Shown here piece by piece: positions 1 to 64,000 of a stretch of DNA of 64,000 nucleotides. Location of the stretch: NCBI RefSeq assembly GCF_902833045.1, contig NZ_CADFDU010000006.1:310001-374000 (forward strand). The letters run 5' to 3'. How positions within the stretch are numbered: position 1 is the first letter of the stretch; each line of letters starts with the position of its first letter. This DNA comes from Burkholderia sp. BCC0322 (GTDB taxonomy: Bacteria > Pseudomonadota > Gammaproteobacteria > Burkholderiales > Burkholderiaceae). The position numbers and the translations under genes were made by a program. The notes under the pieces are model-generated. The model had not been told where the DNA came from. It made no database searches and saw nothing but the letters and a program-made list of their open reading frames with translations.

Positions 1-191
1 AACATGCGTTTCGCACGCAAGCGCTGCCTGGCAACGGCGCTGGCCTTTTTGCGCTTGCGTTCCGTCGTGGGCTTTTCATAGCCGGTGCGGCTGCGCAACT
101 CGCGAATCAACCCGGTTTTCTCGATGCCACGCCGGAATCGCCGCAGCGCGACATCGATCGGTTCGTTGAGCTTCAGAATAATTGTCGTCAT
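1..191 (-). CDS. rpsU: 30S ribosomal protein S21 (partial, runs off left edge)
   Basis: S21 is a small basic protein of the 30S subunit that helps the subunit engage mRNA during initiation. The visible 63 residues begin [20 protein letters not shown], then continue through the G-L-I-R-E-L-R and Y-E-K-P-T stretches and a Lys/Arg-rich tail, the normal S21 order. The family is about 70 residues, so only the last few codons lie outside the window. It sits beside IF-1-like and CspA genes, a translation and cold-shock neighbourhood. Burkholderia genomes usually hold several rpsU copies, so this may be a paralog (family knowledge). Confidence 0.93.
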
Positions 192-224
192 GTAGATCCT
201 GTTTTGAAAGATTCGAGCGTACAG

Positions 225-434
225 CTAGCCGAGTCGTGTCATGACGGCGCTGGCTATCTCGTCGGATTCGAATTCCGAATATCCGGCCCCGATCGATAGT
301 GCACGTATAGCCACGAACATTTGCAGCTCATGTTGATGGCACATCGCTGAATCGGCGATTCTGGAGGGCACGACGGTGTCGATCCGGGTGACCTCATTTC
401 GTCTGATCAAGCCGAGTAGTTCGTCGATGATCAT
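225..434 (-). CDS. Hypothetical protein, 69 aa
   Basis: I do not recognise this protein. It is acidic to neutral with alternating hydrophobic positions and no membrane segment or signal peptide. I chose the ATG at 434 over the upstream in-frame TTG because a GGAGG sits five bases before it. It lies 33 bp upstream of rpsU on the same strand and could be co-transcribed with it. No function is inferred. Confidence 0.6.
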   Translation of the reverse strand: MIIDELLGLIRRNEVTRIDTVVPSRIADSAMCHQHELQMFVAIRALSIGAGYSEFESDEIASAVMTRLG

Positions 435-481
435 TTCGCCCTCCAAACGACCGGGAAATTGTGTTGCGCTGGCGAGTCGCT

Positions 482-766
482 TCAGCGTGCGCTGGAAAAG
501 AAACCCTGTTTTTCGCGATTGTCGTCGATGATGTTCTCGGCAAAGCGCACCGAGGCACGACGGGCGTCGCCGGCGCTGTCAAATGGCGAGGTGTCGCGCA
601 ATCTGAAAGTCTGGCTTTGTGTCAGCGTATCGGTGGTCCCGCGAAGGCAAATCTTGACGGCCGCGTCGAACCCGGCATCGTAGTTATGCGGGCTGCCATT
701 CGGCGCCGGCACGTGCGGGTAAATCAATGGGTAAATCTCGAATCCACGATAGACGTGCATGCTCAT
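482..766 (-). CDS. Hypothetical protein, 94 aa
   Basis: The protein opens MSMHVYRGFEIYPLIYPHVP and includes a central G-F-D-A-A-V-K-I stretch, resembling small Burkholderia proteins seen near cold-shock genes (recollection, not searched). The start at 766 follows AGGAG at good spacing. The longer in-frame ATG at 814 lacks such a site. It is soluble, with no known motif. Confidence 0.6.
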   Translation of the reverse strand: MSMHVYRGFEIYPLIYPHVPAPNGSPHNYDAGFDAAVKICLRGTTDTLTQSQTFRLRDTSPFDSAGDARRASVRFAENIIDDNREKQGFFSSAR

Positions 767-1066
767 GACAAACTCCTGGCGTTCGGCCACGACGAGTCGC
801 ATGGGCGAACACATCCAGCCGGTGTCCCTGTTGCGGAGCGGGCTGGTTGGTGAAGGGGACTACGTTGCAGCGCGAAGGAGGGGCGATGCAGCAAGAGGGC
901 GGATGGAGGGGCGAAAGATCAGAGGACTGATGATCTCCCTGATGAACCCATCATACGCGCATCGTTTGACGCACGTATGATTTATTTTGGGTACGAACAA
1001 GAACGTGTCGGCATGCGGTGCGACAGGCGTGCGGTATCGGCTTGCGAGTGGCAGGGGGTGACATCG

Positions 1067-1399
1067 TCACGTGTCCACTCGATGACACCCGTGATCAGGC
1101 GAGCGTCGAACGAATCTCTTTGTCGTCGAAGCGGCCGGCGCCCGGTCGTCTCCGTGCCGGAAATCGATGCGGTCGTTGGTCCGGTCGTAGGCGGACAACG
1201 CCGGCCTTACGCGAGCCCCTGCGAGGATCCCGATGCGGTGCCTGCGCATGCGTTCCGATGCGTGCGCGGCGACGGTCGCGCCGTTTTCCAGTGTCACGCG
1301 GAATCTGCTCTCCGAGAGGACTTCATCGACAACGCCGTCCGGTTCCAGGCGTTCTTCCTTTGTCGCGCCAATGTCTCTCGTCAGAGCGACGACCTTCAC
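1067..1399 (-). CDS. infA: Translation initiation factor IF-1-like protein
   Basis: The middle of the protein (EERLEPDGVVDEVL, R-V-T-L-E-N-G, H-A-S-E-R-M-R-R, I-L-A-G, D-F-R-H) follows the S1/OB fold of IF-1, which binds the ribosomal A site during initiation. It departs from typical IF-1 in several places: G-A-R-V-R-P-A-L replaces the usual G-D-R-V-T-L-E-L, and about 20 extra basic residues follow the usual end. The only standard start is a GTG at 1399 that adds about 11 residues and has a weak ribosome site. An ATT ten codons in lies next to GAGAG. It may be a specialised paralog or a decaying copy. Confidence 0.7.
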   Translation of the reverse strand: MKVVALTRDIGATKEERLEPDGVVDEVLSESRFRVTLENGATVAAHASERMRRHRIGILAGARVRPALSAYDRTNDRIDFRHGDDRAPAASTTKRFVRRSPDHGCHRVDT

Positions 1400-1436
1400 T
1401 CGAAGGCAAGTTCGCTGTTACAACCGGCTCAATCCG

Positions 1437-1592
1437 CTATTGCGGCGCGAGAGGGCGCCTCTTCGGGCGCGAGTTCGTGCCAGAGGGAGGCTTCGGCGGC
1501 ACCCAGTTCAATGCGGTGCCCAGCTTGGGCAGGATCATGGCCTGCTTGGCACGCGGAGGGGCCTTGTTACTGCGAGGCTGACTTCGGGTCAT
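1437..1592 (-). CDS. Small basic hypothetical protein, 51 aa
   Basis: This short frame begins MTRSQPRSNKAPPRAKQAM and ends R-R-P-L-A-P-Q. It is rich in Arg, Lys and Pro, with a G-T-A-L-N-W-V core. It is supported mainly by an AGGAG six bases before the ATG and its place between the IF-1-like and cspA genes on the same strand. It could bind nucleic acid, but nothing shows this directly. Confidence 0.45.
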   Translation of the reverse strand: MTRSQPRSNKAPPRAKQAMILPKLGTALNWVPPKPPSGTNSRPKRRPLAPQ

Positions 1593-1839
1593 GCGGATTC
1601 TCCTGATGTGCGGCTTGCGGGGAGGCGGTGGGCATGGCGCCCGATCGCACTCGTGCGGCTGAACACGCGCGCTACGAGCGATATTTGCGTATCGACTACG
1701 CACTTGGTCGACAGCCGGATGGGAGACGGATGGTCGGGCCTGGTCTGCGTCGAGTCGCGTTGCATCTACGACGGAGGGTGCAGCAATTGAAGCGGCAGTG
1801 AGGTGTCGCTTCGTGAGCAGGACGGATGGCGTCGCGCGA

Positions 1840-2043
1840 TTACAGCGGGGTAATGTTCGATGCTTGCAGACCCTTGGGGCCATTCTTTGTCTCGTAGCTG
1901 ACTTTCTGACCTTCCGCGAGGGTCTTGAAGCCGTCGCTGCGAATTTCCGAGAAGTGAGCGAACAGATCGTCGCCGCCGCTGTCGGGGGTGATGAAGCCGA
2001 AGCCCTTGTTGTCGTTGAACCACTTGACGGTACCGGTATCCAT
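1840..2043 (-). CDS. cspA: Cold-shock protein CspA family
   Basis: A 67-residue single-stranded nucleic-acid chaperone with both RNP motifs: [12 protein letters not shown] (RNP1 K-G-F-G-F-I) and D-L-F-A-H-F (RNP2). Length and ending (Q-A-S-N-I-T-P-L) are typical. It starts at the ATG at 2043 after AGGAG. The roughly 250-bp upstream region could give a long 5' leader, as is common for csp genes, but I did not establish a thermosensor structure. Confidence 0.96.
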
Positions 2044-2525
2044 GGCAGATCTCCTGAAAATGGACGAGCACATGCGCCTCGAATGGACGAGGAAAAGAAA
2101 TCAAGGAGGGAGAGGACAACGAATACCGCAGGTAGCGGTCGATGATGAGCAGCAATCGCGCTTCTTGAATACTTCAGCGACCGACAGTACGCGTCGTCAA
2201 GAAATGTGTCAAGCGCTTTTGGCCAGGCGTCGTGCACCGACCGACGTTGATCAATTCTTCGAATTGCGAATGAATTTTCAGGTAGCGACACTGGGCGTCA
2301 TGGCTTTTGCGAACGACTGGACGATGCGTGAAAGCGCTGACAGGCGCGTTCACGCGGCAACGTTCCGAAACGAGTGTGGATCACGTCGTCTCGTTCTCGA
2401 AACAGACCGCCTGGTGACACAGCTGCAAGGTGATCATTGATCCCGTCGTTCCGGGTGGCGAATCGCGATGGCGGGCACCGGTGATCGTCAATTCGCGGAC
2501 ACGGCACGTTGACGCTGGCAAAACG

Positions 2526-2843
2526 CTATCGTCGTGGGTGCTTCATTTCCTCGGCTTCCACCGCGGCGAGTCGTTCCTCGCTTGCGGAAACAGATTCCAT
2601 GGCTTCGTCGATCGATGCCAATGCATACTCGCAAGCCAGTTTCGTTTCTTCAACCGTAGGCTCTGGCTCCGCATCGTCGCTGGGTGGAGGGGAGAGCATG
2701 TCTCCGAGCATCATCGCCAGTTCAGGGGTGTCCCATTGCTCGCCCCTTTGTTCCTTCTTCTTTATATGGTGCCGGATTTCCGCGTCTTGCTCTGGCGAGA
2801 GTGGAAGGTGTCGAAACGTGTTGCTTGGTTTGGCGTCAATCAT
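2526..2843 (-). CDS. Hypothetical protein, 105 aa
   Basis: An acidic soluble protein beginning MIDAKPSNTFRHLPLSPEQD with the pattern A-E-I-R-H-H-I-K-K-K, then W-D-T-P-E-L-A-M-M-L-G-D-M-L and a Glu/Ala-rich helix at the end. It looks like a small Burkholderia-specific family, with no assigned function that I know. The start was chosen after AGGG; upstream in-frame codons do not look protein-like. Confidence 0.6.
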   Translation of the reverse strand: MIDAKPSNTFRHLPLSPEQDAEIRHHIKKKEQRGEQWDTPELAMMLGDMLSPPPSDDAEPEPTVEETKLACEYALASIDEAMESVSASEERLAAVEAEEMKHPRR

Positions 2844-2934
2844 GATGTTGCCCTGAAGGTTGAATTCGACTTGCTTGAACTGCCTCCCGGATTGGACGAG
2901 CCCAGGAAAATGATGAGGCTGACGGAACAGGTTG

Positions 2935-3171
2935 CTATTTGCAACTGCGCGAATTGTGGATTTGTTCGAGGCGTCCCAAAAGCTCATCTACTTGGAGTTC
3001 GAGGACCTTGTTTCGCTGAGATTGCCTGCGGAGTCTGTTGAGCTTGACTGTCCAATACGATGGATTGCTGACAGGCGATCTGTCGATGAAGGCATGTTCT
3101 GCTTGCTCAAGGAGTCCGATCGCTCGCCTGATGTGGACCAACTCGCGCTCCACTTCGCAGTACCAGCTCAT
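2935..3171 (-). CDS. Hypothetical helical protein, 78 aa
   Basis: It opens MSWYCEVERELVHIRRAIGL and is predicted largely helical, with heptad-like leucines near the end (V-L-E-L-Q-V-D-E-L-L-G-R-L). No domain is recognised. The longer upstream frame to 3327 is low-complexity and has no good start, so the internal ATG at 3171 is used. It lies on the same strand as the 105-aa unknown downstream. Confidence 0.55.
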   Translation of the reverse strand: MSWYCEVERELVHIRRAIGLLEQAEHAFIDRSPVSNPSYWTVKLNRLRRQSQRNKVLELQVDELLGRLEQIHNSRSCK

Positions 3172-3507
3172 GTTTGCCGCCTGTTGTTGACGATTTGCAT
3201 CTTGACTTGCTGCCCCGCCAGAACACCGGGGTTCACTCAGGGGCGCAGGAGCCGACTCCCAGCTGTGTCGCTGCCGCGCGGCGGGTGTGGTGAGGGGGGA
3301 ATGTGGTGCGCAAGTAGGGCGCGACACGGACTGCAGGGGAGGGAGGGCCGTTAATCCACAAATGGAGCCCGGACGAAACCATCATACGCGCATCGCCGGT
3401 CAGGCAACTGTTTAATTTCGGTTGCGACGAAGAACACGCATCGTTGAATGCGAGATGAGTCACCATCCCGACTACGCGCCAGCCAGCGCCAAACCGTCCA
3501 GCATGAG

Positions 3508-3645
3508 CTAAGCAAGATGATCAAGACCCGAGGCCGCTTCCCGACCGACCATGCGGCAACGAAACTGATCTGGCTGGCACTGCGCAACATCACGGCTGAC
3601 TGGGGGCGTGCCGCTCACGACTGGAAGACAGCCATGAACCAGTTT
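3508..3645 (+). pseudogene. IS256-family transposase remnant (C-terminal scrap)
   Basis: About 45 codons read K-T-R-G-R-F-P, A-A-T-K-L-I-W-L-A-L-R-N-I, then W-G-R-A-A-H-D-W-K-T-A-M-N-Q-F. This matches the far C terminus of IS256-type (Mutator-like) transposases as I know them. The catalytic DDE region upstream is missing and the frame after the match runs into unrelated sequence, so this is a dead relic of an insertion. No terminal repeats were found around it. Confidence 0.8.
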
Positions 3646-3874
3646 GGTAGGCTTGTTGCCTGCCTATGTTTGTCGGATCTTGATGCCGGCAAGTGGCATG
3701 GTGAAAAAGAGGTATCGTCTTTGGATGGTCGAAATGATACCCCCCTTTATCCCCCTATTTTTCGGCCGGACGCGATTTTCGGCGAACGTGAGCGAACGGT
3801 AGAAGGGCGTAAGGTGCCCAACCGGCAAGGGTTTTGGGCAAATTGCCGAACCATCACGAACAGGAGCGAACAAA
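3646..3874. other. Intergenic scar after transposase relic
   Basis: No gene is supported here. The stretch has lower GC than the flanks, with runs such as CCCCCCTTTATCCCCC, and probably holds the promoter of the Dabb-thioesterase pair. It follows the IS relic. Confidence 0.4.
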
Positions 3875-4189
3875 GTGATCAGACATATTGTCATGTGGAA
3901 GTTGAAAGAATCGGCCGAGGGCGCGACGCGTGCACAGAACGCGCTGAAGCTGAAGGAAAAGCTCGAAGGCTGCCGCGACCTCGTGCCAGGCACGCTGCAG
4001 ATCGACGTCGGCGTGGCGACGCCGGGCCTCGATGCGACCGCCGACATCGTGCTCGTATCCGATTTCGCGGACAAGGCCGCGCTCGATGCGTACCAGGTGC
4101 ACCCGGTTCACCAGGAAGTGAAGAAATTCGTCGTCGCGGTGGCCGAATCGCGCGAGTGCGTCGACTACATCGTCGACACCGCACGATGA
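3875..4189 (+). CDS. Dabb (stress-responsive A/B barrel) family protein
   Basis: A 104-residue dimeric ferredoxin-like barrel protein. The N terminus MIRHIVMWKLKESA, the central V-L-V-S-D-F-A-D and the L-D-A-Y-Q-V-H-P-V-H segment are the usual landmarks of the family. The GTG at 3875 follows CAGGAG. Its stop overlaps the start of the next gene (ATGA), so the two are translationally coupled. Biochemical function is not established for most members. Confidence 0.88.
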   Translation: MIRHIVMWKLKESAEGATRAQNALKLKEKLEGCRDLVPGTLQIDVGVATPGLDATADIVLVSDFADKAALDAYQVHPVHQEVKKFVVAVAESRECVDYIVDTAR

Positions 4190-4665
4190 GCGACGCGGCA
4201 ACCCCGACGGACGGCCCGTCGATCGAAAGCCCGTTCGTCGACCTGCTCGGTGTGCAGCTCGTGTCCGCGAAGGACGGTGCGAGTGAGCTCGTGCTGCCGC
4301 TCGAAGAGCGGCACATGAACACGTGGAGCATCGCGCACGGCGGCGTGACGATGACGCTCGCGGACATCGCGCTCGCGATGGCTGCACGCAGCCTGACCGA
4401 CGACGGTGTTGGCGTCGTGACGGTCGAGATGAAGGTGAACTTCATGCAGCCGGGTCGCGGCGAGTTGCGCGCTTACGGGCGCGTGATGCATCGCTCGACG
4501 ACGATGGCCTACTGCGAGGGCGAAGTGCGCGACAGCGACGGCAATTTCGTTGCGAAGGCGCTCGGCACGTTCAAGTACATGCGGCGGCTCGCGGTGGGCC
4601 GCGACATCAAGCGGCAACGCTCGCGCACGGCGCCTGACGCCCAGCCCGGCCCGAGCGACGCGTAA
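4186..4665 (+). CDS. PaaI-family hotdog thioesterase
   Basis: A 159-residue hotdog-fold acyl-CoA thioesterase. The conserved helix segment I-A-H-G-G-V-T-M-T-L-A-D and the strand V-E-M-K-V-N-F-M-Q-P are visible, as is the later A-Y-C-E-G-E-V. Likely substrates are aromatic or short acyl-CoAs (family knowledge). It overlaps the Dabb gene by four bases and is followed by a strong terminator. Confidence 0.88.
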   Translation: MSDAATPTDGPSIESPFVDLLGVQLVSAKDGASELVLPLEERHMNTWSIAHGGVTMTLADIALAMAARSLTDDGVGVVTVEMKVNFMQPGRGELRAYGRVMHRSTTMAYCEGEVRDSDGNFVAKALGTFKYMRRLAVGRDIKRQRSRTAPDAQPGPSDA

Positions 4666-4678
4666 GCGCCCGGACGCA

Positions 4679-4720
4679 CGGCCCTGCCGCTTCACGGGCA
4701 GGGCCGTTTTGTTTTGCGAC
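4679..4720 (+). terminator. Rho-independent terminator after thioesterase gene
   Basis: An inverted repeat (ACGGCCCTGCC with GGCAGGGCCGT) around a short loop is followed by TTTTGTTTT on the plus strand. It closes the Dabb-thioesterase unit. Confidence 0.9.
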
Positions 4721-4834
4721 GCGTCCTGGTGCACCGGAATTTCGATACGCACGGCGCGTAACGCTTGCCCGGCGCGCGCATGGCATCATGCACACTTGTT
4801 CGTTCACGGTGCCCCGCATGCGCCGTCCTAACCG

Positions 4835-5794
4835 ATGCCGCTGAATCCGAAGATCGCCCAGGTGCTCGACATGATCGAGCGTGCGAAACGTCCGTCCTAT
4901 CACCATCAGACGCCGCAGCAGGCGCGCGCCGCGTACGAGAAAAGCGCGCCGATTCTCGACGTCGCACCGGCGCCGATGCATTCGGTCGAGGAATGCGTCG
5001 TGCCGACGCGCGACGGCCGCACGATCGGTGCACGGCTGTACTTGCCGGTCGCACCGAGCCTCGCGGAGCCGCTGCCCGCGCTCGTCTACTACCATGGCGG
5101 CGGCTTCACGGTCGGCAGCGTCGATACGCACGACGCGCTGTGCCGGATGTTCGCGCACGATGCGCAATGCGCGGTGCTGTCGGTCGGCTACCGGCTCGCG
5201 CCGGAACACCGGTTCCCGACCGCGGTGAACGACGCCGACGACGCGTTGCAATGGTTGCATCGCGAGGCCGCCACGTTCGGAATCGACGCCGACCGTTTGG
5301 CCGTCGGCGGCGACAGCGCGGGCGGCACGCTCGCGACCGTATGCGCGGTGCTCGCACGCGACGCAGGCATTCGCCTGGCGCTGCAGATGCTGATCTATCC
5401 GGGCGTGACGGGCTACCAGGACACCGAATCGCATGCACGGCTCGCGAGCGGATACTTGCTGACGCAGGACACGATCCAGTGGTTCTTCACGCAATACGTG
5501 CGCGATCGGGCGGACCGCGACGACTGGCGTTTCGCGCCGCTCGACGGCATGCGCGATGCGCCGTCGTTTTCGGGCGTCGCGCCGGCGTGGATCGCGACGG
5601 CCGAATACGATCCGCTGAGCGACGAAGGCGCCGCATATGCGGACAAGTTGCGCGCGGTGGGCAACGTGGTCACGCTGGTTTGCTATCCGGGGATGATCCA
5701 CGAATTCTTCAAGATGGCCGGCTACGTGCCCGAGGTACGGGCCGCGCATGCCGATGCGGTCGCGGCGCTGAAGGCTGCATTCGACGACGTTTGA
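4835..5794 (+). CDS. Alpha/beta hydrolase, HSL-like esterase
   Basis: A 319-residue carboxylesterase of the hormone-sensitive-lipase group. The oxyanion-hole motif Y-Y-H-G-G-G-F lies near residue 90, the nucleophile elbow G-D-S-A-G-G near 160, the acid within A-E-Y-D-P-L and the histidine in G-M-I-H-E-F near 290, so all catalytic parts are present. It lacks a signal peptide and is cytosolic. The natural substrate is unknown, most likely short-chain esters. Confidence 0.93.
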   Translation: MPLNPKIAQVLDMIERAKRPSYHHQTPQQARAAYEKSAPILDVAPAPMHSVEECVVPTRDGRTIGARLYLPVAPSLAEPLPALVYYHGGGFTVGSVDTHDALCRMFAHDAQCAVLSVGYRLAPEHRFPTAVNDADDALQWLHREAATFGIDADRLAVGGDSAGGTLATVCAVLARDAGIRLALQMLIYPGVTGYQDTESHARLASGYLLTQDTIQWFFTQYVRDRADRDDWRFAPLDGMRDAPSFSGVAPAWIATAEYDPLSDEGAAYADKLRAVGNVVTLVCYPGMIHEFFKMAGYVPEVRAAHADAVAALKAAFDDV

Positions 5795-5835
5795 TGGCGA
5801 TGGTTGAGCGGCGTACGCGCCGCATGGGAGCTGCG

Positions 5836-6276
5836 ATGACGGACGGCGTGGTGGAAACCGGCGACTGGACGGTACTGGGCGGCGACGCCGCGCGGATTCG
5901 CGACGCGGTGTTCGTGCGCGAGCAGCAGATTCCGCCGGAATGGGAGCTCGACGAAGACGATCCGCTGTCGCTCCATGCGGTGGCGTACCGGGTCGATGCG
6001 GCGACCGGTATACGCCGCGCGGTCGCGACGGGGCGGCTGCTGCCGTCCGGCACGATCGGGCGCGTCGCGGTGCTGGCCGACGCACGCGGGCAGGGCGTCG
6101 GGTCAGCCGTGCTCGACGCATTGCTGGAGGCGGCGCGGCGGCGCGGCGAAATCGTCGTGCGGCTCTACGCGCAGGATTCGGCCGTGTCGTTCTACTTGCG
6201 GCACGGCTTCGCGGCGGTCGGTGAACCGTTCGTCGAAGCCGGCGTGCCGCACGTCGAGATGGCGCGCGCGCCGTAG
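5836..6276 (+). CDS. GNAT-family N-acetyltransferase
   Basis: A 146-residue GNAT protein of the ElaA/YjcF-like type: F-V-R-E-Q-Q-I-P near the start, the acetyl-CoA pyrophosphate loop in L-A-D-A-R-G-Q-G-V-G-S-A, and Y-L-R-H-G-F near the end. I prefer the ATG at 5836 (GGGAG upstream) over the in-frame ATG at 5794, which overlaps the esterase stop but has no ribosome site. The acceptor substrate is unknown. Confidence 0.9.
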   Translation: MTDGVVETGDWTVLGGDAARIRDAVFVREQQIPPEWELDEDDPLSLHAVAYRVDAATGIRRAVATGRLLPSGTIGRVAVLADARGQGVGSAVLDALLEAARRRGEIVVRLYAQDSAVSFYLRHGFAAVGEPFVEAGVPHVEMARAP

Positions 6277-6296
6277 CACGGCGCCGGTTCGCGCGC

Positions 6297-7142
6297 TCAG
6301 CGCGGCTGTGTCGCGTCGAGGTCGAACGTGAATGCGCGCTCGAACGTGCCCGGGCGGACGGTACGGTGCGAGCCGTCGTCGTCGCAGCGTTCCTTGATCT
6401 CGACCGTCAGCCGCACGCCTTCCTTCATCGTGACGCGCAGCGCGGTCGTGCCGCGCGTCCCGTATTCGGGGGTCTCGATGAACGCGGCCGACAGCGCACG
6501 CTCGCGCTCGATCGGAATACCCGTGTGCGGGAGTGCGTCGTCGTCGGCGACATGCGGGTCGCGCATCAGCGCGATCAGCTCGTCGAGCGTCGGGGTTGGA
6601 TTGTCGGTGAGCAGCGTGCCGAGTTCCGCGCGCTTGCGCACCACTTTCGGCCAGGGCGTATCGAGCCGCGCATTCGACAGCGCATGCACGCCGGGTGCGA
6701 TCGCGACGGGCGCGGCGACACCGCTTTCGCCCTCGGGCGCGCGATTGCAGAACCACGCGAGTTCACGCCGCCGCCAGTCGCCGACGAGCAGGTTGAAGCC
6801 GTTGTAGACGGCCGCATGCCCGGCGAGCTGCCCGAGGTAGTCGAGCGGCGCGACGGACGGCCCGCCGAGGAAATCGGACACGAGCTTGCCGCGGGTCGGC
6901 GCGCCGGCGCGAATGTCGAACGGGGCGCGGTAGTTCGTCAGCGCGGCGAACCGGCCGTCGCGCGATACGCCGAGCCACGTGCCGCCCGCTTCGAGATCGC
7001 GGCCGGCAAGCACGCCCGGTACATCTTCCCACCACGAGAGCGGCGCGCTCGTCCGACGAAAGAACTCGTCGCGATTGGCGGTGAGGGTAAAGACGGGACC
7101 GGCGGCGGCATCGGGCTGCCAGTCGAAGGCAATCAGACACAT
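6297..7142 (-). CDS. NRDE (TANGO2-like) family protein
   Basis: The 281-residue protein begins MCLIAFDWQPD and contains L-T-A-N-R-D-E-F, the signature that names the family, in an Ntn-hydrolase-like fold with Cys2 exposed after Met removal. A-G-G-T-W-L-G-V and A-A-L-T-N-Y-R further support it. Eukaryotic homologues are linked to heme and lipid handling; the bacterial role is unclear. It lies downstream of ygfZ on the same strand. Confidence 0.92.
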   Translation of the reverse strand: MCLIAFDWQPDAAAGPVFTLTANRDEFFRRTSAPLSWWEDVPGVLAGRDLEAGGTWLGVSRDGRFAALTNYRAPFDIRAGAPTRGKLVSDFLGGPSVAPLDYLGQLAGHAAVYNGFNLLVGDWRRRELAWFCNRAPEGESGVAAPVAIAPGVHALSNARLDTPWPKVVRKRAELGTLLTDNPTPTLDELIALMRDPHVADDDALPHTGIPIERERALSAAFIETPEYGTRGTTALRVTMKEGVRLTVEIKERCDDDGSHRTVRPGTFERAFTFDLDATQPR

Positions 7143-7168
7143 CGGGCGAATCTCTCGCAGAAAACATC

Positions 7169-7200
7169 GGGCGCCGGCTGCGACTCGCGAGCCGGCGCCC
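7169..7200 (-). terminator. Strong GC hairpin between ygfZ and the NRDE gene
   Basis: GGGCGCCGGCT and AGCCGGCGCCC form an 11-bp perfect stem. On the minus strand it is followed only by GATGTTTTC, so termination may be partial. Confidence 0.6.
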
Positions 7201-7218
7201 GAATGGGTTGTCGGTGCA

Positions 7219-8253
7219 TCACGCTTCCGTCGGCCACGCGTACGGCAGCGTATCGAACGCAAGCACCGGGCCGTCGGCCGAACCGAGGTGCACCGTGCCG
7301 TTGTCGAGCGCGGCGAGCTTGATCTCGACGAGCGCGTCGACGCCACCCGCGGGCGCGGCCGCCGCGTTGACGATCATCCCGCACGGCTGGCCGGGATCGT
7401 CGCTGTGGAACAGCTCGACGCCGGCATGCACGGTATCGGTCTCGCCGGCGAGGTGCGCGAGCGCGGTGCGGCGCTTGATCGTGCCGCGGTACTGGCTGCG
7501 CGCGACGATTTCCTGGCCCGGGTAGCACCCTTTGCGAAAGTTAACGGCGCCGATCACGTCGAAGTTGACCATCTGCGGCACGAACTGTTCGACGGCAGGC
7601 TGCGTGATGCGCGGTTCGCCCGCGCGGATGTCGAGCCAGTCCCAGACGGCGGGCGACACGACCGGCAGCGTGCCGCCGAGCGCGGCGATGCGCGCGTCGA
7701 CTTCCGCGCGCGGGCCGATCCACAGATAGCGCTTGCGGCCGGCCGCATCGGGCACGCGGATCAGCGTGCCGGCGGGGCCGTCGACCTTCACGTGCACGCC
7801 GTCCGGCAGCGCGTCGAAGATGCCCGACAGCGCGTCGCGCACGTCGCCCGCGAAACCGACCACCGCGAGCGCGTCGCTCGCATCGGTCAGCTTCGCTTTG
7901 GCGCGCAGCACGAACATCGACAACCGCTTCTGCACGGCGGGCTGCACGTCCTTGGACACCAGCAGGCGCACGCCGTGGCCGGCGCGCCACGTGAGGAACG
8001 AGCCGAGGAGGCGCCCCTTCGGCGAGCAGTAGCCGGACAGCCGCGCGCTCGCGGCGTCGAGATGTTCGATGTCGTTGGTGAGCTGGCCGTGCAGGAACGT
8101 CGCGGCATCATCGCCGGCCACGTCGATCACGCCGAACTGCGGCAGCGGCATGCAGGCGCCCGGCGCGTCGAAATCGGCGGCGGACGGGCGGGGGAAAACG
8201 GGGAGCGAGGCGGGTGCGGCCTGGACTGCCGGTGAAGCGAACGGTGTGCTCAT
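7219..8253 (-). CDS. ygfZ: Folate-binding protein YgfZ
   Basis: A 344-residue tetrahydrofolate-binding protein, similar to the GcvT aminomethyltransferase fold, that supports repair or maturation of Fe-S enzymes. The hallmark K-G-C-Y-P-G-Q-E with its conserved cysteine lies near residue 235, and F-L-H-G-Q-L-T-N-D near residue 55. It is divergent from mltG across a gap of about 78 bp in the uninterrupted chromosome. The prophage has inserted into that gap, 46 bp from the start codon. Confidence 0.95.
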   Translation of the reverse strand: MSTPFASPAVQAAPASLPVFPRPSAADFDAPGACMPLPQFGVIDVAGDDAATFLHGQLTNDIEHLDAASARLSGYCSPKGRLLGSFLTWRAGHGVRLLVSKDVQPAVQKRLSMFVLRAKAKLTDASDALAVVGFAGDVRDALSGIFDALPDGVHVKVDGPAGTLIRVPDAAGRKRYLWIGPRAEVDARIAALGGTLPVVSPAVWDWLDIRAGEPRITQPAVEQFVPQMVNFDVIGAVNFRKGCYPGQEIVARSQYRGTIKRRTALAHLAGETDTVHAGVELFHSDDPGQPCGMIVNAAAAPAGGVDALVEIKLAALDNGTVHLGSADGPVLAFDTLPYAWPTEA

Positions 8254-8298
8254 GGAATGAGGGAACAGTCAACCCTGACTTTGACGGAGGCGAGCAAG

Positions 8299-8315
8299 TA
8301 TTATATGGGTCTTAG
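8299..8315 (+). repeat. attL core
   Basis: GTATTATATGGGTCTTA, identical to 55178-55194, at the junction between host ygfZ upstream DNA and phage DNA. Bases just outside differ between the ends (AA before this copy, GG before the other), which sets the core at 17 bp. Confidence 0.92.
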
Positions 8316-8316
8316 A

Positions 8317-8354
8317 AAATAAAAAAGCCCCACATAATCATGCGGTTAATGTGT
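8317..8354 (-). terminator. Probable terminator at the end of the lysis/late operon
   Basis: On the minus strand a CACAT and ATGTG pair brackets a loop and is followed by GGGC and a run of six T, then TATTTT. It lies between the Rz1-like gene and attL, where late transcripts would otherwise run into ygfZ. Confidence 0.55.
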
Positions 8355-8387
8355 GTGCCTGGCAGGCTTGGCACCGTAACGGCACAC

Positions 8388-8663
8388 TCACTTCCGACAC
8401 GCAGCGTTTGCGGCTTCGAGCTTCGTCTCATAGCCGCCCCGTTGCGCTCGGTCTGCCAACAGTGTAGCAGTCTGCGTGTAAATGTCGGCGCCGAGCGCCA
8501 GCGAGTCGAAAGCGAAACTTGGTTTCTCGACGACCGGTGCATCGCAGGGCACCGGAACGGGCTTGTATACGGTCGTGACGACCGGCTCAGGGGCCTGAGT
8601 GGCCGGGGCGACTCCGCAGCCAGAGAGGGCCGCGAGAGCCGCGCATATGAGGATTCGTTTCAT
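8388..8663 (-). CDS. Rz1-like outer-membrane spanin lipoprotein
   Basis: A 91-residue protein with a lipoprotein signal: MKRILICAALAALSGCG, where L-S-G-C is the lipobox, then a Pro-rich stretch (A-P-E-P, K-P-V-P-V-P). This is what is expected of the outer-membrane partner in phage spanins, which fuse the inner and outer membranes at lysis. Its start overlaps the stop of the Rz-like gene by four bases, whereas in lambda Rz1 is nested inside Rz. Confidence 0.8.
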   Translation of the reverse strand: MKRILICAALAALSGCGVAPATQAPEPVVTTVYKPVPVPCDAPVVEKPSFAFDSLALGADIYTQTATLLADRAQRGGYETKLEAANAACRK

Positions 8664-9064
8664 TGCGTGCGCTCCTGTTTGATCTGCTCGTCGACGAGTG
8701 CTCGGGCGGCGTCGCAGAGATTGACGCCGGGCGCGGGCTTGCTGGCGAGCAGGACGTTTGCGCGCGCCTGGGATTTGGTGGCGACAGATTCAGCGGCGGC
8801 CACGGCCGCGGCGGCCGACGCGGCGCGCGCCTCGGCGGCGCGTTGCAATCCTAGGATCGCGTCGTTTTGCGTCTTCGCCTGCGTGGCCAGCACGCCATAG
8901 GCCTGTTTGTCGTCCGCGATGACTTGGTTCGCCGCGCCCAGTTTCTGATCGAGCCCGGCGACGATCGGCTCGTAGTGGCGTGATGCCAGATAGGCCCCGA
9001 CGCCGAGCAGGGCGGCGACGGTAGCCATAAGCGCGAGAGCGCGCGCGATGGTGCTTTCGAGCAT
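8660..9064 (-). CDS. Rz-like inner-membrane spanin
   Basis: A 134-residue protein with one N-terminal membrane helix (A-L-M-A-T-V-A-A-L-L-G-V-G-A-Y-L) and a long Ala/Gln-rich coiled coil, as in i-spanins. The ATG at 9064 was chosen because it puts the membrane helix at the N terminus. It is paired with the Rz1-like lipoprotein immediately downstream. Confidence 0.8.
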   Translation of the reverse strand: MLESTIARALALMATVAALLGVGAYLASRHYEPIVAGLDQKLGAANQVIADDKQAYGVLATQAKTQNDAILGLQRAAEARAASAAAAVAAAESVATKSQARANVLLASKPAPGVNLCDAARALVDEQIKQERTQ

Positions 9065-9068
9065 GGTG

Positions 9069-9278
9069 TTAGCTCCCGAATTTCTTTCCGAGCCCGAGGC
9101 CCGTGAGCAGCGCACCGCAACCGAGCCCGTATTGGGTAAGGTCAAACGGTTTTCCAGTGACAGTGCAGTAGATTTCGAGCCCGAGCCCGACGACGAAAGC
9201 GGCGGCGGCCCACGCGTAAGCCGGTTCGAGCGTTACGTTGTCGTCGCCGGTCACGAGTTGCAGCAGTTTTTTCAGCAT
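9069..9278 (-). CDS. Putative holin, 69 aa
   Basis: Two hydrophobic segments (A-Y-A-W-A-A-A-A-F-V-V-G-L-G-L, then Y-G-L-G-C-G-A-L-L-T-G-L-G-L) separated by a short polar turn, with a basic end K-K-F. This is a class II holin-like layout. Its position between the endolysin side and the spanins supports a role in membrane permeabilisation at lysis. The assignment rests on topology and position, not motif. Confidence 0.65.
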   Translation of the reverse strand: MLKKLLQLVTGDDNVTLEPAYAWAAAAFVVGLGLEIYCTVTGKPFDLTQYGLGCGALLTGLGLGKKFGS

Positions 9279-9842
9279 TTACGTCCCTTGGTGAGCCGAT
9301 CGCAGTTCGTCGGCGGAATATACGAAGCCGGGCACGCGCGGGAACGCCTGGAAGATCCAGACCGGCAACGTTTCGGCGTGAATTCCGTGGCCCTTCGCGC
9401 GGTGGAATTTCGAGTGCAGGACGAGCATGTTCGCCATGCCGTCGATGAAGGTTTCCGGCTTGGCCGGGTCGAATGCCTGCCAGTCGAATCCGCGGGCCGA
9501 CGCGAGCGTGACGACGATCCAGAGAAGCGATTGACGGGCGTCGAACGTTTCCCCGGTCGGCTGATCGGTTTCGAGGTCGAGAACCGGCAGACGGGTGATT
9601 TCGCCGGTCGCCACGCCTTTCACCGTCAGCCAGTCGACGGCGCTCGTGAACGCCCATTCACAAAAAACGTGGTGATACTCGGTGCCGATCGCCTGCCCGC
9701 TGATGGCGCACGGCAGCTTCGCCGCATGCCCTGCGCGTTTCGTGGCGCGGAACGTCGGCGACTCGCTGCGCGGCGGGTGCGCGGGATAGAACACGTCTTC
9801 GGTGATCGTGTCGCGGTGCTCGTGCTCTTGTGCAATTTCCAT
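9279..9842 (-). CDS. Hypothetical protein, 187 aa, with HNH-like Cys/His layout
   Basis: I do not recognise the family with certainty. The protein has P-C-A-I-S-G-Q-A-I-G then Y-H-H-V-F-C-E-W near residue 55 and H-S-K-F-H-R-A-K-G-H-G-I-H near residue 145, an order reminiscent of HNH nucleases with a split metal site. It sits in the lysis cassette between endolysin and holin, an odd place for a nuclease, and follows a terminator-like hairpin. Confidence 0.6.
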   Translation of the reverse strand: MEIAQEHEHRDTITEDVFYPAHPPRSESPTFRATKRAGHAAKLPCAISGQAIGTEYHHVFCEWAFTSAVDWLTVKGVATGEITRLPVLDLETDQPTGETFDARQSLLWIVVTLASARGFDWQAFDPAKPETFIDGMANMLVLHSKFHRAKGHGIHAETLPVWIFQAFPRVPGFVYSADELRSAHQGT

Positions 9843-9846
9843 AGAC

Positions 9847-9874
9847 GAAAAAAAGCCCGCTCGATGGCGGGCTT
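9847..9874 (-). terminator. Intra-operon terminator hairpin
   Basis: AAAGCCCGC and GCGGGCTTT form the stem, followed on the minus strand by a T run. It lies between the endolysin gene and the 187-aa gene, which are read in the same direction. Confidence 0.85.
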
Positions 9875-9902
9875 TGAAGGTGAGGATTTACAGGAGGGGA
9901 GA

Positions 9903-10352
9903 TTAGGCGGCAGGCATCACGCCGGTTTCCATCGCGAGACACAGGCGCACGGCGCGCTTGCCAACTTGCGAATACCACTTGGACGCCTTCATGCCGGCCG
10001 CGGCCACGGCATACGCGCCGCGCCGAACGGCTGCAAGCGTGTTCTTGAAGCCGAGAAGGCGCCCTATCCCCATGTTGAAACACATGTTCGCGATGACGCG
10101 CTGGCGCACCTCATCGAGGTTGCGCCACCACGGCAGATGAAGATCGAGCGCGGCGAACGTCACCGTAAGGTCGTGATCGAGCAGGCTGTCGACCTGCGTA
10201 TCGTTCAGCGGGTACGTCCAGCCGGGCGGCAGCGGAGATGCGAGCAGGTTGTGGCCTACTCCCGTCGTCGGGACGCCCTCCGGATCGAGGTAGCGCGTAT
10301 AGCGCACCGCTTCGTCGCGGCGCAGTTCCTTTCTCATCAGATCGAGATTCAT
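9903..10352 (-). CDS. Phage lysozyme (endolysin), GH24-like
   Basis: A 149-residue muramidase. The catalytic region reads R-R-D-E-A-V-R-Y-T-R-Y-L-D then T-T-G-V-G-H-N-L, giving Glu near residue 13, Asp and Thr in the T4-lysozyme-like E-8-D-5-T arrangement. The end is M-G-I-G-R-L-L-G-F and W-Y-S-Q-V-G. There is no signal peptide or anchor, so it needs the holin. Its start overlaps the upstream membrane gene by four bases. Confidence 0.9.
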   Translation of the reverse strand: MNLDLMRKELRRDEAVRYTRYLDPEGVPTTGVGHNLLASPLPPGWTYPLNDTQVDSLLDHDLTVTFAALDLHLPWWRNLDEVRQRVIANMCFNMGIGRLLGFKNTLAAVRRGAYAVAAAGMKASKWYSQVGKRAVRLCLAMETGVMPAA

Positions 10353-10612
10353 TGCTTGTCCGCCTTGCCGTCGAGCTTGTCTTCGATGCGATCGAGCTTT
10401 GCGAATACCGCCTTGAATGTGTCGGTAAGCCCGTCGAGTGCTTTTTGCAGCGTGTTCGATGTCACGTAGCTTTCCGCGACATGCAGTCGGAAATCAGCCA
10501 GTTCCTTGGCGATGGCATCCGCTTTGGCGTGAGCGCCGCGCAGCAGCCACCATAGGACGCCGCCCGCGGCCGGGAGAGCGAGCGCAACGAGGCCCGTCAA
10601 GTTTTGTTCCAT
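10349..10612 (-). CDS. Small membrane/coiled-coil lysis-cassette protein (XhlA-like)
   Basis: An 87-residue protein with one hydrophobic segment at residues 6-21 (L-V-A-L-A-L-P-A-A-G-G-V-L-W-W-L-L) and then a helical, charged coiled coil ending K-L-D-G-K-A-D-K-Q. This shape fits antiholin or haemolysin XhlA-type lysis proteins. It overlaps the endolysin start by four bases. Function is inferred only from layout and context. Confidence 0.7.
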   Translation of the reverse strand: MEQNLTGLVALALPAAGGVLWWLLRGAHAKADAIAKELADFRLHVAESYVTSNTLQKALDGLTDTFKAVFAKLDRIEDKLDGKADKQ

Positions 10613-10739
10613 TGAGTTCCGAAAATGAATAGGCCGCACGAGGCGGCCGGATGTATTTGTCGCGATGCGGCGAGGTTACGATTGGCAACAGAGGCACTTG
10701 GCGCTGCGGTAGAATTCTGCAAACCACATATAAATTTCG

Positions 10740-10814
10740 ATGCGCAAAGACTTCCTAGAAGGGATCAAGGGCCACCGAGTGGCGCCGCTTGACTACCGCA
10801 CTTATCGCGAATGA
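10740..10814 (+). CDS. 24-codon leader peptide before the acyltransferase
   Basis: A short frame begins MRKDFLEGIKGHR and ends T-Y-R-E. Its TGA stop overlaps the ATG of the acyltransferase as ATGA, a layout that lets terminating ribosomes start the next gene. The acyltransferase itself lacks a good separate ribosome site. It is not recognised as any known peptide. It may couple or limit expression of the membrane enzyme. Confidence 0.5.
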   Translation: MRKDFLEGIKGHRVAPLDYRTYRE

Positions 10815-11944
10815 AGCCAAAACTCAACGACGCCCTCGGACGCGGGCGCAATAATTTCGATCTTGTTCGGCTTTTCGCCGCCATCCTGGTGATGTTCGGA
10901 CATTCCTACATGGTTCAGAAGACGCCAGGAAATTGGGATCCAATACAAACATTCACCGGACAGGAGCTTTGCAGCTCTTTGGCCGTTTATGCATTCTTCC
11001 TTGTCAGTGGGATATTCATCACGCGCAGCTTCGATCAGAATCCCAGGCCGGCTCGGTTCCTGTTGGCTCGATCGCTCAGGATCTGGCCGGGTCTGGTAGC
11101 GTGCGCCGTCGTCACCGCGTTTGTGATAGGGCCGCTGATGTCGTCAGACACTTTGACAGGCTATTTCTCAAATCCGACGACCTACACATGGCCACTTACT
11201 GTCGCAGGAGTGTTCTTTGGGACCCCCCCTTTTTTGCCGGGCCTTTTTGAGCATAACCATACGCCATTCGTCAACATTGCACTGTGGACACTCCCGATCG
11301 AAATCAAGTGCTACGCGCTTGTGCTGCTTCTCGGGACGTTCGGAATGCTCTCAACGAAAAGGAAGGCGATCATATCGATCGTCGTATGTGCAATATCGTT
11401 TTTCTATATGATTCGACACCCCCCGGCTGAAACGTCTTTTTTTTATGACGTTTTCATGCTACAGGGCTCATATAACGGCTACCCGGTCGCATTCTTTCTA
11501 ATCGGAATGACCGCATATGTATTCCGTGACAAAATCATCATCGATGGACGCATGGCGCTCGCGCTCGTTATTTCATTTGTCGTGCTCCGTCATTCACACG
11601 TGGCGACAGCCATTTACTACTCCGCTTTTACTTATGGGATTCTCTGGGTCGGATCAACACCAGTCCTGAGGAAACTTAATCAGAAGCATGACTACTCATA
11701 CGGAGTTTACATATATGGGTTCTTCGTTCAGCAATGCGTGCAAACATTGCTCCCTTCCATAACGAACTATCAGAGCCTTCTGATTGCCATCCCCGCCGCA
11801 CTCGTATTGGCCGCGCTGTCGTGGCATCTCGTAGAGAGCCCCTGTTTGGCACTTTTAAGGCGCAACAAGGCGGCCCCTATCTCACCGGACGTTACGACGT
11901 CTTCGCTTTCGTCAGTGCGTCAACAGTCTGCAAGTAAGCCGTAA
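10811..11944 (+). CDS. Acyltransferase 3 (OafA-like) membrane protein
   Basis: A 377-residue integral membrane acyltransferase with about ten hydrophobic segments. It starts with the family motif N-F-D-L-V-R-L-F-A-A near residue 15 and has the conserved G-H-S and F-L-V-S-G-I-F-I-T-R-S-F. Such enzymes O-acetylate LPS O-antigen or other glycans and are common lysogenic-conversion genes. It is the only large plus-strand gene in the late region and is visibly more AT-rich than its neighbours, pointing to separate acquisition. Its 3' end overlaps the opposing fibre-assembly gene by 53 bp. Confidence 0.9.
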   Translation: MKPKLNDALGRGRNNFDLVRLFAAILVMFGHSYMVQKTPGNWDPIQTFTGQELCSSLAVYAFFLVSGIFITRSFDQNPRPARFLLARSLRIWPGLVACAVVTAFVIGPLMSSDTLTGYFSNPTTYTWPLTVAGVFFGTPPFLPGLFEHNHTPFVNIALWTLPIEIKCYALVLLLGTFGMLSTKRKAIISIVVCAISFFYMIRHPPAETSFFYDVFMLQGSYNGYPVAFFLIGMTAYVFRDKIIIDGRMALALVISFVVLRHSHVATAIYYSAFTYGILWVGSTPVLRKLNQKHDYSYGVYIYGFFVQQCVQTLLPSITNYQSLLIAIPAALVLAALSWHLVESPCLALLRRNKAAPISPDVTTSSLSSVRQQSASKP

Positions 11945-12176
11945 AATCTGACTCAGAGTTGGATGCTTGCCATGCCTGCCATGCGGCGCCAGCTTCGTTG
12001 GCGGCTACCTGGATTGCAGATGGCGCAGGAACTACATACGGCTGAAGCGTCCCCGGAACGTCAAGTGCTTCGCCCGCGGCCGTTCGAAAACTGTAGACTC
12101 CGGCCTCGCAATCGACCTGTACGTTGTCTTCAAATGCATAAACTGCTCCCTTCTTGCTGTCTATGAAGTTTTGCAT
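11892..12176 (-). CDS. Tail fibre assembly-like protein, 94 aa
   Basis: It starts MQNFIDSKKGAVYAFEDNVQ, like small chaperone or cap proteins downstream of tail fibres, and has a Trp/Ala-rich helix near the end (A-A-W-Q-A-W-Q-A). GAGG precedes the ATG at 12176 by six bases. It lies directly after the fibre gene, with convergent overlap with the acyltransferase. Assignment is by position and N terminus. Confidence 0.65.
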   Translation of the reverse strand: MQNFIDSKKGAVYAFEDNVQVDCEAGVYSFRTAAGEALDVPGTLQPYVVPAPSAIQVAANEAGAAWQAWQASNSESDFTAYLQTVDALTKAKTS

Positions 12177-12184
12177 GGACATCC

Positions 12185-14329
12185 TCAATATTCCGTCCAG
12201 CTTCCGACGAAACCAACGCCGAGGCCGGTGTTGTTAAGTACGTATGTAGCGCCAACGGGCACGACTGCCGAGATCGTTCCGCTGACGGAAATCCCGCTTG
12301 TGATCGGGCCGAACAACGAGGCAACTACAGTTCCATTGATGCTTAAACCAAAACCAGATCCGGTCGATCCGTTGCCGTTCCCCGAGCCGACGCTAAGCAT
12401 GATGAACAGCGGGCGCCCCGTCGAATTCGTATAGGTCGTCCCGACAACCCGAGTTGGCGTCGACAGCGTGGTCGCGCCATTCCCGATCGATTGAGAGCGC
12501 TGCACCGCGTGTTGGCTTTGCGTGGCCGCACCAACACTAACCGGGTTGAACTGAAGTTGAGCGCTCCCCCCGATCACGATCCACTGGTTTGCCCCATTGG
12601 TCGTCACCAGCCGAAGCGAATCGCCAGGATTCAGAACCACGCTCGTGTTTCCGCCGCTCCCGACGATGGCGTCGGTGCCGGCCCGCGACACCGTCAAAGC
12701 TGCCGAACCACTATTGATGAAATACAGTGCCCCGCACGTCGGCATTGCGGATGCGGCAGGGAGTGTGAACGTCGCTGCCGACGTACCCCAGAAATTGATC
12801 ACTGCGCCAGATTGTGCGCCGATGAGCGTCTGCGAAGTCTGGTAGCTGTAGAAATTCTGGAAATTGCCGAGCGCCCGCTGCACGAACGCCGTGGTCGCAA
12901 GACGGGTACTGCTGTCGAACTGCGCAGCCGTAACTCCGCGAGTCTGCGAAAATTGAATTGCTGCGGTGCCGCCCGCCACATCCCATTCCGTACTGCCGCG
13001 ACACACTAAAAGCAGAGAGTCGCCGATCTGCAGCGTCACGGGCTGCACGTTGCCCGCGGACCAAATGAAATCGGAGCCCTGAGTGTTGACAGTGATAGGC
13101 CCGGAGCCAAAGTTGACGATCGAAATCGTCCCTCCAGAAGGCATTGACGCGCCAGTCGGAAGGGTGATTGCTCCTCCTGATGCGCCGTACCATTGAATGA
13201 GCTGACCGGCATAAAACGCGGTGAGTGTCGTATTCGCATTCAGCGCGGTGAAGCCGGAAAAGTTACCGAGCGCGCGCTGAACGAACGCGGTAGTTGCCTG
13301 TTTCTGCGAATTGTCAAACTGCGTAGCAGTAACGCCTGTTGATAGCGTTTGCCCCGCACTGACCCACCCATTCGACCCGTTCGAAACGAACTGCACTTCC
13401 TCGCCGGGAGAAAGCGTGATGCTGTTTGAGCTGCTTCCCTGGCCGAACGATAGCGTATCGGTGCCGTTCCGCGCGACAATTGCCGATCCGGACGATTGCA
13501 TGTACACGACCGTGATACTCGTTCCGTTCGGACAACTCGATGCAGGCGGGAGCGTCTGCGTCGTCCCGGTCGACGTGACGTTGATGAGCGCGCCGAGCGC
13601 AGCGGTAGTGAGCGTTTGGCTCGCCGATGCGTTGATGATCGAGCTATAACGTTCCCCGACAGCTTGGAAATACCCGCCAGTCGGCGCGAACGGCGATCCA
13701 GCTACCGCATTGATGCTCGATGCAGTGATCGTAGATTGTCCATAGGCGACGGTGACGACCCACAGCGGGATTTGGCCGGTCGGTGTCGCGGGCGTTTGCT
13801 GCGAGCCGGTCGCAGCCGCTACACCCGGCGTAAGCGTGAGCTGGATCGTGTCTTGCCGCGTGGTGTTCTGCGCGGTTCCGCTCGACTGGCCGTTTACGGG
13901 TGGCCCGCTGAACGCTTGCTGCGGATTTGTCGAGTTGTAATACGGCAGAACGACAGCGTTCGTATCCTGCTCAAGGAACGATGCCGAAATCAGATAGTTG
14001 ACCGAGTAGCCGGACGTTGCGGGCGCAGGGCACGAGAAGTTCGTCGCGGCCATCAAGATCCCTTGCTTCATGATCTGATTGGTCGTGTCCTGACCGAGCG
14101 ATGAATACGCTGTCGGATCGCGTTGTTGAAGCGAGTAGACGCGCCCAGGGTTCACGTTGACCGTCATTCCCGCGGGCGATGTCGGAACGCATGCGAGCCC
14201 AGAGAAAACCGTGTTCGTGCCAAGCATGTCTTGAATGAGCATGCCGAGGGCCGTGTATGTGTTTCGGTTCGTGTTGAGAAGGTCAGTTTCGAGCGGGATT
14301 TGACCTGCGTAGACGATCTGTCGATCCAT
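12185..14329 (-). CDS. Tail fibre protein, 714 aa
   Basis: The N terminus (MDRQIVYAGQIPLETDLLNT) matches the baseplate-attached part of phage fibres. The rest is Ser/Thr/Gly/Asn-rich beta structure. The segment A-T-T-A-F-V-Q-R-A-L-G-N-F occurs twice, near residues 350 and 490, each opening a repeat of about 140 residues. The C-terminal part from about residue 600 should be the receptor-binding tip. It follows the tail-protein-I-like gene after a terminator-like hairpin. Confidence 0.88.
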   Translation of the reverse strand: MDRQIVYAGQIPLETDLLNTNRNTYTALGMLIQDMLGTNTVFSGLACVPTSPAGMTVNVNPGRVYSLQQRDPTAYSSLGQDTTNQIMKQGILMAATNFSCPAPATSGYSVNYLISASFLEQDTNAVVLPYYNSTNPQQAFSGPPVNGQSSGTAQNTTRQDTIQLTLTPGVAAATGSQQTPATPTGQIPLWVVTVAYGQSTITASSINAVAGSPFAPTGGYFQAVGERYSSIINASASQTLTTAALGALINVTSTGTTQTLPPASSCPNGTSITVVYMQSSGSAIVARNGTDTLSFGQGSSSNSITLSPGEEVQFVSNGSNGWVSAGQTLSTGVTATQFDNSQKQATTAFVQRALGNFSGFTALNANTTLTAFYAGQLIQWYGASGGAITLPTGASMPSGGTISIVNFGSGPITVNTQGSDFIWSAGNVQPVTLQIGDSLLLVCRGSTEWDVAGGTAAIQFSQTRGVTAAQFDSSTRLATTAFVQRALGNFQNFYSYQTSQTLIGAQSGAVINFWGTSAATFTLPAASAMPTCGALYFINSGSAALTVSRAGTDAIVGSGGNTSVVLNPGDSLRLVTTNGANQWIVIGGSAQLQFNPVSVGAATQSQHAVQRSQSIGNGATTLSTPTRVVGTTYTNSTGRPLFIMLSVGSGNGNGSTGSGFGLSINGTVVASLFGPITSGISVSGTISAVVPVGATYVLNNTGLGVGFVGSWTEY

Positions 14330-14346
14330 TGAAACTCCAAAAACAA

Positions 14347-14368
14347 AAACCCCGCCGAAGCGGGGTTT
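14347..14368 (-). terminator. Intra-operon terminator hairpin before the fibre gene
   Basis: AAACCCCGC and GCGGGGTTT form a 9-bp stem with a GAA-type loop, and a T-rich run follows on the minus strand. Confidence 0.85.
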
Positions 14369-14390
14369 GCATGTGATAGTGCGCGGGGAA

Positions 14391-15056
14391 TTAGTTCGAA
14401 ATACGAACCCAAAGAATCGTCCCGGCAGGACGAACGGATTCGATTGCGGCGTAGATCGCGGAATCGGTCACGCCCGAATTCATTTGCGACAGGTCGGCGT
14501 ATTCGCCTTGAGATGGCATCGAATACCCCGATACAGACGATCCATATCCGCCGATGTTGGGAATGCCGGAACCAATCGGGCGATACGCGGTGATGAACGC
14601 CTGATAGTCGAGCACGAGAGAGCCATATGCGCCCGCAACGCCGTATCCGATCGTCGGGCCTCCATACGCCCCGGTATCCGCAGGGTTCTGAACTTCTACG
14701 ATGACGGGTGCGCGCCCGGTCAAGTTTTTGAGCACCGTAACGACGGCGTTGCGGGTGCCGCGCTCCTGAACCAAATTGATCTGAATCCGAGCGCTGAACG
14801 CCGGATCCGATTCGTTCGAAAGGCGCGGGAGATTCGTGCCGAAGTAGTCGGCGGAAGAAATGTCGAGCCACCCGCCGGTCGACGTTTGAATGCGAGTCTG
14901 CGCCACCATGAACGCATAGGCTGCGTACACGGCAGCGAACATGCTCGCGATGCCGCTCAGAACGGCGTCGAGAATCGGATGGATTGTCCCAAACCATCCG
15001 TTCGGCATCCGCTCCTTAAGTCGAGCGAGAAAATCGCTTTGGTCGCCTATCGTCAT
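14391..15056 (-). CDS. Baseplate/tail protein I-like (DUF2313-type)
   Basis: A 221-residue protein immediately after the J-like gene, the usual place of gpI or Mu gp48-like proteins that link baseplate and fibres. It opens M-T-I-G-D-Q-S-D-F-L-A-R-L-K, has a hydrophobic helix near residue 35 (A-V-L-S-G-I-A-S-M-F-A-A-V-Y) and G-G-W-L-D near residue 62. Start and upstream stop overlap as TGATG. Confidence 0.75.
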   Translation of the reverse strand: MTIGDQSDFLARLKERMPNGWFGTIHPILDAVLSGIASMFAAVYAAYAFMVAQTRIQTSTGGWLDISSADYFGTNLPRLSNESDPAFSARIQINLVQERGTRNAVVTVLKNLTGRAPVIVEVQNPADTGAYGGPTIGYGVAGAYGSLVLDYQAFITAYRPIGSGIPNIGGYGSSVSGYSMPSQGEYADLSQMNSGVTDSAIYAAIESVRPAGTILWVRISN

Positions 15057-16207
15057 CAAATCACCGATACGCTAGTGGCCTTGATGACCTGTTGGTTGGT
15101 CGCGATAAGATCCGACGTTCCGCCGTTCAACAGTAACGACCCGACATCCGTCACATCGCTCGACGCATCGAACGCAACCTGCGCGATTCGCAGATAGGAG
15201 AGCATCTGCCCGAGCTTCAAACTGTTGACGTAGCTTTGCACCGCAGCCTGAACGGTTGCCGCGGTGGACGAGTGCCCTGCGCCGGTCGATGTAGTCGTGA
15301 TGGCCATCGAAATGACTGCGCCCACCACTACCGGCGCGAACACACCAAATGTCGAGGTGATCGGCCGGACTGCATTGATCGCGTTGTACGCGGTCGACAG
15401 CGTTGTAGACGATGGGTATCCCGTGCCGTCATCGACGACGACATAGAAGTACCCAATATTCGTGGAGCCGTTGTAATTCTGGTTTTCGACGATCGAGTAC
15501 GCGAAATTCGCCCCAAGCGCGGAAATTGCAGCTCCGACTGCCGCGGGTGTAGCGCGCGCGAGTGTTGCAAGCCACCCGACGAAACGAACCCGCGCGGCCG
15601 CGTCTGTTTCGGCGTTCTTGCCGTTCGTGAATGGCTGCGCATTCGAAACGGTGTCGACGTAGGGGATCGACTGATACAGGGAACTGATTGCGTTCGCAAT
15701 CACATTTCCAGATGCATCCGGCAACGCTAGGGAATTGCTTCCGGCAGTGATGCTGACTACCGAGCACGTGACAGATTGTGCTCCGGCCGCGATAACGAAG
15801 CCGTTTAGGCTGGCGCTATATGCCGGGTTCGTCGTATCGGCGACTACCTGGTATTGCTGCGTGCCGTCGCCGGTCTGCGCAATCGAGCCTACCGGGACGA
15901 CAGCCTGCTGCGTGTAGGTGAACCGGGAAAACGTAACTTGGCCGCTTGCAGCGCTCGACGGCAATCGCGAGAATCCGAACTGTGCAAACCATGAGTCGAG
16001 GTCAGCGCCGTTCGATGTAGCTGCGCGCGTGAGTGCAATTGCGGTGAGGATCAGCCCTTGCAGGTACATCGCGATCCATGCCGTCCCCTCGCCGATCGCC
16101 CGTAGAACCGAGCCGATGACGAAGCTGACAAGCGTGGACGCAGCGCCCTGAACGGCCGTCGCAAATCCGGTAAGGATCTGCGTGAAGGATTGGCCTTGAA
16201 CGCTCAT
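15056..16207 (-). CDS. Baseplate J-like protein
   Basis: A 383-residue baseplate wedge protein. V-P-V-G-S-I-A-Q-T and the following strand near residue 100, then D-A-A-A-R-V-R-F near residue 200 are typical of the family (usually G-T-x-F and D-E-A-L-R-x-R). It lies between the gp25-like and gpI-like genes, exactly as in P2 and Mu type baseplates. Contractile-tail baseplates need it to couple sheath contraction. Confidence 0.9.
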   Translation of the reverse strand: MSVQGQSFTQILTGFATAVQGAASTLVSFVIGSVLRAIGEGTAWIAMYLQGLILTAIALTRAATSNGADLDSWFAQFGFSRLPSSAASGQVTFSRFTYTQQAVVPVGSIAQTGDGTQQYQVVADTTNPAYSASLNGFVIAAGAQSVTCSVVSITAGSNSLALPDASGNVIANAISSLYQSIPYVDTVSNAQPFTNGKNAETDAAARVRFVGWLATLARATPAAVGAAISALGANFAYSIVENQNYNGSTNIGYFYVVVDDGTGYPSSTTLSTAYNAINAVRPITSTFGVFAPVVVGAVISMAITTTSTGAGHSSTAATVQAAVQSYVNSLKLGQMLSYLRIAQVAFDASSDVTDVGSLLLNGGTSDLIATNQQVIKATSVSVI

Positions 16208-16605
16208 TTGTTGATGTCGAATGACAGCGTGTCAGTTTCGCCGGTTGCGGCGTTGACATACTGGATGTTGATCGTCGCGCCATCGTTGAACGGTTGAACG
16301 TCGATGGTCGGGGCAGGAGAGCGGCAGACGGAAGGGAACGAATAGACGACGCTGCGGACGAGCGCCCTGACTGTCGGGATGTTTACCGTTGAACCGATCC
16401 GGCGCGGGAGGCCCGCACCGAAAGATGGATGATCGGAATAGTCAGCCGACGCGATAGCGTTACCAGCAGCATCGCTTAGAGCAGGGTTCGTCATCAATGC
16501 GCGAAGAATCTGCTGTGTTGTGCTATCACCTTCATTCGCAACCGCCAAATCGCCACCGGGGGAGACGACAAGGTCGCCTCCCCAATAGTGGTAAATATCG
16601 GGCAT
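16204..16605 (-). CDS. Baseplate wedge protein, gp25/GpW-position
   Basis: A 133-residue protein beginning MPDIYHYWGGDLVVSPGGDL, with R-A-L-M-T-N-P near residue 36. Proteins with this opening lie between gpV and gpJ in other myovirus baseplates and fill the gp25-like slot. The family name is inferred from position. It overlaps the genes on both sides by one to four bases. Confidence 0.72.
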   Translation of the reverse strand: MPDIYHYWGGDLVVSPGGDLAVANEGDSTTQQILRALMTNPALSDAAGNAIASADYSDHPSFGAGLPRRIGSTVNIPTVRALVRSVVYSFPSVCRSPAPTIDVQPFNDGATINIQYVNAATGETDTLSFDINK

Positions 16606-17303
16606 TAATTTACAACTTCTCCAGTGTTGGATCCGCCGTTACCGTTTGAGTGGTAATGCGTGCTATCGACGTGGTGGCCGTTGTTGACGATGGCGCCTGT
16701 CGAACTGATGTCGCCGACGATGGTGAAATTCCCGGTGAGGGTCGATGCCGATCCGGTGCCGTTATTGCCGGAAATCTGGATTCCACCTTGTCCGGTAATC
16801 GTCTTTGTCACAAGAAGCGTCCCGTTCAACGTCAGCCCCCCGCTGAACGTCATGACTCCGGATCCGTCGCCATTCATGACGACAGTCGACCCGGCTTTGT
16901 CGATGAGAGTCACCTTTCCGTCGTTCGTCAATTTGACGGTCGACCCGCTCTTGTGGACCATCCAGGTTTCGCCGGATTGAACGATTACGGGCGGATTGGC
17001 GTTCGAGAAAAAGCGCGCAGTAACGCGAGGCGCGCGCTCGTTCCCCTCGTTAAACGTGATCTGCACCATGTCGCCGATGTTTGGACCGACGAGCACGCCG
17101 AAGCCATTTCCGACGCCCGGAGCGGAAACCGGAATCCAGCCGACGAGTTCCACATCCTCGGGCTGAATCTTGACCTTCACTGCGTGACGGTTTGGGTCAT
17201 AGCTCGACACAATCCCGGTTCTCGGTTTCGCGCTACCTTGCCCGCTCAAATCCGACTGCATGCGGGCCATGTTCGCGAGCCGATTCGCTACGCGTGTACT
17301 CAT
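16605..17303 (-). CDS. Baseplate spike protein gpV-like
   Basis: A 232-residue membrane-piercing spike. An N-terminal OB domain (V-K-V-K-I-Q-P-E-D, G-D-M-V-Q-I-T-F-N-E-G) is followed by repetitive beta strands (G-S-T-V-K-L-T, G-S-T-V-V-M-N, G-G-L-T-L-N-G-T). The tip is rich in histidine (H-H-V-D-S-T-H-Y-H), the residues that hold iron at the apex of P2 and phi92 spikes. Confidence 0.9.
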   Translation of the reverse strand: MSTRVANRLANMARMQSDLSGQGSAKPRTGIVSSYDPNRHAVKVKIQPEDVELVGWIPVSAPGVGNGFGVLVGPNIGDMVQITFNEGNERAPRVTARFFSNANPPVIVQSGETWMVHKSGSTVKLTNDGKVTLIDKAGSTVVMNGDGSGVMTFSGGLTLNGTLLVTKTITGQGGIQISGNNGTGSASTLTGNFTIVGDISSTGAIVNNGHHVDSTHYHSNGNGGSNTGEVVN

Positions 17304-18424
17304 ATGCCCTCCTGCTGAGAATCGGGGCTGTGGTTTTTCGCGTGCAATTCGAGGGTGTATCCGTCATCGAAACTAAGACGCCGCGTGATGCTGTCGGGGA
17401 AATACATTTGATCCCATGCCGTTCCGGTCCCTTGCATCTGAACGACGGATGTCGTATCGAGGAAATCGTTTCCAGCGGCTGGAATCTCGAACTCCATCAA
17501 CATTTCGTGCCGAATGAGTTCGTTGTATTTCGCTTGCGCGTACTCGACGCACTTCTGCTTCGTGAGGTTCGCAACGTTGTAGTAATACGTCTGAGCGTCG
17601 CCCGAGCTTCCAATCGAACCGGGCGCCGTCGATTTCTTGCTTGTGGACGATGGGTACTGAGCGGTATAGACACGCTGGTCAACGTCGTTGAACGATCGAA
17701 CCTGTACGTAAATCCCACGAGACACAGTCAATGTTCGCTCGAACTTCAGGCCCTTGACGTTACAGGTAGGCGCGCCGGTATTTGCGTCGGGCGGCGTCCA
17801 TACGATCTTGTACGGCGCCACCTTCGACGGATCGGGGCGAGGGTTGAAAAACAGTGTTTGCCCCCGCACGTAGACGGCGAACTGTTCGATGCGTGCGAGA
17901 TAGCAGAGCAAATCCCACTCCGTTCGCGCGTTGTTCATCGCGTCATGGTCGATCGCGTAGTACTTACCGACGAGGGTCGAAGTTTCCGTGACGTTTGACG
18001 TGAGGCCGTGCCGTTGAGCGAGCAAGGCGGCGATTTGCGACGACGTTTTGTTTTGAAATTTTTCGGTCGTCTTCGCATCGATGAAAACGCGCGTAAGATC
18101 GCGCCCTGACACTTCAATGCAGCCGCGAGCCGGGTCGTATCCGATCTTGTCGACCTGCCCGTAAATCCATCGCGGAAGCTCCGTAGCCGTCCATTTCGAC
18201 AGGTCGTTAGGAACCCCGGCGAAAAGCTCGATATACATATCCTTTTGGTTGGAAAACCATGCTGCGTCCTGAGACGCAGGGAGCGCGTTTGCTGCAAATA
18301 CGCAGGAAAACGTATCCGCAGATGCATAGGAGTTGTTGTCGACCTCGAACGAATCCCATCCCGTGATGATCTGACCGTTTACCTTGATCGCGCCGCGAAC
18401 CGAGTTTGCGGACGAGTTAGGCAC
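17300..18424 (-). CDS. Baseplate hub protein gpD-like (late control D family)
   Basis: A 374-residue hub protein. Features include the early D-S-F-E-V-D-N-N strand, Y-G-Q-V-D-K-I-G-Y, V-S-G-R-D-L-T-R and W-D-L-L-C-Y-L-A-R, as in T4 gp27 or P2 gpD type hubs. It sits next to the spike it holds. The segment after residue 230 carries Ser/Thr-rich linkers. Confidence 0.85.
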   Translation of the reverse strand: MPNSSANSVRGAIKVNGQIITGWDSFEVDNNSYASADTFSCVFAANALPASQDAAWFSNQKDMYIELFAGVPNDLSKWTATELPRWIYGQVDKIGYDPARGCIEVSGRDLTRVFIDAKTTEKFQNKTSSQIAALLAQRHGLTSNVTETSTLVGKYYAIDHDAMNNARTEWDLLCYLARIEQFAVYVRGQTLFFNPRPDPSKVAPYKIVWTPPDANTGAPTCNVKGLKFERTLTVSRGIYVQVRSFNDVDQRVYTAQYPSSTSKKSTAPGSIGSSGDAQTYYYNVANLTKQKCVEYAQAKYNELIRHEMLMEFEIPAAGNDFLDTTSVVQMQGTGTAWDQMYFPDSITRRLSFDDGYTLELHAKNHSPDSQQEGI

Positions 18425-19379
18425 CTAAAATTCCTCCTGAGCCGCCCTGATACGGCGGGATGACGATCGATTGGTTTCCGATGATCCTCGGATCGCCACC
18501 GAGCTGCGGGTTTGCCTGAGCCAGCGTCGTCCATCCGCTCACGTCGCGGTAGAACTTCGATGCGATGTCGAACAGTGAGCCGCCGCCCGATTTGATGGTC
18601 TTGATGCCGCTGTTGATCTGGCCGAGATTCCGGCCCATTCGACCGAGAACACTGTCGAGTTGGACTAGGTTCTGCTGAGACTGAAACGCGTTGATCTGCG
18701 TGAAGAGGCGCGAGACGTTCGTCGCAATCGGATTTCCCGGAAGGATTCCGCCCAACGTCGTAACACTCTGAATGGTGTTTTCCGTCGATGCGATCAGCGT
18801 ACCGACGACGCTGCGCGCTTGATTCAGCGGAGTAAGCACCGAGTTGATCGTGCTCTTTGCGGCCTTAGCGAAATCGGAAACCGCCGAAACAGCAGAGCCA
18901 AGCGTTGAAATAGCTCCGCTGACCCCGCTATCGCCAATGCTCGACGCCAGCGAAGTAGCCGCGGACATGTCCCCGTTGATGAGGTCGTCGAGGCTGTCGC
19001 TCGCGCTCTGGCCCGGCGTCGTCGTCATGTCCTGAACGACAGTGCAGGTCAACTGATACGGGATCTGGTAGTCGCGCTCGTAATCAGCATCGAAGCCCGT
19101 TACGACCACCAGGTAGAAGAATTCGGACCATGCCAAGAAAACTGGCAGTGCCGCGTCGTTCATGCCTTTCAGAGTAAGCGCGCGATCGAGCGCGTTTTCC
19201 CCGATCAGCAGCCCCGACCATTCGATCGGATCGTGGTCGGCGCCAAGCAGGTCGACCTGCCGAGCGCCGCCGATGAACTTGTGAACGACACTCCTTTGTC
19301 CGGTTTTCACCTTGATTACTTCGGGAATCTCGGTATCTGCGAACTGCACATCACCGAGACTGAGTGTGATGTCCGGCAT
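18417..19379 (-). CDS. Tail/baseplate protein with LysM-like C-terminus, 320 aa
   Basis: The N-terminal half (D-I-T-L-S-L-G-D-V-Q-F, then G-A-R-Q-V-D-L-L-G and W-S-G-L-L-I-G) resembles T4 gp53 or Mu gp43-type DNA-circularisation/baseplate proteins. The C-terminal 55 residues (S-L-F-D-I-A-S-K-F-Y, Q-A-N-P-Q-L-G, G-N-Q-S-I-V-I-P) have a LysM or gpX pattern. It lies between tape measure and hub, as expected. Confidence 0.75.
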   Translation of the reverse strand: MPDITLSLGDVQFADTEIPEVIKVKTGQRSVVHKFIGGARQVDLLGADHDPIEWSGLLIGENALDRALTLKGMNDAALPVFLAWSEFFYLVVVTGFDADYERDYQIPYQLTCTVVQDMTTTPGQSASDSLDDLINGDMSAATSLASSIGDSGVSGAISTLGSAVSAVSDFAKAAKSTINSVLTPLNQARSVVGTLIASTENTIQSVTTLGGILPGNPIATNVSRLFTQINAFQSQQNLVQLDSVLGRMGRNLGQINSGIKTIKSGGGSLFDIASKFYRDVSGWTTLAQANPQLGGDPRIIGNQSIVIPPYQGGSGGILGA

Positions 19380-21523
19380 TAGTACTCCTGCCCCGGAACC
19401 GCTTGGCCGAGCCCGGCGTCGTACATGCCTGAGCCGAGCGGCGCCGAAGACTTAGAAACGATCCCGCCGACGACTTTCGTCACGCCCTTCTCGAATCCGT
19501 TTCCGAAGTCTGCATAGGTCGTTACGTGAACCGCAGGAGGGCCGGGTCGAACGAATCGCGATTGCGTCGTTGTCGCCTGATTGACACTCGAAAATGTCGG
19601 CGCCGCGGCGCCCTTGAATTCGCCTGCGTCGACGCGCTTCTGCGCGCCCGCCGAGAGCTTCACGCCCCCGTCCGTCTTGTAACTATCGATTTCCGACTGC
19701 GTGAACGGCCGGAATGCGTACGCGGCAGCCGCTAGGGTGCCGAGCGCGAGCACGACAATGCCTAGCGGGCTAACGAGCGCGGCCAGCGCGCCAGTAAACG
19801 CCGTGGACGCGCTTCCGGCGATCGCGCCAGCAATACGGACAATCCCCGCAGCGCCACCGACAGCTTGCATTGCCAGAGCGCGCCCGAGGAAAAGCAATCC
19901 GCGCGCAATGGCGCCTATCGGTCCAGTGACGATGAATGCCATGCCTCGCAGAAACGCGAGCCCGTTGCCCGTGATACGCAGCGCGCGGAACGCGATACCT
20001 CCCATTCTGAAAATCGACATGCCGAGTCCGGCCGCAGTGCGACCGAGCCGCATCAAACCGGCAGGGCCGCCAATAGCGCGCATGGCAAGCGCCAATCCGA
20101 AGCCGCGGACCGCCGCGGTTACGAGCAGAACGGCGCCGTTGATGGCGAGTCCGCCAGCGAGCAGGATGAACCCGTCTGCTATGACCTTGAACAGCGTTTG
20201 GTGTCGCTCCACGAACTGACCAAATCGATCCAGGCCGCCCGCAATCTTCAAGAGTCCGTTTGTGATTGTCGGCAGGTAGACCGAGCCGAACACGGCGAGG
20301 AAGTTCTTCCACGCGGCATCCGCGGCCACCTCGGCACCCTCGGGCGATTTGATGTACTGCCGGTACGCTCCCGAAAAATCATCCGTCTTTCGGAAAATCG
20401 CCGTGTCCTTCGCGTTCTTCTGTGCGCTCGTTATGTTGGAGCCGATAAAATCGCCAGTCGCTCGGTTGAAGTGCTGCGCGACGAGGATCGCGAGCTGTTC
20501 TTCGTCGAGATTCCCGTACTTGCGCCGCATGGCTGGCACGAGCACATCATGAATGAATACATCCGGACGCTGAGACGCAAGTTTTGCGTTTTCTGCGGAC
20601 AGGCCGCCCGTGACCGGCGTTTCAACGTGCTGCGCCCGAAGTGCCGCGCGCATCGCAGGGTCTACGGTCTTGTTGATGGCGCGCTGAATCGCGAGCGCCT
20701 CGGGGGAAATTTTCGTATCCCACAGGCCGAGGCTCGACAGGAACCCCTTTGCTTTCTTGTCCATGTGCCCGCCAATCAGCGAGCTGTTGAACGTCATCAA
20801 CGTGGTGCCAGCAGTCGAGCCGGTCTTCGCGCTGATGAGTGCAGCGAAAGCGCCATACAAGTATTCGGGCGACGCAAGTTGATAGGCGATCTTGCCGGTC
20901 TGCGACGCGTGGAAATAGTCGTTCGCCGACACGCGACCGCGAGTCCCAAAGTAAACTTGAGACTGCATCGAAAGTTCTTTCGCCAACTCGGCCGGATTCT
21001 GCATCACCTTGTCGCCGCGATGCTCAAGCGCTTTTACCGAGTTGTAAACCAGGCCGTCGACATTCTTTCCGTCGTTCTGAATCTTCGCGGCGATCGCAAA
21101 CCGGTTGTATGCGTCGGATAGCGACAGTGCCTTTCCGAGGTCACCGGTCGCCGTGTGCAGGTCGGTGATGAGCGCGATGTTGTCCGCGATCGTTGCGCCG
21201 AGGTTCTTGTGCGCGAGCGTCTGCGCGGTCGCGAATACCTTCGCGTTATCGGCAGACGAAAGGTTAAGCGTTTGAAACTTTTCTTGCTCCATGCGAAGTT
21301 TCTTCGCTTCTTCGTATGGAACCTTAAGCGCTCCGACAATCCCTGCGGAAATTCCGAGCATTAAGGCGCCTTTCTTCGCCTGATTCTGTATGCTTTCGAT
21401 CCGCTTTTGCAGTAGACTGGCTTGCGCCTCGGTGCGTAAAAAATCTTTAGAGAGTGCGGCAAGCCCCAATGACGCGCTGTTGATGAGGCTGATTCGCACG
21501 CCAATTTTGAAGGCTTCGAACAT
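19379..21523 (-). CDS. Tail tape measure protein, 714 aa
   Basis: The longest tail gene between chaperones and baseplate, which sets tail length. Helical N-terminal part (Q-K-R-I-E-S-I-Q-N-Q), then a hydrophobic Ala/Gly segment around residues 450-620 typical of the membrane-active middle of tape measures. No lytic domain was recognised. Its ATG shares bases with the ATG of an opposite-strand small gene (CATG at 21521-21524). Confidence 0.88.
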   Translation of the reverse strand: MFEAFKIGVRISLINSASLGLAALSKDFLRTEAQASLLQKRIESIQNQAKKGALMLGISAGIVGALKVPYEEAKKLRMEQEKFQTLNLSSADNAKVFATAQTLAHKNLGATIADNIALITDLHTATGDLGKALSLSDAYNRFAIAAKIQNDGKNVDGLVYNSVKALEHRGDKVMQNPAELAKELSMQSQVYFGTRGRVSANDYFHASQTGKIAYQLASPEYLYGAFAALISAKTGSTAGTTLMTFNSSLIGGHMDKKAKGFLSSLGLWDTKISPEALAIQRAINKTVDPAMRAALRAQHVETPVTGGLSAENAKLASQRPDVFIHDVLVPAMRRKYGNLDEEQLAILVAQHFNRATGDFIGSNITSAQKNAKDTAIFRKTDDFSGAYRQYIKSPEGAEVAADAAWKNFLAVFGSVYLPTITNGLLKIAGGLDRFGQFVERHQTLFKVIADGFILLAGGLAINGAVLLVTAAVRGFGLALAMRAIGGPAGLMRLGRTAAGLGMSIFRMGGIAFRALRITGNGLAFLRGMAFIVTGPIGAIARGLLFLGRALAMQAVGGAAGIVRIAGAIAGSASTAFTGALAALVSPLGIVVLALGTLAAAAYAFRPFTQSEIDSYKTDGGVKLSAGAQKRVDAGEFKGAAAPTFSSVNQATTTQSRFVRPGPPAVHVTTYADFGNGFEKGVTKVVGGIVSKSSAPLGSGMYDAGLGQAVPGQEY

Positions 21524-21767
21524 GAAACCGTCCTTTATATTTCGCCTGCATGAATGGGCGGCTGACCGGTTCGACTCGGTGCAGTATCCGAATGTGCGCC
21601 CATTGAATAGGGCGTCGCGCGTAGGGGCGCGCGTTCAGTTCATTCATCCGATGCCGATATGGCAGCGGATTTCGATGGTGATGTTGTGCGCGGGCGCTGC
21701 AGCGATCGCGATCCCGCTGCTGACCGGGACTTGCGCGATCGTGTGGGCGTTCGTTTCGTCTATGTGA
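21522..21767 (+). CDS. Opposite-strand small membrane protein, 81 aa
   Basis: A plus-strand frame fills the gap between two minus-strand tail genes. It begins MKPSFIFRLHEWAADRFDSV and ends with one membrane segment (M-L-C-A-G-A-A-A-I-A-I-P-L-L) before V-S-S-M. Codon choice is as gene-like as its neighbours. Start codon overlaps that of the tape measure in divergent fashion and the end overlaps the tail-completion gene stop. There is no clear ribosome site. It is not recognised, and could be a cargo gene expressed from the lysogen. Confidence 0.5.
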   Translation: MKPSFIFRLHEWAADRFDSVQYPNVRPLNRASRVGARVQFIHPMPIWQRISMVMLCAGAAAIAIPLLTGTCAIVWAFVSSM

Positions 21768-22260
21768 ATTCGCGCGAGGTCATCAACGTGGGAACGTTGA
21801 TGCCCCGACCTAGGATGCCGGTCACGAGTGCGCCGCCGAGCACGCGTTTCATCTTCTCTTCGCAGTGCAGCACCGCAGGCCCGAGGGACGGGCGCGGCGG
21901 GATCTTGTCGGTGCCAAGCTCGTGATACACGGCTTTGTCGTCGTCCGATCCGACCACGGCTTCGAGCGCCGACACCTCCCTTTGAACCGAATCGCGCATT
22001 TCGCCCGATCGAAGGAGCGGATCGTTCGGCGTGAACCCTTGGCGAACCCGATCCGCTTTCGTTTCTTCCTTCAGTTGAGCCCAAGCAGGAAACGGCCCGA
22101 TCGATTTCTGATATGTGCCAAGCTCCTGCCGCGCAGTGTCGCGAACGTTGTTCGCAACCTCGACAAGCCCCGCATGCAATTCAAGGGCTACCGCCGCTTG
22201 ACGCGTCATAAGATGCGCAGCGAACTGGCCCAGGCTCGCAAATTCCCGAATCGCGCTCAC
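21760..22260 (-). CDS. Virion morphogenesis / tail completion protein
   Basis: A 166-residue protein of the phage virion-morphogenesis (HK97 gp10-like) type, which caps or completes the tail. Landmarks are H-A-G-L-V-E-V-A-N-N-V-R-D-T-A, L-L-R-S-G-E-M-R-D-S-V, Y-H-E-L-G-T-D-K-I-P-P-R-P. The GTG start overlaps the stop of the frameshifted chaperone product (GTGA). Confidence 0.85.
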   Translation of the reverse strand: MSAIREFASLGQFAAHLMTRQAAVALELHAGLVEVANNVRDTARQELGTYQKSIGPFPAWAQLKEETKADRVRQGFTPNDPLLRSGEMRDSVQREVSALEAVVGSDDDKAVYHELGTDKIPPRPSLGPAVLHCEEKMKRVLGGALVTGILGRGINVPTLMTSREFT

Positions 22261-22825
22261 GAGTCCTCAAACTCCATATTCGAGTAGTTGAACTTATGGC
22301 CCTCGAACTCCGAAAACTTGATCGAGAATGCCGTGCGCGTCGCATCGTCCAAGGCGAACGCTACGTCGAACGGCACTCCGTTTTTCACGAGCCACAGCGC
22401 CTCGCTGATTGCCGCGGAGCGTGCTAGTTTTTTACTTCTTCGCGCACCTCGTCCGGCTTCGATTGCGCGCCGAAATGCTCGTCGACCGCCTGCATGACGG
22501 CTGTCACGCCATCTTCATCGAGTCGCGTGATCAGAGCCTCGATCTCACGCTCGTTGTTCGGGTAGTTGACAGGCTTTCCGTCGATGCCGGTGATGTAGGT
22601 GATCGGAAGCACCATGCCGACGTAAACCTGATTTTTCGCCGCCTCGCCGAGCATTTTCACGAGCCGGAATTGCGACAGCACGCCCGGCTTGCGCAGCGTG
22701 ACTTGCAGGCCGTTCGGCGTGTCGATCGTGACCGATGCATCGGCCTTCTTGATCAGTTGTTGCGAGGGGGTTTCGCCGACCTGCGGCGACTCCTGCTTTT
22801 TGCTGCGCACGTTGACCGTCGTCAT
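22257..22825 (-). CDS. Tail assembly chaperone fusion made by -1 frameshift (189 aa)
   Basis: At 22427-22433 the minus strand reads A AAA AAC in the zero frame, the strongest bacterial -1 slippery heptamer, directly before the TAG stop. Slipping back one base adds 56 residues: L-A-R-S-A-A-I-S-E-A-L-W-L-V, then V-A-F-A-L-D-D ending S-N-M-E-F-E-D-S. This matches the G/GT or Mu gp41/gp42 logic in which a small amount of fusion protein escorts the tape measure. Its stop overlaps the next gene start. Confidence 0.85.
22424..22825 (-). CDS. Tail assembly chaperone, unshifted form (133 aa)
   Basis: The zero-frame product begins MTTVNVRSKKQESPQVGETP and has V-T-L-R-K-P-G-V-L-S-Q-F-R-L-V near residue 42 and a helical C-terminal half. 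It lies between tube and tape measure, the universal place of tail chaperones. Termination at the TAG next to the slippery site gives this major form. Confidence 0.88.
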   Translation of the reverse strand: MTTVNVRSKKQESPQVGETPSQQLIKKADASVTIDTPNGLQVTLRKPGVLSQFRLVKMLGEAAKNQVYVGMVLPITYITGIDGKPVNYPNNEREIEALITRLDEDGVTAVMQAVDEHFGAQSKPDEVREEVKN

Positions 22826-22827
22826 CC

Positions 22828-23259
22828 TTATGCCACCTTGATCCGTTGTTCAGCCATGAAGCTGATTTTTTGTTTGACCGTTTCGTCGCCAGCCCAATCG
22901 CCAGCATCGTCGAGCTTGAAAATCACGCCCACATACATGTACTGGCTCGTCGAACCATCCGACTCGGTGATCGTTTCGGTGATCGTCGACGGAAGCAGGT
23001 TGAGCCCTGCGTAGTAGTTGGCCTCTTGGGCGGCGAAGAAATCGTCGATCGTGCTGTCTTGCCGCTCGACTTCAAACGCGCCCGTCCAGCCGTCCGGGAA
23101 AATCAGGTGACGCGTCCGGCCGTCGATCCCCTTCACCTTCTTGTCGGTCGTTTCCGGCTTCGAAGTGAATTTCGTGATGAGCGAAAGGGCGAGGGTTCCG
23201 GTCGGCGTCTGGATGTTGGTCGCGATGTCGCGGCCAACGCTAAAGCCATTCAGCGGCAT
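22828..23259 (-). CDS. Tail tube protein
   Basis: A 143-residue protein beginning MPLNGFSVGRDIATNIQTPT, directly downstream of the sheath as in Mu-like and related myoviruses. G-W-T-G-A-F-E-V-E-R-Q-D and the D-D-F-F-A-A-Q-E-A-N-Y-Y-A-G run resemble tube proteins. It should form the inner tube ejected on contraction. Confidence 0.85.
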   Translation of the reverse strand: MPLNGFSVGRDIATNIQTPTGTLALSLITKFTSKPETTDKKVKGIDGRTRHLIFPDGWTGAFEVERQDSTIDDFFAAQEANYYAGLNLLPSTITETITESDGSTSQYMYVGVIFKLDDAGDWAGDETVKQKISFMAEQRIKVA

Positions 23260-23278
23260 TTACGCTTCCCAATAGAAA

Positions 23279-23299
23279 AAGCCCGCGCATGGCGGGCTT
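23279..23299 (-). terminator. Intra-operon terminator hairpin between sheath and tube
   Basis: AAGCCCGC and GCGGGCTT flank a short loop, followed by TTTTTC on the minus strand. It reduces but presumably does not abolish readthrough into the tube gene. Confidence 0.88.
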
Positions 23300-23320
23300 A
23301 CTGGTTGTTCGGAGGGGGGC

Positions 23321-24877
23321 TTAGTGAGAACTGATCGACGACTGAATCGTGACCGTCTGTCCGCCCTGGAGGTTGATGACGAAGTAGAAGACGATCGACA
23401 GGTACTTGACGGACACGTTTGCGGCCATGTATCCGTTTGCGACCTGCTGCGCGGGGTTGTTCGCCGCGTCGATTTCGACCGTGAACGGAACCGCTTGCGG
23501 GTTGTTCACGTCGCCGATCATCTTCGCGCGCCACAGGTTCATGAGGAACCCTTGCATCGCGCTTTTCACGTCGGTGCGCAGGTCGGCCGTCTGAGGCTGG
23601 CCGATGACCTTGCCGAACGCGCTCGCGAGCGTCAGGGCAAGGTAATTCGTCATGCGCGTGTAGTTGTCGCCGTTCTGGCCGTTCGTGCTCGACGCGTTGA
23701 TGCCGGTTTGGCACGCGTAGTAGTTGCCTCCGGGCGACGGGTTCGTGATGACATCCAGTCGCGCCGACTTGATCGCGCCAATTTCGGCCGAGCTGTACGG
23801 CAGGTTTTGCGCGACGCGCTGCGTACTGACGATTCCGGGTAGCGGCTTGTTGAGGCTCGATTGCTCGGGCGACAGCGACGCTTGCTCGGCGGCCCAAAAG
23901 GTAGCGGGGCCAATGAGGCGGTTTTGGTTGTTCGTGCCGTCCCAGTACGTCACCCAATCTCCGACGAAAACCTTCAGGCCGTAGCCGTCCGCGCCCGCCG
24001 TGTTGAGCGCGGTCGATACCGTCGAATACGACTGCCCGGCCGATCCCTGCGTGCCCATGTAGATGCCTTCCTGCAAACCGAATTGCAGGATGGTCGACGC
24101 AGCGGTGAGGTCGGTGTGATCGCAGAGCGCGCCGACTTGGCAGCCTTGCGAGCGCAGGCAGTACATGCCCTTGGCTGCGCCTGCGGTGCCGTCGACGCCG
24201 ACGAGCGTCGCATTCGTGACTCCGGTCGCGCCATCGGTGCCTCCAGCCAGCGCGTAAACCGTGACGATGTTCGGCGCAGTGACGGACGTTCCGATCGTCG
24301 CAACGACGTTTTGCGACGGGCCGCGCGCATTGGACTGCCCGTTGTTCACGGCATTGACGAGGTTTTGCCAGAAGGCGGCGCCAGTTCCGGCGATGTTGTC
24401 GAACACTTCCGGCGTGATGCCGGGCCGCGTGACCGTCAGCTTGTACGTGCTCGCCTTCGTGCCCGCCGTGATTGCGGCGGTCATGGCGTTTCCGCCCGTG
24501 CCCGTATAGAGCGCGGTGAGCGTCGCGCCGGTCATCGGCGTGCTTGCCGTGTCCTTCAGTGCGATCGTCGCAGCGGTATCGGTGCCGTCCGTCACGCGGA
24601 CGTACTTGATCGCCGTTGCCCCGATCAGAAATGCAATGCCGATGTGCGTCGGAAGGTCGGAGGTTCGCACCTGGGCGCCCCCGAGAAAATTCGCGACATC
24701 GCTCGGCGAGCCGACGAGCGTCGGACTGTTGACCGGCCCCCAGGATCCGACGCCGATCATCCCGAGGAGGTTTGACGGAACGCCGTTGATGATGAGCGGG
24801 GGCGGCTGAATTTGCAGATACACGCCCGGCGCAGAGAGAGCGGTCGAGTTCAGTTGACCGACTTGATAAATAGGCAT
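23321..24877 (-). CDS. Tail sheath protein
   Basis: The 518-residue contractile sheath subunit. N terminus A-P-G-V-Y-L-Q-I-Q-P-P and I-G-V-G-S-W-G-P-V-N are the usual sheath opening. A-A-L-T type loops and W-R-A-K-M-I-G-D near residue 430 belong to the conserved C-terminal handshake domain. The ATG at 24877 follows TTGGAG. This gene identifies the phage as a myovirus. Confidence 0.93.
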   Translation of the reverse strand: MPIYQVGQLNSTALSAPGVYLQIQPPPLIINGVPSNLLGMIGVGSWGPVNSPTLVGSPSDVANFLGGAQVRTSDLPTHIGIAFLIGATAIKYVRVTDGTDTAATIALKDTASTPMTGATLTALYTGTGGNAMTAAITAGTKASTYKLTVTRPGITPEVFDNIAGTGAAFWQNLVNAVNNGQSNARGPSQNVVATIGTSVTAPNIVTVYALAGGTDGATGVTNATLVGVDGTAGAAKGMYCLRSQGCQVGALCDHTDLTAASTILQFGLQEGIYMGTQGSAGQSYSTVSTALNTAGADGYGLKVFVGDWVTYWDGTNNQNRLIGPATFWAAEQASLSPEQSSLNKPLPGIVSTQRVAQNLPYSSAEIGAIKSARLDVITNPSPGGNYYACQTGINASSTNGQNGDNYTRMTNYLALTLASAFGKVIGQPQTADLRTDVKSAMQGFLMNLWRAKMIGDVNNPQAVPFTVEIDAANNPAQQVANGYMAANVSVKYLSIVFYFVINLQGGQTVTIQSSISSH

Positions 24878-24894
24878 TGATGCTCCAATAAAAA

Positions 24895-24915
24895 AAGCCC
24901 GCACGTAGCGGGCTT
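24895..24915 (-). terminator. Intra-operon terminator hairpin before the sheath gene
   Basis: AAGCCCGC and GCGGGCTT form the stem with seven T following on the minus strand. Confidence 0.88.
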
Positions 24916-24937
24916 CTTCATTCGGAAATAGGGGCGA

Positions 24938-25111
24938 TTACTGCGGATCTTCCTTCGCGACCTTGTGGCAGAACCGTTCGTTTTCGGTCCCGATGACGCT
25001 CGCAATTTCTTGCGGGTCGGCGATGCGCTTGCCGCGCTCGTTGAAACCGAATTGGTGAATCACCACCAGTTCGAAATCGAACGAAGGCGCGGGAGCTTTC
25101 TTATCGCTCAT
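24938..25111 (-). CDS. Small hypothetical protein, 57 aa
   Basis: Begins MSDKKAPAPSFDFELVVIHQ and ends V-A-K-E-D-P-Q. It lies between the tail-end protein and sheath, in step with the operon. The pattern F-E-L-V-V-I-H-Q-F-G and G-K-R-I-A-D-P-Q resembles small proteins found just upstream of sheath genes in other myoviruses (recollection). Function unknown. Confidence 0.7.
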   Translation of the reverse strand: MSDKKAPAPSFDFELVVIHQFGFNERGKRIADPQEIASVIGTENERFCHKVAKEDPQ

Positions 25112-25120
25112 GCGGATTCC

Positions 25121-25963
25121 TTATGCGTTGAAAGAGGTGATCGGATTCCCAAACTGATCCGACACTGTAGTTTTGAAGACAATCACCTGTGCGACGCCTT
25201 CCGTCTTAGTCGTCGAGAACTCGACGAAATAACGGAGGTCACGCCGGAAGAGGCGGGCCTTTTCTCCTAGATCCTGCTGTGGGCTGTCGTGGTAGACGAC
25301 CCGCGCAAACAGGCCGTCCGGCATGGCGATTCGCGTCATATCGGAAAGCTGGCCGTCTATGCAGTTGGCAATTGCGACCCGCTGTGCGTCGGTGCTGCAC
25401 CACAGAACGATCTGGAACAGGCGACGTTGCGTCCGGATGACCTTGACCGCAGTTCCAGTTCCGCCGACGCGAAGCGCGCCGATGCGCGCCCCGGCCGGAA
25501 TGGTGATCGCGGCACCGGAACTGGTTGTTCCCGGAACGGCGGCGGCGATGATCGTCGCGAGCGCTGTCGCGATCGTCGCGGGTGCGTCGGACGGCTGAAC
25601 CGCGTAGGTGTACGGCGACTGGTTGATGAAGATCGCGATGTTCTGCTGGCTGTAAGGCGTCGGGTTCGTTCCGCCAACCGTAACCACCTGACCGGACTGC
25701 GATAGCGTCAGAGTTGGAGCATTGTTGCTCTGCATCTGCCATCCCTGTTGCCACCGCGTCGTTTTCTGCTCGATACCGGTCGCGTATATAGACACGTTTG
25801 CGGAACCCGATTTCAAGTCGGCGTCGAGCACGGCGGTGGTCGGCCATCCGCATCCGACGCGCACATCGAACCCGACAGCAGAAGGGGTTCCCGTTCCATT
25901 CGGGTAAAGCCACGACGCGATCTGTCCGGCGAGCACGTTTTGAACGTCAGAAAGATCGGCCAT
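25121..25963 (-). CDS. Tail-end/connector region protein, 280 aa
   Basis: Begins MADLSDVQNVLAGQIASWLY. The middle is Ser/Thr-rich beta (V-V-T-V-G-G, Y-T-Y-A-V-Q-P-S-D-A) and the end is R-Y-F-V-E-F-S-T-T. It occupies the head-tail connector to sheath interval and may be a tail terminator or neck protein. The ATG at 25963 overlaps the upstream stop as TAATG. Confidence 0.65.
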   Translation of the reverse strand: MADLSDVQNVLAGQIASWLYPNGTGTPSAVGFDVRVGCGWPTTAVLDADLKSGSANVSIYATGIEQKTTRWQQGWQMQSNNAPTLTLSQSGQVVTVGGTNPTPYSQQNIAIFINQSPYTYAVQPSDAPATIATALATIIAAAVPGTTSSGAAITIPAGARIGALRVGGTGTAVKVIRTQRRLFQIVLWCSTDAQRVAIANCIDGQLSDMTRIAMPDGLFARVVYHDSPQQDLGEKARLFRRDLRYFVEFSTTKTEGVAQVIVFKTTVSDQFGNPITSFNA

Positions 25964-26610
25964 TACGTTTGACCCTGTTGCGCGGTGAGCCGCCATCCGA
26001 GATCGGTTAGCTCGGCGCTCGAAATGATGTAGCGACGCCCGATGTCGTCGGCGATGAGGTCACCCGACCGGAGCGTGACGCTCGGCGTGGACGGCAGAAG
26101 AATCGCCCACCATGCGTTACGAACGTCGCCCGGCAGAACGATTTCACCTTTCTCGCCCTTCGTGCCTTGCAGCACCGAAGCGGGCCATGTAGCCATCAAC
26201 GGAACTTCGTTCGCGGCCGTCGTGCCTTCGTAGCTCGACACTTGGCCGAACTGCGTTTGTTGCTGCGGGCGCGTGATGTTGAGCGTCCGATTGCACTCGA
26301 CGGCCAGGATCGGCAAGAGCGGCTGCATGGCGGCGATAAAATACGTGCGCTGCGGGCCGACGAGATAGTCGAAGACCTGCATCTGCGTGCCATCCGCGAG
26401 GCAATACCATGTCGGCTTTCCGTACTTGTTCGCCCGGCCGTACTTCATGTCTTCGGCGTTGAAGCTGGCGAGCAGTGCCGAGTTGAGCGGGGCGCCCTGC
26501 GTCGGGTTGTTCGAGCCGGTCGGCCGATACTGCGCGAAGGGCAACCCGACCCGGATAGCGGCTTTCCCGTATCCCTGATACACCTTGCGCTGAAGCGTGG
26601 CCCCGTCCAT
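25963..26610 (-). CDS. Neck/connector region protein, 215 aa
   Basis: Begins MDGATLQRKVYQGYGKAAIR and ends L-G-W-R-L-T-A-Q-Q-G-Q-T. It includes W-Y-C-L-A-D-G-T-Q-M-Q-V-F-D-Y-L and the strand-rich E-V-P-L-M-A-T-W-P. Not recognised by family. Its overlap with both neighbours and its place between capsid and sheath suggest a neck component. Confidence 0.65.
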   Translation of the reverse strand: MDGATLQRKVYQGYGKAAIRVGLPFAQYRPTGSNNPTQGAPLNSALLASFNAEDMKYGRANKYGKPTWYCLADGTQMQVFDYLVGPQRTYFIAAMQPLLPILAVECNRTLNITRPQQQTQFGQVSSYEGTTAANEVPLMATWPASVLQGTKGEKGEIVLPGDVRNAWWAILLPSTPSVTLRSGDLIADDIGRRYIISSAELTDLGWRLTAQQGQT

Positions 26611-26996
26611 CAGACCACCAGCGCAATTGATCCCGACGACCCGTCGACAAACGACGGGCCGGGCGGGATGCCGAAGAATCCGCAGAGGCGGCGGCGCCAC
26701 GAGTCGAATAGGCGATCTCGGTCGCGTTGCTCGTTCGGGTTGTGCTTCCACACTGCGGCCGTATCGGTGTCGAGGTTCGACGACGTGCCGGGAATCGCCT
26801 GTTCCAGCGTGTTTAGGTTCGCGAGGTACGTATTGATGACGACCGTTTCCTCGCCCTGAGCAAGGTTGTTCATACGAAACTCGAGAGTGCCGTACCACTG
26901 GAAGAAGCGGTAGCCGAACGCTTGAACAGGTTGGCCGCCGTACACGGGATAGCCACAAAAGCGCCGGATGTCGATCTTTTGGGCGTCCGTGAGCAT
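26610..26996 (-). CDS. Head completion / connector-like protein, 128 aa
   Basis: Begins MLTDAQKIDIRRFCGYPVYG, a helical opening typical of small head-tail connectors, with a later R-D-R-L-F-D-S-W-R-R-R-L-C helix. It overlaps both neighbours by one base. The assignment is by position and helical pattern. Confidence 0.65.
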   Translation of the reverse strand: MLTDAQKIDIRRFCGYPVYGGQPVQAFGYRFFQWYGTLEFRMNNLAQGEETVVINTYLANLNTLEQAIPGTSSNLDTDTAAVWKHNPNEQRDRDRLFDSWRRRLCGFFGIPPGPSFVDGSSGSIALVV

Positions 26997-27310
26997 TACT
27001 TCGCCTTCGCGGGCGCTTCGGGCTCGCCGTTGATGCCGAACAGGCGCGCACCGCGCTCGATCAGCAACTTGATTTCGCTTTCGACCGTGACGACTTCATG
27101 CTGAAGCCACACATGCGCCTCGCCTTCGTCGTCGATAAAGCCGTGCGGCGCGGCGAGCGTCACCGACTCGGGCAGATTCTTCGCGTCGGCGACGACGGTT
27201 TTTGTGGCCGTCTCGGCGTCGGTCTTCGCCTTCTTCGCCGTCGCCGTCGCCGCGGCCTTCGTAACCGCCTTGGTGGCCGCCGCGGTAGCGGCCTGAACTG
27301 CGTCCGTCAT
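26996..27310 (-). CDS. Hypothetical Ala/Lys/Thr-rich protein, 104 aa
   Basis: The first 45 residues are low-complexity Ala, Thr and Lys (A-A-T-A-A-A-T-K-A-V-T-K-A-A), then a folded part G-F-I-D-D-E-G-E-A-H-V-W-L-Q-H-E. It lies directly after the capsid gene. The basic tail could contact DNA or the capsid interior, but this is speculative. Confidence 0.65.
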   Translation of the reverse strand: MTDAVQAATAAATKAVTKAAATATAKKAKTDAETATKTVVADAKNLPESVTLAAPHGFIDDEGEAHVWLQHEVVTVESEIKLLIERGARLFGINGEPEAPAKAK

Positions 27311-27385
27311 GGGGATTCCTTCAAAATTTCGATCAGGGAGGGGCGCGACTACGGGCGCCCCTCAATCGCTACGCCCTCGGGGCGA

Positions 27386-28720
27386 TTACAGCGATTCGAG
27401 AACGACGGCGCGCTTGAAGTACGAGAGCGTCGCGGTCGGGATGATGAGTTGCGTCGCGGTGACATCGGTCGGCACGGCGAAACCGCCGATCCAGTACCAC
27501 GACTGCGCGATGATCTGTTGCAGGCGGTCGATCGGCTCACGAGTGACCATGCACACGCTGTCGACCATTTCGATCAGCGCGTTGTCTCCGCTAACGTCGC
27601 TGTATGCGATGCCGACGTAATCGCCTTCGATGATCGCGCCTTGACCGCACACAATCGCGCGGTGAACGGCGCCCGCGCCGATCGATGTTTGCTGCGGCGC
27701 TTCGTTCGTCGGGATGAAGCGCACGCCGAGCAGCTCGATGATCTGGCCGGTCTTGTACTCTTCGGAGCCGTACGCTCCGCGGTAGAGCAGTTTGAAATCG
27801 CCGTCCTTGAACAGGCCGAGCAGTTGGATGTCGTCGATGTAGCAGTTGTACAGGCCGCGCACGGCCGGGACGCCGTTACCGCGCAGCGTCGCGACAGCGG
27901 AAAGCACGGTTTGCATCGTCAGGTAGTCGCCCGCCTGGAGCGCCGCGGTCGTCGTGCGGCCGTTCGGGCGGTAGATCGTCGCGCCGGTCTGAGACAGGAC
28001 CGCGTTACCGGCCGTGCCGTCCGCAACGGTGACGTTGCCCGAGAACGTCAGCGTGCCCGAAATACCCTGCGGCGCGGTCGATACGTTCGTCACGTCGGCC
28101 GTCGCGCCGACCAGCGCATAGACGTTCGATCCTACCGTGACCTGCATCGTGTTCGAACCGTTCACCGGCACCATCGTGCCGTTGCCCGGCGTCAGGCCCG
28201 AGCCGTCGACGTAGACTTGCTGGAACCCGCGGATGTCGTCGACCGAAACCGTGGTGCCCGCCGATCCGAGCGTGGTTCGAACGCGGGTATTGCCACCGAG
28301 ATACGCGCCGTAGAGGGTGTTCCGCGCGATGCGGTCGAGCGATTGCGACGACTGCACGCCGTTCACCTTCGCATTCACGAGGAACTGGTTCGCGATGCCG
28401 ACGCCCTGCGTGACCATGTTCAGGTCGATCGTGTCGCCGTACATGTTGATGCCGAGCACGTATTGCTCGATCGTCCACTGCGACGGCGACATGCCGTTGT
28501 CGAGGTTCGTGTTCGTCGACGGGTTGAGGGGCGTCGTGGTCGGCGCCTTCAGGCCGTTGCGGGTCTTCGTGATCGTCTCGCCGACCTTGTTCGGGAAGTC
28601 TTCGCGATCGGCGATGTCACGGAAACCCAGGCGCGACCGCAGGCCGCTTTCGAACTCGCGAGCGAGGAAGCCTTGTTGAATCGCGGGTTGCAGTGCGGCC
28701 GGGAAATTTTGAATACCCAT
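27386..28720 (-). CDS. Major capsid protein, 444 aa
   Basis: The largest head gene after the scaffold. N terminus A-L-Q-P-A-I-Q-Q-G-F-L-A-R-E-F-E and the later F-L-V-N-A-K-V-N-G-V-Q-S and N-T-L-Y-G-A-Y-L-G-G segments resemble the N4-gp56/P22-type HK97-fold capsid proteins. An insertion of about 100 beta-rich residues lies in the middle. It is bounded by hairpins on both sides, consistent with special control of its high output. Confidence 0.85.
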   Translation of the reverse strand: MGIQNFPAALQPAIQQGFLAREFESGLRSRLGFRDIADREDFPNKVGETITKTRNGLKAPTTTPLNPSTNTNLDNGMSPSQWTIEQYVLGINMYGDTIDLNMVTQGVGIANQFLVNAKVNGVQSSQSLDRIARNTLYGAYLGGNTRVRTTLGSAGTTVSVDDIRGFQQVYVDGSGLTPGNGTMVPVNGSNTMQVTVGSNVYALVGATADVTNVSTAPQGISGTLTFSGNVTVADGTAGNAVLSQTGATIYRPNGRTTTAALQAGDYLTMQTVLSAVATLRGNGVPAVRGLYNCYIDDIQLLGLFKDGDFKLLYRGAYGSEEYKTGQIIELLGVRFIPTNEAPQQTSIGAGAVHRAIVCGQGAIIEGDYVGIAYSDVSGDNALIEMVDSVCMVTREPIDRLQQIIAQSWYWIGGFAVPTDVTATQLIIPTATLSYFKRAVVLESL

Positions 28721-28739
28721 TTTCTACCTTGGAAATGAA

Positions 28740-28765
28740 AATGCCCCGCTCGATGGCGGGGCATT
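28740..28765 (-). terminator. Intra-operon terminator hairpin between scaffold and capsid genes
   Basis: AATGCCCCGC and GGCGGGGCATT form the stem, followed by TTTC on the minus strand. No promoter fits between it and the capsid start, so capsid mRNA must read through it. Confidence 0.75.
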
Positions 28766-28801
28766 CAGGAAAGGGAAGGTGCTACAGGGGGAGGGATGCG
28801 A

Positions 28802-29392
28802 TCAGCGCTTGCGGGACGCGGCGACCATCTTGGCTTTTTCCGCCTCGTACTCGGCGGCCGACAGATTGCGCACGTCTTTCGGCGTGTTCTCAGCGGGCGG
28901 CGGCTTCTTTTCCGTCGACCCGGTGTTCTGTGCGCCGAACAGGTACGGCTTTGCCTTCTTCGCCGCCTCGAAGAGCGCGTCGACGCCTTCGAGTTCGCCT
29001 TTGTCGTTGAACTTCACCGACGACAGGTCGAGCAGGTCGAGCGCTTCCATGTCGACGAGCCCGGCTTTCACGGCGTGCGCCTTCAGCTCGGCGCGCATGA
29101 CGCGCTGATTGGCGCGCGTGTCGGCGTCGGTCAGGGCGGTTTTGTGCGCCGTCTCGCTGTCGGTGAGCTTCTTGCTCGCCTCGTTGAATTGGCCGTCGCG
29201 CTCCTGGAACTTCAGGCGCCACATCTTCGCCTCTTCGCGCAGTTCGCTGACGTACTCGCGCGTGAACGTGGCCCGCGCGTCCGGATTGGCGGGCGGGTTG
29301 CCACCACCGCCGCCGCCACCACCCGAATCTTCAACGGAGAAACGGAAGAAAGAACCGAACAGGAGGGCAGACAGGAGTTTCGTGATTCGCAT
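28802..29392 (-). CDS. Capsid scaffolding protein, 196 aa
   Basis: Helical, charged protein immediately before the capsid gene. An N-terminal run of Gly residues (about 8) is followed by E-Y-V-S-E-L-R-E-E-A-K-M-W-R-L-K-F, a long coiled coil, and a basic C terminus M-V-A-A-S-R-K-R suited to bind the capsid shell. It matches GP20-like scaffolds. Confidence 0.82.
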   Translation of the reverse strand: MRITKLLSALLFGSFFRFSVEDSGGGGGGGGNPPANPDARATFTREYVSELREEAKMWRLKFQERDGQFNEASKKLTDSETAHKTALTDADTRANQRVMRAELKAHAVKAGLVDMEALDLLDLSSVKFNDKGELEGVDALFEAAKKAKPYLFGAQNTGSTEKKPPPAENTPKDVRNLSAAEYEAEKAKMVAASRKR

Positions 29393-29412
29393 GGTGATTG
29401 CTCGCTACAGGG

Positions 29413-29679
29413 TTAGGAATTGAGGATCGATTGCGCCGTCTGCATGGCTTCTTGCCCCGCAGCGCCGCCGAGCACTTGCGCGTCGTGATCCGACAGGTTG
29501 ATGTGGATGCCAACGGACAGCACGCCGTTGATTGCGGCGTGCGTCGTCGCGCCGTGCGAGAAGAGCGTCACGACTCCGTTTTCGTCCTGCGTCAGCAGAA
29601 CAGCAGAGCGTGCCCCCAATCGTTCGGCCGCGTTTGCGGCCAGAGCCTTACCGATGTAGTGAGGCGTTGAGTCAGGCAT
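29413..29679 (-). CDS. Hypothetical protein, 88 aa
   Basis: Begins MPDSTPHYIGKALAANAAER, has Q-D-E-N-G-V-V-T-L-F-S-H-G, and ends A-M-Q-T-A-Q-S-I-L-N-S. It lies between portal and scaffold, a slot often filled by small head proteins. Its ATG overlaps a TGA that closes a short unexplained frame following the portal stop. Confidence 0.65.
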   Translation of the reverse strand: MPDSTPHYIGKALAANAAERLGARSAVLLTQDENGVVTLFSHGATTHAAINGVLSVGIHINLSDHDAQVLGGAAGQEAMQTAQSILNS

Positions 29680-29746
29680 CAGCCTTCCCCCTTGGTGATG
29701 TTGAAATGTCCCGGCAGGGCGCCGAGGTGATGCGCGGCATCGGCCG

Positions 29747-31228
29747 CTAGTCGCCCGTGTTATCCGGGACGGGTTTGGTTGCCTTGGCGAGCGTGATTTG
29801 CGCGTCCTGCGCCGCCTGCGCCTCGGCCTTGATCTTTCCGGTTTCCGCCGCGGTGTCTTCGATGTCGTACTCGTCGGCGATCGATTCCGTGGCGGTTTCC
29901 TTCGAGAGGATCCCGCCGCCCGTGAGAGCGGTTAGGGTGTTTGCTTCGTTCGTTTTGTCCGCCCAGGTAGGGGCGTACCACGGCGGCCACTTCAACGCGA
30001 TTTCCGGATCGACCGGAATCTTGCCGATGGGCTTGCCTTTTTTCGTCTTGAGTGCGTGCTTGTTCGATACCTGAACGATCATGTTCAGGATTTCGAGTAG
30101 CCCGCACTCGCCGTAGGAGATTCGCAGCTTGTCGGCGAGCCAGATAAGAGCCTGATTCATCAGTTCCATCGCTCGCCCAGACTGCGCCGCCGCGATCTTG
30201 TCGGCGTCCGACTTGTTGCCATGAATCGATTCAAGCGCGACTTGGCGCGAGAGCCGCACGTATTCTAGGATCGCCGTCGTGCTGTCGCCGCTCATTTCGA
30301 GCAGCTTCGCGTCGCCGTCCTTGTCGACGACGATCGCATTCCCGCCGCCCTTGACCATCGAGTTGCCGCCGCCGCTGGCCGGTTCCTTAATGAGCAGCGT
30401 CGGGTCGCTGGCATACTTCAGCCCGCGGCCGCCCTGCGAAAGGATGTAGTCGATTTCGATGTTGGTATCGATCGCGAGCTTGAACGTGCATTCGCCGTCG
30501 ATTCCGTTGCCGCCCGGAAGGTTCTTGATCCAGACCATCGGAACGAAACCGAGGTTGTGCGTTACGGTTCGCTTCTCGTCCTGGATCGGCTTGAAATCGG
30601 GATCCGCGCCCTGTACCGGCCACGGCATGTACCAGTTTTCCGCCCGCTGATCCCAATCGCGGCAAAACCAGAAATCTGCCGAAAGGTCGTCGTCACTGAT
30701 CGAGTAGCCAAGCACCTTCAGGGCGCTTCCCTTCGTCTTGTACTGCTCGACGACCGTCGCGAGCGTGTCGGGCTCGTCGGCCTTCCACTCGGGCGTGAGA
30801 TACGTCGTGCGCATCACGTCGAAGAAGATTCGCCCATTCAGGACACGCATGAGGATTGCGACCGATCCAACCGAGCCCTGCGTCGCGGCGTCGATCATGA
30901 TTTGGTTGAGGCGCGTTTCCTTGATGATCGTCGCAAGCTGCTGCGCGACATCGGGGTTTTCCTCGCACTTCGGCGTCGGAAAGTGCTCTTCCGAGAAGAG
31001 CAGGCCGACCGAATCGTCGACGACGGCTCGGCAGAGCGCATATCTGACGCTCGGGCGCCGATCTCGGAGTTTGATGTACTCGTTTGCGTCGGTTCGCTCG
31101 GTATGGAAGGAGTGTTGCAGAACGTCGTACAGCGTGCCGTCGAGCACGGCGTTGTAACACTGGTTTTCAAAGCTTCGCTGCGGCAAGTCCTTGTCTTGCT
31201 TGTGCTGCGATTTCAGGTCTAACCACAT
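29747..31228 (-). CDS. Portal protein, 493 aa
   Basis: The ring through which DNA enters the head. It directly follows the large terminase and has the length and pattern of SPP1 Gp6-like portals: N-E-Y-I-K-L-R-D-R-R-P-S, H-N-L-G-F-V-P-M-V-W, S-Q-G-G-R-G-L-K-Y and Q-S-G-R-A-M-E-L-M, with a helical Ala/Glu/Gln C terminus. The ATG at 31228 follows GAGG. Confidence 0.88.
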   Translation of the reverse strand: MWLDLKSQHKQDKDLPQRSFENQCYNAVLDGTLYDVLQHSFHTERTDANEYIKLRDRRPSVRYALCRAVVDDSVGLLFSEEHFPTPKCEENPDVAQQLATIIKETRLNQIMIDAATQGSVGSVAILMRVLNGRIFFDVMRTTYLTPEWKADEPDTLATVVEQYKTKGSALKVLGYSISDDDLSADFWFCRDWDQRAENWYMPWPVQGADPDFKPIQDEKRTVTHNLGFVPMVWIKNLPGGNGIDGECTFKLAIDTNIEIDYILSQGGRGLKYASDPTLLIKEPASGGGNSMVKGGGNAIVVDKDGDAKLLEMSGDSTTAILEYVRLSRQVALESIHGNKSDADKIAAAQSGRAMELMNQALIWLADKLRISYGECGLLEILNMIVQVSNKHALKTKKGKPIGKIPVDPEIALKWPPWYAPTWADKTNEANTLTALTGGGILSKETATESIADEYDIEDTAAETGKIKAEAQAAQDAQITLAKATKPVPDNTGD

Positions 31229-31297
31229 TGGCGCCTCATATGGAGCCCGTGGCGCCGCTCGTGCGGCGCCGGGCATGCTTGGGGATTGGCGAGGCCG

Positions 31298-32626
31298 TCA
31301 GCGGGCCATGTGCGGGCTATCTACGCGTTGCGCGGGGATCCAGATGTGTTTCGTGTACAGGTAGTAGCCGATCGAGTCGGGCATGTGATCCATGCCGCTT
31401 TCCTTGTCCGGCTGGTTCGTGTCTTCCTTGTAGGTCAGTTGCTCGAAGCACTCGATTACGTGCTCGCAGCTCGGGTCGACGAAATACCGCCGTTGCCCGT
31501 TGCCGTTCAGCAGCCAGCCGTTCACGAAGTTGATGCGATCCCGCACGAGCGGATGCGCGGTCATATGGATGACGCGCAGCCCCTTGTCGCGCAGGATCAG
31601 GATGTCGGTTTTCCCCTGGGCGCTCGTCTTCTGCTGCGTGCCCGCTGGATCCGGATAGACGGTGATGTGCGAAACGTCGCGCTTCGTCGGGTCGAAACTT
31701 GCTTTTCCGTACCGCGACACAATCTCGTCGGCCATTTCGTGCGTGTTGCTCGTCTTGAGCACGATCTCGCCGACGCACCATATGTCGCCGTTCGGCTGTT
31801 CCTGGTGCACGCTGGCCGACATCGGATTAACGTTGAAATCCATCCCGATATGGAGCGGCAGCGCCGGGTTGTACGGGCATCGCTTGACGTTCAGCGCGCG
31901 ATCAAAGCACAGGTACACCGTGCCCGTGTTCAGGTTGACGAAGTGGCCGTTCAGGTACGCTTCGATCAACTGCGGCGGGTAGCTGGCGCGCAGCGAATCG
32001 ACGTAATCCTCGGGAAGGAACGGATTCGATAGCGTCGGCGCCTGGATCATGACGTAGCCCTTGGCTTCTGCTTTGGCCCGATCCTTCGCCCATGTCTCGT
32101 ACACGAATGAGAAGCCTTCCGGCGTCGTGTACGCGCTGACCCGGTTGAACGGCTTGAAATGCACGTCGCGCACGCGCTTCGGCACCTGTCGATTCCGCGC
32201 GATGATCTTGCGCCACGCGTGATACGCCATTTTCTTTTTCAGCGTATCGATTTCGTCGACGTGAGCCCGGTACGTCTCATAGCCGACGATGCGTTCAGGG
32301 TTCTGCATCGAGCGCAGCACGAAGTCACCGATCCCGCCCGACGACGTGTAGATGATGTTTTCGGTCTTGTTGTACTTGTACCGAATCCCCATCGTGGACA
32401 GCTTTCCCTCCATCCGAGGGGCCATAATCAGGCGAATAAGGTCGTGCGTCGGCTCGTACAGGCCGATCAACGTATCGCTTGATGTCTGAGCGTCCCGGAT
32501 GGCGCAATTCGCCATCGTTTCGGACTTGCCAACGCCGAACCCGCCGACGAAGGCGGGGTATTTGGCGGTGAGCTGGAAAAATTCTGCCTGGGGCTCGGTC
32601 ATTGTCGATCGGACAATGCGCCCCAT
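31298..32626 (-). CDS. Terminase large subunit
   Basis: A 442-residue packaging motor and nuclease. Walker A G-G-F-G-V-G-K-S-E-T near residue 28, a Walker B-like A-H-V-D-E-I-D near 120, and the RNase H-like nuclease first Asp in H-I-G-M-D-F-N-V-N-P near 265. It follows the small terminase by three bases. Confidence 0.94.
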   Translation of the reverse strand: MGRIVRSTMTEPQAEFFQLTAKYPAFVGGFGVGKSETMANCAIRDAQTSSDTLIGLYEPTHDLIRLIMAPRMEGKLSTMGIRYKYNKTENIIYTSSGGIGDFVLRSMQNPERIVGYETYRAHVDEIDTLKKKMAYHAWRKIIARNRQVPKRVRDVHFKPFNRVSAYTTPEGFSFVYETWAKDRAKAEAKGYVMIQAPTLSNPFLPEDYVDSLRASYPPQLIEAYLNGHFVNLNTGTVYLCFDRALNVKRCPYNPALPLHIGMDFNVNPMSASVHQEQPNGDIWCVGEIVLKTSNTHEMADEIVSRYGKASFDPTKRDVSHITVYPDPAGTQQKTSAQGKTDILILRDKGLRVIHMTAHPLVRDRINFVNGWLLNGNGQRRYFVDPSCEHVIECFEQLTYKEDTNQPDKESGMDHMPDSIGYYLYTKHIWIPAQRVDSPHMAR

Positions 32627-32629
32627 CGG

Positions 32630-33184
32630 CTATCCCTTTTTCGCTGGCACGATCGTGATTTCCCATTTCGGCGCATCGTCGCCGTCCGGGTCGTCGTTCT
32701 CGCGCCGTTTCACTTCCGCTTCGAGCAGTTCCGCGCGCGTCTTTTCGAGCATCGCGATACGGGCCGTTAGCCGGTCGATATGGCCGTTGTAGTCGACGCG
32801 CTCGTAGACGCCTTCGGGCCCGGCCGTGAACTCGGTTGCCTGTTTGTCGACGTACTTCTGCATTTCGAGCCCGAGAGCTGCGCTGGGGGCGTCGGTGTCG
32901 CCGTCACGCGCCCGGTTCTGCGCTTCGAGCGTGTTGTGAAGCTGCATGCGCACGATCGCGATTTCGTGATCGAGTGAGCCCAAAGCGGTAGCAACCGAGT
33001 CGTATATCTCCCGGTCTTCTTCCCGTATCACGCGGCTGTAAATGCCGTGCTTCAGGCTGTTTTTGTTGCCTTTCGGTGCGCCTGTACTGGCGCCGCCATG
33101 CAGGCGGCACCGCTTTTTCCCGGCTAGGGCGGGCCGCTGGCAGGGCGCACCGCTGCGAGTCTTAGCCCCGCAGATATGCGGCAT
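32630..33184 (-). CDS. Terminase small subunit-like protein with HGG zinc motif
   Basis: A 184-residue protein. The first 35 residues are C-G-A-K-T-R-S-G-A-P-C, then R-C-R-L-H-G-G-A-S-T-G, the HGGXST pattern common in proteins just before phage large terminases. The rest is helical. It starts the late operon and is divergent from the early gene at 33282. Confidence 0.8.
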   Translation of the reverse strand: MPHICGAKTRSGAPCQRPALAGKKRCRLHGGASTGAPKGNKNSLKHGIYSRVIREEDREIYDSVATALGSLDHEIAIVRMQLHNTLEAQNRARDGDTDAPSAALGLEMQKYVDKQATEFTAGPEGVYERVDYNGHIDRLTARIAMLEKTRAELLEAEVKRRENDDPDGDDAPKWEITIVPAKKG

Positions 33185-33209
33185 GTGCGGATCCTCATGA
33201 AAATTGTTC

Positions 33210-33240
33210 TTGCGCGAATGCTACCGACGAGATAGCATTT
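33210..33240 (+). promoter_or_regulatory. Early promoter-operator copy 1
   Basis: -35 TTGCGC (33210-33215), 17 bp, -10 TAGCAT (33233-33238). Embedded inverted repeat ATGCTACC, 5 bp, GATAGCAT at 33218-33238. It faces the gene at 33282 and sits in the divergent gap before the late operon. Confidence 0.75.
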
Positions 33241-33281
33241 AATCCGGCAGTATCGACAGACACCTACCGGAGGAAATCAGG

Positions 33282-33653
33282 ATGAAACCGTTTGATCTGG
33301 AAGCAGCGAAGCGCGGCGAGCCGATCGTCACGAGAGATGGGCGCAGCGTGGCTTTCGTGGCGCACGACCCGAATTTCTCGGAAACGCATCGGGTGATTAC
33401 TCGCGTCGAAGGAACCACTGCGCCGCGCTGCTATTTCGAATCCGGCGCGTACTTCAAAGAAGGCCCCGACGACCTCGACCTGTTCATGGCTCCGCGCAAG
33501 CGCACGGTGTACGTGAACATCTACGACCAAGCGAACCCGCTTGGCAAATCGCAGGGGAATTTCGCGGTGTGGCATGACAATGAAGCCGCCGCACGCAGGC
33601 ATTCGGACGAATCCGCGGTTGCAACCGCAGTCCCCGTCGAAATCGAGGTCTGA
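33282..33653 (+). CDS. Hypothetical early protein, 123 aa
   Basis: Begins MKPFDLEAAKRGEPIVTRDG after GGAGG. Similar short proteins with this opening occur in other Burkholderia phages (recollection); function unknown. It is the first gene of a plus-strand early unit controlled by promoter-operator copy 1. Confidence 0.75.
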   Translation: MKPFDLEAAKRGEPIVTRDGRSVAFVAHDPNFSETHRVITRVEGTTAPRCYFESGAYFKEGPDDLDLFMAPRKRTVYVNIYDQANPLGKSQGNFAVWHDNEAAARRHSDESAVATAVPVEIEV

Positions 33654-33655
33654 CC

Positions 33656-33826
33656 ATGTACCCGCGATCCCAACTGAAGAAGTGGTACGTGTACTGCGGA
33701 GACGTGCTCGTAGAAGTGGTCAAGGCAATCACCGAGCGCGGCGCGATCGAGGCGGCGAGCGCACTGTCGGGCCGCTCTGCGTCGACGCTGTTCGCGCAGA
33801 CGACCGTACGGGAGCGTCGAGCATGA
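33656..33826 (+). CDS. Small hypothetical protein, 56 aa
   Basis: Begins MYPRSQLKKWYVYCGDVLVE and ends T-T-V-R-E-R-R-A. Two bases after the preceding stop, and its own stop overlaps the next start (ATGA), so it is clearly inside the operon. Function unknown. Confidence 0.65.
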   Translation: MYPRSQLKKWYVYCGDVLVEVVKAITERGAIEAASALSGRSASTLFAQTTVRERRA

Positions 33827-34830
33827 CCACCACCGACAATAGCCGCGCTGATGCGCTGACGGGCGACAAGCGGCAAGCCCTCGGCGAAGCGTTGACCGAA
33901 TACTTTGCCGAACTGGACCGCAACATCGGAATCGATACGCCCGACCGAATTCTGTCCTTGATCGACTATCACAATGATCGCTTCATCGACGACCTGATCG
34001 ACCGCGCCATCGTGCCGGCTATCTTCGCATCCCCTGTCGAGCAGCACGAAGCAGCGCCGGCCGGGGCCGCGATGCTGGATTGGGCGGTCAGGCGATGGGA
34101 CGCGGAGGTGAAGAACCGGCCGCTCACCAACGTTCACCGGCGCTCGCTGGATGATACGTGGCGGCAGGTCGTGCGGCACTGCGGCGGCGACGACGTGTCG
34201 CTGCTCGGGCCGAGGCATGACGATCTGCTCGCGGCAAGCGCGCCCGCACCCTCCGCCCCGCTCGAAGGCACGGGCAATGGGGCGGATAACGAGTATCAGG
34301 TATCGATTGATGTGCGCGACCTGTTTGCATATCTGCGTGCTGCGTGGCGTGAAGGCCAGCATTACGACCGCGAGGATACGCCCGATCAAGCTGATAGCTG
34401 GAGTGCGGCAAGCGATTACGCCAACAAGACGATCGACCGCTGGACGTCGATGCGACCGATTGTTTCCCGCGCCCCTCGCACTGAGGTGGCGGGAGCGATG
34501 CGGGAGGGGTGGAAGCTTGTGCCGATCAAACCGACTGGCGTCATGAAAGATGCCGGGCATTGGGCGCTTCCGGTCGGCGTCGGCGGTCCTTGGACGGCCG
34601 CCGCCGTCTATCAGGCAATGCTCGATCAAGTCACCACGCCTCCCTCCGCAGATGCAGCGGCAGCGGCAGCGCCGGCAGACGGGCGAGCGGCTTTCGATTA
34701 CGACGACGTGGTTTCGATCTGTGACGCGCACGGAATCTGCTTGCCGGTCGATTGCGTCGAAATGGTAGTCGACATCGTGAAGCTGTCGGGGCTGCTTCCA
34801 GCCGGCGCGGCAGCATCGCAGCCCCGCTAA
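33823..34830 (+). CDS. Hypothetical early protein, 335 aa
   Basis: Begins MTTTDNSRADALTGDKRQAL. It has an N-terminal helical part, a Trp-rich middle (A-A-W-R-E-G-Q-H-Y, E-G-W-K-L-V-P-I-K-P-T) and an Ala-rich linker before D-D-V-V-S-I-C-D-A-H-G-I. The G-W-K-L-V-P block is often repeated in Burkholderia phage proteins of unknown role. No catalytic motif was seen. Confidence 0.72.
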   Translation: MTTTDNSRADALTGDKRQALGEALTEYFAELDRNIGIDTPDRILSLIDYHNDRFIDDLIDRAIVPAIFASPVEQHEAAPAGAAMLDWAVRRWDAEVKNRPLTNVHRRSLDDTWRQVVRHCGGDDVSLLGPRHDDLLAASAPAPSAPLEGTGNGADNEYQVSIDVRDLFAYLRAAWREGQHYDREDTPDQADSWSAASDYANKTIDRWTSMRPIVSRAPRTEVAGAMREGWKLVPIKPTGVMKDAGHWALPVGVGGPWTAAAVYQAMLDQVTTPPSADAAAAAAPADGRAAFDYDDVVSICDAHGICLPVDCVEMVVDIVKLSGLLPAGAAASQPR

Positions 34831-34872
34831 TCCGAATCACAATCGAATCACCAACCACAGGAGCACATCAGC

Positions 34873-35055
34873 ATGAGCGCACGTAAAGTCACGAACCTCC
34901 GCAAGCGCGCACAGCAGTACACGACTGCAACGGCGACGATCGCCGGATACAAGGTCACGGCGAACCTCGGAGCGGACGACAAGATCCGCTTCAAGGTCGA
35001 CGGCCGCCGCGTGAGCGGCTTCGACCTGCTCGCCCTGGTCGTATCCGCCACGTAA
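34873..35055 (+). CDS. Small basic hypothetical protein, 60 aa
   Basis: Begins MSARKVTNLRKRAQQYTTAT after CAGGAG and ends A-L-V-V-S-A-T. Basic with a beta-rich end (I-R-F-K-V-D-G-R-R-V). Last gene of the first plus-strand unit before a terminator. Function unknown. Confidence 0.6.
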   Translation: MSARKVTNLRKRAQQYTTATATIAGYKVTANLGADDKIRFKVDGRRVSGFDLLALVVSAT

Positions 35056-35081
35056 CAAACCACGTTTCGCGCCGCATGTAG

Positions 35082-35112
35082 AATAGCCCCGACATCCCAT
35101 CGGGGCTATTTC
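35082..35112 (+). terminator. Terminator after first early unit
   Basis: AATAGCCCCGA and TCGGGGCTATT form an 11-bp stem followed by TTC on the plus strand. The stem includes flanking A/T pairs. Confidence 0.75.
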
Positions 35113-35114
35113 AC

Positions 35115-35249
35115 ATGAAGCGAACATTTTCAGCGATCTGCGCCGCGCTCATGCTGGCCGCGGCTCTTGCCGTCGCTTATGGACTCTACACCTGGATTGA
35201 GTCGCCCACTCCGTCGCTCGGCGACGTTCTGTCGCACCGGGCAGGCTAG
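35115..35249 (+). CDS. Possible small membrane protein, 44 aa
   Basis: Begins MKRTFSAICAALMLAAALAV, a signal/anchor-like hydrophobic segment, and ends L-S-H-R-A-G. It starts five bases after a terminator and has no clear ribosome site, which lowers confidence. Its end overlaps the opposing gene by four bases. Confidence 0.4.
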   Translation: MKRTFSAICAALMLAAALAVAYGLYTWIESPTPSLGDVLSHRAG

Positions 35250-35488
35250 ACCCGCTGCGTCACCCGCGGCCCGGCCACAACGCGCCCGGCCGCATCTTTC
35301 CAGAACTCGATCGCCTCGCCGTTCGGGTATTCCCACACGCAGTGCAGGCCGCCGTTCACGGTCTGGCGCTCCCACATCGTCCCGCTGCGCACGGCGCGCC
35401 CCTCGCCGTCACCGGTCTTCCACGACTCGTAGTGCGGCGTCGCGGTGAATGTCGGCGGCTCGACATGCGCCCAGGGGTCGGCGCTCAT
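35246..35488 (-). CDS. Hypothetical protein, 80 aa
   Basis: Begins MSADPWAHVEPPTFTATPHY with Trp-rich beta segments (G-L-H-C-V-W-E-Y-P-N-G-E-A-I-E-F-W). Third gene of a three-gene minus-strand unit inside the early region, with four-base overlap to the gene upstream. Function unknown. Confidence 0.65.
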   Translation of the reverse strand: MSADPWAHVEPPTFTATPHYESWKTGDGEGRAVRSGTMWERQTVNGGLHCVWEYPNGEAIEFWKDAAGRVVAGPRVTQRV

Positions 35489-35796
35489 GACGCGTCCCCG
35501 ATACGCTGGCAGCCGTAGTTCTGGCCGCGCTTGACGAACTGGAACCGGCCCGCGAGCACGCCGCGAACCATGTGACGCGCGATGTCGTCGAAATCCGTCA
35601 TGAAGAACTGCACGCTCGCGCCGTCGCTGCGCTTGAAATGCAGCGTCGCAGACGATCGCCCCCGGCCGTAGCCCGAATACGTGAGCGCGTCCTCGAACGG
35701 CACGTTATCGCGCCATTCCAGGCCGCCCCAGGTGTCGGGGTAGCCCTTCTGGTTGCCTTTCGAGTCAAAAGGGATCTGATACGTGCCCTTCGCCAT
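35485..35796 (-). CDS. Hypothetical protein, 103 aa
   Basis: Begins M-A-K-G-T-Y-Q-I-P-F-D-S-K-G-N and has G-G-L-E-W-R-D-N-V-P-F-E-D and F-M-T-D-F-D-D-I. The ATG overlaps the upstream stop (TGATG). Pattern suggests a small folded beta protein. Function unknown. Confidence 0.65.
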   Translation of the reverse strand: MAKGTYQIPFDSKGNQKGYPDTWGGLEWRDNVPFEDALTYSGYGRGRSSATLHFKRSDGASVQFFMTDFDDIARHMVRGVLAGRFQFVKRGQNYGCQRIGDAS

Positions 35797-35927
35797 CACG
35801 CCCCCGTGCGGATCTGCCGGTAGAGCCGCTGTCTGCGTCGACGCTCGGCGCTCTGATCCTTCTCGTCCTGCGTGACCTTGCGCGCCGTCATGACCGGCGA
35901 CACGTAGCGGAAATTGAATTTCTTCAT
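35796..35927 (-). CDS. Small basic protein, 43 aa
   Basis: Begins MKKFNFRYVSPVMTARKVTQ and ends with an Arg-rich helix (A-E-R-R-R-R-Q-R-L-Y-R-Q-I-R). GGGAG precedes the start. First gene of the minus-strand trio; transcription probably begins in the divergent region at 35.93-36.0 kb. The C-terminal basic helix could bind RNA or DNA. Confidence 0.6.
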   Translation of the reverse strand: MKKFNFRYVSPVMTARKVTQDEKDQSAERRRRQRLYRQIRTGA

Positions 35928-35965
35928 TGCGGGATCTCCCTGAGAAGGAACAGTGGAAAAGGTGC

Positions 35966-35994
35966 TTGCGTAAATGCTATCCAAAAGGTAGTAT
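35966..35994 (+). promoter_or_regulatory. Early promoter-operator copy 2
   Basis: -35 TTGCGT (35966-35971), 17 bp, -10 TAGTAT (35989-35994). Embedded inverted repeat ATGCTATC, 5 bp, GGTAGTAT at 35974-35994. Lies between a minus-strand trio and plus-strand small genes. Confidence 0.8.
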
Positions 35995-36031
35995 TTAACC
36001 CATCGACAACGCAACACGAAGGGGAACGACG

Positions 36032-36175
36032 ATGCAAACCGCATACACGCTGATGGGATACACGGTCACGAACGCAGAGCAAGCCCGCACGGTTCTGCTG
36101 GTCGCCAAGCTGGCGGGCCGTGACGCCGTGGCAAAGCAAGCAATGGCGCTGATCGCGAAATATGAAGCGCAATAA
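36032..36175 (+). CDS. Small hypothetical protein, 47 aa
   Basis: Begins MQTAYTLMGYTVTNAEQART after AAGGGG and ends K-Y-E-A-Q. Helical and soluble. First gene after promoter-operator copy 2. Overlaps the next gene by 14 bases. Function unknown. Confidence 0.6.
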   Translation: MQTAYTLMGYTVTNAEQARTVLLVAKLAGRDAVAKQAMALIAKYEAQ

Positions 36176-36275
36176 ATTTTTCGACCGGTACCCCGGAGCC
36201 GCTGTCTCTCTTGCCTTCGTTGTCGGCGGCTTTATCGGCTTCTTGATCGGCGCGGCTTGGGCGCATGTCGCCTAA
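36162..36275 (+). CDS. Small membrane protein, 37 aa
   Basis: Begins MKRNKFFDRYPGAAVSLAFV; basic N terminus followed by one strong membrane segment (V-V-G-G-F-I-G-F-L-I-G-A-A-W). Out of frame with, and overlapping, the 47-aa gene. Function unknown. Confidence 0.55.
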   Translation: MKRNKFFDRYPGAAVSLAFVVGGFIGFLIGAAWAHVA

Positions 36276-36305
36276 CAACCGCTCTCGCTACAGGAGAAAG
36301 ACCGT
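36268..36305 (+). repeat. Intergenic repeat with ribosome site, copy 1
   Basis: GCCTAACAACCGCTCTCGCT then ACAGGAGAAAGACC. Nearly the same block recurs at 36514-36546 and, degraded, at 36764-36785. It spans a stop codon, spacer and ribosome site between consecutive small genes. Confidence 0.7.
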
Positions 36306-36519
36306 GAAAACTAGCTATCTGGTCGCTGTGACCAGCCAAAGAAAGGGTGTCCTTATGCAGTGCTTTGCGCGCACGAAAGAACGCGCCGAGTCCGCATGTG
36401 AAGCTCTTTTCGCGGACACGTTTCACGAGGACGGCCAAGCCACTGCGTTTGACGAAGACGCGGTAGTCGGAATCTGGATTGAGGGCGACCCCGACTACAT
36501 CCGCAGCGTCATCGCCTAA
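36304..36519 (+). CDS. Small hypothetical protein, 71 aa
   Basis: Begins M-K-T-S-Y-L-V-A-V-T-S-Q-R-K-G-V at a GTG after AGGAG, and ends I-R-S-V-I-A. Alternating beta/alpha pattern with a D-E-D-A-V-V-G-I-W strand. Flanked on both sides by the intergenic repeat. Function unknown. Confidence 0.6.
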   Translation: MKTSYLVAVTSQRKGVLMQCFARTKERAESACEALFADTFHEDGQATAFDEDAVVGIWIEGDPDYIRSVIA

Positions 36520-36546
36520 CAACCGCCCCCGCTACAGGAGAAAACC
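36514..36546 (+). repeat. Intergenic repeat with ribosome site, copy 2
   Basis: CGCCTAACAACCGCCCCCGC then TACAGGAGAAAACC, differing from copy 1 at a few bases. Confidence 0.7.
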
Positions 36547-36765
36547 ATGATCCACATTCATGAGCATCACGAATACCGCTCGCGAGCAACGATGGCTTGG
36601 TCGGCTCAGCGAGACGGCGCATCGCGCATCGAGTGGGAAGCGCGCGACCAGTTCGCAGGATATTGCTTGGACGCCGTATTCCTTATTCCGGCCGGATCCG
36701 TGCAGCGTATCGAACCGAAAGATCACGAGCCATTCGCGGCTTCGACATACGCACATCGACGTTGA
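36547..36765 (+). CDS. Small hypothetical protein, 72 aa
   Basis: Begins MIHIHEHHEYRSRATMAWSA after CAGGAG; His-rich N terminus and a C-F-L-free beta pattern in A-V-F-L-I-P-A-G-S-V. Ends A-S-T-Y-A-H-R-R. Part of the same small-gene string. Function unknown. Confidence 0.6.
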   Translation: MIHIHEHHEYRSRATMAWSAQRDGASRIEWEARDQFAGYCLDAVFLIPAGSVQRIEPKDHEPFAASTYAHRR

Positions 36766-36899
36766 ACAACCGCTCCCGCTACGGCGGGCAATCTGACCGC
36801 TAGGCCGAAATCTTTCACGTCGCCCGCAGAACATCGCGGGTTGATCGCAGCGTGTGGCGCTGCCTGACGATGGCCGTCAGTACTGCGAATAGGATGACG

Positions 36900-37112
36900 A
36901 TGAGCTACGAACCGAAGCAAGGGACGCCCGGATACGCGCGCGTCGTCGCACGGGGATGCGGCGGGAGCCGTGACTACTGGGGCGAATTCGACTGCGATCA
37001 CGCGCACCCGTGGACGTGCGATGACTGCCCGTGGCGCATCGAGAACGAGAAAGAGATCGAGCGGGCCGCACAGGCTGCGTTCGCAGCATCAAAGCGGCTC
37101 GGCTACGTTTGA
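36900..37112 (+). CDS. Small Cys-containing protein, 70 aa
   Basis: Begins MSYEPKQGTPGYARVVARGC and has D-C-D-H-A-H-P-W-T-C-D-D-C-P-W, a possible small metal knuckle, then a Glu/Ala helix. The ATG at 36900 follows AGGATGACG. Function unknown. Confidence 0.6.
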   Translation: MSYEPKQGTPGYARVVARGCGGSRDYWGEFDCDHAHPWTCDDCPWRIENEKEIERAAQAAFAASKRLGYV

Positions 37113-37130
37113 CAACCATACGGGGCACAC

Positions 37131-37349
37131 ATGGACACGAGAGCAAAAATCGCGCGCATGCGCGCCGAGGCGAAGCATTACCGCACACTCGCCGCATGCA
37201 ATCGTCGGATCGCGCGCGATGCGAAAGAGCGGGGCGACCAGCTCGGCGCACTAAAGGCGCAAATCCGCACGACTGAACTCGTCCGGGCCGCGCAGCAGCG
37301 CGACGCATGGGCGAAGGAACTGCGCGCCACGATGCAGGCCGCAGCCTAA
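37131..37349 (+). CDS. Small helical protein, 72 aa
   Basis: Begins MDTRAKIARMRAEAKHYRTL and is almost entirely Arg/Ala/Lys helix. Could form a coiled coil. Directly upstream of the AraC-like gene. Function unknown. Confidence 0.55.
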   Translation: MDTRAKIARMRAEAKHYRTLAACNRRIARDAKERGDQLGALKAQIRTTELVRAAQQRDAWAKELRATMQAAA

Positions 37350-37370
37350 AACCGCGCCCGCCTGGGCGCC

Positions 37371-37757
37371 ATGCAATCACACGCTATGGATGCCCCATTC
37401 TTCGAGCGGCCCGCGCACGAGCGCGTCAGGGCCGCTGCCGCCTGGATCTCTGCGAACTGCGAGCGTCCGATCACCATCGCGCAGGCCGCGGCCGTCGCCG
37501 CGATGAGCGAGCGCAATTTCCTGCGCCACTTCACGAGCACTATCGGCATGCCGCCGAGCGACTACATTGCGAAGTCGAGGATCATGCGCGCCCGTCGTCT
37601 GCTGATCGACACCGAGCTATCGATCAAGTCCGTCGCCCGATACAGCGGCTTCGGCAGCGGCGAGCATCTGGCGCGCACGTTCCGGCGCACGCTCGGGCAA
37701 TCGCCGAGCGAGTATCGCCGCCATGCGGCCACAGAAAAAGTTGCTGAAGCCTGTTGA
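37371..37757 (+). CDS. AraC-family DNA-binding protein (HTH domain only)
   Basis: A 128-residue protein that is nearly all DNA-binding domain. First HTH: R-P-I-T-I-A-Q-A-A-A-V-A-A-M-S-E-R-N-F-L-R-H-F; then G-M-P-P-S-D-Y-I; second HTH: L-S-I-K-S-V-A-R-Y-S-G-F-G-S-G-E-H-L-A-R-T-F with the classic G-x-S-P-x-x-Y-R-R-H end. There is no ligand domain, so it would act constitutively or by dose. AraC proteins are unusual in phage early regions; targets unknown. Confidence 0.9.
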   Translation: MQSHAMDAPFFERPAHERVRAAAAWISANCERPITIAQAAAVAAMSERNFLRHFTSTIGMPPSDYIAKSRIMRARRLLIDTELSIKSVARYSGFGSGEHLARTFRRTLGQSPSEYRRHAATEKVAEAC

Positions 37758-37782
37758 CGAGATACTACCTAACGGGTAGTAT
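37754..37782 (+). promoter_or_regulatory. Early promoter-operator copy 3 (perfect palindrome)
   Basis: -35 TTGACG (37754-37759), 17 bp, -10 TAGTAT (37777-37782). Inverted repeat ATACTACC, 5 bp, GGTAGTAT at 37762-37782 is perfect. It follows the AraC-like gene and points right, toward an ATG with GAGAGGG at 37830 whose frame conflicts with the opposite-strand gene. Confidence 0.85.
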
Positions 37783-37871
37783 TCATCTGTCCCCGCTACA
37801 AAGCGGGCAACGAACAGAGAGGGCGCACCATGCAGCGATACGCGAACAGAAGAGCCAGCGCGGACGGGCAA

Positions 37872-38171
37872 CTATCCGTTGTCGCGTCCGCAGAACGAAC
37901 AGCGCCAGTCGGCGCGAACTTCGCCGCCGCACGCGAAGCACCGAGACTTCGGCGCGTAGTGCGGCAGGTAGGACCGAGCCGGGAGCGCGCCAGGAGCGCA
38001 ACCGAGTTCGTGACTCGGGCGCTCGACGCGTTCCGGCTCGGTAGGAAAGGACACGACGCGGCCATCGAGCCCGAACAGTCTCCGCACGCTCATGCCGGTA
38101 ACAGCGAAATATTCGCCGACTGTTGGCTCGGAAGAGGGGAACAGCGAAGAATCGAAACGGCTGTTGACCAT
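37872..38171 (-). CDS. Zinc-ribbon protein, 99 aa
   Basis: The C terminus is a clear zinc ribbon, C-F-A-C-G-G-E-V-R-A-D-W-R-C-S-F-C-G, two C-x2-C knuckles ten residues apart. The rest (T-V-G-E-Y-F-A-V-T-G-M, V-V-S-F-P-T-E-P-E-R-V) is unrecognised. The start is uncertain: ATG at 38171 lacks a good ribosome site. A competing plus-strand frame (37830-38300) overlaps it entirely but has no motif. Confidence 0.6.
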   Translation of the reverse strand: MVNSRFDSSLFPSSEPTVGEYFAVTGMSVRRLFGLDGRVVSFPTEPERVERPSHELGCAPGALPARSYLPHYAPKSRCFACGGEVRADWRCSFCGRDNG

Positions 38172-38296
38172 GCGGTTGATTCCGGATTCGGCGTGAGGCC
38201 GACAGGGAAGAGGGGCGCGAAACTTGTCGTTTTCACTCCCCGCCCGCTCGGCATCGCCTACACTGAAAGCCCGTCTGCCCGCGTCCGGAGCGCGCC

Positions 38297-38500
38297 ATGA
38301 ACGAATTCGACATTCACGCGCTGAAGGCGCACATCCTCGAAGCGAGCATAGGCGTTCTTGAGGCGCAGCAGGCAAGCCGCAGCCCGTCTGCACGCGCCCG
38401 CCTGAGCGCGATCGATGAGTCTCTCAACAACGCCTTGCTCGTGATTGAGAAGTACGCGCCTAGCCAGTTAGTGCGGCTGCCGTCGCTCCAACAGCCGTAA
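38297..38500 (+). CDS. Small helical protein, 67 aa
   Basis: Begins MNEFDIHALKAHILEASIGV after GGAG; helical Ala/Leu/Ser throughout. A TACACT box lies about 30 bp upstream of the ATG. Its end overlaps the opposing gene by 33 bp. Function unknown. Confidence 0.55.
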   Translation: MNEFDIHALKAHILEASIGVLEAQQASRSPSARARLSAIDESLNNALLVIEKYAPSQLVRLPSLQQP

Positions 38501-38671
38501 CCGCAGCTCATACACGCAATCGGGCTCGACGAAGCCGACAACGCCGACCGCCATCCCGTCCGTGCGCCCGGTGCGCAGCAGCCAGCCGTCGCGATGCTCT
38601 TTCACGAGCCGACGCGGAGCGCGCAGCGTCCGTCCCTTCGCGTCGAGCGCGGGGTTCATGTATGCGTTCAT
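38468..38671 (-). CDS. Small hypothetical protein, 67 aa
   Basis: Begins MNAYMNPALDAKGRTLRAPR after AGGA; has R-D-G-W-L-L-R-T-G-R and an Arg/Leu-rich C-terminal helix. Downstream member of a minus-strand cassette. Function unknown. Confidence 0.6.
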   Translation of the reverse strand: MNAYMNPALDAKGRTLRAPRRLVKEHRDGWLLRTGRTDGMAVGVVGFVEPDCVYELRLRLLERRQPH

Positions 38672-38787
38672 GTGGATCCTGTAGGGAGGGAAGGGCACGA
38701 GCAGGAGGGCGCGCGCACGTTCGCCGGGCTCATCGAGTCATCCGGGGTAGCGCAGCCGTCGAAGGGCTCGCCCCTTCCCTATGATCG

Positions 38788-38919
38788 TCAGCCCGCCCGC
38801 AGCTCGCGGACGGCCTTCGCAGTGCGCAGCACGGATCGGAAGAGCGCGAAGGCGAGTTGAACGCCCGTCGCGCCTACGCCGAAGCCTGCGCCCATCTGTA
38901 CCGCTTGCCAGAAGCTCAT
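38788..38919 (-). CDS. Small hydrophobic protein, 43 aa
   Basis: Begins MSFWQAVQMGAGFGVGATGV with a Gly/Ala-rich hydrophobic segment and then a basic end (R-T-A-K-A-V-R-E-L). Overlaps the upstream gene by four bases. Possibly membrane associated. Confidence 0.55.
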   Translation of the reverse strand: MSFWQAVQMGAGFGVGATGVQLAFALFRSVLRTAKAVRELRAG

Positions 38920-39293
38920 GGCCTCATCTCCATCACGGCCGCGAGGATACGCTTTGCGGCGAACTGCCCGAGCGGCTCAAGGTGACGGGCCGCCCGAATC
39001 TCGCGTTTGTGCCAATCGTCGTCAGCCGCTTGTCGAGCAGCGCGAATTCCCGCCCACATCGCCGCGCCATAATCCGGCGCCAGAGGACGGCGAGAGCGGG
39101 CCAGCTCGCGAGCGCACCAGTCGATCGCGGGCGAGCGCGCCGGATGCTCCGGAAATGTCTCGCATTCGATCTTGACCACGACAGACATGCCCCGCGGACA
39201 CTCCATCGAATAGCCTCGCACCAGGGCACCGCCCATATGCTCGGCGAGAATGTCCATGATCTCGTGCAGCGTGAATTCTCGGCTGATCCTCAT
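38916..39293 (-). CDS. Hypothetical protein, 125 aa
   Basis: Begins MRISREFTLHEIMDILAEHM; has S-V-V-V-K-I-E-C-E-T-F and a second Arg/Ala-rich helical half with W-D-W-like spacing (D-D-D-W-H-K-R-E). In the minus-strand cassette with the HD protein, four-base overlaps on both sides. Function unknown. Confidence 0.6.
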   Translation of the reverse strand: MRISREFTLHEIMDILAEHMGGALVRGYSMECPRGMSVVVKIECETFPEHPARSPAIDWCARELARSRRPLAPDYGAAMWAGIRAARQAADDDWHKREIRAARHLEPLGQFAAKRILAAVMEMRP

Positions 39294-39520
39294 AGCCTGA
39301 ACCTTTCCGGGAACATGCCCGGCAGATTTCGCACGTACTCGACCGCTCGCCAACAGGCGATTGCAGTCTCGACTGTGATTTCGGAATCGCGCGGCAGAAC
39401 GCGCCCCTCATCGAGCGTGTTCAGCGCCTCGCCGATCCCGTGCGTGCAGTCGTGCAGGCGCGGCACGCTGCGATCGATGTCCGCTTGGAGCGCCTGGGCG
39501 GTTTGGCGTGCCGTCGTCAT
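39290..39520 (-). CDS. Small hypothetical protein, 76 aa
   Basis: Begins MTTARQTAQALQADIDRSVP and ends L-P-G-M-F-P-E-R-F-R-L. Helical. Its start adjoins the HD-protein stop by one base, so they are co-translated. Function unknown. Confidence 0.6.
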   Translation of the reverse strand: MTTARQTAQALQADIDRSVPRLHDCTHGIGEALNTLDEGRVLPRDSEITVETAIACWRAVEYVRNLPGMFPERFRL

Positions 39521-40152
39521 CAGTGCAGAGGATACGGGCTGTCAACGAGCTGGATATACCGTGCAGGCGATCGGAGCAAGCCGAATTTACTCGCGGCGGG
39601 CGGTGCCTCGGCGGCAGCAGTCGGCGCGAAGTACTGCTCGACCTGACTGGCGAGCAGCAAGAACAGGCCAGTATGGCCGCCGATGAGCAGCCCGAGCACG
39701 CGGCGCACCTCACGCATGTATGTGTGGGCGAAACGGGCGTCACACGCGACGATCAAGCGCGTCATCACGATCATGTATGCGAGCTTGAGCGTGCGCACCG
39801 CGTTGCCGTGGCCTTCTTCGCAGACATCCGCGATCCGCTCACGCTCGATCGCCATCCGCTCGGCACGGTTCGCCGTCGACATGTTCTCGTAGCCGTAGTG
39901 CGACGCATCGCGGACGAGCATCGCCACGGCCGGGCCGAAGAAGTGCTCGACCATGCCGAGCGGCACGTCGGTATCCGTGTGGATGTCGAGCAGCCAGCCA
40001 GCGGCCACCAGTTCGGGTGACGCACGATGCACCGCGAGCGTGTTCGCGATGTCTGCGTGCCGCGAAATCATGTCGCGCCCCGTGTATTTGCAGATGCTAC
40101 CTGCGCGCGCAGCATGTGCAAATGCGCGGGCCTTCTCGACAAGCTGATCCAT
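39520..40152 (-). CDS. Degenerate SpoT/MESH1-like HD protein, 210 aa
   Basis: The first 90 residues follow the (p)ppGpp hydrolase pattern: A-R-A-F-A-H-A-A, C-K-Y-T-G-R-D, an I-S-R-H, L-V-A-A-G-W-L-L-D-I-H-T-D-T-D-V and F-F-G-P-A-V-A-M-L-V. However, the usual H-D of the metal site reads L-D, and the E-D-T Glu is Thr, so canonical metal binding is doubtful. The remaining part is helical. The start at 40152 follows GAGG. It may have lost hydrolase activity and kept nucleotide binding, but that is inference. Confidence 0.7.
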   Translation of the reverse strand: MDQLVEKARAFAHAARAGSICKYTGRDMISRHADIANTLAVHRASPELVAAGWLLDIHTDTDVPLGMVEHFFGPAVAMLVRDASHYGYENMSTANRAERMAIERERIADVCEEGHGNAVRTLKLAYMIVMTRLIVACDARFAHTYMREVRRVLGLLIGGHTGLFLLLASQVEQYFAPTAAAEAPPAASKFGLLRSPARYIQLVDSPYPLH

Positions 40153-40203
40153 ATCGACCTCTTTGGCGAATCGTCGCCGGTTGTGCGCCATCAGGCGCGG
40201 GGA

Positions 40204-40557
40204 TTACGCGGGCACGTAGGCGGCAGGATCCACCGTCACGCATTCACCCGGATTTCTGCCGCGATCGACGCCGCGCTCGGCCTTCTCGCGCTGCTTCTCG
40301 CGTTCCTTATAGCCCTGTTCGTCGCCAGCCTCGGGCGCGTCGAGCACGGGCGCCATGCAGGCAATCACGACGGCCTGTCGCACCGGGTCGCCGTTGAAGC
40401 ACTGTTCGGGCGCGATCTTCCCGTCGAGCACCTGACCGACAAGCCGCGACACCCGCTCGCGGTAGTCGGGCGACTCGAATTCCCATTGCAGCAATCCGCG
40501 CTCGCCCTGGGCGCGCGCCACTTCGTGAAGGATTTTTGCTACCTGCGAGGGATTCAT
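40204..40557 (-). CDS. Hypothetical protein, 117 aa
   Basis: Begins MNPSQVAKILHEVARAQGER after GGAG. It has D-Y-R-E-R-V-S-R-L-V-G-Q-V-L and a highly charged C-terminal helix (Y-K-E-R-E-K-Q-R-E-K-A-E-R). Second gene of the minus-strand cassette. Function unknown. Confidence 0.6.
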   Translation of the reverse strand: MNPSQVAKILHEVARAQGERGLLQWEFESPDYRERVSRLVGQVLDGKIAPEQCFNGDPVRQAVVIACMAPVLDAPEAGDEQGYKEREKQREKAERGVDRGRNPGECVTVDPAAYVPA

Positions 40558-40712
40558 TGCGCCGCGGCTCCTACGTGGTGAGGGTGGAAAGCGAGCAGCC
40601 CATGAGCGCCGAGCGGAACGCGCCCCGTCGTCGGGAAGCCCGCAAAGTGCATCGCCGCGTGGAAGCGCTCGCCGAACACGCGTCGCCAGTACTCCGAAAT
40701 GCGCGCATACAT
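40554..40712 (-). CDS. Small hypothetical protein, 52 aa
   Basis: Begins MYARISEYWRRVFGERFHAA after AGGAG and ends H-H-V-G-A-A-A-Q. First gene of the minus-strand cassette, about 40 bp from promoter-operator copy 4. Overlaps the next gene by four bases. Confidence 0.6.
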   Translation of the reverse strand: MYARISEYWRRVFGERFHAAMHFAGFPTTGRVPLGAHGLLAFHPHHVGAAAQ

Positions 40713-40750
40713 GAGGGTTTCTCCTAACGAATGAACAGCGAAAATTCCTG

Positions 40751-40779
40751 TTGACTGTCGAATACCTAAACGGTAGTAT
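40751..40779 (+). promoter_or_regulatory. Early promoter-operator copy 4
   Basis: -35 TTGACT (40751-40756), 17 bp, -10 TAGTAT (40774-40779). Right arm GGTAGTAT at 40772-40779 is perfect; left arm is degenerate (only TACC kept). Sits between divergent units. Confidence 0.75.
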
Positions 40780-40811
40780 TTGAGACATCGACAACGCACA
40801 CGGGGCACGAC

Positions 40812-40994
40812 ATGAACACGCAAAACCTGATCGCCTGGATCGACGGCCACGACACCGCAGAGCCGACCGTCGACAACGGCGACGGCACGCTGAACGTGTC
40901 GTGCATCGCAGTCGACGCGAAGGGCGGCGTGTTCACCGAGTACGCAACGATCCCGGCAACGCTGAAGGCCGCGCGCGACTGGCTCGGCTATTGA
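40812..40994 (+). CDS. Small acidic protein, 60 aa
   Basis: Begins MNTQNLIAWIDGHDTAEPTV with N-G-D-G-T-L-N-V-S-C-I-A. Small beta-rich fold likely. First plus-strand gene after promoter-operator copy 4. Function unknown. Confidence 0.6.
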   Translation: MNTQNLIAWIDGHDTAEPTVDNGDGTLNVSCIAVDAKGGVFTEYATIPATLKAARDWLGY

Positions 40995-41019
40995 TCAACT
41001 GCCCACCAAGGGGAACGAC

Positions 41020-41202
41020 ATGACGCACCAAAAGCCGCAGATCAAGCCGACCCGCAAAGAATTCCTGCGCCGCGAAATGCTGGCGTGCGCACACGAAGCC
41101 CGCGCCGCTCGCAAATGGGGCGAGTGGTTCGCGTTGCCGGGCTGGAATGAGGCAGCAGCAAAACGCCTGTTTCAGCTCGGCGGCATGGCCGCACGCTGGT
41201 AA
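41020..41202 (+). CDS. Small basic protein, 60 aa
   Basis: Begins MTHQKPQIKPTRKEFLRREM after AGGGG; Arg/Ala/Trp-rich helix to the end. Between the acidic protein and HNH gene. Function unknown. Confidence 0.6.
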   Translation: MTHQKPQIKPTRKEFLRREMLACAHEARAARKWGEWFALPGWNEAAAKRLFQLGGMAARW

Positions 41203-41213
41203 GGCAGCGCGCA

Positions 41214-41597
41214 ATGAGATCCCTTCCGCTCGTCGGCGGCTTCCATGCGGGGCCGCTGTTCGAGATCCGCAAGACGCGGCCCGCCAAAGCGCCGGGCGGC
41301 AAGAAGCGCAGCACACTTCGCAGCCGTCAGGAGCGCCGAGCGACGCCGCCTTGGGTCGACCACGCCGCGATCGAAGCGCTGCACGAAGAGGCGAGACGCC
41401 TCACGCGCGAAACCGGCGAGCTTCACGTCGTCGATCACATCGTGCCGCTGCGTGGCAAGACCGTTTCCGGCCTGCACTGGCACGGCAACATGCGCGTCAT
41501 CCACTGGCGCCCAAACGCAAGCAAGGGCGCGCTCACGTGGCCCGACATGCCTTTCGAACAAATGGAACTTTTATGCGACCAGACCTCGACGACCTGA
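41214..41597 (+). CDS. HNH endonuclease
   Basis: A 127-residue nuclease with the beta-beta-alpha metal motif: H-V-V-D-H-I-V-P-L, then G-N-M-R-V and N-A-S-K-G at the second half. A basic N-terminal region (K-K-R-S-T-L-R-S-R-Q-E-R-R) may contact DNA. HNH genes in phages can assist packaging or act as free-standing homing nucleases; this one sits among small early genes, far from the terminase. Confidence 0.87.
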   Translation: MRSLPLVGGFHAGPLFEIRKTRPAKAPGGKKRSTLRSRQERRATPPWVDHAAIEALHEEARRLTRETGELHVVDHIVPLRGKTVSGLHWHGNMRVIHWRPNASKGALTWPDMPFEQMELLCDQTSTT

Positions 41598-41917
41598 GCA
41601 AAGAAACGCTCGTCAACATGCACAGAACGATATTCGGCAACGCTGGCGATTACGCCCGGCGCCCGAAATCGTTCTACATCACCTCGCTCGACAAACGCGG
41701 TAGCGCAGAGCTGGCAGCCGCACTCGAAGCGAACAAACCGGCGCCGCGCAAGGTGTCGCAAGCCGTCCTCGACAGGCGAGCAACTATCGAGAACGCGAAG
41801 GAACTGCACGCCATCGCTCGGGCGCTCGTGTCGTGGGGGAAAGACCTGATCCACAACCCGGAAGCAGTCATCACGCTACAGCAGCGCGCAGCGAAGGCGA
41901 TCGGAGCATCACCGTGA
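41573..41917 (+). CDS. Hypothetical protein, 114 aa
   Basis: Begins MRPDLDDLSKETLVNMHRTI and overlaps the HNH gene by 25 bp in another frame. It is helical, with H-A-I-A-R-A-L-V-S-W-G-K and a C-terminal A-A-K-A-I-G-A-S-P. Function unknown. Confidence 0.6.
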   Translation: MRPDLDDLSKETLVNMHRTIFGNAGDYARRPKSFYITSLDKRGSAELAAALEANKPAPRKVSQAVLDRRATIENAKELHAIARALVSWGKDLIHNPEAVITLQQRAAKAIGASP

Positions 41918-42015
41918 ACGACGACGCAGACGATTACGACGAAACGCCCCTCACGAACGAGGAACGCGACGAAATCGCCCGCCAAAAAGCGGATGATCGG
42001 TATTGGAACGATTGA
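41914..42015 (+). CDS. Very small acidic protein, 33 aa
   Basis: Starts at a GTG whose bases overlap the previous stop (GTGA); begins M-N-D-D-A-D-D-Y-D-E-T-P-L and ends D-R-Y-W-N-D. Strongly acidic. Could be a small inhibitor or mimic, but nothing demonstrates it. Confidence 0.45.
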   Translation: MNDDADDYDETPLTNEERDEIARQKADDRYWND

Positions 42016-42547
42016 GACGTGCGGGGGCGACGGGCTCGGCGCCGCATGCGGGCCTGCAGGAAGCCCCCGCTATCTCACTTACCTCTAGGCCCGCTCACCG
42101 CACGAAACGTCTCGCCGGGCGGTGCGCAATAGCGCGGCGAGGGGAGTCGATCTAAGGGATTGGGTAGCCCGACACACAGACGGGCAATCGTAGTTTTAAC
42201 GTCACATGGACACATCAAGCGCGTTCGCGCGTTTCCGTCACTTCATGAAAACCTCGACATCTGGTTTTCTATTGTGTGTGCAGCCGTATTCGCTTATCTG
42301 AGATCGGTTTGTGTCGATCGACGCTACTTCATAGCGCACCCCGCTGTCGCATGTCGTTCGCCGGTTCTGGCGATTATGAAGCCCCTTGGAAAGCCCGCCG
42401 CGTCGCCTTGCGCGTCCTGGCACGCACAAGACAGCGACAGGTCGAGCATTGCACCCGGAACAGCGGGCTTCCCAAAGGGCGCCCCTTACGAGGGCGAGGC
42501 GGCCCGATGCTCGCACGTAGCGGCGCGCAAGTTACTCGGGACTTGTT
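42016..42547. other. Gene-free stretch before tRNA genes
   Basis: No frame here has convincing composition plus ribosome site. It contains a long-spaced inverted repeat (GCGGGGGC at 42021-42028, GCCCCCGC at 42063-42070), which may end the plus-strand unit, and several smaller GC hairpins near 42.1 and 42.47 kb. It could hold 3' leader or RNA sequences for the minus-strand tRNA transcript. Confidence 0.4.
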
Positions 42548-42637
42548 TGGTGGACGCAGAGGGAATCGAACCTCTCAAGTCCCCTGAGGGATCCGGTTTT
42601 ACAGACCGGGGCGCTTCCACTTACGCGCTATACGTCC
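42548..42637 (-). tRNA. tRNA-Tyr (GTA)
   Basis: Acceptor GGACGTA pairs with TGCGTCC (one G-T pair), D-arm GCGC/GCGC, anticodon stem CCGGT/ACCGG around CTGTAAA (anticodon GTA, 42600-42602), a long class II variable arm as in bacterial tRNA-Tyr, T-arm AGAGG-TTCGATT-CCTCT, discriminator A and encoded CCA. All stems form, so it is probably functional. Confidence 0.93.
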
Positions 42638-42641
42638 AAAC

Positions 42642-42715
42642 TGGAGCGGGCGACGAGAATCGAACTCGTGTGAACGGCTTGGAAGGCCGCTGCCTGACCA
42701 TTCGGCCACGCCCGC
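42642..42715 (-). tRNA. tRNA-Gly (TCC)
   Basis: Acceptor GCGGGCG/CGCCCGC, anticodon stem GCGGC/GCCGT (one mismatch-prone G-T), loop CTTCCAA (anticodon TCC, 42681-42683), T-arm CGAGT-TCGAATC-TCGTC region, discriminator T typical of tRNA-Gly, encoded CCA. It is four bases upstream of tRNA-Tyr in transcription order, with one shared transcript. Confidence 0.93.
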
Positions 42716-42721
42716 AGAAAC

Positions 42722-42799
42722 GAAAAAGGGGCGAGCATCTTTCGAGTGCTCGCCCCTACAAATCTGTCCGTCTCATCTTTTGCGTACTACTGCCACGGT
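42722..42799 (-). ncRNA. Candidate terminated small RNA, about 78 nt
   Basis: A consensus promoter (42806-42834) fires toward the hairpin terminator at 42723-42757, with no open frame between. The predicted RNA starts near CTACCGTGGCAGTAGT, itself a short inverted repeat containing the operator half-sites, and ends in the hairpin. It could be an immunity-region antisense or regulatory RNA, or just a terminated leader of the tRNA transcript. Confidence 0.5.
42723..42757 (-). terminator. Perfect terminator hairpin directly before the tRNA genes
   Basis: On the minus strand AGGGGCGAGCA and TGCTCGCCCCT form an 11-bp perfect stem followed by TTTTTC. It lies only 8 bp before the 5' end of tRNA-Gly and downstream of the promoter at 42806-42834. 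The plus-strand side lacks a T run, so it acts on minus transcripts. Confidence 0.88.
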
Positions 42800-42805
42800 A
42801 GTCAA

Positions 42806-42834
42806 ACTATAGTGGACTCGTTCCACCCCGTCAA
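42806..42834 (-). promoter_or_regulatory. Strong minus-strand promoter before the sRNA/tRNA unit
   Basis: -35 TTGACG (42829-42834 on the complement), 17 bp, -10 TATAGT (42806-42811 on the complement). An ACTAC / GTAGT inverted repeat (42786-42802) lies just downstream of the start point. Confidence 0.8.
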
Positions 42835-42838
42835 CATA

Positions 42839-42859
42839 TTTATATCGTAATGATAGTAT
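42839..42859. promoter_or_regulatory. Operator-like inverted repeat within end of the 67-aa gene
   Basis: TTTATATC, 5 bp, GATAGTAT; right arm keeps the family pattern, left arm is degenerate. It lies just upstream of the sRNA/tRNA promoter, so could affect it. Confidence 0.45.
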
Positions 42860-43043
42860 TTGCTCGCACGGCTCGCTCGATGCCCGCAAGCACCGCCGCC
42901 CGCTCTTCCTCCGGGATGGCTGAAAGTAATTTGATAAATTCGGATTCGCTCGCTTCCCCGCGTGGCGCCTTGCTTGCTCCAATCGCCGACGCTACCCCGT
43001 CATTCGTTCTTCTTTCACTTGTAATCGTGGTTACAGTTTGCAC
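42840..43043 (-). CDS. Immunity-region small protein, 67 aa
   Basis: Starts at a GTG six bases after GAGGG and begins M-Q-T-V-T-T-I-T-S-E-R-R-T-N-D; the C-terminal half (E-F-I-K-L-L-S-A-I-P-E-E-E-R-A-A-V-L-A-G) is helical. It is under a minus-strand promoter with embedded operator (43089-43117). Lacks an obvious HTH; may be an anti-repressor or dimeric regulator, unproven. Confidence 0.55.
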   Translation of the reverse strand: MQTVTTITSERRTNDGVASAIGASKAPRGEASESEFIKLLSAIPEEERAAVLAGIERAVRANTIITI

Positions 43044-43088
43044 TTCTGCCCTCGCATGTGGTTGCCGTCTCTTCCAAACGGTCTGAAT

Positions 43089-43117
43089 ATAATACCAATT
43101 AGATAGTATACAAGCAA
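43089..43117 (-). promoter_or_regulatory. Minus-strand promoter-operator in immunity region
   Basis: On the complement: -35 TTGCTT (43112-43117), 17 bp, -10 TATTAT (43089-43094). The operator ATAATACC, 5 bp, GATAGTAT (43089-43109) fills the spacer and -10. It drives the 67-aa gene. Confidence 0.75.
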
Positions 43118-43160
43118 CAACAGTTTGCATACGACGCAAAGTTTGCCGCGCAGTCAGGGA

Positions 43161-43553
43161 TTACTTTGCTCCAGTGCGGAGTTTCGCGGCGAAAGCTTTC
43201 AGCAGCGCAGCCTGGGCATCGGTCGGCGACTCGCGATACAACTCCAGGGCGGCAGCAATAAAAGCTTCTTCCTCCGGCGATCGCGTCGACGTTTCGTCGT
43301 GGACATGATCCATCCATCCATCCGGCAAACTTAGCCCATGCTCGAACTTCCGGGCCATGCGCGCCCCGATCGGCTTGTATCCCGTGTTGATGTGTGACAT
43401 GTAAGCCTGGGAAACGCCTATCTTTTCAGCGAACCGTTTTAGCATCCCATGTTCGGGCGCTTCCTCTGGGCCGCCGGATTCCGCCCGGACTGCCTCTTTG
43501 AACCGCTCGAACAAGAATTCGTAGTTCCGCCGTCGAATCTCGCTGATGTCCAT
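43161..43553 (-). CDS. Phage repressor-like HTH protein, 130 aa
   Basis: A short Cro/CI (XRE) family protein: M-D-I-S-E-I-R-R-R-N-Y then L-K-R-F-A-E-K-I-G-V-S-Q-A-Y-M-S-H-I-N-T-G-Y-K as the HTH, with G-A-R-M-A-R-K-F-E-H-G-L after it. There is no S24 peptidase domain, so RecA-type self-cleavage is not expected. It is divergent from the Cro-like gene across a 160-bp gap with two operator copies, the standard immunity layout. Confidence 0.85.
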   Translation of the reverse strand: MDISEIRRRNYEFLFERFKEAVRAESGGPEEAPEHGMLKRFAEKIGVSQAYMSHINTGYKPIGARMARKFEHGLSLPDGWMDHVHDETSTRSPEEEAFIAAALELYRESPTDAQAALLKAFAAKLRTGAK

Positions 43554-43597
43554 TCTTCACTCCAAGTGAACTCAAAAGGGGAGTATTTTACACAAGC

Positions 43598-43618
43598 AAG
43601 TTACCATAAAGGTACTAT
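43598..43618. promoter_or_regulatory. Operator in repressor/cro gap, copy A
   Basis: AAGTTACC, 5 bp, GGTACTAT. Right arm differs from consensus at one base. Located 45 bp upstream of the repressor start. Confidence 0.65.
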
Positions 43619-43672
43619 ATTGGGGATGGATTGGCGGATTGAGGCAGGATGGTTGCTGCGGCCCTCCGTAAA

Positions 43673-43693
43673 ATGCTACCATATGGGTATATT
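43673..43693. promoter_or_regulatory. Operator in repressor/cro gap, copy B
   Basis: ATGCTACC, 5 bp, GGTATATT, ending in a TATATT -10-like box that faces the Cro-like gene 20 bp downstream. Confidence 0.7.
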
Positions 43694-43713
43694 TCCAACG
43701 GGAGGGAACCCAT

Positions 43714-43935
43714 ATGGATGCTATGGCATTTTGGAAGGCGGTAGGGTCAAAAAAGGTCGTCGAAGTCTGCGATGCAGCGGAGACGACATTCCCGTATTTC
43801 AAGCACATCGCGCACGGTCGGAAAAGACCGAGCTATGACCTTGCGAAGAAGCTGTCGGAGCACGGCACGCGCATCACTGGGCAGACGATGGACATCATAA
43901 CGCTGCTCGAAGGCCCGAAGAGGGGCGCGGCATGA
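43714..43935 (+). CDS. Cro-like DNA-binding protein, 73 aa
   Basis: Begins MDAMAFWKAVGSKKVVEVCD after GGGAGG; pattern V-V-E-V-C-D-A-A-E-T-T-F-P-Y-F-K-H-I-A-H-G-R-K-R-P-S is a compact helix-turn-helix with a typical wing (G-R-K-R-P-S). First rightward gene after the immunity gap, overlapping the replication gene start by four bases. Confidence 0.75.
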   Translation: MDAMAFWKAVGSKKVVEVCDAAETTFPYFKHIAHGRKRPSYDLAKKLSEHGTRITGQTMDIITLLEGPKRGAA

Positions 43936-44720
43936 TTGTCCGCTCGAGACAGAAAGACCGCGGCTTTTACATGCTCGACAACGTGCTCGCCAACGACCAG
44001 CGCATTTCGTGGTCGGCGAAAGGCATGCTCGTTTTCCTCCTCGCGAAGCCGGATAACTGGCGCGTCTCGGTCGAGGCGCTCGTGAACTTCACCAAGCCAT
44101 CCGCGCGCCCTACGGGGCGTGACGGCGTGTATTCGATCATCAACGAGTTGATCGGCGCCGGGTACATGTCGAAGCAGAAGAACTGCGACGGCAGCCTCGA
44201 TTACATGGTCTACGACGAGCCGCAAACGTCCGACCAGGAAGGCGCGGGGCCTCATCCGGAAAATCCGGATCAGGCAGGGGACACCCAAATCCGGGAAATC
44301 CCAAACAGGGAAAAGCCAGATCCGGAAAATCCGACACTAGATAATACTGACTCTAAGAAAAAGACTGTAAAGGCTTCTAGAAACACTGAACGCGCAGAGC
44401 GCTTCGATGCGCAAGCGCATCTTGTGTCGATGGGCGTTGAAGCCAAGGTGGCGGATGACTGGCTGAAGACCCGGAAGGCGAAGAGGCTGGCGCCGACTGT
44501 CACGGCATTCGAAGGCGTTGCGCGCGAAGCCGAGAAGGCGGGTATCTCGATGGCTGAAGCCGTGAAGTACGCATGCGTGCGAGGCTGGGGCAGTTTCAAG
44601 TCTGACTGGCTAACGAACGATCGACCGGCTGCCGCGCAACCGTCGCGCTCGACCGGCGCCCATAGCGTCAGAGGTAAGGACTACGGGCAGGGCGTTGACG
44701 GCTCGGGGATGCTGCTATGA
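43932..44720 (+). CDS. Replication initiator-like protein (phage O type)
   Basis: A 262-residue protein. Residues 10-85 form a winged helix seen in DnaD/lambda-O-like phage replication proteins (F-Y-M-L-D-N-V-L, G-M-L-V-F-L-L-A-K-P-D-N-W, I-I-N-E-L-I-G-A-G-Y). A charged Pro-rich linker encodes DNA repeats that look like origin iterons. The C-terminal part would bind the helicase loader encoded next. It is translationally coupled to both neighbours by four-base overlaps. Confidence 0.85.
   Translation: MIVRSRQKDRGFYMLDNVLANDQRISWSAKGMLVFLLAKPDNWRVSVEALVNFTKPSARPTGRDGVYSIINELIGAGYMSKQKNCDGSLDYMVYDEPQTSDQEGAGPHPENPDQAGDTQIREIPNREKPDPENPTLDNTDSKKKTVKASRNTERAERFDAQAHLVSMGVEAKVADDWLKTRKAKRLAPTVTAFEGVAREAEKAGISMAEAVKYACVRGWGSFKSDWLTNDRPAAAQPSRSTGAHSVRGKDYGQGVDGSGMLL
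44254..44385 (+). other. Putative replication origin (iterons plus AT-rich tract)
   Basis: Repeats ATCCGGAAAATCCG (44254-44267), ATCCGGGAAATCCC (44289-44302), ACAGGGAAAAGCC (about 44304-44317) and ATCCGGAAAATCCG (44320-44333), then an AT-rich run (44334-44385, for example GATAATACTGAC and AAGAAAAAGACTG). All lie inside the O-like gene, as in lambda. Confidence 0.65.
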
Positions 44721-45484
44721 ACGTGCCGACCTTGTTTTGCGAGAAGCACGGCGAATACCCGGCTCGCTCGATTTCGATCGGGCGGTTGGTGCTCCGCCCG
44801 AGCAAATGCCCGAAGTGCGTCGCCGACGAAGACGAGCGCGAGCAACGTGAGCGCGTAGCAAAGGAAACCCGCGCGCGACAAGAACGCCTCGAACGCCAGA
44901 TCAAGCAAGCTGGTATACCGCACGGCTTTCTCGATCGCACGTTCGAGAGCTACATCGCCACCGAGCCGAGCCAGCAAAAAGCTCTCGACACGACCCGTCG
45001 CTTTGCAGGCGGCTTCGACCGATATGCGAAGAAGGGGACGATGCTGGCGCTGTGCGGCGGCTTGGGAACCGGCAAGACGCATCTTGCAATCGCCGCCGCA
45101 CAGCACGTTTCCGCGTCCGGCCACACGGTCATGTACACGACCGCAATGGACATGGTGACGAAGCTGCGCGATGCGATGCGCCAGGATTCGCCAATTGGGC
45201 CGGGTGCGATGCTGGACGTCATTGGATCCGTTGACCTTCTGATCGTCGACGAACTCGGCGTACAGAAGCTGTCGGATGACGTTCAAACGCACCTGTTCAA
45301 TGTCTTCGATCGGCGGTATCGGGACGCTCGCCCGGCGCTACTTCTCAGCAACCTGACCGCAACTGAACTCGGCGCATACGTAGGCGATCGCATCGCCGAT
45401 CGTCTACGCGAGCGCGCCGCGTTTATCTCGTGCGACTGGCAATCCTACAGACGCCAAGCGAGAGACATCGGCGACCTTCTCTGA
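44717..45484 (+). CDS. DnaC-like helicase loader (AAA+)
   Basis: A 255-residue loader. N-terminal C-E-K-H and C-P-K-C likely bind zinc. AAA+ motifs: Walker A G-G-L-G-T-G-K-T-H near residue 112, Walker B L-L-I-V-D-E-L near 177, sensor L-L-L-S-N-L-T near 210. Together with the O-like gene it would recruit host DnaB to the phage origin. Confidence 0.92.
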   Translation: MNVPTLFCEKHGEYPARSISIGRLVLRPSKCPKCVADEDEREQRERVAKETRARQERLERQIKQAGIPHGFLDRTFESYIATEPSQQKALDTTRRFAGGFDRYAKKGTMLALCGGLGTGKTHLAIAAAQHVSASGHTVMYTTAMDMVTKLRDAMRQDSPIGPGAMLDVIGSVDLLIVDELGVQKLSDDVQTHLFNVFDRRYRDARPALLLSNLTATELGAYVGDRIADRLRERAAFISCDWQSYRRQARDIGDLL

Positions 45485-45507
45485 CCGAATCAACCTAGGG
45501 GCAATCC

Positions 45508-45792
45508 ATGATCGCAGCTACTAGCATTGAATCCTATTTAGCACTACGAAGAGAGGGGCGCGAGAAAAACCAGCTTCTCGTCGTGCTCAACCATTTGAAA
45601 GGGAACCCGCTGAAGGGCTTCACGCGGAATGAGCTTTCCAGAATCCTTGGCCTGTCGATTCAGTCGATTTGCGGCCGGATCGGAACGCTAAAAGATGAGG
45701 GACTCGTCGTCGAAGACGAACCCCGCAAAGACCCGATCACCGGCCGATCGGGCAAGCCCGTTCGAATCGCCCCCGACCTCCTGACGAACTGA
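45508..45792 (+). CDS. Small winged-helix protein, 94 aa
   Basis: Begins MIAATSIESYLALRREGREK. The middle F-T-R-N-E-L-S-R-I-L-G-L-S-I-Q-S-I-C-G-R-I-G-T-L-K-D-E-G-L is an HTH with wing. May regulate or assist replication. Function not known. Confidence 0.65.
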   Translation: MIAATSIESYLALRREGREKNQLLVVLNHLKGNPLKGFTRNELSRILGLSIQSICGRIGTLKDEGLVVEDEPRKDPITGRSGKPVRIAPDLLTN

Positions 45793-45802
45793 CCGAGAAG
45801 CC

Positions 45803-46333
45803 ATGAGCCAATACCCGTTTCTGAGCGTACACAAAGCACTCGAAAGCACTTACAACACGCTCGCCGTATGCGGCGTGAAATGCCCGGCCTATGGCGTCCC
45901 TACGTCGGCTAGCACCGTCACCGAAAAGGTGTCGCTAACCGATCGACTCGCCCAGGCAGTCTGGATCGCGAAGGCAGTCGGCGAAGCACTGGCGCCGCAC
46001 CATTCGGCATGGGTGACATGCACATACGACGGCGCAGGGGCGGCCCGAGACGCGTCGCTCGATTTCCTTTCCGGATTTTTCAATAAGGCGCACAGGAACA
46101 CGGCGCTCGTGCGCGCTGTCATCAAACGTGAATTCGAGTTTGGGGAAACGTACTGCCGGAGTCTTGAGGACATCGCGAACGAGGCAGGCGTCGGGAAAAC
46201 TACCGTCTTCCGGGTAGCAAAGCGTGTCCAGGACGAAGTGGCGGCACTGCGTCGTGAAACCGTCGACATGCTGCGTCCGGCCTTCCAGGCGCAGGGCTGG
46301 CTGCCCCCGCAGCGCGAGGCGATAAAAAAATAG
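45803..46333 (+). CDS. HTH protein, possible late activator or antiterminator, 176 aa
   Basis: Begins MSQYPFLSVHKALESTYNTL. The C-terminal third holds a HTH: Y-C-R-S-L-E-D-I-A-N-E-A-G-V-G-K-T-T-V-F-R-V-A-K-R-V. It lies after the replication genes, as Q-type late regulators do. No experimental family is recognised, so the role is only by position. Confidence 0.6.
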   Translation: MSQYPFLSVHKALESTYNTLAVCGVKCPAYGVPTSASTVTEKVSLTDRLAQAVWIAKAVGEALAPHHSAWVTCTYDGAGAARDASLDFLSGFFNKAHRNTALVRAVIKREFEFGETYCRSLEDIANEAGVGKTTVFRVAKRVQDEVAALRRETVDMLRPAFQAQGWLPPQREAIKK

Positions 46334-46354
46334 TCAAAGGCGCAAATTTTCTTC

Positions 46355-46383
46355 TTGCTTAAATGCTACCGTGCAGATAGTAT
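46355..46383 (+). promoter_or_regulatory. Early promoter-operator copy 5
   Basis: -35 TTGCTT (46355-46360), 17 bp, -10 TAGTAT (46378-46383). Inverted repeat ATGCTACC, 5 bp, GATAGTAT at 46363-46383. Starts the recombination/replication block. Confidence 0.8.
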
Positions 46384-46422
46384 TCATACCAACGCAGCAC
46401 GAACCACACGGGAGCACACGAA

Positions 46423-46848
46423 ATGAGCGTAACCCCCTTTGACGACGTACTGAGAAGAAGATCCGGCGCGGCCTTCGCGTCGCGCCGGGAAAGCGACCGC
46501 AGCGTTGCTCCGCAGTGGGAATGCGTCGGAAATTATATCTTTCCGGGAGAGTTTCCGGTTGACGCGCGGATGGTTGAAATGACGATCGCGGCCCGCGCGC
46601 ATGGGCTCGCAATTCTGGATTCCGCAATCGCAGCGCACCGCGCGGCCAAGTCTTCGGAAACGCTCGCCGCACTCGATGAAGCGCTCGCGAATTCGCTTGC
46701 GATCGATCGTCAAGTTCAACTCGCTAAATCGTTCGTCGACTATCTGTCACTCGCTCGCGACGTGTCGGAAGAGTGCAAGGGCAACGGAGTTTGGCTCCAC
46801 GTCCTGAGCCGTCGGGCGACTCAACTGCTCGGGCGGATTTTCAAATGA
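46423..46848 (+). CDS. Hypothetical protein, 141 aa
   Basis: Begins MSVTPFDDVLRRRSGAAFAS; W-E-C-V-G-N-Y-I-F-P-G-E-F then long helices. First gene after promoter-operator copy 5; four-base overlap with the next small gene. Function unknown. Confidence 0.65.
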   Translation: MSVTPFDDVLRRRSGAAFASRRESDRSVAPQWECVGNYIFPGEFPVDARMVEMTIAARAHGLAILDSAIAAHRAAKSSETLAALDEALANSLAIDRQVQLAKSFVDYLSLARDVSEECKGNGVWLHVLSRRATQLLGRIFK

Positions 46849-46940
46849 GCCGGGTTATCGAGTGGATCGCGTGTGCCGCATTCGCGATCTTCATCGCGGC
46901 GATTGCCGCACACGACTCGCTCGGGAGTTGGCATGGATGA
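46845..46940 (+). CDS. Small membrane protein, 31 aa
   Basis: Begins M-S-R-V-I-E-W-I-A-C-A-A-F-A-I-F-I-A-A-I, almost all one membrane helix, ending G-S-W-H-G. Overlaps the previous gene stop by four bases. Function unknown. Confidence 0.5.
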   Translation: MSRVIEWIACAAFAIFIAAIAAHDSLGSWHG

Positions 46941-47011
46941 CGACGACGGCGACAACAGGCGGCAGGAACAGGACGAACGAGAGCAAACGGAACTGACGGG
47001 AGCACACGAAC

Positions 47012-47662
47012 ATGGCAACGGTAACTTTCATCCTCGGCGAATCTGGCACCGGGAAAAGCACGTCGATGGAGAACCTCGACCCGACGCAGACCCTTTTGAT
47101 TCAGTCGATCCGGAAGCGCCTTCCGTTCAAATCGACGAAATGGGGCTACCTGACGCGCGAGAACACGAGCGGAAACGTGCTGTGCATGGATGACGCGCGA
47201 AAGATCATCGACGCAATGCGTCGCACGCGTCGCCCGATCATCGTCATCGACGATGCGCAATACATCATGGCGAACGCGTTCATGCGCCGCAGCGAAGAGC
47301 GGGGATTCGACAAGTTCACCGAAATCGGTCGCGACATGTGGGAAATCATCACCGCCGCGAACGACCTGCCGGAACACGTCCGCGTGTACGTCCTGAGCCA
47401 CGTCGAGACAAGCGACGACGGGCGCACGAAGATGAAGACGATCGGACGGATGCTCGACGAAAAAATCTGCCTCGAAGGCATGGTGACGATTGTCCTGAAA
47501 ACCGACGTACTGGATCACGATTATCGGTTCGTCACGCAGAACAACGGACGGACGACGTGCAAGAGCCCGAAAGGCATGTTCGAGTCTGACTCAATCCCGA
47601 ACGATCTCGCGGCCGTTGATAACGCGATTTGCGAGTTCTACGACATCCACGCAACGGCTTAA
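47012..47662 (+). CDS. Phage AAA/RecA-like ATPase (Sak4-type)
   Basis: A 216-residue P-loop protein: Walker A G-E-S-G-T-G-K-S near residue 9 and Walker B P-I-I-V-I-D-D near 75. Such small phage ATPases act in single-strand annealing or recombination with SSB. It is directly before an SSB-like gene, which supports this. Sak4 identity is inference. Confidence 0.8.
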   Translation: MATVTFILGESGTGKSTSMENLDPTQTLLIQSIRKRLPFKSTKWGYLTRENTSGNVLCMDDARKIIDAMRRTRRPIIVIDDAQYIMANAFMRRSEERGFDKFTEIGRDMWEIITAANDLPEHVRVYVLSHVETSDDGRTKMKTIGRMLDEKICLEGMVTIVLKTDVLDHDYRFVTQNNGRTTCKSPKGMFESDSIPNDLAAVDNAICEFYDIHATA

Positions 47663-47679
47663 CCACAGGAGAACGAGCC

Positions 47680-48330
47680 ATGTACGCAGTCACACGAGAG
47701 AGCGCCCAAGCCGCACGCGAAGCGGAGAATCGCACGAACTTCGTCAACGAGAAGGGCAAGTATGTCGGTCAGTTCACGAAGGCCGAGCGCATCGTCGCAA
47801 GCACCGGAACGGAAGGGATCGGATTTTCCTTCAAGGGGCATGACGGCGTTCTGTCGAATTTCTCGCTCTACACCCGCAAGAAAGATGGCGAGCTTCTGCG
47901 CGATTACGGCATCGTCGTGTCGATCATGACGGTCCTCGGGATCCGGGAGATTCAGCCCAAGCGCTCGAAGATCCAGGAGTATGACAAAGAGGCGGGCGGC
48001 GTCGTCGAGCGGGACGGCGAGCAGTTCGTCGACCTGCTCAACAAAGACATTGGCTGCCTCTTCATCATGGAAGAGTACGAGCGCGACGGCGGCGGAACGG
48101 GATGGGGCGCACGCCTTAACGCCGTGTTTCGCTCGTCTGACGAGCTGGTGGCGAGCGAGATTCTCGACCGCAAGACTCGTCCGGAAAAGCTCCCGTACCT
48201 GATCGAGTCGCTGCGCGATCGTCCGCTGAAGAAACGGACGAACGGCCATTCGCGCCCGGCTGGATCCCGCGGCGCAGAGGATGACTATTACGGCGGCCAC
48301 GGCGGGGCACCGGACGACATTCCCTTCTAA
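47680..48330 (+). CDS. SSB-like phage protein, 216 aa
   Basis: Ends with an acidic tail G-A-P-D-D-I-P-F, the same protein-docking tip as bacterial SSB. The main domain (E-G-I-G-F-S-F-K-G-H-D-G, L-S-N-F-S-L-Y-T-R) is beta-rich but is not a clear OB match. The ATG at 47680 follows CAGGAG. Probable single-stranded DNA protein for the recombination block. Confidence 0.75.
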   Translation: MYAVTRESAQAAREAENRTNFVNEKGKYVGQFTKAERIVASTGTEGIGFSFKGHDGVLSNFSLYTRKKDGELLRDYGIVVSIMTVLGIREIQPKRSKIQEYDKEAGGVVERDGEQFVDLLNKDIGCLFIMEEYERDGGGTGWGARLNAVFRSSDELVASEILDRKTRPEKLPYLIESLRDRPLKKRTNGHSRPAGSRGAEDDYYGGHGGAPDDIPF

Positions 48331-48384
48331 CGGGAGCAGATGAGTCGCGGCGGCTGATGCCGCCGCACATGGGAGGGCGGCGAA

Positions 48385-48801
48385 GTGGCGCGGTATCACG
48401 TGCGGTGCAAAAAGTGCGAAGCCAGAAGAGTTTTTAATCGGACTCCTGAGCAATACAAGCGAATTCCTAAGTGTCGGTCTTGTGGTCACGACGACTACCG
48501 GATCGACCCGTGGATGCAGCGACGGAACACCCGCGCGATGGGCTGCATGTGTGCGGGATACGCCTGGGGCGGCCTGATGTCCGGCGCGATGCACAGACGG
48601 GGTAGTAAGCAGTGCTGGTATCGCGCAAACGGAGAGCAGAGACACCCAGGCGATCCGGATTTTTACGACGAACGCTATCCCGCGCACGAGAACGAGGCAA
48701 ACGAACATGGAAACGACGACAACGACGGCAGTAACTTTGACGGATCTTTCGGCATTCGATCCGGTCACGATGGCGCTCGAAGAGCTTCGCAAGCGGCATG
48801 A
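48385..48801 (+). CDS. Zinc-ribbon protein, 138 aa
   Basis: First knuckle C-K-K-C near residue 8, second C-R-S-C-G near 31, more Cys in G-C-M-C-A-G-Y. Ends in a charged, poorly conserved tail that overlaps the next gene by 95 bp in another frame. A GTG start after GGGAGG was used. Function unknown. Confidence 0.65.
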   Translation: MARYHVRCKKCEARRVFNRTPEQYKRIPKCRSCGHDDYRIDPWMQRRNTRAMGCMCAGYAWGGLMSGAMHRRGSKQCWYRANGEQRHPGDPDFYDERYPAHENEANEHGNDDNDGSNFDGSFGIRSGHDGARRASQAA

Positions 48802-49549
48802 GGGCGTCATTCACGACGTGAAAACCGCCGCGGGCATGGCAGCATGCCGCAAGGACCGAGCAGAAGTGAAAGGTTATCGACTGCGCGTCGAGGACATCCG
48901 GAAAAAACTGAAAGCTCCGATTCTCGAAGCTGGCCGAGCTGTCGACGACAAGGCGGCGACCATCACGACGGAGATTGCGTCGCTCGAAACGGCATACGAT
49001 CAGCAGATCAAGGCCGAAGAGCAGCGCAAGGAAAAGGAAAGGCGCGATCGCGAGGAAGCGGAGCGCAAAGAGCGTGAAGCCGCATTGCGCGCGGAGCGCG
49101 AGAAGGCGGAAGCAGAAGCGGCAGAGTTGCGCCGAAAGAACGAAGAGCTGCAAGCGCAGCTCGCCGCAGCGACGGCCGCGCAAGCCGCGCAGGTAAAGCC
49201 GGTCTATATCCCGCCCCGAGAAAACGAAGCGCCGCAAGGGTGGGCGACGACAGAGACGAGCGTCGAGGAAGACGCTCCGCCGCATCCGCGAGTCGCCGCA
49301 CATGTTCCCGCGGCTCACGACGCTGATTTGCTCGATCTGGTGGATACGAAACCGTTTGATCGGGCCATGTCTGTCGTGCGTAATTCTGACATGCACGAGC
49401 ACGTACCCGCGCAACAGCCAGCACAAGGCGGCCTGCCGACCGCGCAGCAAATCGTTGACGCACTCAGCGAAAACGCGAAGCGGTACACGAACATCCGCCA
49501 CGTTTGCGCCGTCCTCGAAGCAATCCGAAAAATCGAGGCCCGAGCATGA
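48707..49549 (+). CDS. Coiled-coil protein, 280 aa
   Basis: Begins M-E-T-T-T-T-T-A-V-T-L-T-D-L-S-A-F-D. Residues 95-160 are a long Glu/Lys/Arg coiled coil (K-E-K-E-R-R-D-R-E-E-A-E-R), and the C terminus is L-P-T-A-Q-Q-I-V-D-A-L-S-E-N. Resembles phage DUF1351-like recombination proteins in shape; not proven. Confidence 0.7.
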   Translation: METTTTTAVTLTDLSAFDPVTMALEELRKRHEGVIHDVKTAAGMAACRKDRAEVKGYRLRVEDIRKKLKAPILEAGRAVDDKAATITTEIASLETAYDQQIKAEEQRKEKERRDREEAERKEREAALRAEREKAEAEAAELRRKNEELQAQLAAATAAQAAQVKPVYIPPRENEAPQGWATTETSVEEDAPPHPRVAAHVPAAHDADLLDLVDTKPFDRAMSVVRNSDMHEHVPAQQPAQGGLPTAQQIVDALSENAKRYTNIRHVCAVLEAIRKIEARA

Positions 49550-49869
49550 GCGGCGAGAAACCGAATATCTGCGAGGCGTTGCGCCTGATCCGCGTCTACC
49601 ACGACCTGAAGCAAAAGGAAGTGAGCGCACGAACGGGCGTCGTCGAACCGACGATTTCGATGCTCGAAAGCGGCAAGCGCCAGCCGAGCGTCGAAATGCT
49701 TCAGAAGTACGCTGACGCGTTCAGCGTGCCGATGTCGTCGATCCTGTTTCTCGCCGAGCAGCTCGCAAGCCCGCCGATTCAGCGGCCCGTTAGCAAAACG
49801 ATTCACAAGACGGTTATCCAAATTCTCAACTGGATCGCCGACAAACACGAACAAGGAACGCAGCCATGA
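49546..49869 (+). CDS. XRE-family transcriptional regulator, 107 aa
   Basis: The HTH reads L-R-L-I-R-V-Y-H-D-L-K-Q-K-E-V-S-A-R-T-G-V-V-E-P-T-I-S-M-L-E-S-G-K-R. Second XRE protein in the phage. Its start overlaps the upstream stop. It is in the recombination block rather than the immunity region; its targets may be the same operator family. Confidence 0.85.
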   Translation: MSGEKPNICEALRLIRVYHDLKQKEVSARTGVVEPTISMLESGKRQPSVEMLQKYADAFSVPMSSILFLAEQLASPPIQRPVSKTIHKTVIQILNWIADKHEQGTQP

Positions 49870-50762
49870 ATGACATCAACGAACTCGTCGCCGGAAATCG
49901 AGAAGTGATTCGCAGCGTCGCCACGGGCCGCCCGGACGCTTACATGATCCCGCTCGGCATCGTCCGAATCCGAGAAGGGTTCAACGATGCACGAAAGGCT
50001 GATCCGGACTACCCGGCGCACGTGCGTGAAATCGCCGACTCGATGAAGGCTAACGGCTGGCTGCGTCACAAGCCGCTCGTCGGCGTCATCACGCCGGAAG
50101 GGCTTGCCGTTCCCTCGGACGGCCACTCGCGATACGAGGCCGCCTTGCTCGCAAACAGCGAGGGCGCGGGGATCGAGCAGATCCCGTTTATGCCCGAGCA
50201 GAAGGGCACGAACGAGGACGATCGGATTTTCGGCCTGATCCTGAACAATAACGGGAAGCGCCTGACGCCGATGGGCGAGGCGATCGTCATCAAGCAACTG
50301 ATCGGCCGCGGCATCGCAGAGAAGGAAATCGCCCGACGCACCGGCTACTCGATCACGAAGGTGCAAAACGCCCTCACGCTCATTGCGGCGCCGACGCAGA
50401 TTCGCGACATGGTGTCGGCTGGCGAGGTTTCCGCGACGACAGCAATCAAGACGATCAAGGAACACGGTACGCATGCAGTCGGACAGCTCCAGGAGGCGAA
50501 GGAAACGGCCGCCGCGGCGGGAAAGACGCGCATCACCGGAAAGCACTTGGGCGAGCCGAAGCCGAAGAAACCGCACGCCGATACGGCTCGGCTCGATTTC
50601 CTGATCGAAACCGGGGCTTACATCAAGCAGATTTCGGACGATCCGCAGTATGCGGTTTTCGATAAGAACAGCTATCCGATGTTCCAGGCAGGGAACCCGC
50701 GCAACGCGATCGACGCGGCGATCGAATACAACAACCAATCGAACAAGGAAGCAACCGAATGA
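49866..50762 (+). CDS. ParB-like protein, 298 aa
   Basis: ParB/Srx nuclease-like fold: I-R-E-I-A-D-S-M-K-A-N-G-W, L-V-G-V-I-T-P-E-G-L, G-H-S-R-Y-E-A-A (ParB box). An HTH follows (A-I-V-I-K-Q-L-I, I-A-R-R-T-G-Y-S-I-T-K-V-Q-N-A-L). Phage ParB-like genes often sit in recombination blocks and may be CTP-binding DNA clamps or nucleases. Confidence 0.88.
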   Translation: MNDINELVAGNREVIRSVATGRPDAYMIPLGIVRIREGFNDARKADPDYPAHVREIADSMKANGWLRHKPLVGVITPEGLAVPSDGHSRYEAALLANSEGAGIEQIPFMPEQKGTNEDDRIFGLILNNNGKRLTPMGEAIVIKQLIGRGIAEKEIARRTGYSITKVQNALTLIAAPTQIRDMVSAGEVSATTAIKTIKEHGTHAVGQLQEAKETAAAAGKTRITGKHLGEPKPKKPHADTARLDFLIETGAYIKQISDDPQYAVFDKNSYPMFQAGNPRNAIDAAIEYNNQSNKEATE

Positions 50763-50971
50763 ATACCGCAGAACTCCTGATCCGCTCACAACAGTGTCTC
50801 GCGAAACTTGGCGAAACGATGTGCAACGGCTGTACGCCTGACACCGCGGCGCTCGCACGCGAACACATGAAACTCGCTACAACGCTTGTGCATGCGGTCG
50901 ACCGTGAGCGCCGCGAAACGGAAGAGCGTGAACGCAACGCGGAGCGGGCGCGCCAGCGACTTTCGGCGTAA
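50759..50971 (+). CDS. Small helical protein, 70 aa
   Basis: Begins MNTAELLIRSQQCLAKLGET with C-N-G-C and a coiled coil rich in Glu and Arg at the end. Four-base overlap with ParB-like gene. Function unknown. Confidence 0.6.
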   Translation: MNTAELLIRSQQCLAKLGETMCNGCTPDTAALAREHMKLATTLVHAVDRERRETEERERNAERARQRLSA

Positions 50972-50986
50972 AAAATTCGCCGCCAA

Positions 50987-51007
50987 ATACTACCGTGAAG
51001 GGCGTAT
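50987..51007. promoter_or_regulatory. Operator copy upstream of exonuclease gene
   Basis: ATACTACC perfect left arm, 5 bp, GGGCGTAT right arm. 54 bp before the exonuclease start. -35/-10 here are weaker than in copies 1-5. Confidence 0.65.
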
Positions 51008-51060
51008 TTGGCATATGATAATCCCCACACGGTAGCACATCGAACTCATCGGAGAAATCA

Positions 51061-51885
51061 ATGAACACGCGGCCCGAAATTCACCTCGACATCGAAACCA
51101 TCCCGGCGCAGAACCCCGAACTCATCGAATCGATTCGACAAGGCCTGAGCGCTGATTTCAAGGCGCCGTCCGATATGACAAAGGAACGTGCGTGCGCAGA
51201 ACTCGGCATGACGGACCCGAACGAAATCAAGTTCACGTCGAAGGCGCGCGCGCTCGAAATGTGGGTCGAGCGTTTCCGCGACGAGAAACTCGAAGAGACG
51301 GTCGAGGCAGAGTATCGCAAAACGTCGTTCAACGGAGCGCTCGGCCAGATCGCCGTTTTCGGCCTCGCGCTCGACGATCGCGATCCGCAAATGTTCTATT
51401 CGCCGAACTGGCAAGATCCGGATGCCGAGCGAGGCGTCATCGCCGAGGCGTTCGAGTTTATCGCCGACACGTTCCACCCGGAATCGATGCGGCACCCGAT
51501 CTTCATCGGCCACTACATCAGCGGCTTCGATCTGCGTTTCATTTTTCATCGCGCTGCCATTCTCGGCATCAAGCCGCCGTCGTTCATTCCGTTCCATGCG
51601 CGCCCTTGGGATGACACGATCTTCGATACGATGACGCAATGGGCGGGCCACAACGGCACGATCAAGCTCGACGCGCTCTGCCGTGCCCTGGGCGTTCCCG
51701 GAAAGACCGAGGGCATGGACGGCTCGCAGGTTTGGGACTACGTGCGTTCCGGTCGCATCGCAGAGGTCGCGGCCTACTGCGCCGACGACATCGACGCGTC
51801 GCGAGCCTGCTACAAGCGCATGACGTTCCAGCCGCTTCCGGCTCCGACGTGCTCGCAGATTCCGGAAGGCGAATTCGCTTTCTAA
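51061..51885 (+). CDS. DnaQ-like 3'-5' exonuclease, 274 aa
   Basis: DEDD exonuclease: I-H-L-D-I-E-T-I near residue 7 (Asp, Glu), H-Y-I-S-G-F-D-L-R-F near 147 and Y-C-A-D-D-I-D-A near 238. Length and pattern fit the predicted PolB-like exonucleases of phages. Likely in recombination or nucleotide supply. Confidence 0.88.
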   Translation: MNTRPEIHLDIETIPAQNPELIESIRQGLSADFKAPSDMTKERACAELGMTDPNEIKFTSKARALEMWVERFRDEKLEETVEAEYRKTSFNGALGQIAVFGLALDDRDPQMFYSPNWQDPDAERGVIAEAFEFIADTFHPESMRHPIFIGHYISGFDLRFIFHRAAILGIKPPSFIPFHARPWDDTIFDTMTQWAGHNGTIKLDALCRALGVPGKTEGMDGSQVWDYVRSGRIAEVAAYCADDIDASRACYKRMTFQPLPAPTCSQIPEGEFAF

Positions 51886-51887
51886 CC

Positions 51888-52076
51888 GTGGAATCGCAGA
51901 AGCACATCGCGGACTGCCGAAGCCGATTTATGTCGGCAGTTCGCGAGGGCAGAAGAGGGCACTACGGCAGCGCGAGCCAGATAGTCGAGTCTGTTCGCAG
52001 AGCTAGAGGCGACGCCGCCGCCGAGATTGCCAAGCGCGAGTTGTGGGCGTACATCCGAAGCGAGAAACCTGCATGA
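51888..52076 (+). CDS. Small helical protein, 62 aa
   Basis: GTG start three bases after the exonuclease stop. Begins M-E-S-Q-K-H-I-A-D-C-R-S-R and ends I-R-S-E-K-P-A. Coupled to the VRR-NUC gene by ATGA overlap. Function unknown. Confidence 0.55.
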   Translation: MESQKHIADCRSRFMSAVREGRRGHYGSASQIVESVRRARGDAAAEIAKRELWAYIRSEKPA

Positions 52077-52480
52077 CTAAAAGAAGAGCATTGAGCGTGC
52101 CGCTTGAGCATGACGAGCAAGTGGCGTTCATCAAATGGGTTCGGCTCCAATACCCCGATTTGCTCGTATGGGCGAATGCAAACGGCGGCAAGCGGGCCAA
52201 ACGAACGGCAATTCTCCTGAAGCTTGAGGGAGTGTTGGCCGGTGTCCTCGACATGACCGTAGCCCGTGCCCGCGGGATCTACCACGGCATGTACATCGAA
52301 ATGAAGCGCCGCAAGGGCGGTTCCGTCAGCGACGAGCAGAAAGACATGATCGACGCCCTCCGAAAGGAGGGCTATCACTGCGTCGTGACGAAGGGATGGG
52401 AAGAGGCCGCGCAACGTCTGCGCGAATACATGGAACTCGGCGAGCCGATCTATGGAAAAGCAGACATTCAGACTCTGTGA
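52073..52480 (+). CDS. VRR-NUC domain nuclease
   Basis: A 135-residue restriction-like nuclease: E-H-D-E-Q-V-A-F-I-K-W-V, N-A-N-G-G-K-R, L-L-K-L-E-G-V-L-A-G-V-L-D and I-E-M-K-R-R-K-G-G. The usual G-x-P-D metal Asp is present in G-V-L-D. Common in phage recombination blocks, where it cuts DNA junctions. Confidence 0.9.
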   Translation: MTKRRALSVPLEHDEQVAFIKWVRLQYPDLLVWANANGGKRAKRTAILLKLEGVLAGVLDMTVARARGIYHGMYIEMKRRKGGSVSDEQKDMIDALRKEGYHCVVTKGWEEAAQRLREYMELGEPIYGKADIQTL

Positions 52481-52865
52481 CAGCAACAGACAACAGGCCG
52501 CGCAAGCGTTCGTCGACGCGCCGGACGGCTGGCATTTAACCCTCGCCCCTCCAACGCGATCCCTCGATCAAAACGCACTCCTGCACAAGCTCTTCGACCT
52601 CGTGGCGAAGCAAAAGAAATTCATGGGGCGTGTTCTGACGCCTACTCAGTGGAAAGTGATTTTCGTCTCGGGGCATGCGACAGCAACGGGGCACGGAGCG
52701 GACATGGTTCCAGGGCTCGAAGGCGAGTTTGTGAACATCCGCGAATCCACGGCTCAGATGGGCGTGAAACGCATGGCAAGCCTGCTTGAATACGTGACGG
52801 CGTGGTGTACGCAAAACGATGTGCGGATCCCTGCGGGACGAGGCTATGACGGCCTGAACATTTGA
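52452..52865 (+). CDS. NinB-like recombination protein
   Basis: A 137-residue protein with the ninB pattern: L-D-Q-N-A-L-L-H-K-L-F, L-T-P-T-Q-W-K-V-I-F-V-S-G-H and S-T-A-Q-M-G-V-K-R-M-A. In lambda NinB (Orf) helps start recombination on SSB-coated DNA. Overlaps the nuclease gene by 29 bp. Confidence 0.88.
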   Translation: MEKQTFRLCDSNRQQAAQAFVDAPDGWHLTLAPPTRSLDQNALLHKLFDLVAKQKKFMGRVLTPTQWKVIFVSGHATATGHGADMVPGLEGEFVNIRESTAQMGVKRMASLLEYVTAWCTQNDVRIPAGRGYDGLNI

Positions 52866-52871
52866 CCGTAA

Positions 52872-52892
52872 ATACTACCAAAAAGATATATT
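52872..52892. promoter_or_regulatory. Operator copy upstream of Ref-like gene
   Basis: ATACTACC perfect left arm, 5 bp, GATATATT. TTGACC lies at 52863-52868 as a possible -35, with TATATT 19 bp on. Confidence 0.65.
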
Positions 52893-52917
52893 TCGAGTAA
52901 TATTTATACCGCGTGAG

Positions 52918-53253
52918 GTGAGATTGGCGAAGAAGCAGGCACCGGCAGCAGAGCGCAGATATATGGGGATGGTCGCGTCGAGAGGGTGCGCGGCATGCAG
53001 GCGACTCGGGTTCAACGTGGACGACATGCAGGCAGCCGTTCACCACCGAGTTAGGGGGCGGGGAGGATGGGGGCGATCGAGCAACTATCAGACGTGCGGC
53101 CTATGCGGACATCACCATCAGCATAGCGGCGAGGGGGTTCACGACATGGGCGACGACGAGTATTTCGCCCATTTCGGGTTCCGAGAGATTGACTTGATAC
53201 GGGACACGCAGGCCGCGCTAATCGAATTCGTGCCTGCGTCCGAAAGGGTATAA
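52918..53253 (+). CDS. Ref-like RecA-dependent nuclease family protein
   Basis: A 111-residue protein: G-C-A-A-C-R-R-L-G, A-V-H-H-R-V-R-G-R, C-G-L-C-G-H-H-H-Q-H, then F-A-H-F-G-F-R-E. This is the HNH-type layout of phage P1 Ref and relatives. Start is the GTG at 52918 or a TTG two codons on (GAGGTGA upstream). Confidence 0.8.
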   Translation: MRLAKKQAPAAERRYMGMVASRGCAACRRLGFNVDDMQAAVHHRVRGRGGWGRSSNYQTCGLCGHHHQHSGEGVHDMGDDEYFAHFGFREIDLIRDTQAALIEFVPASERV

Positions 53254-53255
53254 AG

Positions 53256-53591
53256 ATGAGTGGCGCCGTAACCGAACACGAACTGCTCGAAACGATGGTC
53301 GAGGGATACAGTTACCGAAGAAGCGACGTTACTTCGCTACTGTACGATAAGCCGAAAGCAGCGGTACTCGACGCGCTCGAAGCGCTCGTGAAAAAGGGAT
53401 CTGTTTGGCGCACGTATGTAGGCGGACGGTTCGAATACATCCGTCTCACGCTCGTCCAGCTCGCGGACATGGCGCAGCGTAAAGCGGATCAGAGCGACAC
53501 GCCGGAATGGATGGGTAAGGCCCTGACGGGTTACGGGGACTGGCTCGATCGACACCACGCGCTCGCTATGAGCACGCGCCGAACCGCGTGA
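53256..53591 (+). CDS. Hypothetical protein, 111 aa
   Basis: Begins MSGAVTEHELLETMVEGYSY; V-L-D-A-L-E-A-L-V-K-K-G-S-V-W and the following strand-turn resemble a winged helix. Last gene but one before the PrtN-like gene. Function unknown. Confidence 0.6.
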   Translation: MSGAVTEHELLETMVEGYSYRRSDVTSLLYDKPKAAVLDALEALVKKGSVWRTYVGGRFEYIRLTLVQLADMAQRKADQSDTPEWMGKALTGYGDWLDRHHALAMSTRRTA

Positions 53592-53598
53592 GGCGAGA

Positions 53599-53865
53599 AT
53601 GAACACTGCATTTTTGCTGATGGCGCAATTCGGCGCACGAGCAGTCATCCCGATTGAAGACGTGCGCCGCGAATATTTCCCGCACCTCGACCTGAACAAG
53701 TTCCAGCGAAAAATTAGCTCGGGAGAGATTGCGCTCCCGATCGTGCGAATCGAGGGGAGCCAGAAGGCCGCGCGCGGCGTACATCCGCAAGACCTTGCCG
53801 AGTACATCGACAAGCAGCGCGCCGCGGCGGTCAAGGAACGGAATCAACTCTGCGGTCTGACGTAG
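53599..53865 (+). CDS. Pyocin activator PrtN-family protein
   Basis: An 88-residue protein: M-N-T-A-F-L-L-M-A-Q-F, V-I-P-I-E-D-V-R-R-E-Y-F-P-H-L, I-A-L-P-I-V-R-I-E-G-S-Q-K. PrtN activates pyocin genes by binding P boxes; phage relatives next to integrases may act as excisionase or activator. Its 3' end overlaps the opposing integrase by 22 bp. Confidence 0.88.
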   Translation: MNTAFLLMAQFGARAVIPIEDVRREYFPHLDLNKFQRKISSGEIALPIVRIEGSQKAARGVHPQDLAEYIDKQRAAAVKERNQLCGLT

Positions 53866-54953
53866 CCGAGCGGCAATTGCGGGAGTGGCGCGATAATGTC
53901 GAGCCATTCCCAGGTCGCGTACTTGTCGCCGAATGCGTGAATGTGGGCGTACCGCTTCAGGTGCGTCCAGGTCTTGTGCCCGGACATCATTGAAACCTCG
54001 GGGATACTTTTCCCCATTTCGAACAGCCGACTTACCCCCTCGTGCCGCAGGTCGTGGAATCGCAGATCCTTGATCCCAAGCTCGACGCACGCCTCGTGAA
54101 ATTCGATCGTGACGGTGTTCGCATCAAGATCGAAAACTTCCCCTTCAGAGATCGCCGGGGCGGCCCGTAGAATCCGGAGCGCTTCGAACGTCATATCGAC
54201 CCAAACGTGATTTCCGATTTTCTTTTTCGGGTCTTTCATGTCGAATACGAGCAGGCGGCATCCGGCCTGATCGACATCCTGAACGGTCATGCGCACGATT
54301 TCGCTGCGGCGCCGCGCCGAGAAGATCGCATAGAGGACGATGAGGTGATACGGGGCCGCTTTCTGATTGCGGAGCCATTTCTCGTACATGCGCCGGACAA
54401 TGTGCGTCACCTCGTCGAGGGTCGGGCGCCGATCCCGGCGAACCGACGTGCCGATGACACCAAGCTCTGAAAGAACGTCGATCGCCTCGGCGATGGTCGC
54501 CTTGGCGAGCGGGAACCCCCATGCCGGGCGCGCGATCTTGAAAATAGTTTTGAGGTGGCTGAAGTATCCGGCGACGGTGACGGGTGCTAGGCCAAGTTCC
54601 TCACCGAACTTCACGAGAGCCGTGCTCGTCACCTCGGAGCACCGCAGCTTCGCGATGTCCTTTTTCTCGATCAATTCGAGCGCCTGTTTCTTGCTCTTGT
54701 CGAGTTCGAGGCGCGGTTGATCGAGAAAGCGCCGAATCGCGGCCGCGAGCGGCGGGTCGTCGGCCTTCGCTGCTTCTATGGATCCCGGAGCGGCAAGCTC
54801 GGAGTCACGCTTTTTCCCCCAGGCGACAGCCGCTTGGCGTCGATCGAAAGTTTGCGTTTCCTGGTGAACTATCTTCCCGTCCCGGCGCACCCTGACCTGA
54901 ACCTTGTAAGTCGTTGTACCATTTGCGTTTGTTCGTGGCGTAACCGTAGCCAT
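53844..54953 (-). CDS. int: Tyrosine-type integrase
   Basis: A 369-residue site-specific recombinase. Catalytic residues: Arg in S-A-R-R-R-S-E-I, H-x-x-R in F-H-D-L-R-H-E-G, His in M-S-G-H-K-T-W, Tyr in L-K-R-Y-A-H-I. The N-terminal part has an arm-type domain and a core-binding helical domain (A-A-A-I-R-R-F-L). It lies beside attR, reading away from it, and would join the 17-bp core between ygfZ and mltG. Confidence 0.95.
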   Translation of the reverse strand: MATVTPRTNANGTTTYKVQVRVRRDGKIVHQETQTFDRRQAAVAWGKKRDSELAAPGSIEAAKADDPPLAAAIRRFLDQPRLELDKSKKQALELIEKKDIAKLRCSEVTSTALVKFGEELGLAPVTVAGYFSHLKTIFKIARPAWGFPLAKATIAEAIDVLSELGVIGTSVRRDRRPTLDEVTHIVRRMYEKWLRNQKAAPYHLIVLYAIFSARRRSEIVRMTVQDVDQAGCRLLVFDMKDPKKKIGNHVWVDMTFEALRILRAAPAISEGEVFDLDANTVTIEFHEACVELGIKDLRFHDLRHEGVSRLFEMGKSIPEVSMMSGHKTWTHLKRYAHIHAFGDKYATWEWLDIIAPLPQLPLGYVRPQS

Positions 54954-55051
54954 TTGCTTCCCCGTTGTGTGCCGCGGGCAGACGGAGCGGCGAACTACGC
55001 TCTACCCGTGGCACACATTCTGGCACACTGGCACACTCGGGACAATGCTCC

Positions 55052-55072
55052 ATGCTACCGAAATGGGCTAAA
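55052..55072. promoter_or_regulatory. Operator-like copy upstream of integrase
   Basis: ATGCTACC left arm, 5 bp, GGGCTAAA. It lies 99 bp upstream of the integrase start and would put integration under the same control. Another partial copy (ACGCTACC) is at 55127-55134. Confidence 0.55.
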
Positions 55073-55177
55073 ATAGACCAAACTAAATTCACTCAGAGTC
55101 AACGTTTATGGGCGCACCTCGAAAATACGCTACCAAATCAGTAGGTTGCGGATGGGGGTCTAAGGCGCCGTAAACGG

Positions 55178-55194
55178 GTATTATATGGGTCTTA
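55178..55194 (+). repeat. attR core
   Basis: GTATTATATGGGTCTTA, the same 17 bp as attL, 16 bp before the mltG ATG. It includes TATTAT and TATATG, possible -10 elements of mltG. Confidence 0.92.
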
Positions 55195-55210
55195 CCTGAG
55201 TCACGTTTCC

Positions 55211-56230
55211 ATGTCCCTACTGAAGAAATGCGCCGCGACGATCGTGGCGCTGGCCGTCGTTGTGGCCGCTGCCGGCGCGGGCGGCGGGTATTACTGGGCA
55301 ACCCGGCCCCTGCTGCTGGGTTCGGCATCGCTCGACGTCACGATCAAGCCGCGCAGCAGCGTGAAGAGCGTCGCGCTGCAGTTGAAGCGCGGCGGCGTGC
55401 CGGTCGAGCCGCTCGGCTTCGTCGCGATGACGCGCGTGCTCGGGCTGTCGAGCCGGCTCAAATCCGGCAACTACGAATTCAAGACCGGCATCACGCCTTA
55501 CGAGGTACTGAAGAAGATCGCGCGCGGCGACGTGAACGAGTATGTCGCGACGGTCATCGAAGGCTGGACCTTCAAGCGGATGCGCGCGGAACTCGACTCG
55601 AATCCCGATCTTGCGCACTCGACGGCCGGCATGAGCGACGCCGAGCTGCTGCGCGCGATCGGCGCGTCGGAGAGCGCGGTGCAGCGCGGCAGCGGCGAGG
55701 GGCTGTTCTTCCCCGATACCTATCTGTTCGACAAGGGCACGAGCGACCTGAACATCTACCGGCGCGCATACCATCTGATGCAGACGCGTCTCGACGAGGC
55801 CTGGGCCGCGCGCGTGCCGGGCCTGCCGTACAAGACACCTTACGAAGCGCTGACGATCGCGTCGATCATCGAGAAGGAAACCGGCCATGCGGCCGACCGC
55901 GCGTTCGTCGCAGCGGTGTTCGCGAACCGGCTGCGCATCGGCATGCCGCTGCAGACCGATCCGTCGGTGATCTACGGGCTCGGCGATCTGTACGACGGCC
56001 GCCTGCGCAAGCGCGACCTGCAGGCCGACACTCCTTACAATACCTACACCCGGCGCGGGCTGCCGCCTACTCCAATTGCGTTGCCCGGCGTGGCCGCGCT
56101 GCAGGCGGCGATCAATCCGGCACAGACGAGCGCGCTCTATTTCGTCGCGAAAGGCGATGGCACGAGCGTGTTCTCGGACACGCTCGGCGACCACAACAAG
56201 GCCGTGGACAAGTACATAAGAGGGCAATAA
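55211..56230 (+). CDS. mltG: Endolytic transglycosylase MltG
   Basis: A 339-residue inner-membrane enzyme that cuts nascent peptidoglycan and limits glycan length. One N-terminal membrane segment ([14 protein letters not shown]), LysM-like part, then catalytic [10 protein letters not shown] near residue 220 with the catalytic Glu, Q-T-D-P-S-V-I-Y-G and N-T-Y. It starts the tmk-holB operon; its upstream region now comes from the phage. Confidence 0.95.
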
Positions 56231-56850
56231 TGGCGAGCGGTAAATTCATCACGTTCGAAGGCATCGACGGGGCGGGGAAGACCACCCACCTGCAATGGTT
56301 TTGCGAACGCCTCCAGGGCAAGCTGGCTGCGGCCGGCAGACAGGTCGTCGTCACCCGTGAGCCGGGCGGCACGCAGCTCGGCGAGAAACTGCGCGAGATC
56401 CTGCTGAACCAGCCGATGGATCTCGAGACGGAAGCGCTGCTGATGTTCGCCGCGCGCCGCGAGCACCTGGCGCTCGTGATCGAGCCGGCGCTCGCGCGCG
56501 GCGACTGGGTCGTGTCAGATCGCTTCACCGATGCGACGTTCGCGTACCAGGGCGGCGGCCGGGGGCTGCCGCGCGACAAGCTCGAGACGCTCGAGCGCTG
56601 GGTGCAGGGCGGTTTCCAGCCCGACCTGACGGTGCTGTTCGACGTCGCGCCGCAGGTTGCGAGTGAGCGCCGCGGCGCCGCGCGCATGCCCGACAAGTTC
56701 GAAAGCGAGTCCGACGCGTTTTTCAAGCGCACGCGTAGCGAATATCTGCGACGCGCGGAAGAGGCGCCGCACCGCTTCGCGATCGTCGACGCGACGCAGA
56801 CGATTCCCGAGATCCGCCAGCAGCTCGAACGCGTGCTCGCCGCGCTGTAA
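56230..56850 (+). CDS. tmk: Thymidylate kinase
   Basis: A 206-residue dTMP kinase. P-loop [11 protein letters not shown] near residue 8, [16 protein letters not shown] at 95 (DRY-like motif and LID). Start overlaps the mltG stop by one base (TAATG). Essential dTTP synthesis step. Confidence 0.97.
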
Positions 56851-56869
56851 TTCGCAAGGAGCGCACCCC

Positions 56870-57898
56870 ATGATCTATCCGTGGCAGACCGACGACTGGA
56901 ACCGCCTGCAGCAGCTGCGTGCGCAATGGCCGCACGCGCTGCTGCTGCATGGGCAGGCCGGGATCGGCAAGCTGCAGTTCGCGCAGCATCTCGCGCAGGG
57001 CTTCCTGTGCGAATCGCCGCAGCCGAACGGCGAGCCGTGCGGCACCTGCGCGGCCTGCACCTGGTTTTCGCAGGGCAACCATCCGGACTACCGGATCGTG
57101 CTGCCCGAGGCGCTGGCGGGCGAGGCGCCGGGCGCCGCTGACGACGCGAAGGCGGCCGACGCGGACGAAGGCGGCAAGAAGACGCGGGCACCGAGCAAGG
57201 AAATCAAGATCGAGCAGGTGCGCGCGCTGCTCGACTTCTGCGGGGTCGGTTCGCATCGCGGCGGCGCGCGCGTCGTCGTGCTGTATCCGGCCGAGGCACT
57301 CAACGTCGCCGCGTCGAACGCGCTGCTGAAAACGCTGGAGGAACCGCCGTCCGGCGTCGTGTTCCTGCTGGTGTCGGCGCGTATCGACCGCCTGCTGCCG
57401 ACCATCATCAGCCGCTGCCGGCAGTGGCCGATGACCGTGCCGGCGCCGGACGCGGCCGCGGCCTGGCTCGCCGCGCAGGGCGTCGACCATGCGCCTGCGC
57501 TGCTCGCCGAGGCCGGCGGCGCGCCGCTCGCCGCGCTGGCGCTCGCGAGCGACGAGAATCGCCCGCTACGCGACTACACGCTCGGGCAACTGGCGGCCGG
57601 TGCGGCTTGCGACCCGTTCGCGTGCGGCGAGACGCTGCAGAAGCTGCCGGTGCCGCTGGTGCTTGGCTGGCTGCAGCGCTGGCTGTACGACCTGCTCGCA
57701 CAGCGGATGGCGGGCACGCCGCGCTACTTCCCGATGCACGCGGCGGCGCTCGCGCGCTGCGCGGAAGCGGTCGATGCGAACGCGTTCGCCCGCTTCATGA
57801 AGGCCGTGACGCGGCAGCGGACGGTCGAGAACCATCCGCTCAACGCGCGGCTCGTATTCGAGGAATTGTTTCTCGGCTATCGGGAAATATTCGCGTGA
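56870..57898 (+). CDS. holB: DNA polymerase III subunit delta prime
   Basis: A 342-residue clamp-loader subunit. Degenerate P-loop G-Q-A-G-I-G-K near residue 29, zinc-binding C-G-T-C-A-A-C-T around 57, and R-V-V-V-L-Y-P-A-E with N-A-S-N-A-L-L-K-T-L-E-E-P-P (SRC follows: I-S-R-C). An insertion of Ala/Lys/Asp residues separates zinc module and core. RBS AGGAG. Confidence 0.95.
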   Translation: MIYPWQTDDWNRLQQLRAQWPHALLLHGQAGIGKLQFAQHLAQGFLCESPQPNGEPCGTCAACTWFSQGNHPDYRIVLPEALAGEAPGAADDAKAADADEGGKKTRAPSKEIKIEQVRALLDFCGVGSHRGGARVVVLYPAEALNVAASNALLKTLEEPPSGVVFLLVSARIDRLLPTIISRCRQWPMTVPAPDAAAAWLAAQGVDHAPALLAEAGGAPLAALALASDENRPLRDYTLGQLAAGAACDPFACGETLQKLPVPLVLGWLQRWLYDLLAQRMAGTPRYFPMHAAALARCAEAVDANAFARFMKAVTRQRTVENHPLNARLVFEELFLGYREIFA

Positions 57899-58039
57899 GC
57901 CCGAATTGTTTCGCATGGATTGCGAAACGAAGACGGGCTCTCACCACGACGCGACCGTGGCCGGCCGGCCCGCGAACGCCACCCGTTGCCGCATGCCGGT
58001 GCACGCATGAGCAACCGCCTTACGAATTCAGGAAACACG

Positions 58040-58819
58040 ATGTTCGTCGATTCTCACTGCCACATCAATTTCAAGGGCCTGGCCGACCGCCTGCCGGCTG
58101 TTCTCGAGAACATGCGCGAGCACGACGTCACGCACGCGCTGTGCGTGTCCGTCGATTTCGAGACGCTGCCGGAGGTCCTTGCGATCGCGGACGCGCACGA
58201 CAACGTCTATGCATCGGTCGGCGTGCATCCCGATCACGAGGACGCGCGCGAGCCGACGCTTGCGGAGCTCGTCGAGCTGGCCGCGCACCCGAAGGTCGTC
58301 GCGATCGGCGAAACGGGCCTCGACTACTACCGTCTCGAAGGCCGCTCGATCGACGATATGGAATGGCAGCGCGAACGCTTTCGCACGCATATCCGCGCGG
58401 CGACCGCGACGATGAAGCCGCTGATCATCCACACGCGCTCGTCGTCGGAAGACACGCTGCGGATCATGGCCGAGGAGCGCGCGGACGTGCCGGGCGGCGT
58501 GATGCACTGCTTCACCGAGCCGTGGCCGGTGGCCGAACAGGCACTCGCGCAGAATTTCCATATCTCGCTGTCGGGCATCGTCACGTTCAAGAACGCGACC
58601 GACGTGCAGGACGTCGCGCGGCGCGTGCCGCTCGACCGGCTGCTGATCGAGACCGACTCGCCGTACCTCGCGCCGGTGCCGTATCGCGGCAAGCCGAATG
58701 AACCTGCGTACGTCAGCCATGTCGGACGCTTTATCGCATCCGAGCGCGGGATCGCCGTCGAGGCGCTCGCCGATGCGACGACGCAAAACTTTTTCCGGCT
58801 GTTCAAGATCGCCCGCTGA
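58040..58819 (+). CDS. TatD-family DNase
   Basis: A 259-residue metal hydrolase. H-x-H in D-S-H-C-H-I-N, G-E-T-G-L-D-Y-Y with metal Glu near 95, I-H-T-R near 132, H-C-F-T near 157 and E-T-D-S-P-Y at 205. Corresponds to YcfH/TatD linked to holB in proteobacteria. 3'-5' exonuclease role is family knowledge. Confidence 0.93.
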   Translation: MFVDSHCHINFKGLADRLPAVLENMREHDVTHALCVSVDFETLPEVLAIADAHDNVYASVGVHPDHEDAREPTLAELVELAAHPKVVAIGETGLDYYRLEGRSIDDMEWQRERFRTHIRAATATMKPLIIHTRSSSEDTLRIMAEERADVPGGVMHCFTEPWPVAEQALAQNFHISLSGIVTFKNATDVQDVARRVPLDRLLIETDSPYLAPVPYRGKPNEPAYVSHVGRFIASERGIAVEALADATTQNFFRLFKIAR

Positions 58820-58862
58820 CGACGTGCGCGCAGCCGACAACCCAGGGAAGGAGCCCACAACA

Positions 58863-59573
58863 ATGACGAAGCCGACCAACCATCTGCCGAAACGCGTACT
58901 CGTTGCCGCCGCGCTTGTCGCGAGCGGCCTGTTCGCGACAGCCGGCGCGCATGCCGAATCGCTCGATGCGATCGTCAAGGCCGTCAAGTTCGACGACATC
59001 GCCGACATCGGCCAGCAGCTCAAGAGCGGCAAGCTCGATCCGAACACGGTCGCGCCGAACGGCGACCCGCTGATCGTGATCGCCGCACGCGAGAAGTCCG
59101 ACAAAGTCGCGGCGGCGCTCGCCACGACGCCGAACGTCGACCTCGAGAAGGAAGACAAGGCCGGCGAAAATGCGCTGATGCTCGCGTCGCTGAACGGCGA
59201 CGTCGGCCTCGCGAAGCTGCTGATCGACAAGGGCGCGGAAGTCAGCAAGAAGGGCTGGGCGCCGCTGCACTACGCAGCGACCAACGGCCAGGACGCAGTG
59301 GTGAAGCTGTTGCTCGACCACGACGCGTATATCGATACCGCATCGCCGAACGGCACGACGCCGCTGATGATGGCCGCACGCGGCAACCATCCGTCGACGG
59401 TCACGCTGCTGCTCGACCAGGGCGCCGATCCGCAGGTGAAGAACCAGCTCGGCATCACCGCGCTCGAATTCGCGAAGCACTACAACGCGCCTGACGCGAT
59501 CGAGATCCTGAGCAAGCGGACGACGCGTATCGGGGCATCGACGCCGGCAGATGCGCAAAAGAGTGCAAAATAG
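58863..59573 (+). CDS. Ankyrin repeat periplasmic protein, 236 aa
   Basis: Signal peptide (V-L-V-A-A-A-L-V-A-S-G-L-F-A-T-A-G-A-H-A) then four or five ankyrin repeats: N-A-L-M-L-A-S-L-N-G-D, A-P-L-H-Y-A-A-T-N-G-Q, T-P-L-M-M-A-A-R-G-N. Likely exported protein-binding domain; partner unknown. Follows tatD with a strong ribosome site. Confidence 0.92.
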   Translation: MTKPTNHLPKRVLVAAALVASGLFATAGAHAESLDAIVKAVKFDDIADIGQQLKSGKLDPNTVAPNGDPLIVIAAREKSDKVAAALATTPNVDLEKEDKAGENALMLASLNGDVGLAKLLIDKGAEVSKKGWAPLHYAATNGQDAVVKLLLDHDAYIDTASPNGTTPLMMAARGNHPSTVTLLLDQGADPQVKNQLGITALEFAKHYNAPDAIEILSKRTTRIGASTPADAQKSAK

Positions 59574-59692
59574 CGGTTTTCGGTGCGGCAGACGGTGCCC
59601 GCGCGGCCGGATTCCGGCCGGCGCAGGGCGTCCCGGCGCCGCGCCGGCCAAGGCAGCAGGCGGTCTCGGGCCGCATTGACATAAGGAACACC

Positions 59693-60049
59693 ATGTTGCG
59701 CGCAATGTTTTGTGCCGCGGCGTTTGCCGTGCCGTTGTCGGCCGCGGCTTTCACGGGCGCTGATCTCGACCGGCTGTGCGCGAAGACGGACGTGAAATCG
59801 CGGGCGTCGTGCGCGGCCTACATCGAAGGCGCCGCCGACGGCGTCTACAACACCATCGACGCGATCGGCGGCACGACGGGGCCGCGGGTCGGCCAGTATT
59901 TCTGCCTGCCGCCCGACATCCGGGCGCAGCAGATGACCGACGCGGTGCGCAAGTACATCGCGGAAAATCCGAAGCTGGCCGACTACAACGCGAGTACCGC
60001 GGTGTCGCTCGGTCTCGGCAAGGCGTTTCCCTGCAGGAGCGGCAGCTGA
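59693..60049 (+). CDS. Rap1a/Tai-like protein (exported)
   Basis: A 118-residue protein with a signal peptide (M-F-C-A-A-A-F-A-V-P-L-S-A-A-A) and paired cysteines (L-C-A-K, S-C-A-A-Y-I-E-G, F-C-L-P-P). The C-x-A-Y-I-x-G block is the Rap1a immunity family seen for T6SS amidase effectors. No effector gene is adjacent, so immunity function is uncertain. Confidence 0.8.
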   Translation: MLRAMFCAAAFAVPLSAAAFTGADLDRLCAKTDVKSRASCAAYIEGAADGVYNTIDAIGGTTGPRVGQYFCLPPDIRAQQMTDAVRKYIAENPKLADYNASTAVSLGLGKAFPCRSGS

Positions 60050-60138
60050 CCTGACGCCGTGTCCGGGTCCGCGCGTGGCCCGGGCGTCGCCGACGCATCC
60101 AGGACGAGGCGCGCGCGCCTCATAACCCACGGGCGCCG

Positions 60139-61311
60139 ATGATTTCAATCGAGGAACTGCAGCGCATCACCGATGCGCCGCTGCATTCATGGCTCGGCAC
60201 GCTGGCCGTGTCCGTCATCGTCTTGCTGGTCGTCACGGTCGTCCACCGTCTCGGCGCACGCATCGTCAAGCGCATCGCGCAGCCATATCCGCTGATGAGC
60301 GCGATCCTGCGCTACATCGACAGGCCGTCGCTCGTCGTGCTCGCGCTGCTTGCGCTCGAATTCCTGTGGGTCCAGGCCGACGACGGCATGTCGTTCGTGC
60401 GCGGCATGCGCACGGCGGCGGCGGTCGGCTCCATCATTTCGCTCACGTGGCTGCTGGTGCGGCTCGCGGCCGGCGTCGGCGACGCCATCATCCAGGCGCA
60501 TCCGATCGATACGGCCGACAACCTTCAGGCCCGGCGGATCCATACGCAGGCGAAGGTGCTCGTGCGGACCGTGATGGTGCTGATCGTGATCATCGGCACC
60601 GGCGCCGCACTCATGACGTTCCCGAACGTGCGCCAGGTCGGCGCGAGCCTGCTGGCGTCGGCCGGTGTTGCGGGCCTGGTCGCCGGTATCGCCGCGCGGC
60701 CGGTGCTCGGCAACCTGATTGCCGGGCTGCAGATCGCGCTGACGCAGCCGATCCGGCTCGACGACGTGGTCGTGATCCAGGGCGAGTGGGGGCGCATCGA
60801 GGAAATCACCGGTTCGTTCGTGTCGGTGCGGTTGTGGGACCAGCGGCGCCTCGTCGTGCCGCTGCAATGGATCATCGAGAACCCGTTCACGAACTGGACG
60901 CGCAACAGCTCGGAAATCATCGGCACGGTCTACCTGTCGGTCGATTACCGCACGCCGCTTGCGCCGCTGCGCGAGGAACTCGCGCGGCTCGTCCACGCGG
61001 CACCCGAGTGGGACGGTCGCGTGCAGGTGCTGCAGGTGACCGACGCGACGGAACGCACGATGCAGTTGCGCGCGCTCGTCAGCGCGGCCGATTCGTCTTC
61101 ATGCTGGGACCTGCGCTGCCGCGTGCGCGAAGGGTTGATCGCCTACCTGCAGGACCGCTATCCGCAATGCCTGCCGCGCAGCCGGATGGAACTGTATCCG
61201 CACGATTGCGCGCCGGACGCACCGAATCCCGAACGGCCGCACGCGCGGTCGCCTGCCGCCAGTACGGCGGCCAATACCGCGGCCGACCCGCAGGCCACCG
61301 AAGGCCGCTGA
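60139..61311 (+). CDS. MscS-family mechanosensitive channel
   Basis: A 390-residue protein with four N-terminal membrane segments and the pore-lining helix L-L-A-S-A-G-V-A-G-L-V-A-G-I-A-A near residue 175, then beta domain (G-R-I-E-E-I, V-V-P-L-Q-W-I-I-E-N-P). The C-terminal 40 residues are Pro/Ala-rich. Opens under membrane tension to release solutes. Confidence 0.93.
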   Translation: MISIEELQRITDAPLHSWLGTLAVSVIVLLVVTVVHRLGARIVKRIAQPYPLMSAILRYIDRPSLVVLALLALEFLWVQADDGMSFVRGMRTAAAVGSIISLTWLLVRLAAGVGDAIIQAHPIDTADNLQARRIHTQAKVLVRTVMVLIVIIGTGAALMTFPNVRQVGASLLASAGVAGLVAGIAARPVLGNLIAGLQIALTQPIRLDDVVVIQGEWGRIEEITGSFVSVRLWDQRRLVVPLQWIIENPFTNWTRNSSEIIGTVYLSVDYRTPLAPLREELARLVHAAPEWDGRVQVLQVTDATERTMQLRALVSAADSSSCWDLRCRVREGLIAYLQDRYPQCLPRSRMELYPHDCAPDAPNPERPHARSPAASTAANTAADPQATEGR

Positions 61312-61341
61312 CAGCGGCCCGCATGCTCACCGTCCCTCGTC

Positions 61342-62517
61342 ATGACCGCGCTGAACACGCTCGCCATCGCCAATTACCGCTCGCTGCGCGAGCTGATCGT
61401 GCCGCTCGCGGCGCTCAACGTCGTCACGGGGCCGAACGGCAGCGGCAAGTCGAGCGTGTACCGCGCCCTGCGGCTGCTCGCCGATACCGCGCAGGGGCGC
61501 GTGATCCCTTCGCTGGCCCGCGAAGGCGGGTTGCCGTCGACGCTGTGGGCCGGCCCCGAGCGTTTCTCCCGGGCGATGCTGAACGGCGATGCACCGGTTA
61601 CCGGCACGGTGCGCAAGGGGCCCGTGAGCCTGAAGCTCGGCTTCGCTTGCGACGATTTCGGTTATTCGATCGATCTCGGCATGCCGACCCCGAGCAGATC
61701 GCAGTTTTCGCTCGATCCGGTGGTCAAGCGCGAGTGTATCTGGGGCGGCACGCCGTTACGCCCGTCGACGCTGCTGGTCGACCGGCAGGGCGCGCAGATC
61801 CGCGCGCGCACCGCATCGGGCGAATGGCAGACGATTCCGCAGCCGGTGGCCAGCTTCGACAGCATGATGACCGAATTCGCCGATCCGACCGGCGCGCCCG
61901 AGATGATCGCGGTGCGCGAGCGGATTCGCTCGTGGCGCTTCTACGATCACTTCCGGACCGATGCGCAGGCGCCGGCGCGGCAGTCGCACATCGGCACCCA
62001 TACGCCGGTGCTCGCGGACGACGGCGCCGACCTGGCCGCCGCGTTGCAGACGATCCGCGAAATCGGCGACGGCGCGGCACTCGATGCGGCGCTCGACGAC
62101 GCGTTTCCCGGTGCGTCGATCGAGATCGACAATCCGGGCGGCCGTGGCCGCTTCGACGTACTGATGCGCCAGCCGGGGCTGCTGCGGCCGCTCACGGCGG
62201 CCGAACTGTCGGACGGCACGCTGCGCTACCTGCTGCTCGCGGCTGCGCTGCTGACACCGCGGCCGCCGGCGCTGATGGTGCTGAACGAACCGGAGACAAG
62301 CCTGCACCCCGATCTGCTGCCGGCGCTCGGCCGCCTGATCGCGCAGGCGGCGCAGCGTTCGCAGGTGCTCGTCGTGTCGCACGCGGCGCGGCTCATCGCG
62401 ACGCTCGAGCGCGAGGCCGGCTGCGAATCGCTGGTGCTCGACAAGCAGCTCGGTGCGACGCGGCTCGTCGATGCCGATACGCGCGACCTGCCGGCATGGA
62501 AGTGGCCGTCGCGCTGA
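61342..62517 (+). CDS. AAA family ATPase (OLD/RecF-like)
   Basis: A 391-residue ABC-type ATPase: Walker A G-P-N-G-S-G-K-S-S near residue 30, signature E-L-S-D-G-T-L-R-Y, Walker B A-L-M-V-L-N-E-P-E-T, and a His switch in V-V-S-H-A. No TOPRIM or HNH domain, so not a full OLD nuclease. Such standalone ATPases are widespread; role unknown. Confidence 0.88.
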   Translation: MTALNTLAIANYRSLRELIVPLAALNVVTGPNGSGKSSVYRALRLLADTAQGRVIPSLAREGGLPSTLWAGPERFSRAMLNGDAPVTGTVRKGPVSLKLGFACDDFGYSIDLGMPTPSRSQFSLDPVVKRECIWGGTPLRPSTLLVDRQGAQIRARTASGEWQTIPQPVASFDSMMTEFADPTGAPEMIAVRERIRSWRFYDHFRTDAQAPARQSHIGTHTPVLADDGADLAAALQTIREIGDGAALDAALDDAFPGASIEIDNPGGRGRFDVLMRQPGLLRPLTAAELSDGTLRYLLLAAALLTPRPPALMVLNEPETSLHPDLLPALGRLIAQAAQRSQVLVVSHAARLIATLEREAGCESLVLDKQLGATRLVDADTRDLPAWKWPSR

Positions 62518-62769
62518 CAGGCAGGGTGGCCTGCGTCCGGGCTCGATCGTCGCATCGGGGGGCGGATCGGCCCGACTGGCGGAATGTATCCTGCCTGTAA
62601 CAACTTCCATAAAATGAAAGACGGGCGGTTCCGGGCGCCGGGATCGCGAATAATGAAGGGATATCCGGCTGGCCCCGTGCCGGCCGGCGCCGCATGGGGG
62701 CGAGCGGGGCGCGAAAGCGTAGGGCTCGCCGGCCGTGCCGCAACGGACAGGACACAGGAGACGTGGACC

Positions 62770-63834
62770 ATGAGAATTGCCCAGATCGCGCCGCTGACCG
62801 AATCGGTGCCGCCGAAGCTGTACGGCGGCACGGAGCGCGTCGTGTCCTACATCACCGAGGCGCTCGTCGAGCTCGGCCATGATGTGACGCTGTTCGCCAG
62901 CGGCGATTCGACGACGCGGGCGAAGCTCGAGCCGGTCTGGCCACGCGCGCTGCGGCTCGACGCGTCGATCCGCGACCGGGTCGCGCCGCACATGCTGCTG
63001 ATGGAGACGGTCGCGCGCCGGGCGATGGACTTCGACGTGCTCCATTTCCACATGGACTACTACTCGTTCTCGGTCTTCAACCGGCAGGAGACGCCTTACG
63101 TGACGACGCTGCACGGCCGGCTCGACCTGCCCGAGCAGCAGCCGGTGTTCGACACGTTCAACACGGCGCCGGTGATCTCGATTTCGAACTCGCAGCGCCA
63201 GCCGCTGCCGCAGGCGAAATGGCTGACGACCGTCTACCACGGGCTGCCCGATACGCTGTATATGCCGCAGCCGGTCGAGCCGCGCTACCTCGCGTTCCTC
63301 GGCCGCATCTCGCCGGAGAAGCGCGTCGACACGGCGATCCGCATTGCCCGCCAGTGCGGACTGCCGATCAGGATCGCCGCGAAGATCGACGCGGCCGACC
63401 AGGAATACTTCGAGCGCGAGATCAAGCCGCTCTTCGCGTTGCCGCACGTCGAATTCATCGGCGAGATCGCGGATCACCAGAAGGCCGAATTCCTGTCGGG
63501 CGCGCATGCGCTACTGTTCCCGATCGACTGGCCGGAGCCGTTCGGCCTCGTGATGATCGAGGCGATGTCGTGCGGCACGCCGGTGATTGCGTTCAATCGC
63601 GGCGCAGTGCCCGAAGTGGTGGACGAGGGCGTGTCGGGTTTCATCGTCGAGGATGAAATCAGCGCGGTGGCCGCCGTGAACCGGCTGCACCTGCTGCCGC
63701 GTGCGCGCGTGCGGCAGCGCTTCGAGGCGCGCTTCACGTCGCGCCGCATGGCGCAGCAGTATGTCGACGTCTACCAGTCGGTGATCCGTGCGCAGAAACG
63801 CTCGCGCTTCAAGGTGATCGACTCGACGACCTGA
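62770..63834 (+). CDS. Glycosyltransferase family 4 protein, 354 aa
   Basis: GT-B fold: N-terminal P-K-L-Y-G-G-T-E-R-V-V and C-terminal L-G-R-I-S-P-E-K-R near residue 177, P-E-P-F-G-L-V-M-I-E-A-M-S-C-G-T-P-V (E-x7-E motif) near 255. Uses an NDP-sugar; substrate unknown. Starts at 62770 after AGGAGACGTGGACC. Confidence 0.93.
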   Translation: MRIAQIAPLTESVPPKLYGGTERVVSYITEALVELGHDVTLFASGDSTTRAKLEPVWPRALRLDASIRDRVAPHMLLMETVARRAMDFDVLHFHMDYYSFSVFNRQETPYVTTLHGRLDLPEQQPVFDTFNTAPVISISNSQRQPLPQAKWLTTVYHGLPDTLYMPQPVEPRYLAFLGRISPEKRVDTAIRIARQCGLPIRIAAKIDAADQEYFEREIKPLFALPHVEFIGEIADHQKAEFLSGAHALLFPIDWPEPFGLVMIEAMSCGTPVIAFNRGAVPEVVDEGVSGFIVEDEISAVAAVNRLHLLPRARVRQRFEARFTSRRMAQQYVDVYQSVIRAQKRSRFKVIDSTT

Positions 63835-63861
63835 CGCGCGTGGCGCACGGCGCGCGCGGAT

Positions 63862-63897
63862 AAAAAAACGGCGATGCCCGCAAGGACATCGCCGTTT
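63862..63897 (-). terminator. Terminator of the right-edge minus-strand gene
   Basis: AAACGGCGATG and CATCGCCGTTT form an 11-bp stem followed on the minus strand by a T run (TTTTTTTA region). It separates the convergent glycosyltransferase and partial gene. Confidence 0.88.
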
Positions 63898-63939
63898 GCG
63901 CATCGCCCGCGCGCCGTGCGCACGGGCGTTGCGCCAGCG

Positions 63940-64000
63940 TCAGATCTTCAGCTTCGTGACTTTCGTGCCGTTGATCGACACGTCGCCCATCAGGCCCGCG
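63940..64000 (-). CDS. C-terminus of an unknown protein (partial)
   Basis: Only about 19 codons are visible: G-L-M-G-D-V-S-I-N-G-T-K-V-T-K-L-K-I then stop. It has a beta-rich character. Too short to name. Followed by a strong terminator. Confidence 0.5.
   Translation of the reverse strand, partial: AGLMGDVSINGTKVTKLKI

What the first reader, a model, noticed from the sequence alone, without database searches (positions are those of the whole stretch)
33210..55072. One promoter-operator repeat family spread over the whole early half of the prophage
The inverted repeat ATACTACC, five bases, GGTAGTAT (often with G for the third base and GATAG for GGTAG) appears at 33218, 35974, 37762, 40759, 43089, 43598, 43673, 46363, 50987 and 52872, with weaker copies at 42839 and 55052. 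In six copies (33210, 35966, 37754, 40751, 46355, and 43117 on the minus strand) the operator sits exactly in a 17-bp spacer between a -35 and a -10, the right arm being the -10 itself. None was seen inside the late genes. A single protein could therefore switch all early units and perhaps integrase together, a distributed immunity design more like mycobacteriophage stoperators than lambda OL/OR.
Basis: partly seen in the sequence, partly recalled or inferred. Interest (0 to 1): 0.85.

Follow-up and report, generated by a model that had tools for sequence, protein, structure and literature searches.

The report
Phage-wide repressor operator set
A dormant virus in a bacterial chromosome carries about a dozen copies of one mirror-image DNA switch at its early gene starts, and related viruses keep such switches in the same places while their letters drift, which suggests that one repressor holds the whole early half silent.

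Summary
All 12 listed sites exist. A matrix built only from three related phages ranks 10 of the 12 as the ten best sites in the 64-kb window; above 12 bits it finds 14 sites in the early part (33196-55194), 0 in the late part, 0 in the host flanks. The six claimed 17-bp promoters are present. The prophage spans 8298-55194.

Ten related phage records carry 8-24 dispersed 8-N5-8 palindromes each. At gene ends where the window has a site, 48 of 73 relative genes also have one within 150 bp, against a mean of 7.2 and maximum of 20 after jitter. A homologous repressor was found in 8 of the 10 records. Seven relatives with distant or no such repressor have at most 3 matrix hits each.

Best reading: operators of the phage's own repressor, closing early promoters one by one; closer to phage P1 C1 than to lambda. 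Unlike mycobacteriophage stoperators the sites are symmetric, and 7 of 16 overlap a promoter.

Not shown: binding. Operator drift could not be tied to repressor drift apart from general divergence (partial Mantel P 0.20). New variant of a known kind.

The parts
8298..55194 (.). Prophage, bounded by direct repeat GTATTATATGGGTCTTA (8298-8314 and 55178-55194), probable attL/attR
   Evidence: 17-bp exact repeat, longest found between 4001-12200 and 53801-57500
33218..33238 (+). Operator in a promoter (-35 TTGCGC 33210, 17 bp, -10 TAGCAT 33233); 5' of ORF 33282-33653 and 44 bp from the small terminase start on the other strand
35974..35994 (+). Operator in a promoter (-35 TTGCGT 35966, 17 bp, -10 TAGTAT); 5' of a 47-aa ORF 36032-36175 read from the sequence
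37762..37782 (+). Perfect palindrome in a promoter (-35 TTGACG 37754, 17 bp, -10 TAGTAT); 5' of ORF 37830-38300
40759..40779 (+). Operator in a promoter (-35 TTGACT 40751, 17 bp, -10 TAGTAT); 5' of ORF 40812-40994
42784..42804 (.).
42839..42859 (.). Operator copy between the repressor gene and the tRNA pair
43089..43109 (-). Operator in a minus-strand promoter (-35 TTGCTT 43117-43112, 17 bp, -10 TATTAT 43094-43089), 3' of the repressor gene, pointing at the tRNA pair; a site lies 3' of the repressor also in G005, G006, G407 and G408 (4 of 8 relatives)
43161..43553 (-). 130-aa HTH repressor, no peptidase part found; best solved relative by profile is Rep of the Salmonella phage Rep-Ant complex (5d50)
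43598..43618 (.). Weak operator upstream of the repressor gene (12.0 bits)
43673..43693 (.). Operator upstream of the Cro-like gene
43714..43935 (+). 73-aa Cro-like protein, divergent from the repressor; homologue beside the repressor in six relatives
46363..46383 (+). Operator in a promoter (-35 TTGCTT 46355, 17 bp, -10 TAGTAT); 5' of ORF 46423-46848; a site lies 3' of the preceding gene in 8 of 9 relatives that have it, in all four variants
50987..51007 (.). Operator upstream of the polymerase-type exonuclease gene 51061-51885
51018..51038 (.).
52872..52892 (.). Operator directly after NinB and upstream of ORF 52918 (Ref-like nuclease) and the excisionase/PrtN-like gene 53599-53865
55052..55072 (.). 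Weak operator (9.5 bits) upstream of the integrase gene 53844-54953
55127..55147 (.).

Best explanation
The repeats are the operators of the prophage's own immunity regulator. A dimer of the 130-aa helix-turn-helix repressor (43161-43553), and probably the divergent Cro-like protein during lytic growth, binds the 21-bp 8-N5-8 palindrome. At six places the palindrome fills the spacer and -10 of a sigma-70-type promoter, so a bound dimer excludes RNA polymerase. Copies beside the repressor, Cro-like, exonuclease, recombination and integrase genes put those units under the same switch. In the lysogen each early unit is thus closed by its own operator, not only by one early promoter pair, and late genes stay off because their activation needs early products. 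Shown: the sequences, their number, promoter overlap, confinement to the early part, shared positions in relatives, and occurrence with this repressor family. Inferred: binding, dimerisation, repression, the late-gene step, and derepression by an antagonist protein, because no self-cleavage part was found.
For: A matrix from relatives finds 14 sites in the early part and none in the late part or host flanks. Shared positions: at ten gene ends where the window has a site, 48 of 73 homologous gene ends in ten relatives have one within 150 bp; circular shifts give mean 3.8, maximum 15, and jitter by up to 3 kb mean 7.2, maximum 20, in 2000 trials each; variant I 24 of 25, other variants 24 of 48 against jitter mean 4.6, maximum 14 (some ends are neighbours and count the same site twice). 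Promoter overlap: 7 of 16 window sites have TTG 16-18 bp from an arm-embedded -10 against 7.2% of random positions, P 6e-5; G004 7 of 9, G005 8 of 21, G006 8 of 24. Each of the five plus-strand promoter copies in the window is followed by a leader and a start codon. Repressor identity to the window 57-59% in G005/G006, 48-58% in G405-G409, 40% in G413. Seven relatives with distant or no such repressor (G411, G412, G415-G418, G420) have 0-3 hits per genome, reversed control 0-2. Profile search puts the repressor with phage repressors Rep (5d50, E 1.3e-6) and CI (7nkv, 4.5e-6).
Against: No binding or expression data. 9 of 16 window sites have no arm-embedded promoter, so their mode of action is open; in G409 the promoter overlap is not significant (4 of 19, P 0.08). 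Operator change is not separable from general divergence: Mantel r 0.68 with the repressor but 0.76 with a baseplate protein; partial r 0.20, P 0.20 for the repressor, and 0.48 for the baseplate protein given the repressor. Variants I to III are graded: matrices of G405, G406 and G408 find about as many sites in variant I phages as in their own. No strong site lies within 300 bp of the repressor gene in G413, only an 8.6-bit one. No repressor was found in G004 and G410, whose contigs may end before it. Site lists of variants II and III grew from seeds I chose; blind search missed III and brought II up only at the null level.
Confidence: 0.8

Rival explanations
1. The palindrome is bound mainly by a host chromosomal XRE regulator; the phage has put its early promoters under a host regulator, so host physiology sets lysogeny.
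For: ATACTACC-N5-GGTAGTAT with 0 or 1 mismatch stands beside a small chromosomal XRE gene in Paraburkholderia bryophila, Oxalicibacterium solurbis and an Andreprevotia (3 of the 14 stretches, the surroundings of the other 11 were not examined). Of 30 loci of that XRE family fetched, 5 hold a palindrome with at least 13 of 14 arm matches to ATACTAC.
Against: The site sets go with the phage's own repressor family and drift between phages; sites flank the phage repressor gene in most relatives that have it. Whether the window's host has the XRE gene could not be tested, as no genome is held.
Confidence: 0.07
2. The sites act like stoperators: the bound protein mainly stops elongating RNA polymerase at gene junctions, with promoter overlap in only some copies.
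For: 9 of 16 window sites have no arm-embedded promoter, and several of these sit at gene junctions (50987, 51018, 52872).
Against: Sites are symmetric, whereas stoperators are asymmetric and oriented with transcription (PMC6550527, PMC9283540, passages). Five of the six copies scoring best in the window with the relatives' matrix are promoter-type.
Confidence: 0.1
3. The palindrome is a promoter element read by an activator or phage sigma-like factor that turns early genes on.
For: It overlaps -10 elements and is often followed by a shared word (25 of 68 promoter-type rows carry CATCG, CATCA or TATCG within 23 bases, against 9% at random).
Against: A palindrome over spacer and -10 is the placement of repressor sites (general knowledge); -35 and -10 hexamers are kept in the promoter-type copies of all four variants while other arm letters change.
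Confidence: 0.05

Closest known systems
Bacteriophage P1 C1 repressor and its dispersed operators
   Same: One repressor, many operators over the genome (22 sites), operators next to promoters, repressor inactivated by a protein, Coi (PMC8546580, passages).
   Different: P1 operators are asymmetric 17-mers (same passages); here 21-bp palindromes with an arm serving as -10. The repressor was not compared with C1, and no coi or lxc counterpart was sought.
Cluster A mycobacteriophage immunity (L5, Bxb1): operators and stoperators
   Same: 20-30 dispersed sites; site motif and repressor distances correlate between phages (PMC6550527, passages).
   Different: There asymmetric 13-mers bound by a monomer, mostly outside promoters, oriented with transcription (PMC6550527, PMC9283540, passages). 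Here palindromes, confined to the early part in the window, 7 of 16 over a promoter.
Lambda-type CI/Cro OL/OR switch
   Same: Divergent repressor and Cro-like genes with sites between them. The nearest annotated phage proteins are CI of Stx-type and mEp506 phages, 35% over 92 aa.
   Different: Not clusters at two places but mostly single sites at ten or more units; no cleavage part found in the repressor.
Rep of the Salmonella phage Rep-Ant pair (5d50)
   Same: Best solved relative by profile (E 1.3e-6) and first in the fold search (E 3.1e-3, none at 0.001 or better); in complex with an antirepressor.
   Different: Only the HTH part (about 50 residues) matches; the single sequence gives no significant match (best E 0.08); no antirepressor gene was identified here.
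phiC31 repressor and its conserved inverted repeats
   Same: Dispersed palindromic repressor sites, many at early promoters (recalled; search found no paper).
   Different: Not compared by any search.

Membership tests
Cluster A stoperator immunity | Asymmetric sites | tested here: not met
   Sites are palindromes
Cluster A stoperator immunity | Sites mostly not promoter-associated, one orientation with transcription | tested here: inconclusive
   9 of 16 window sites lack an arm-embedded promoter; orientation has no meaning for a palindrome
Cluster A stoperator immunity | Monomeric two-domain repressor of about 183 aa | tested here: inconclusive
   130 aa, helices of one HTH domain plus two C-terminal helices; oligomer state not testable
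P1 C1-type dispersed operators | Many operators dispersed over the phage genome | tested here: met
   14 sites over 12 bits in 22 kb of the window; 8-24 per related record; none in the window's late part
P1 C1-type dispersed operators | Asymmetric 17-bp operator | tested here: not met
   Operator is a 21-bp palindrome
P1 C1-type dispersed operators | C1 homologue | not tested
   No direct comparison with C1 was made
Lambda-type CI/Cro switch | Divergent repressor and Cro-like genes with operators between | tested here: met
   Genes 43161-43553 (-) and 43714-43935 (+), sites 43598 and 43673
Lambda-type CI/Cro switch | Operators confined to OL and OR clusters | tested here: not met
   Sites from 33218 to 55127
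Lambda-type CI/Cro switch | Repressor with self-cleaving domain | tested here: not met
   130 aa, no such Pfam match
Distributed repressor-operator immunity (general kind) | Repressor binds the dispersed sites in a lysogen | not testable with these tools
   Needs a binding or occupancy experiment

The most novel reading that the evidence does not exclude
A little-studied family of temperate phages, found in Burkholderia-type and metagenomic sequence, uses genome-wide palindromic operators held at fixed gene junctions, and the whole set of about 10-20 operators has changed letters together with the repressor, once completely (to MGGATACY) and more gently in two other branches, giving different immunity groups; one variant has converged on, or shares, the operator of a chromosomal XRE regulator family, so that host regulator and prophage can bind each other's sites.
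Probability: 0.15. Interest if true: 0.78.

Novelty: new variant of a known kind. Interest (0 to 1): 0.58.

Why it matters
If right, it extends distributed immunity, best known from P1 and from mycobacteriophages, to a separate group of contractile-tailed phages, with symmetric operators built into promoters. Operator variants at shared positions are a ready data set for asking how a repressor can change specificity when it must carry a dozen operators along. It also gives a sequence-based prediction of which prophages of this group should exclude one another.

Tried and rejected
Blind palindrome search. Variant I: first in G005 in both runs, first or tied first in G004, first or second in G006, but in the window absent from the five shown or third and under the null maximum. 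Variant IV: first in G413 (above null), first in G410 but below its null maximum. Variant II reached only the null level; variant III was not found. Nothing convincing for the seven relatives with other regulators.

Coevolution test: 8 phages, 28 pairs. Repressor and operator distances correlate, but baseplate and operator distances correlate more, and the partial correlation with the repressor is not significant. I therefore claim co-occurrence, not proven coevolution. The tail sheath dropped out because G408 had no hit; the large terminase was collected but not used.

Considered and rejected: chance; a host-wide repeat (0 sites in 17.1 kb of host flanks); chance agreement of positions.

Not counted: G410 as a repressor-operator pair, since no repressor was found and its contig seems to end before the place where G413 has one (reckoned from shared sites); likewise G004. 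G220:C14 looks like the same prophage as G409 and is not counted twice. G405 was reached through its repressor, not through late genes, and its contig is only 20.6 kb.

Paper searches for phiC31 inverted repeats, Burkholderia operators, three wordings of dispersed operators and an XRE operator word showed, in their listings, nothing on this phage group; subscription papers are not held, so absence from print is not shown.
Full report
Setting. The window holds an integrated prophage from 8298 to 55194, bounded by the 17-bp exact repeat GTATTATATGGGTCTTA, next to a thymidylate kinase gene. Late genes (terminase, portal, tail sheath, tail fibre) lie on the minus strand from about 12 to 33.2 kb. 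Early genes lie mostly on the plus strand from 33.2 kb: O-like replication protein, DnaC-like loader, Sak4, ParB-like, polymerase-type exonuclease, NinB, Ref-like nuclease, an excisionase/PrtN-like gene, with the integrase on the minus strand. GC content of 61.6% and short matches to Burkholderia phages only (7 records, none over about 1% of the query) suggest a Burkholderia-like host. The late half has no near match among 50,697 phage records, and the tail sheath finds 3 records at under 60% identity. No genome is held for the window.

The observation. All 12 listed places carry the described palindrome. Seven match the exact consensus within 3 mismatches against 0.03 expected. The self-trained matrix is partly circular, so I made two cleaner tests. 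Leaving each site out in turn, 11 of 12 still rank within the top 12 of the window and 55052 ranks 15. With a matrix from three relatives only, 10 of the 12 are the ten best sites of the 64 kb. Above 12 bits there are 14 sites in the early part, 0 in 24.9 kb of late part and 0 in 17.1 kb of host flanks, against a mean of 0.325 and maximum of 2 in 40 order-3 shuffles of the whole window. Sites 43598 and 55052 are weak; 51018, 42784, 40536 and 55127 are likely additional copies. In blind searches of the window alone the motif did not stand out.

Promoters. Counted by rule, 7 of 16 window sites have such a partner at 16-18 bp on either strand (the six, and a doubtful one at 55052), against 7.2% of random positions (P 6e-5). 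The count is 7 of 9 in G004, 8 of 21 in G005, 8 of 24 in G006, and 3 of 8 to 8 of 15 in G405-G408, G413 and G410; G409 with 4 of 19 is not significant, P 0.08. After the -10 the plus-strand copies in the window run through a short leader to a start codon. A CATCG, CATCA or TATCG word follows within 23 bases in 25 of 68 rows against 9% at random (rows include both strands of some sites). The mode of action of the sites without an embedded promoter is open.

Relatives. A motif scan of IMG/VR and a scan with the baseplate protein 15056-16207 (122 relatives, best 80 kept) gave a panel. I searched 27 records for the repressor and 12 had a match at E up to 0.001. The consensus with up to 3 mismatches occurs 9, 13 and 14 times in G004, G005 and G006, control 0, and in 7 of 23 further records at 1-2 copies each. 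Iterated matrices gave 16 sites in the window (9000-55200), 9, 21 and 24 in G004-G006 (variant I, ATACTACC), 19 in G409 (II, nnRCTATC), 8, 23, 15 and 18 in G405-G408 (III, ATAATMTC-like), and 14 and 10 in G413 and G410 (IV, MGGATACY); reversed-sequence controls were 0-4. All were sought with the five-base gap; the blind searches, which allowed other gaps, gave registers that fit it in variants I and IV. In the cross-scan variants I to III are graded: variant I matrices find 3-6 sites in most variant II and III phages (G004's matrix 0-4) and 9-23 in variant I phages, but matrices of G405, G406 and G408 find about as many in variant I as in their own. Variant IV stands apart. Seven relatives with distant or no such repressor (G411, G412, G415-G418, G420) show 0-3 hits with any variant I-III matrix; G418 has the 2-3.

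Positions. For ten gene ends at which the window has a site, I asked whether homologous genes in the ten relatives have one within 150 bp. They do in 48 of 73 cases. Circular shifts of the sites give mean 3.8, maximum 15; jitter by up to 3 kb gives mean 7.2, maximum 20, in 2000 trials each. Variant I phages have 24 of 25; the other variants 24 of 48 against a jitter mean of 4.6, maximum 14. Neighbouring ends share sites, so the cases are not all independent. Best kept: 3' of the gene like 45803-46333 (8 of 9), 3' of the gene like 50759-50971 (5 of 5), 5' of the Cro-like gene (5 of 6), 5' of the integrase (4 of 4; in G413 and G410 the integrase is only 22% identical), 5' of the gene like 52918 (6 of 9). 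Poorly kept: 3' of NinB (2 of 10). This is the strongest result: the places stay while the letters drift.

The regulator. The 130-aa protein has homologues in eight relatives at 40-59% identity (G005, G006, G405-G409, G413) and weaker ones at 27-31% in G411, G416 and G420, which lack the sites. Residues at the predicted recognition helix (H49-57) differ by variant: SQ/SE-AYMSH-NTxYKPIG in I, R(Q/E)AYMSHINTxYK(N/A)IG in III, SDAYLSHINTGYREIG in II, NPVYLSNLNTGSKTIG in IV. That this helix is the recognition helix is my reading of the model. The Cro-like protein varies as well (6 relatives, 25-51%), so the two cannot be told apart as the binder. The model has mean pLDDT 83; the fold search has no match at E 0.001 or better, first being Rep of the Salmonella Rep-Ant complex at 3.1e-3, also first in a profile search (E 1.3e-6 over about 50 residues). 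The single sequence has no significant PDB match (best E 0.08). No peptidase domain was found, so RecA-type cleavage is unlikely and a protein antagonist is the likely trigger (inference).

The test that did not come out. Over 8 phages, operator divergence correlates with repressor divergence (r 0.68, P 0.0006) but also with baseplate divergence (r 0.76, P 0.0016). The partial correlation with the repressor is 0.20, P 0.20, and with the baseplate protein given the repressor 0.48. Operator sets and repressor go together, but cause is not separated from common descent.

Known systems. P1 has 22 C1 sites, asymmetric 17-mers (PMC8546580, passages). Cluster A mycobacteriophages have 20-30 asymmetric sites, most acting as stoperators, and site motif distances correlate with repressor distances (PMC6550527, passages; PMC9283540, passages). 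The present system works like these in being distributed, but is not a member of either on the features tested. I file it as a new variant of distributed repressor-operator immunity.

A side result. The same palindrome stands beside small chromosomal XRE genes in three named genomes. Within the family of one of them, 27 of 200 genomes have a homologue of that XRE protein, and 5 of 30 fetched loci hold an almost exact ATACTAC palindrome. Whether host and phage regulators share operators is untested.

Noticed in passing
42548-42715; L029:3826-3900; L172:12664-12739: tRNA genes sit 3' of the repressor gene on its strand: Tyr and Gly in the window, Ala in G006, Gln in G409; none in the other 15 of 17 loci scanned. 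In the window an operator-bearing minus-strand promoter (43117) points at them.
   Followed up: partly
L031:5325-5627, L032:5326-5682, L033:4779-5132: Small chromosomal XRE genes with an exact or near-exact copy of the phage operator beside them; paralogues in G001 have ATACTACG-N5-CGTAGTAT type sites nearby.
   Followed up: partly
37371-37757: AraC-type HTH ORF (PF12833, E 4e-24) in the early region, its stop codon inside the -35 of the 37754 promoter.
   Followed up: no
53599-53865: PrtN-like (PF11112) protein, called excisionase by PHROGs, next to the integrase.
   Followed up: no
49866-50762: ParB-like protein in an integrated prophage, with homologues in G004-G006.
   Followed up: no
10811-11944: Acyltransferase gene (PF01757) on the plus strand beside the tail fibre gene, possibly a lysogenic-conversion gene (the role is a guess).
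   Followed up: no
34034-34287: 254 bp 93% identical to Burkholderia phage BcepNY3 at gp60, perhaps a recent exchange with another phage.
   Followed up: no
10748-10768: Degenerate palindrome (6.9 bits) where G004, G005 and G006 have an operator 41-43 bp upstream of the homologue of 10349-10639.
   Followed up: partly
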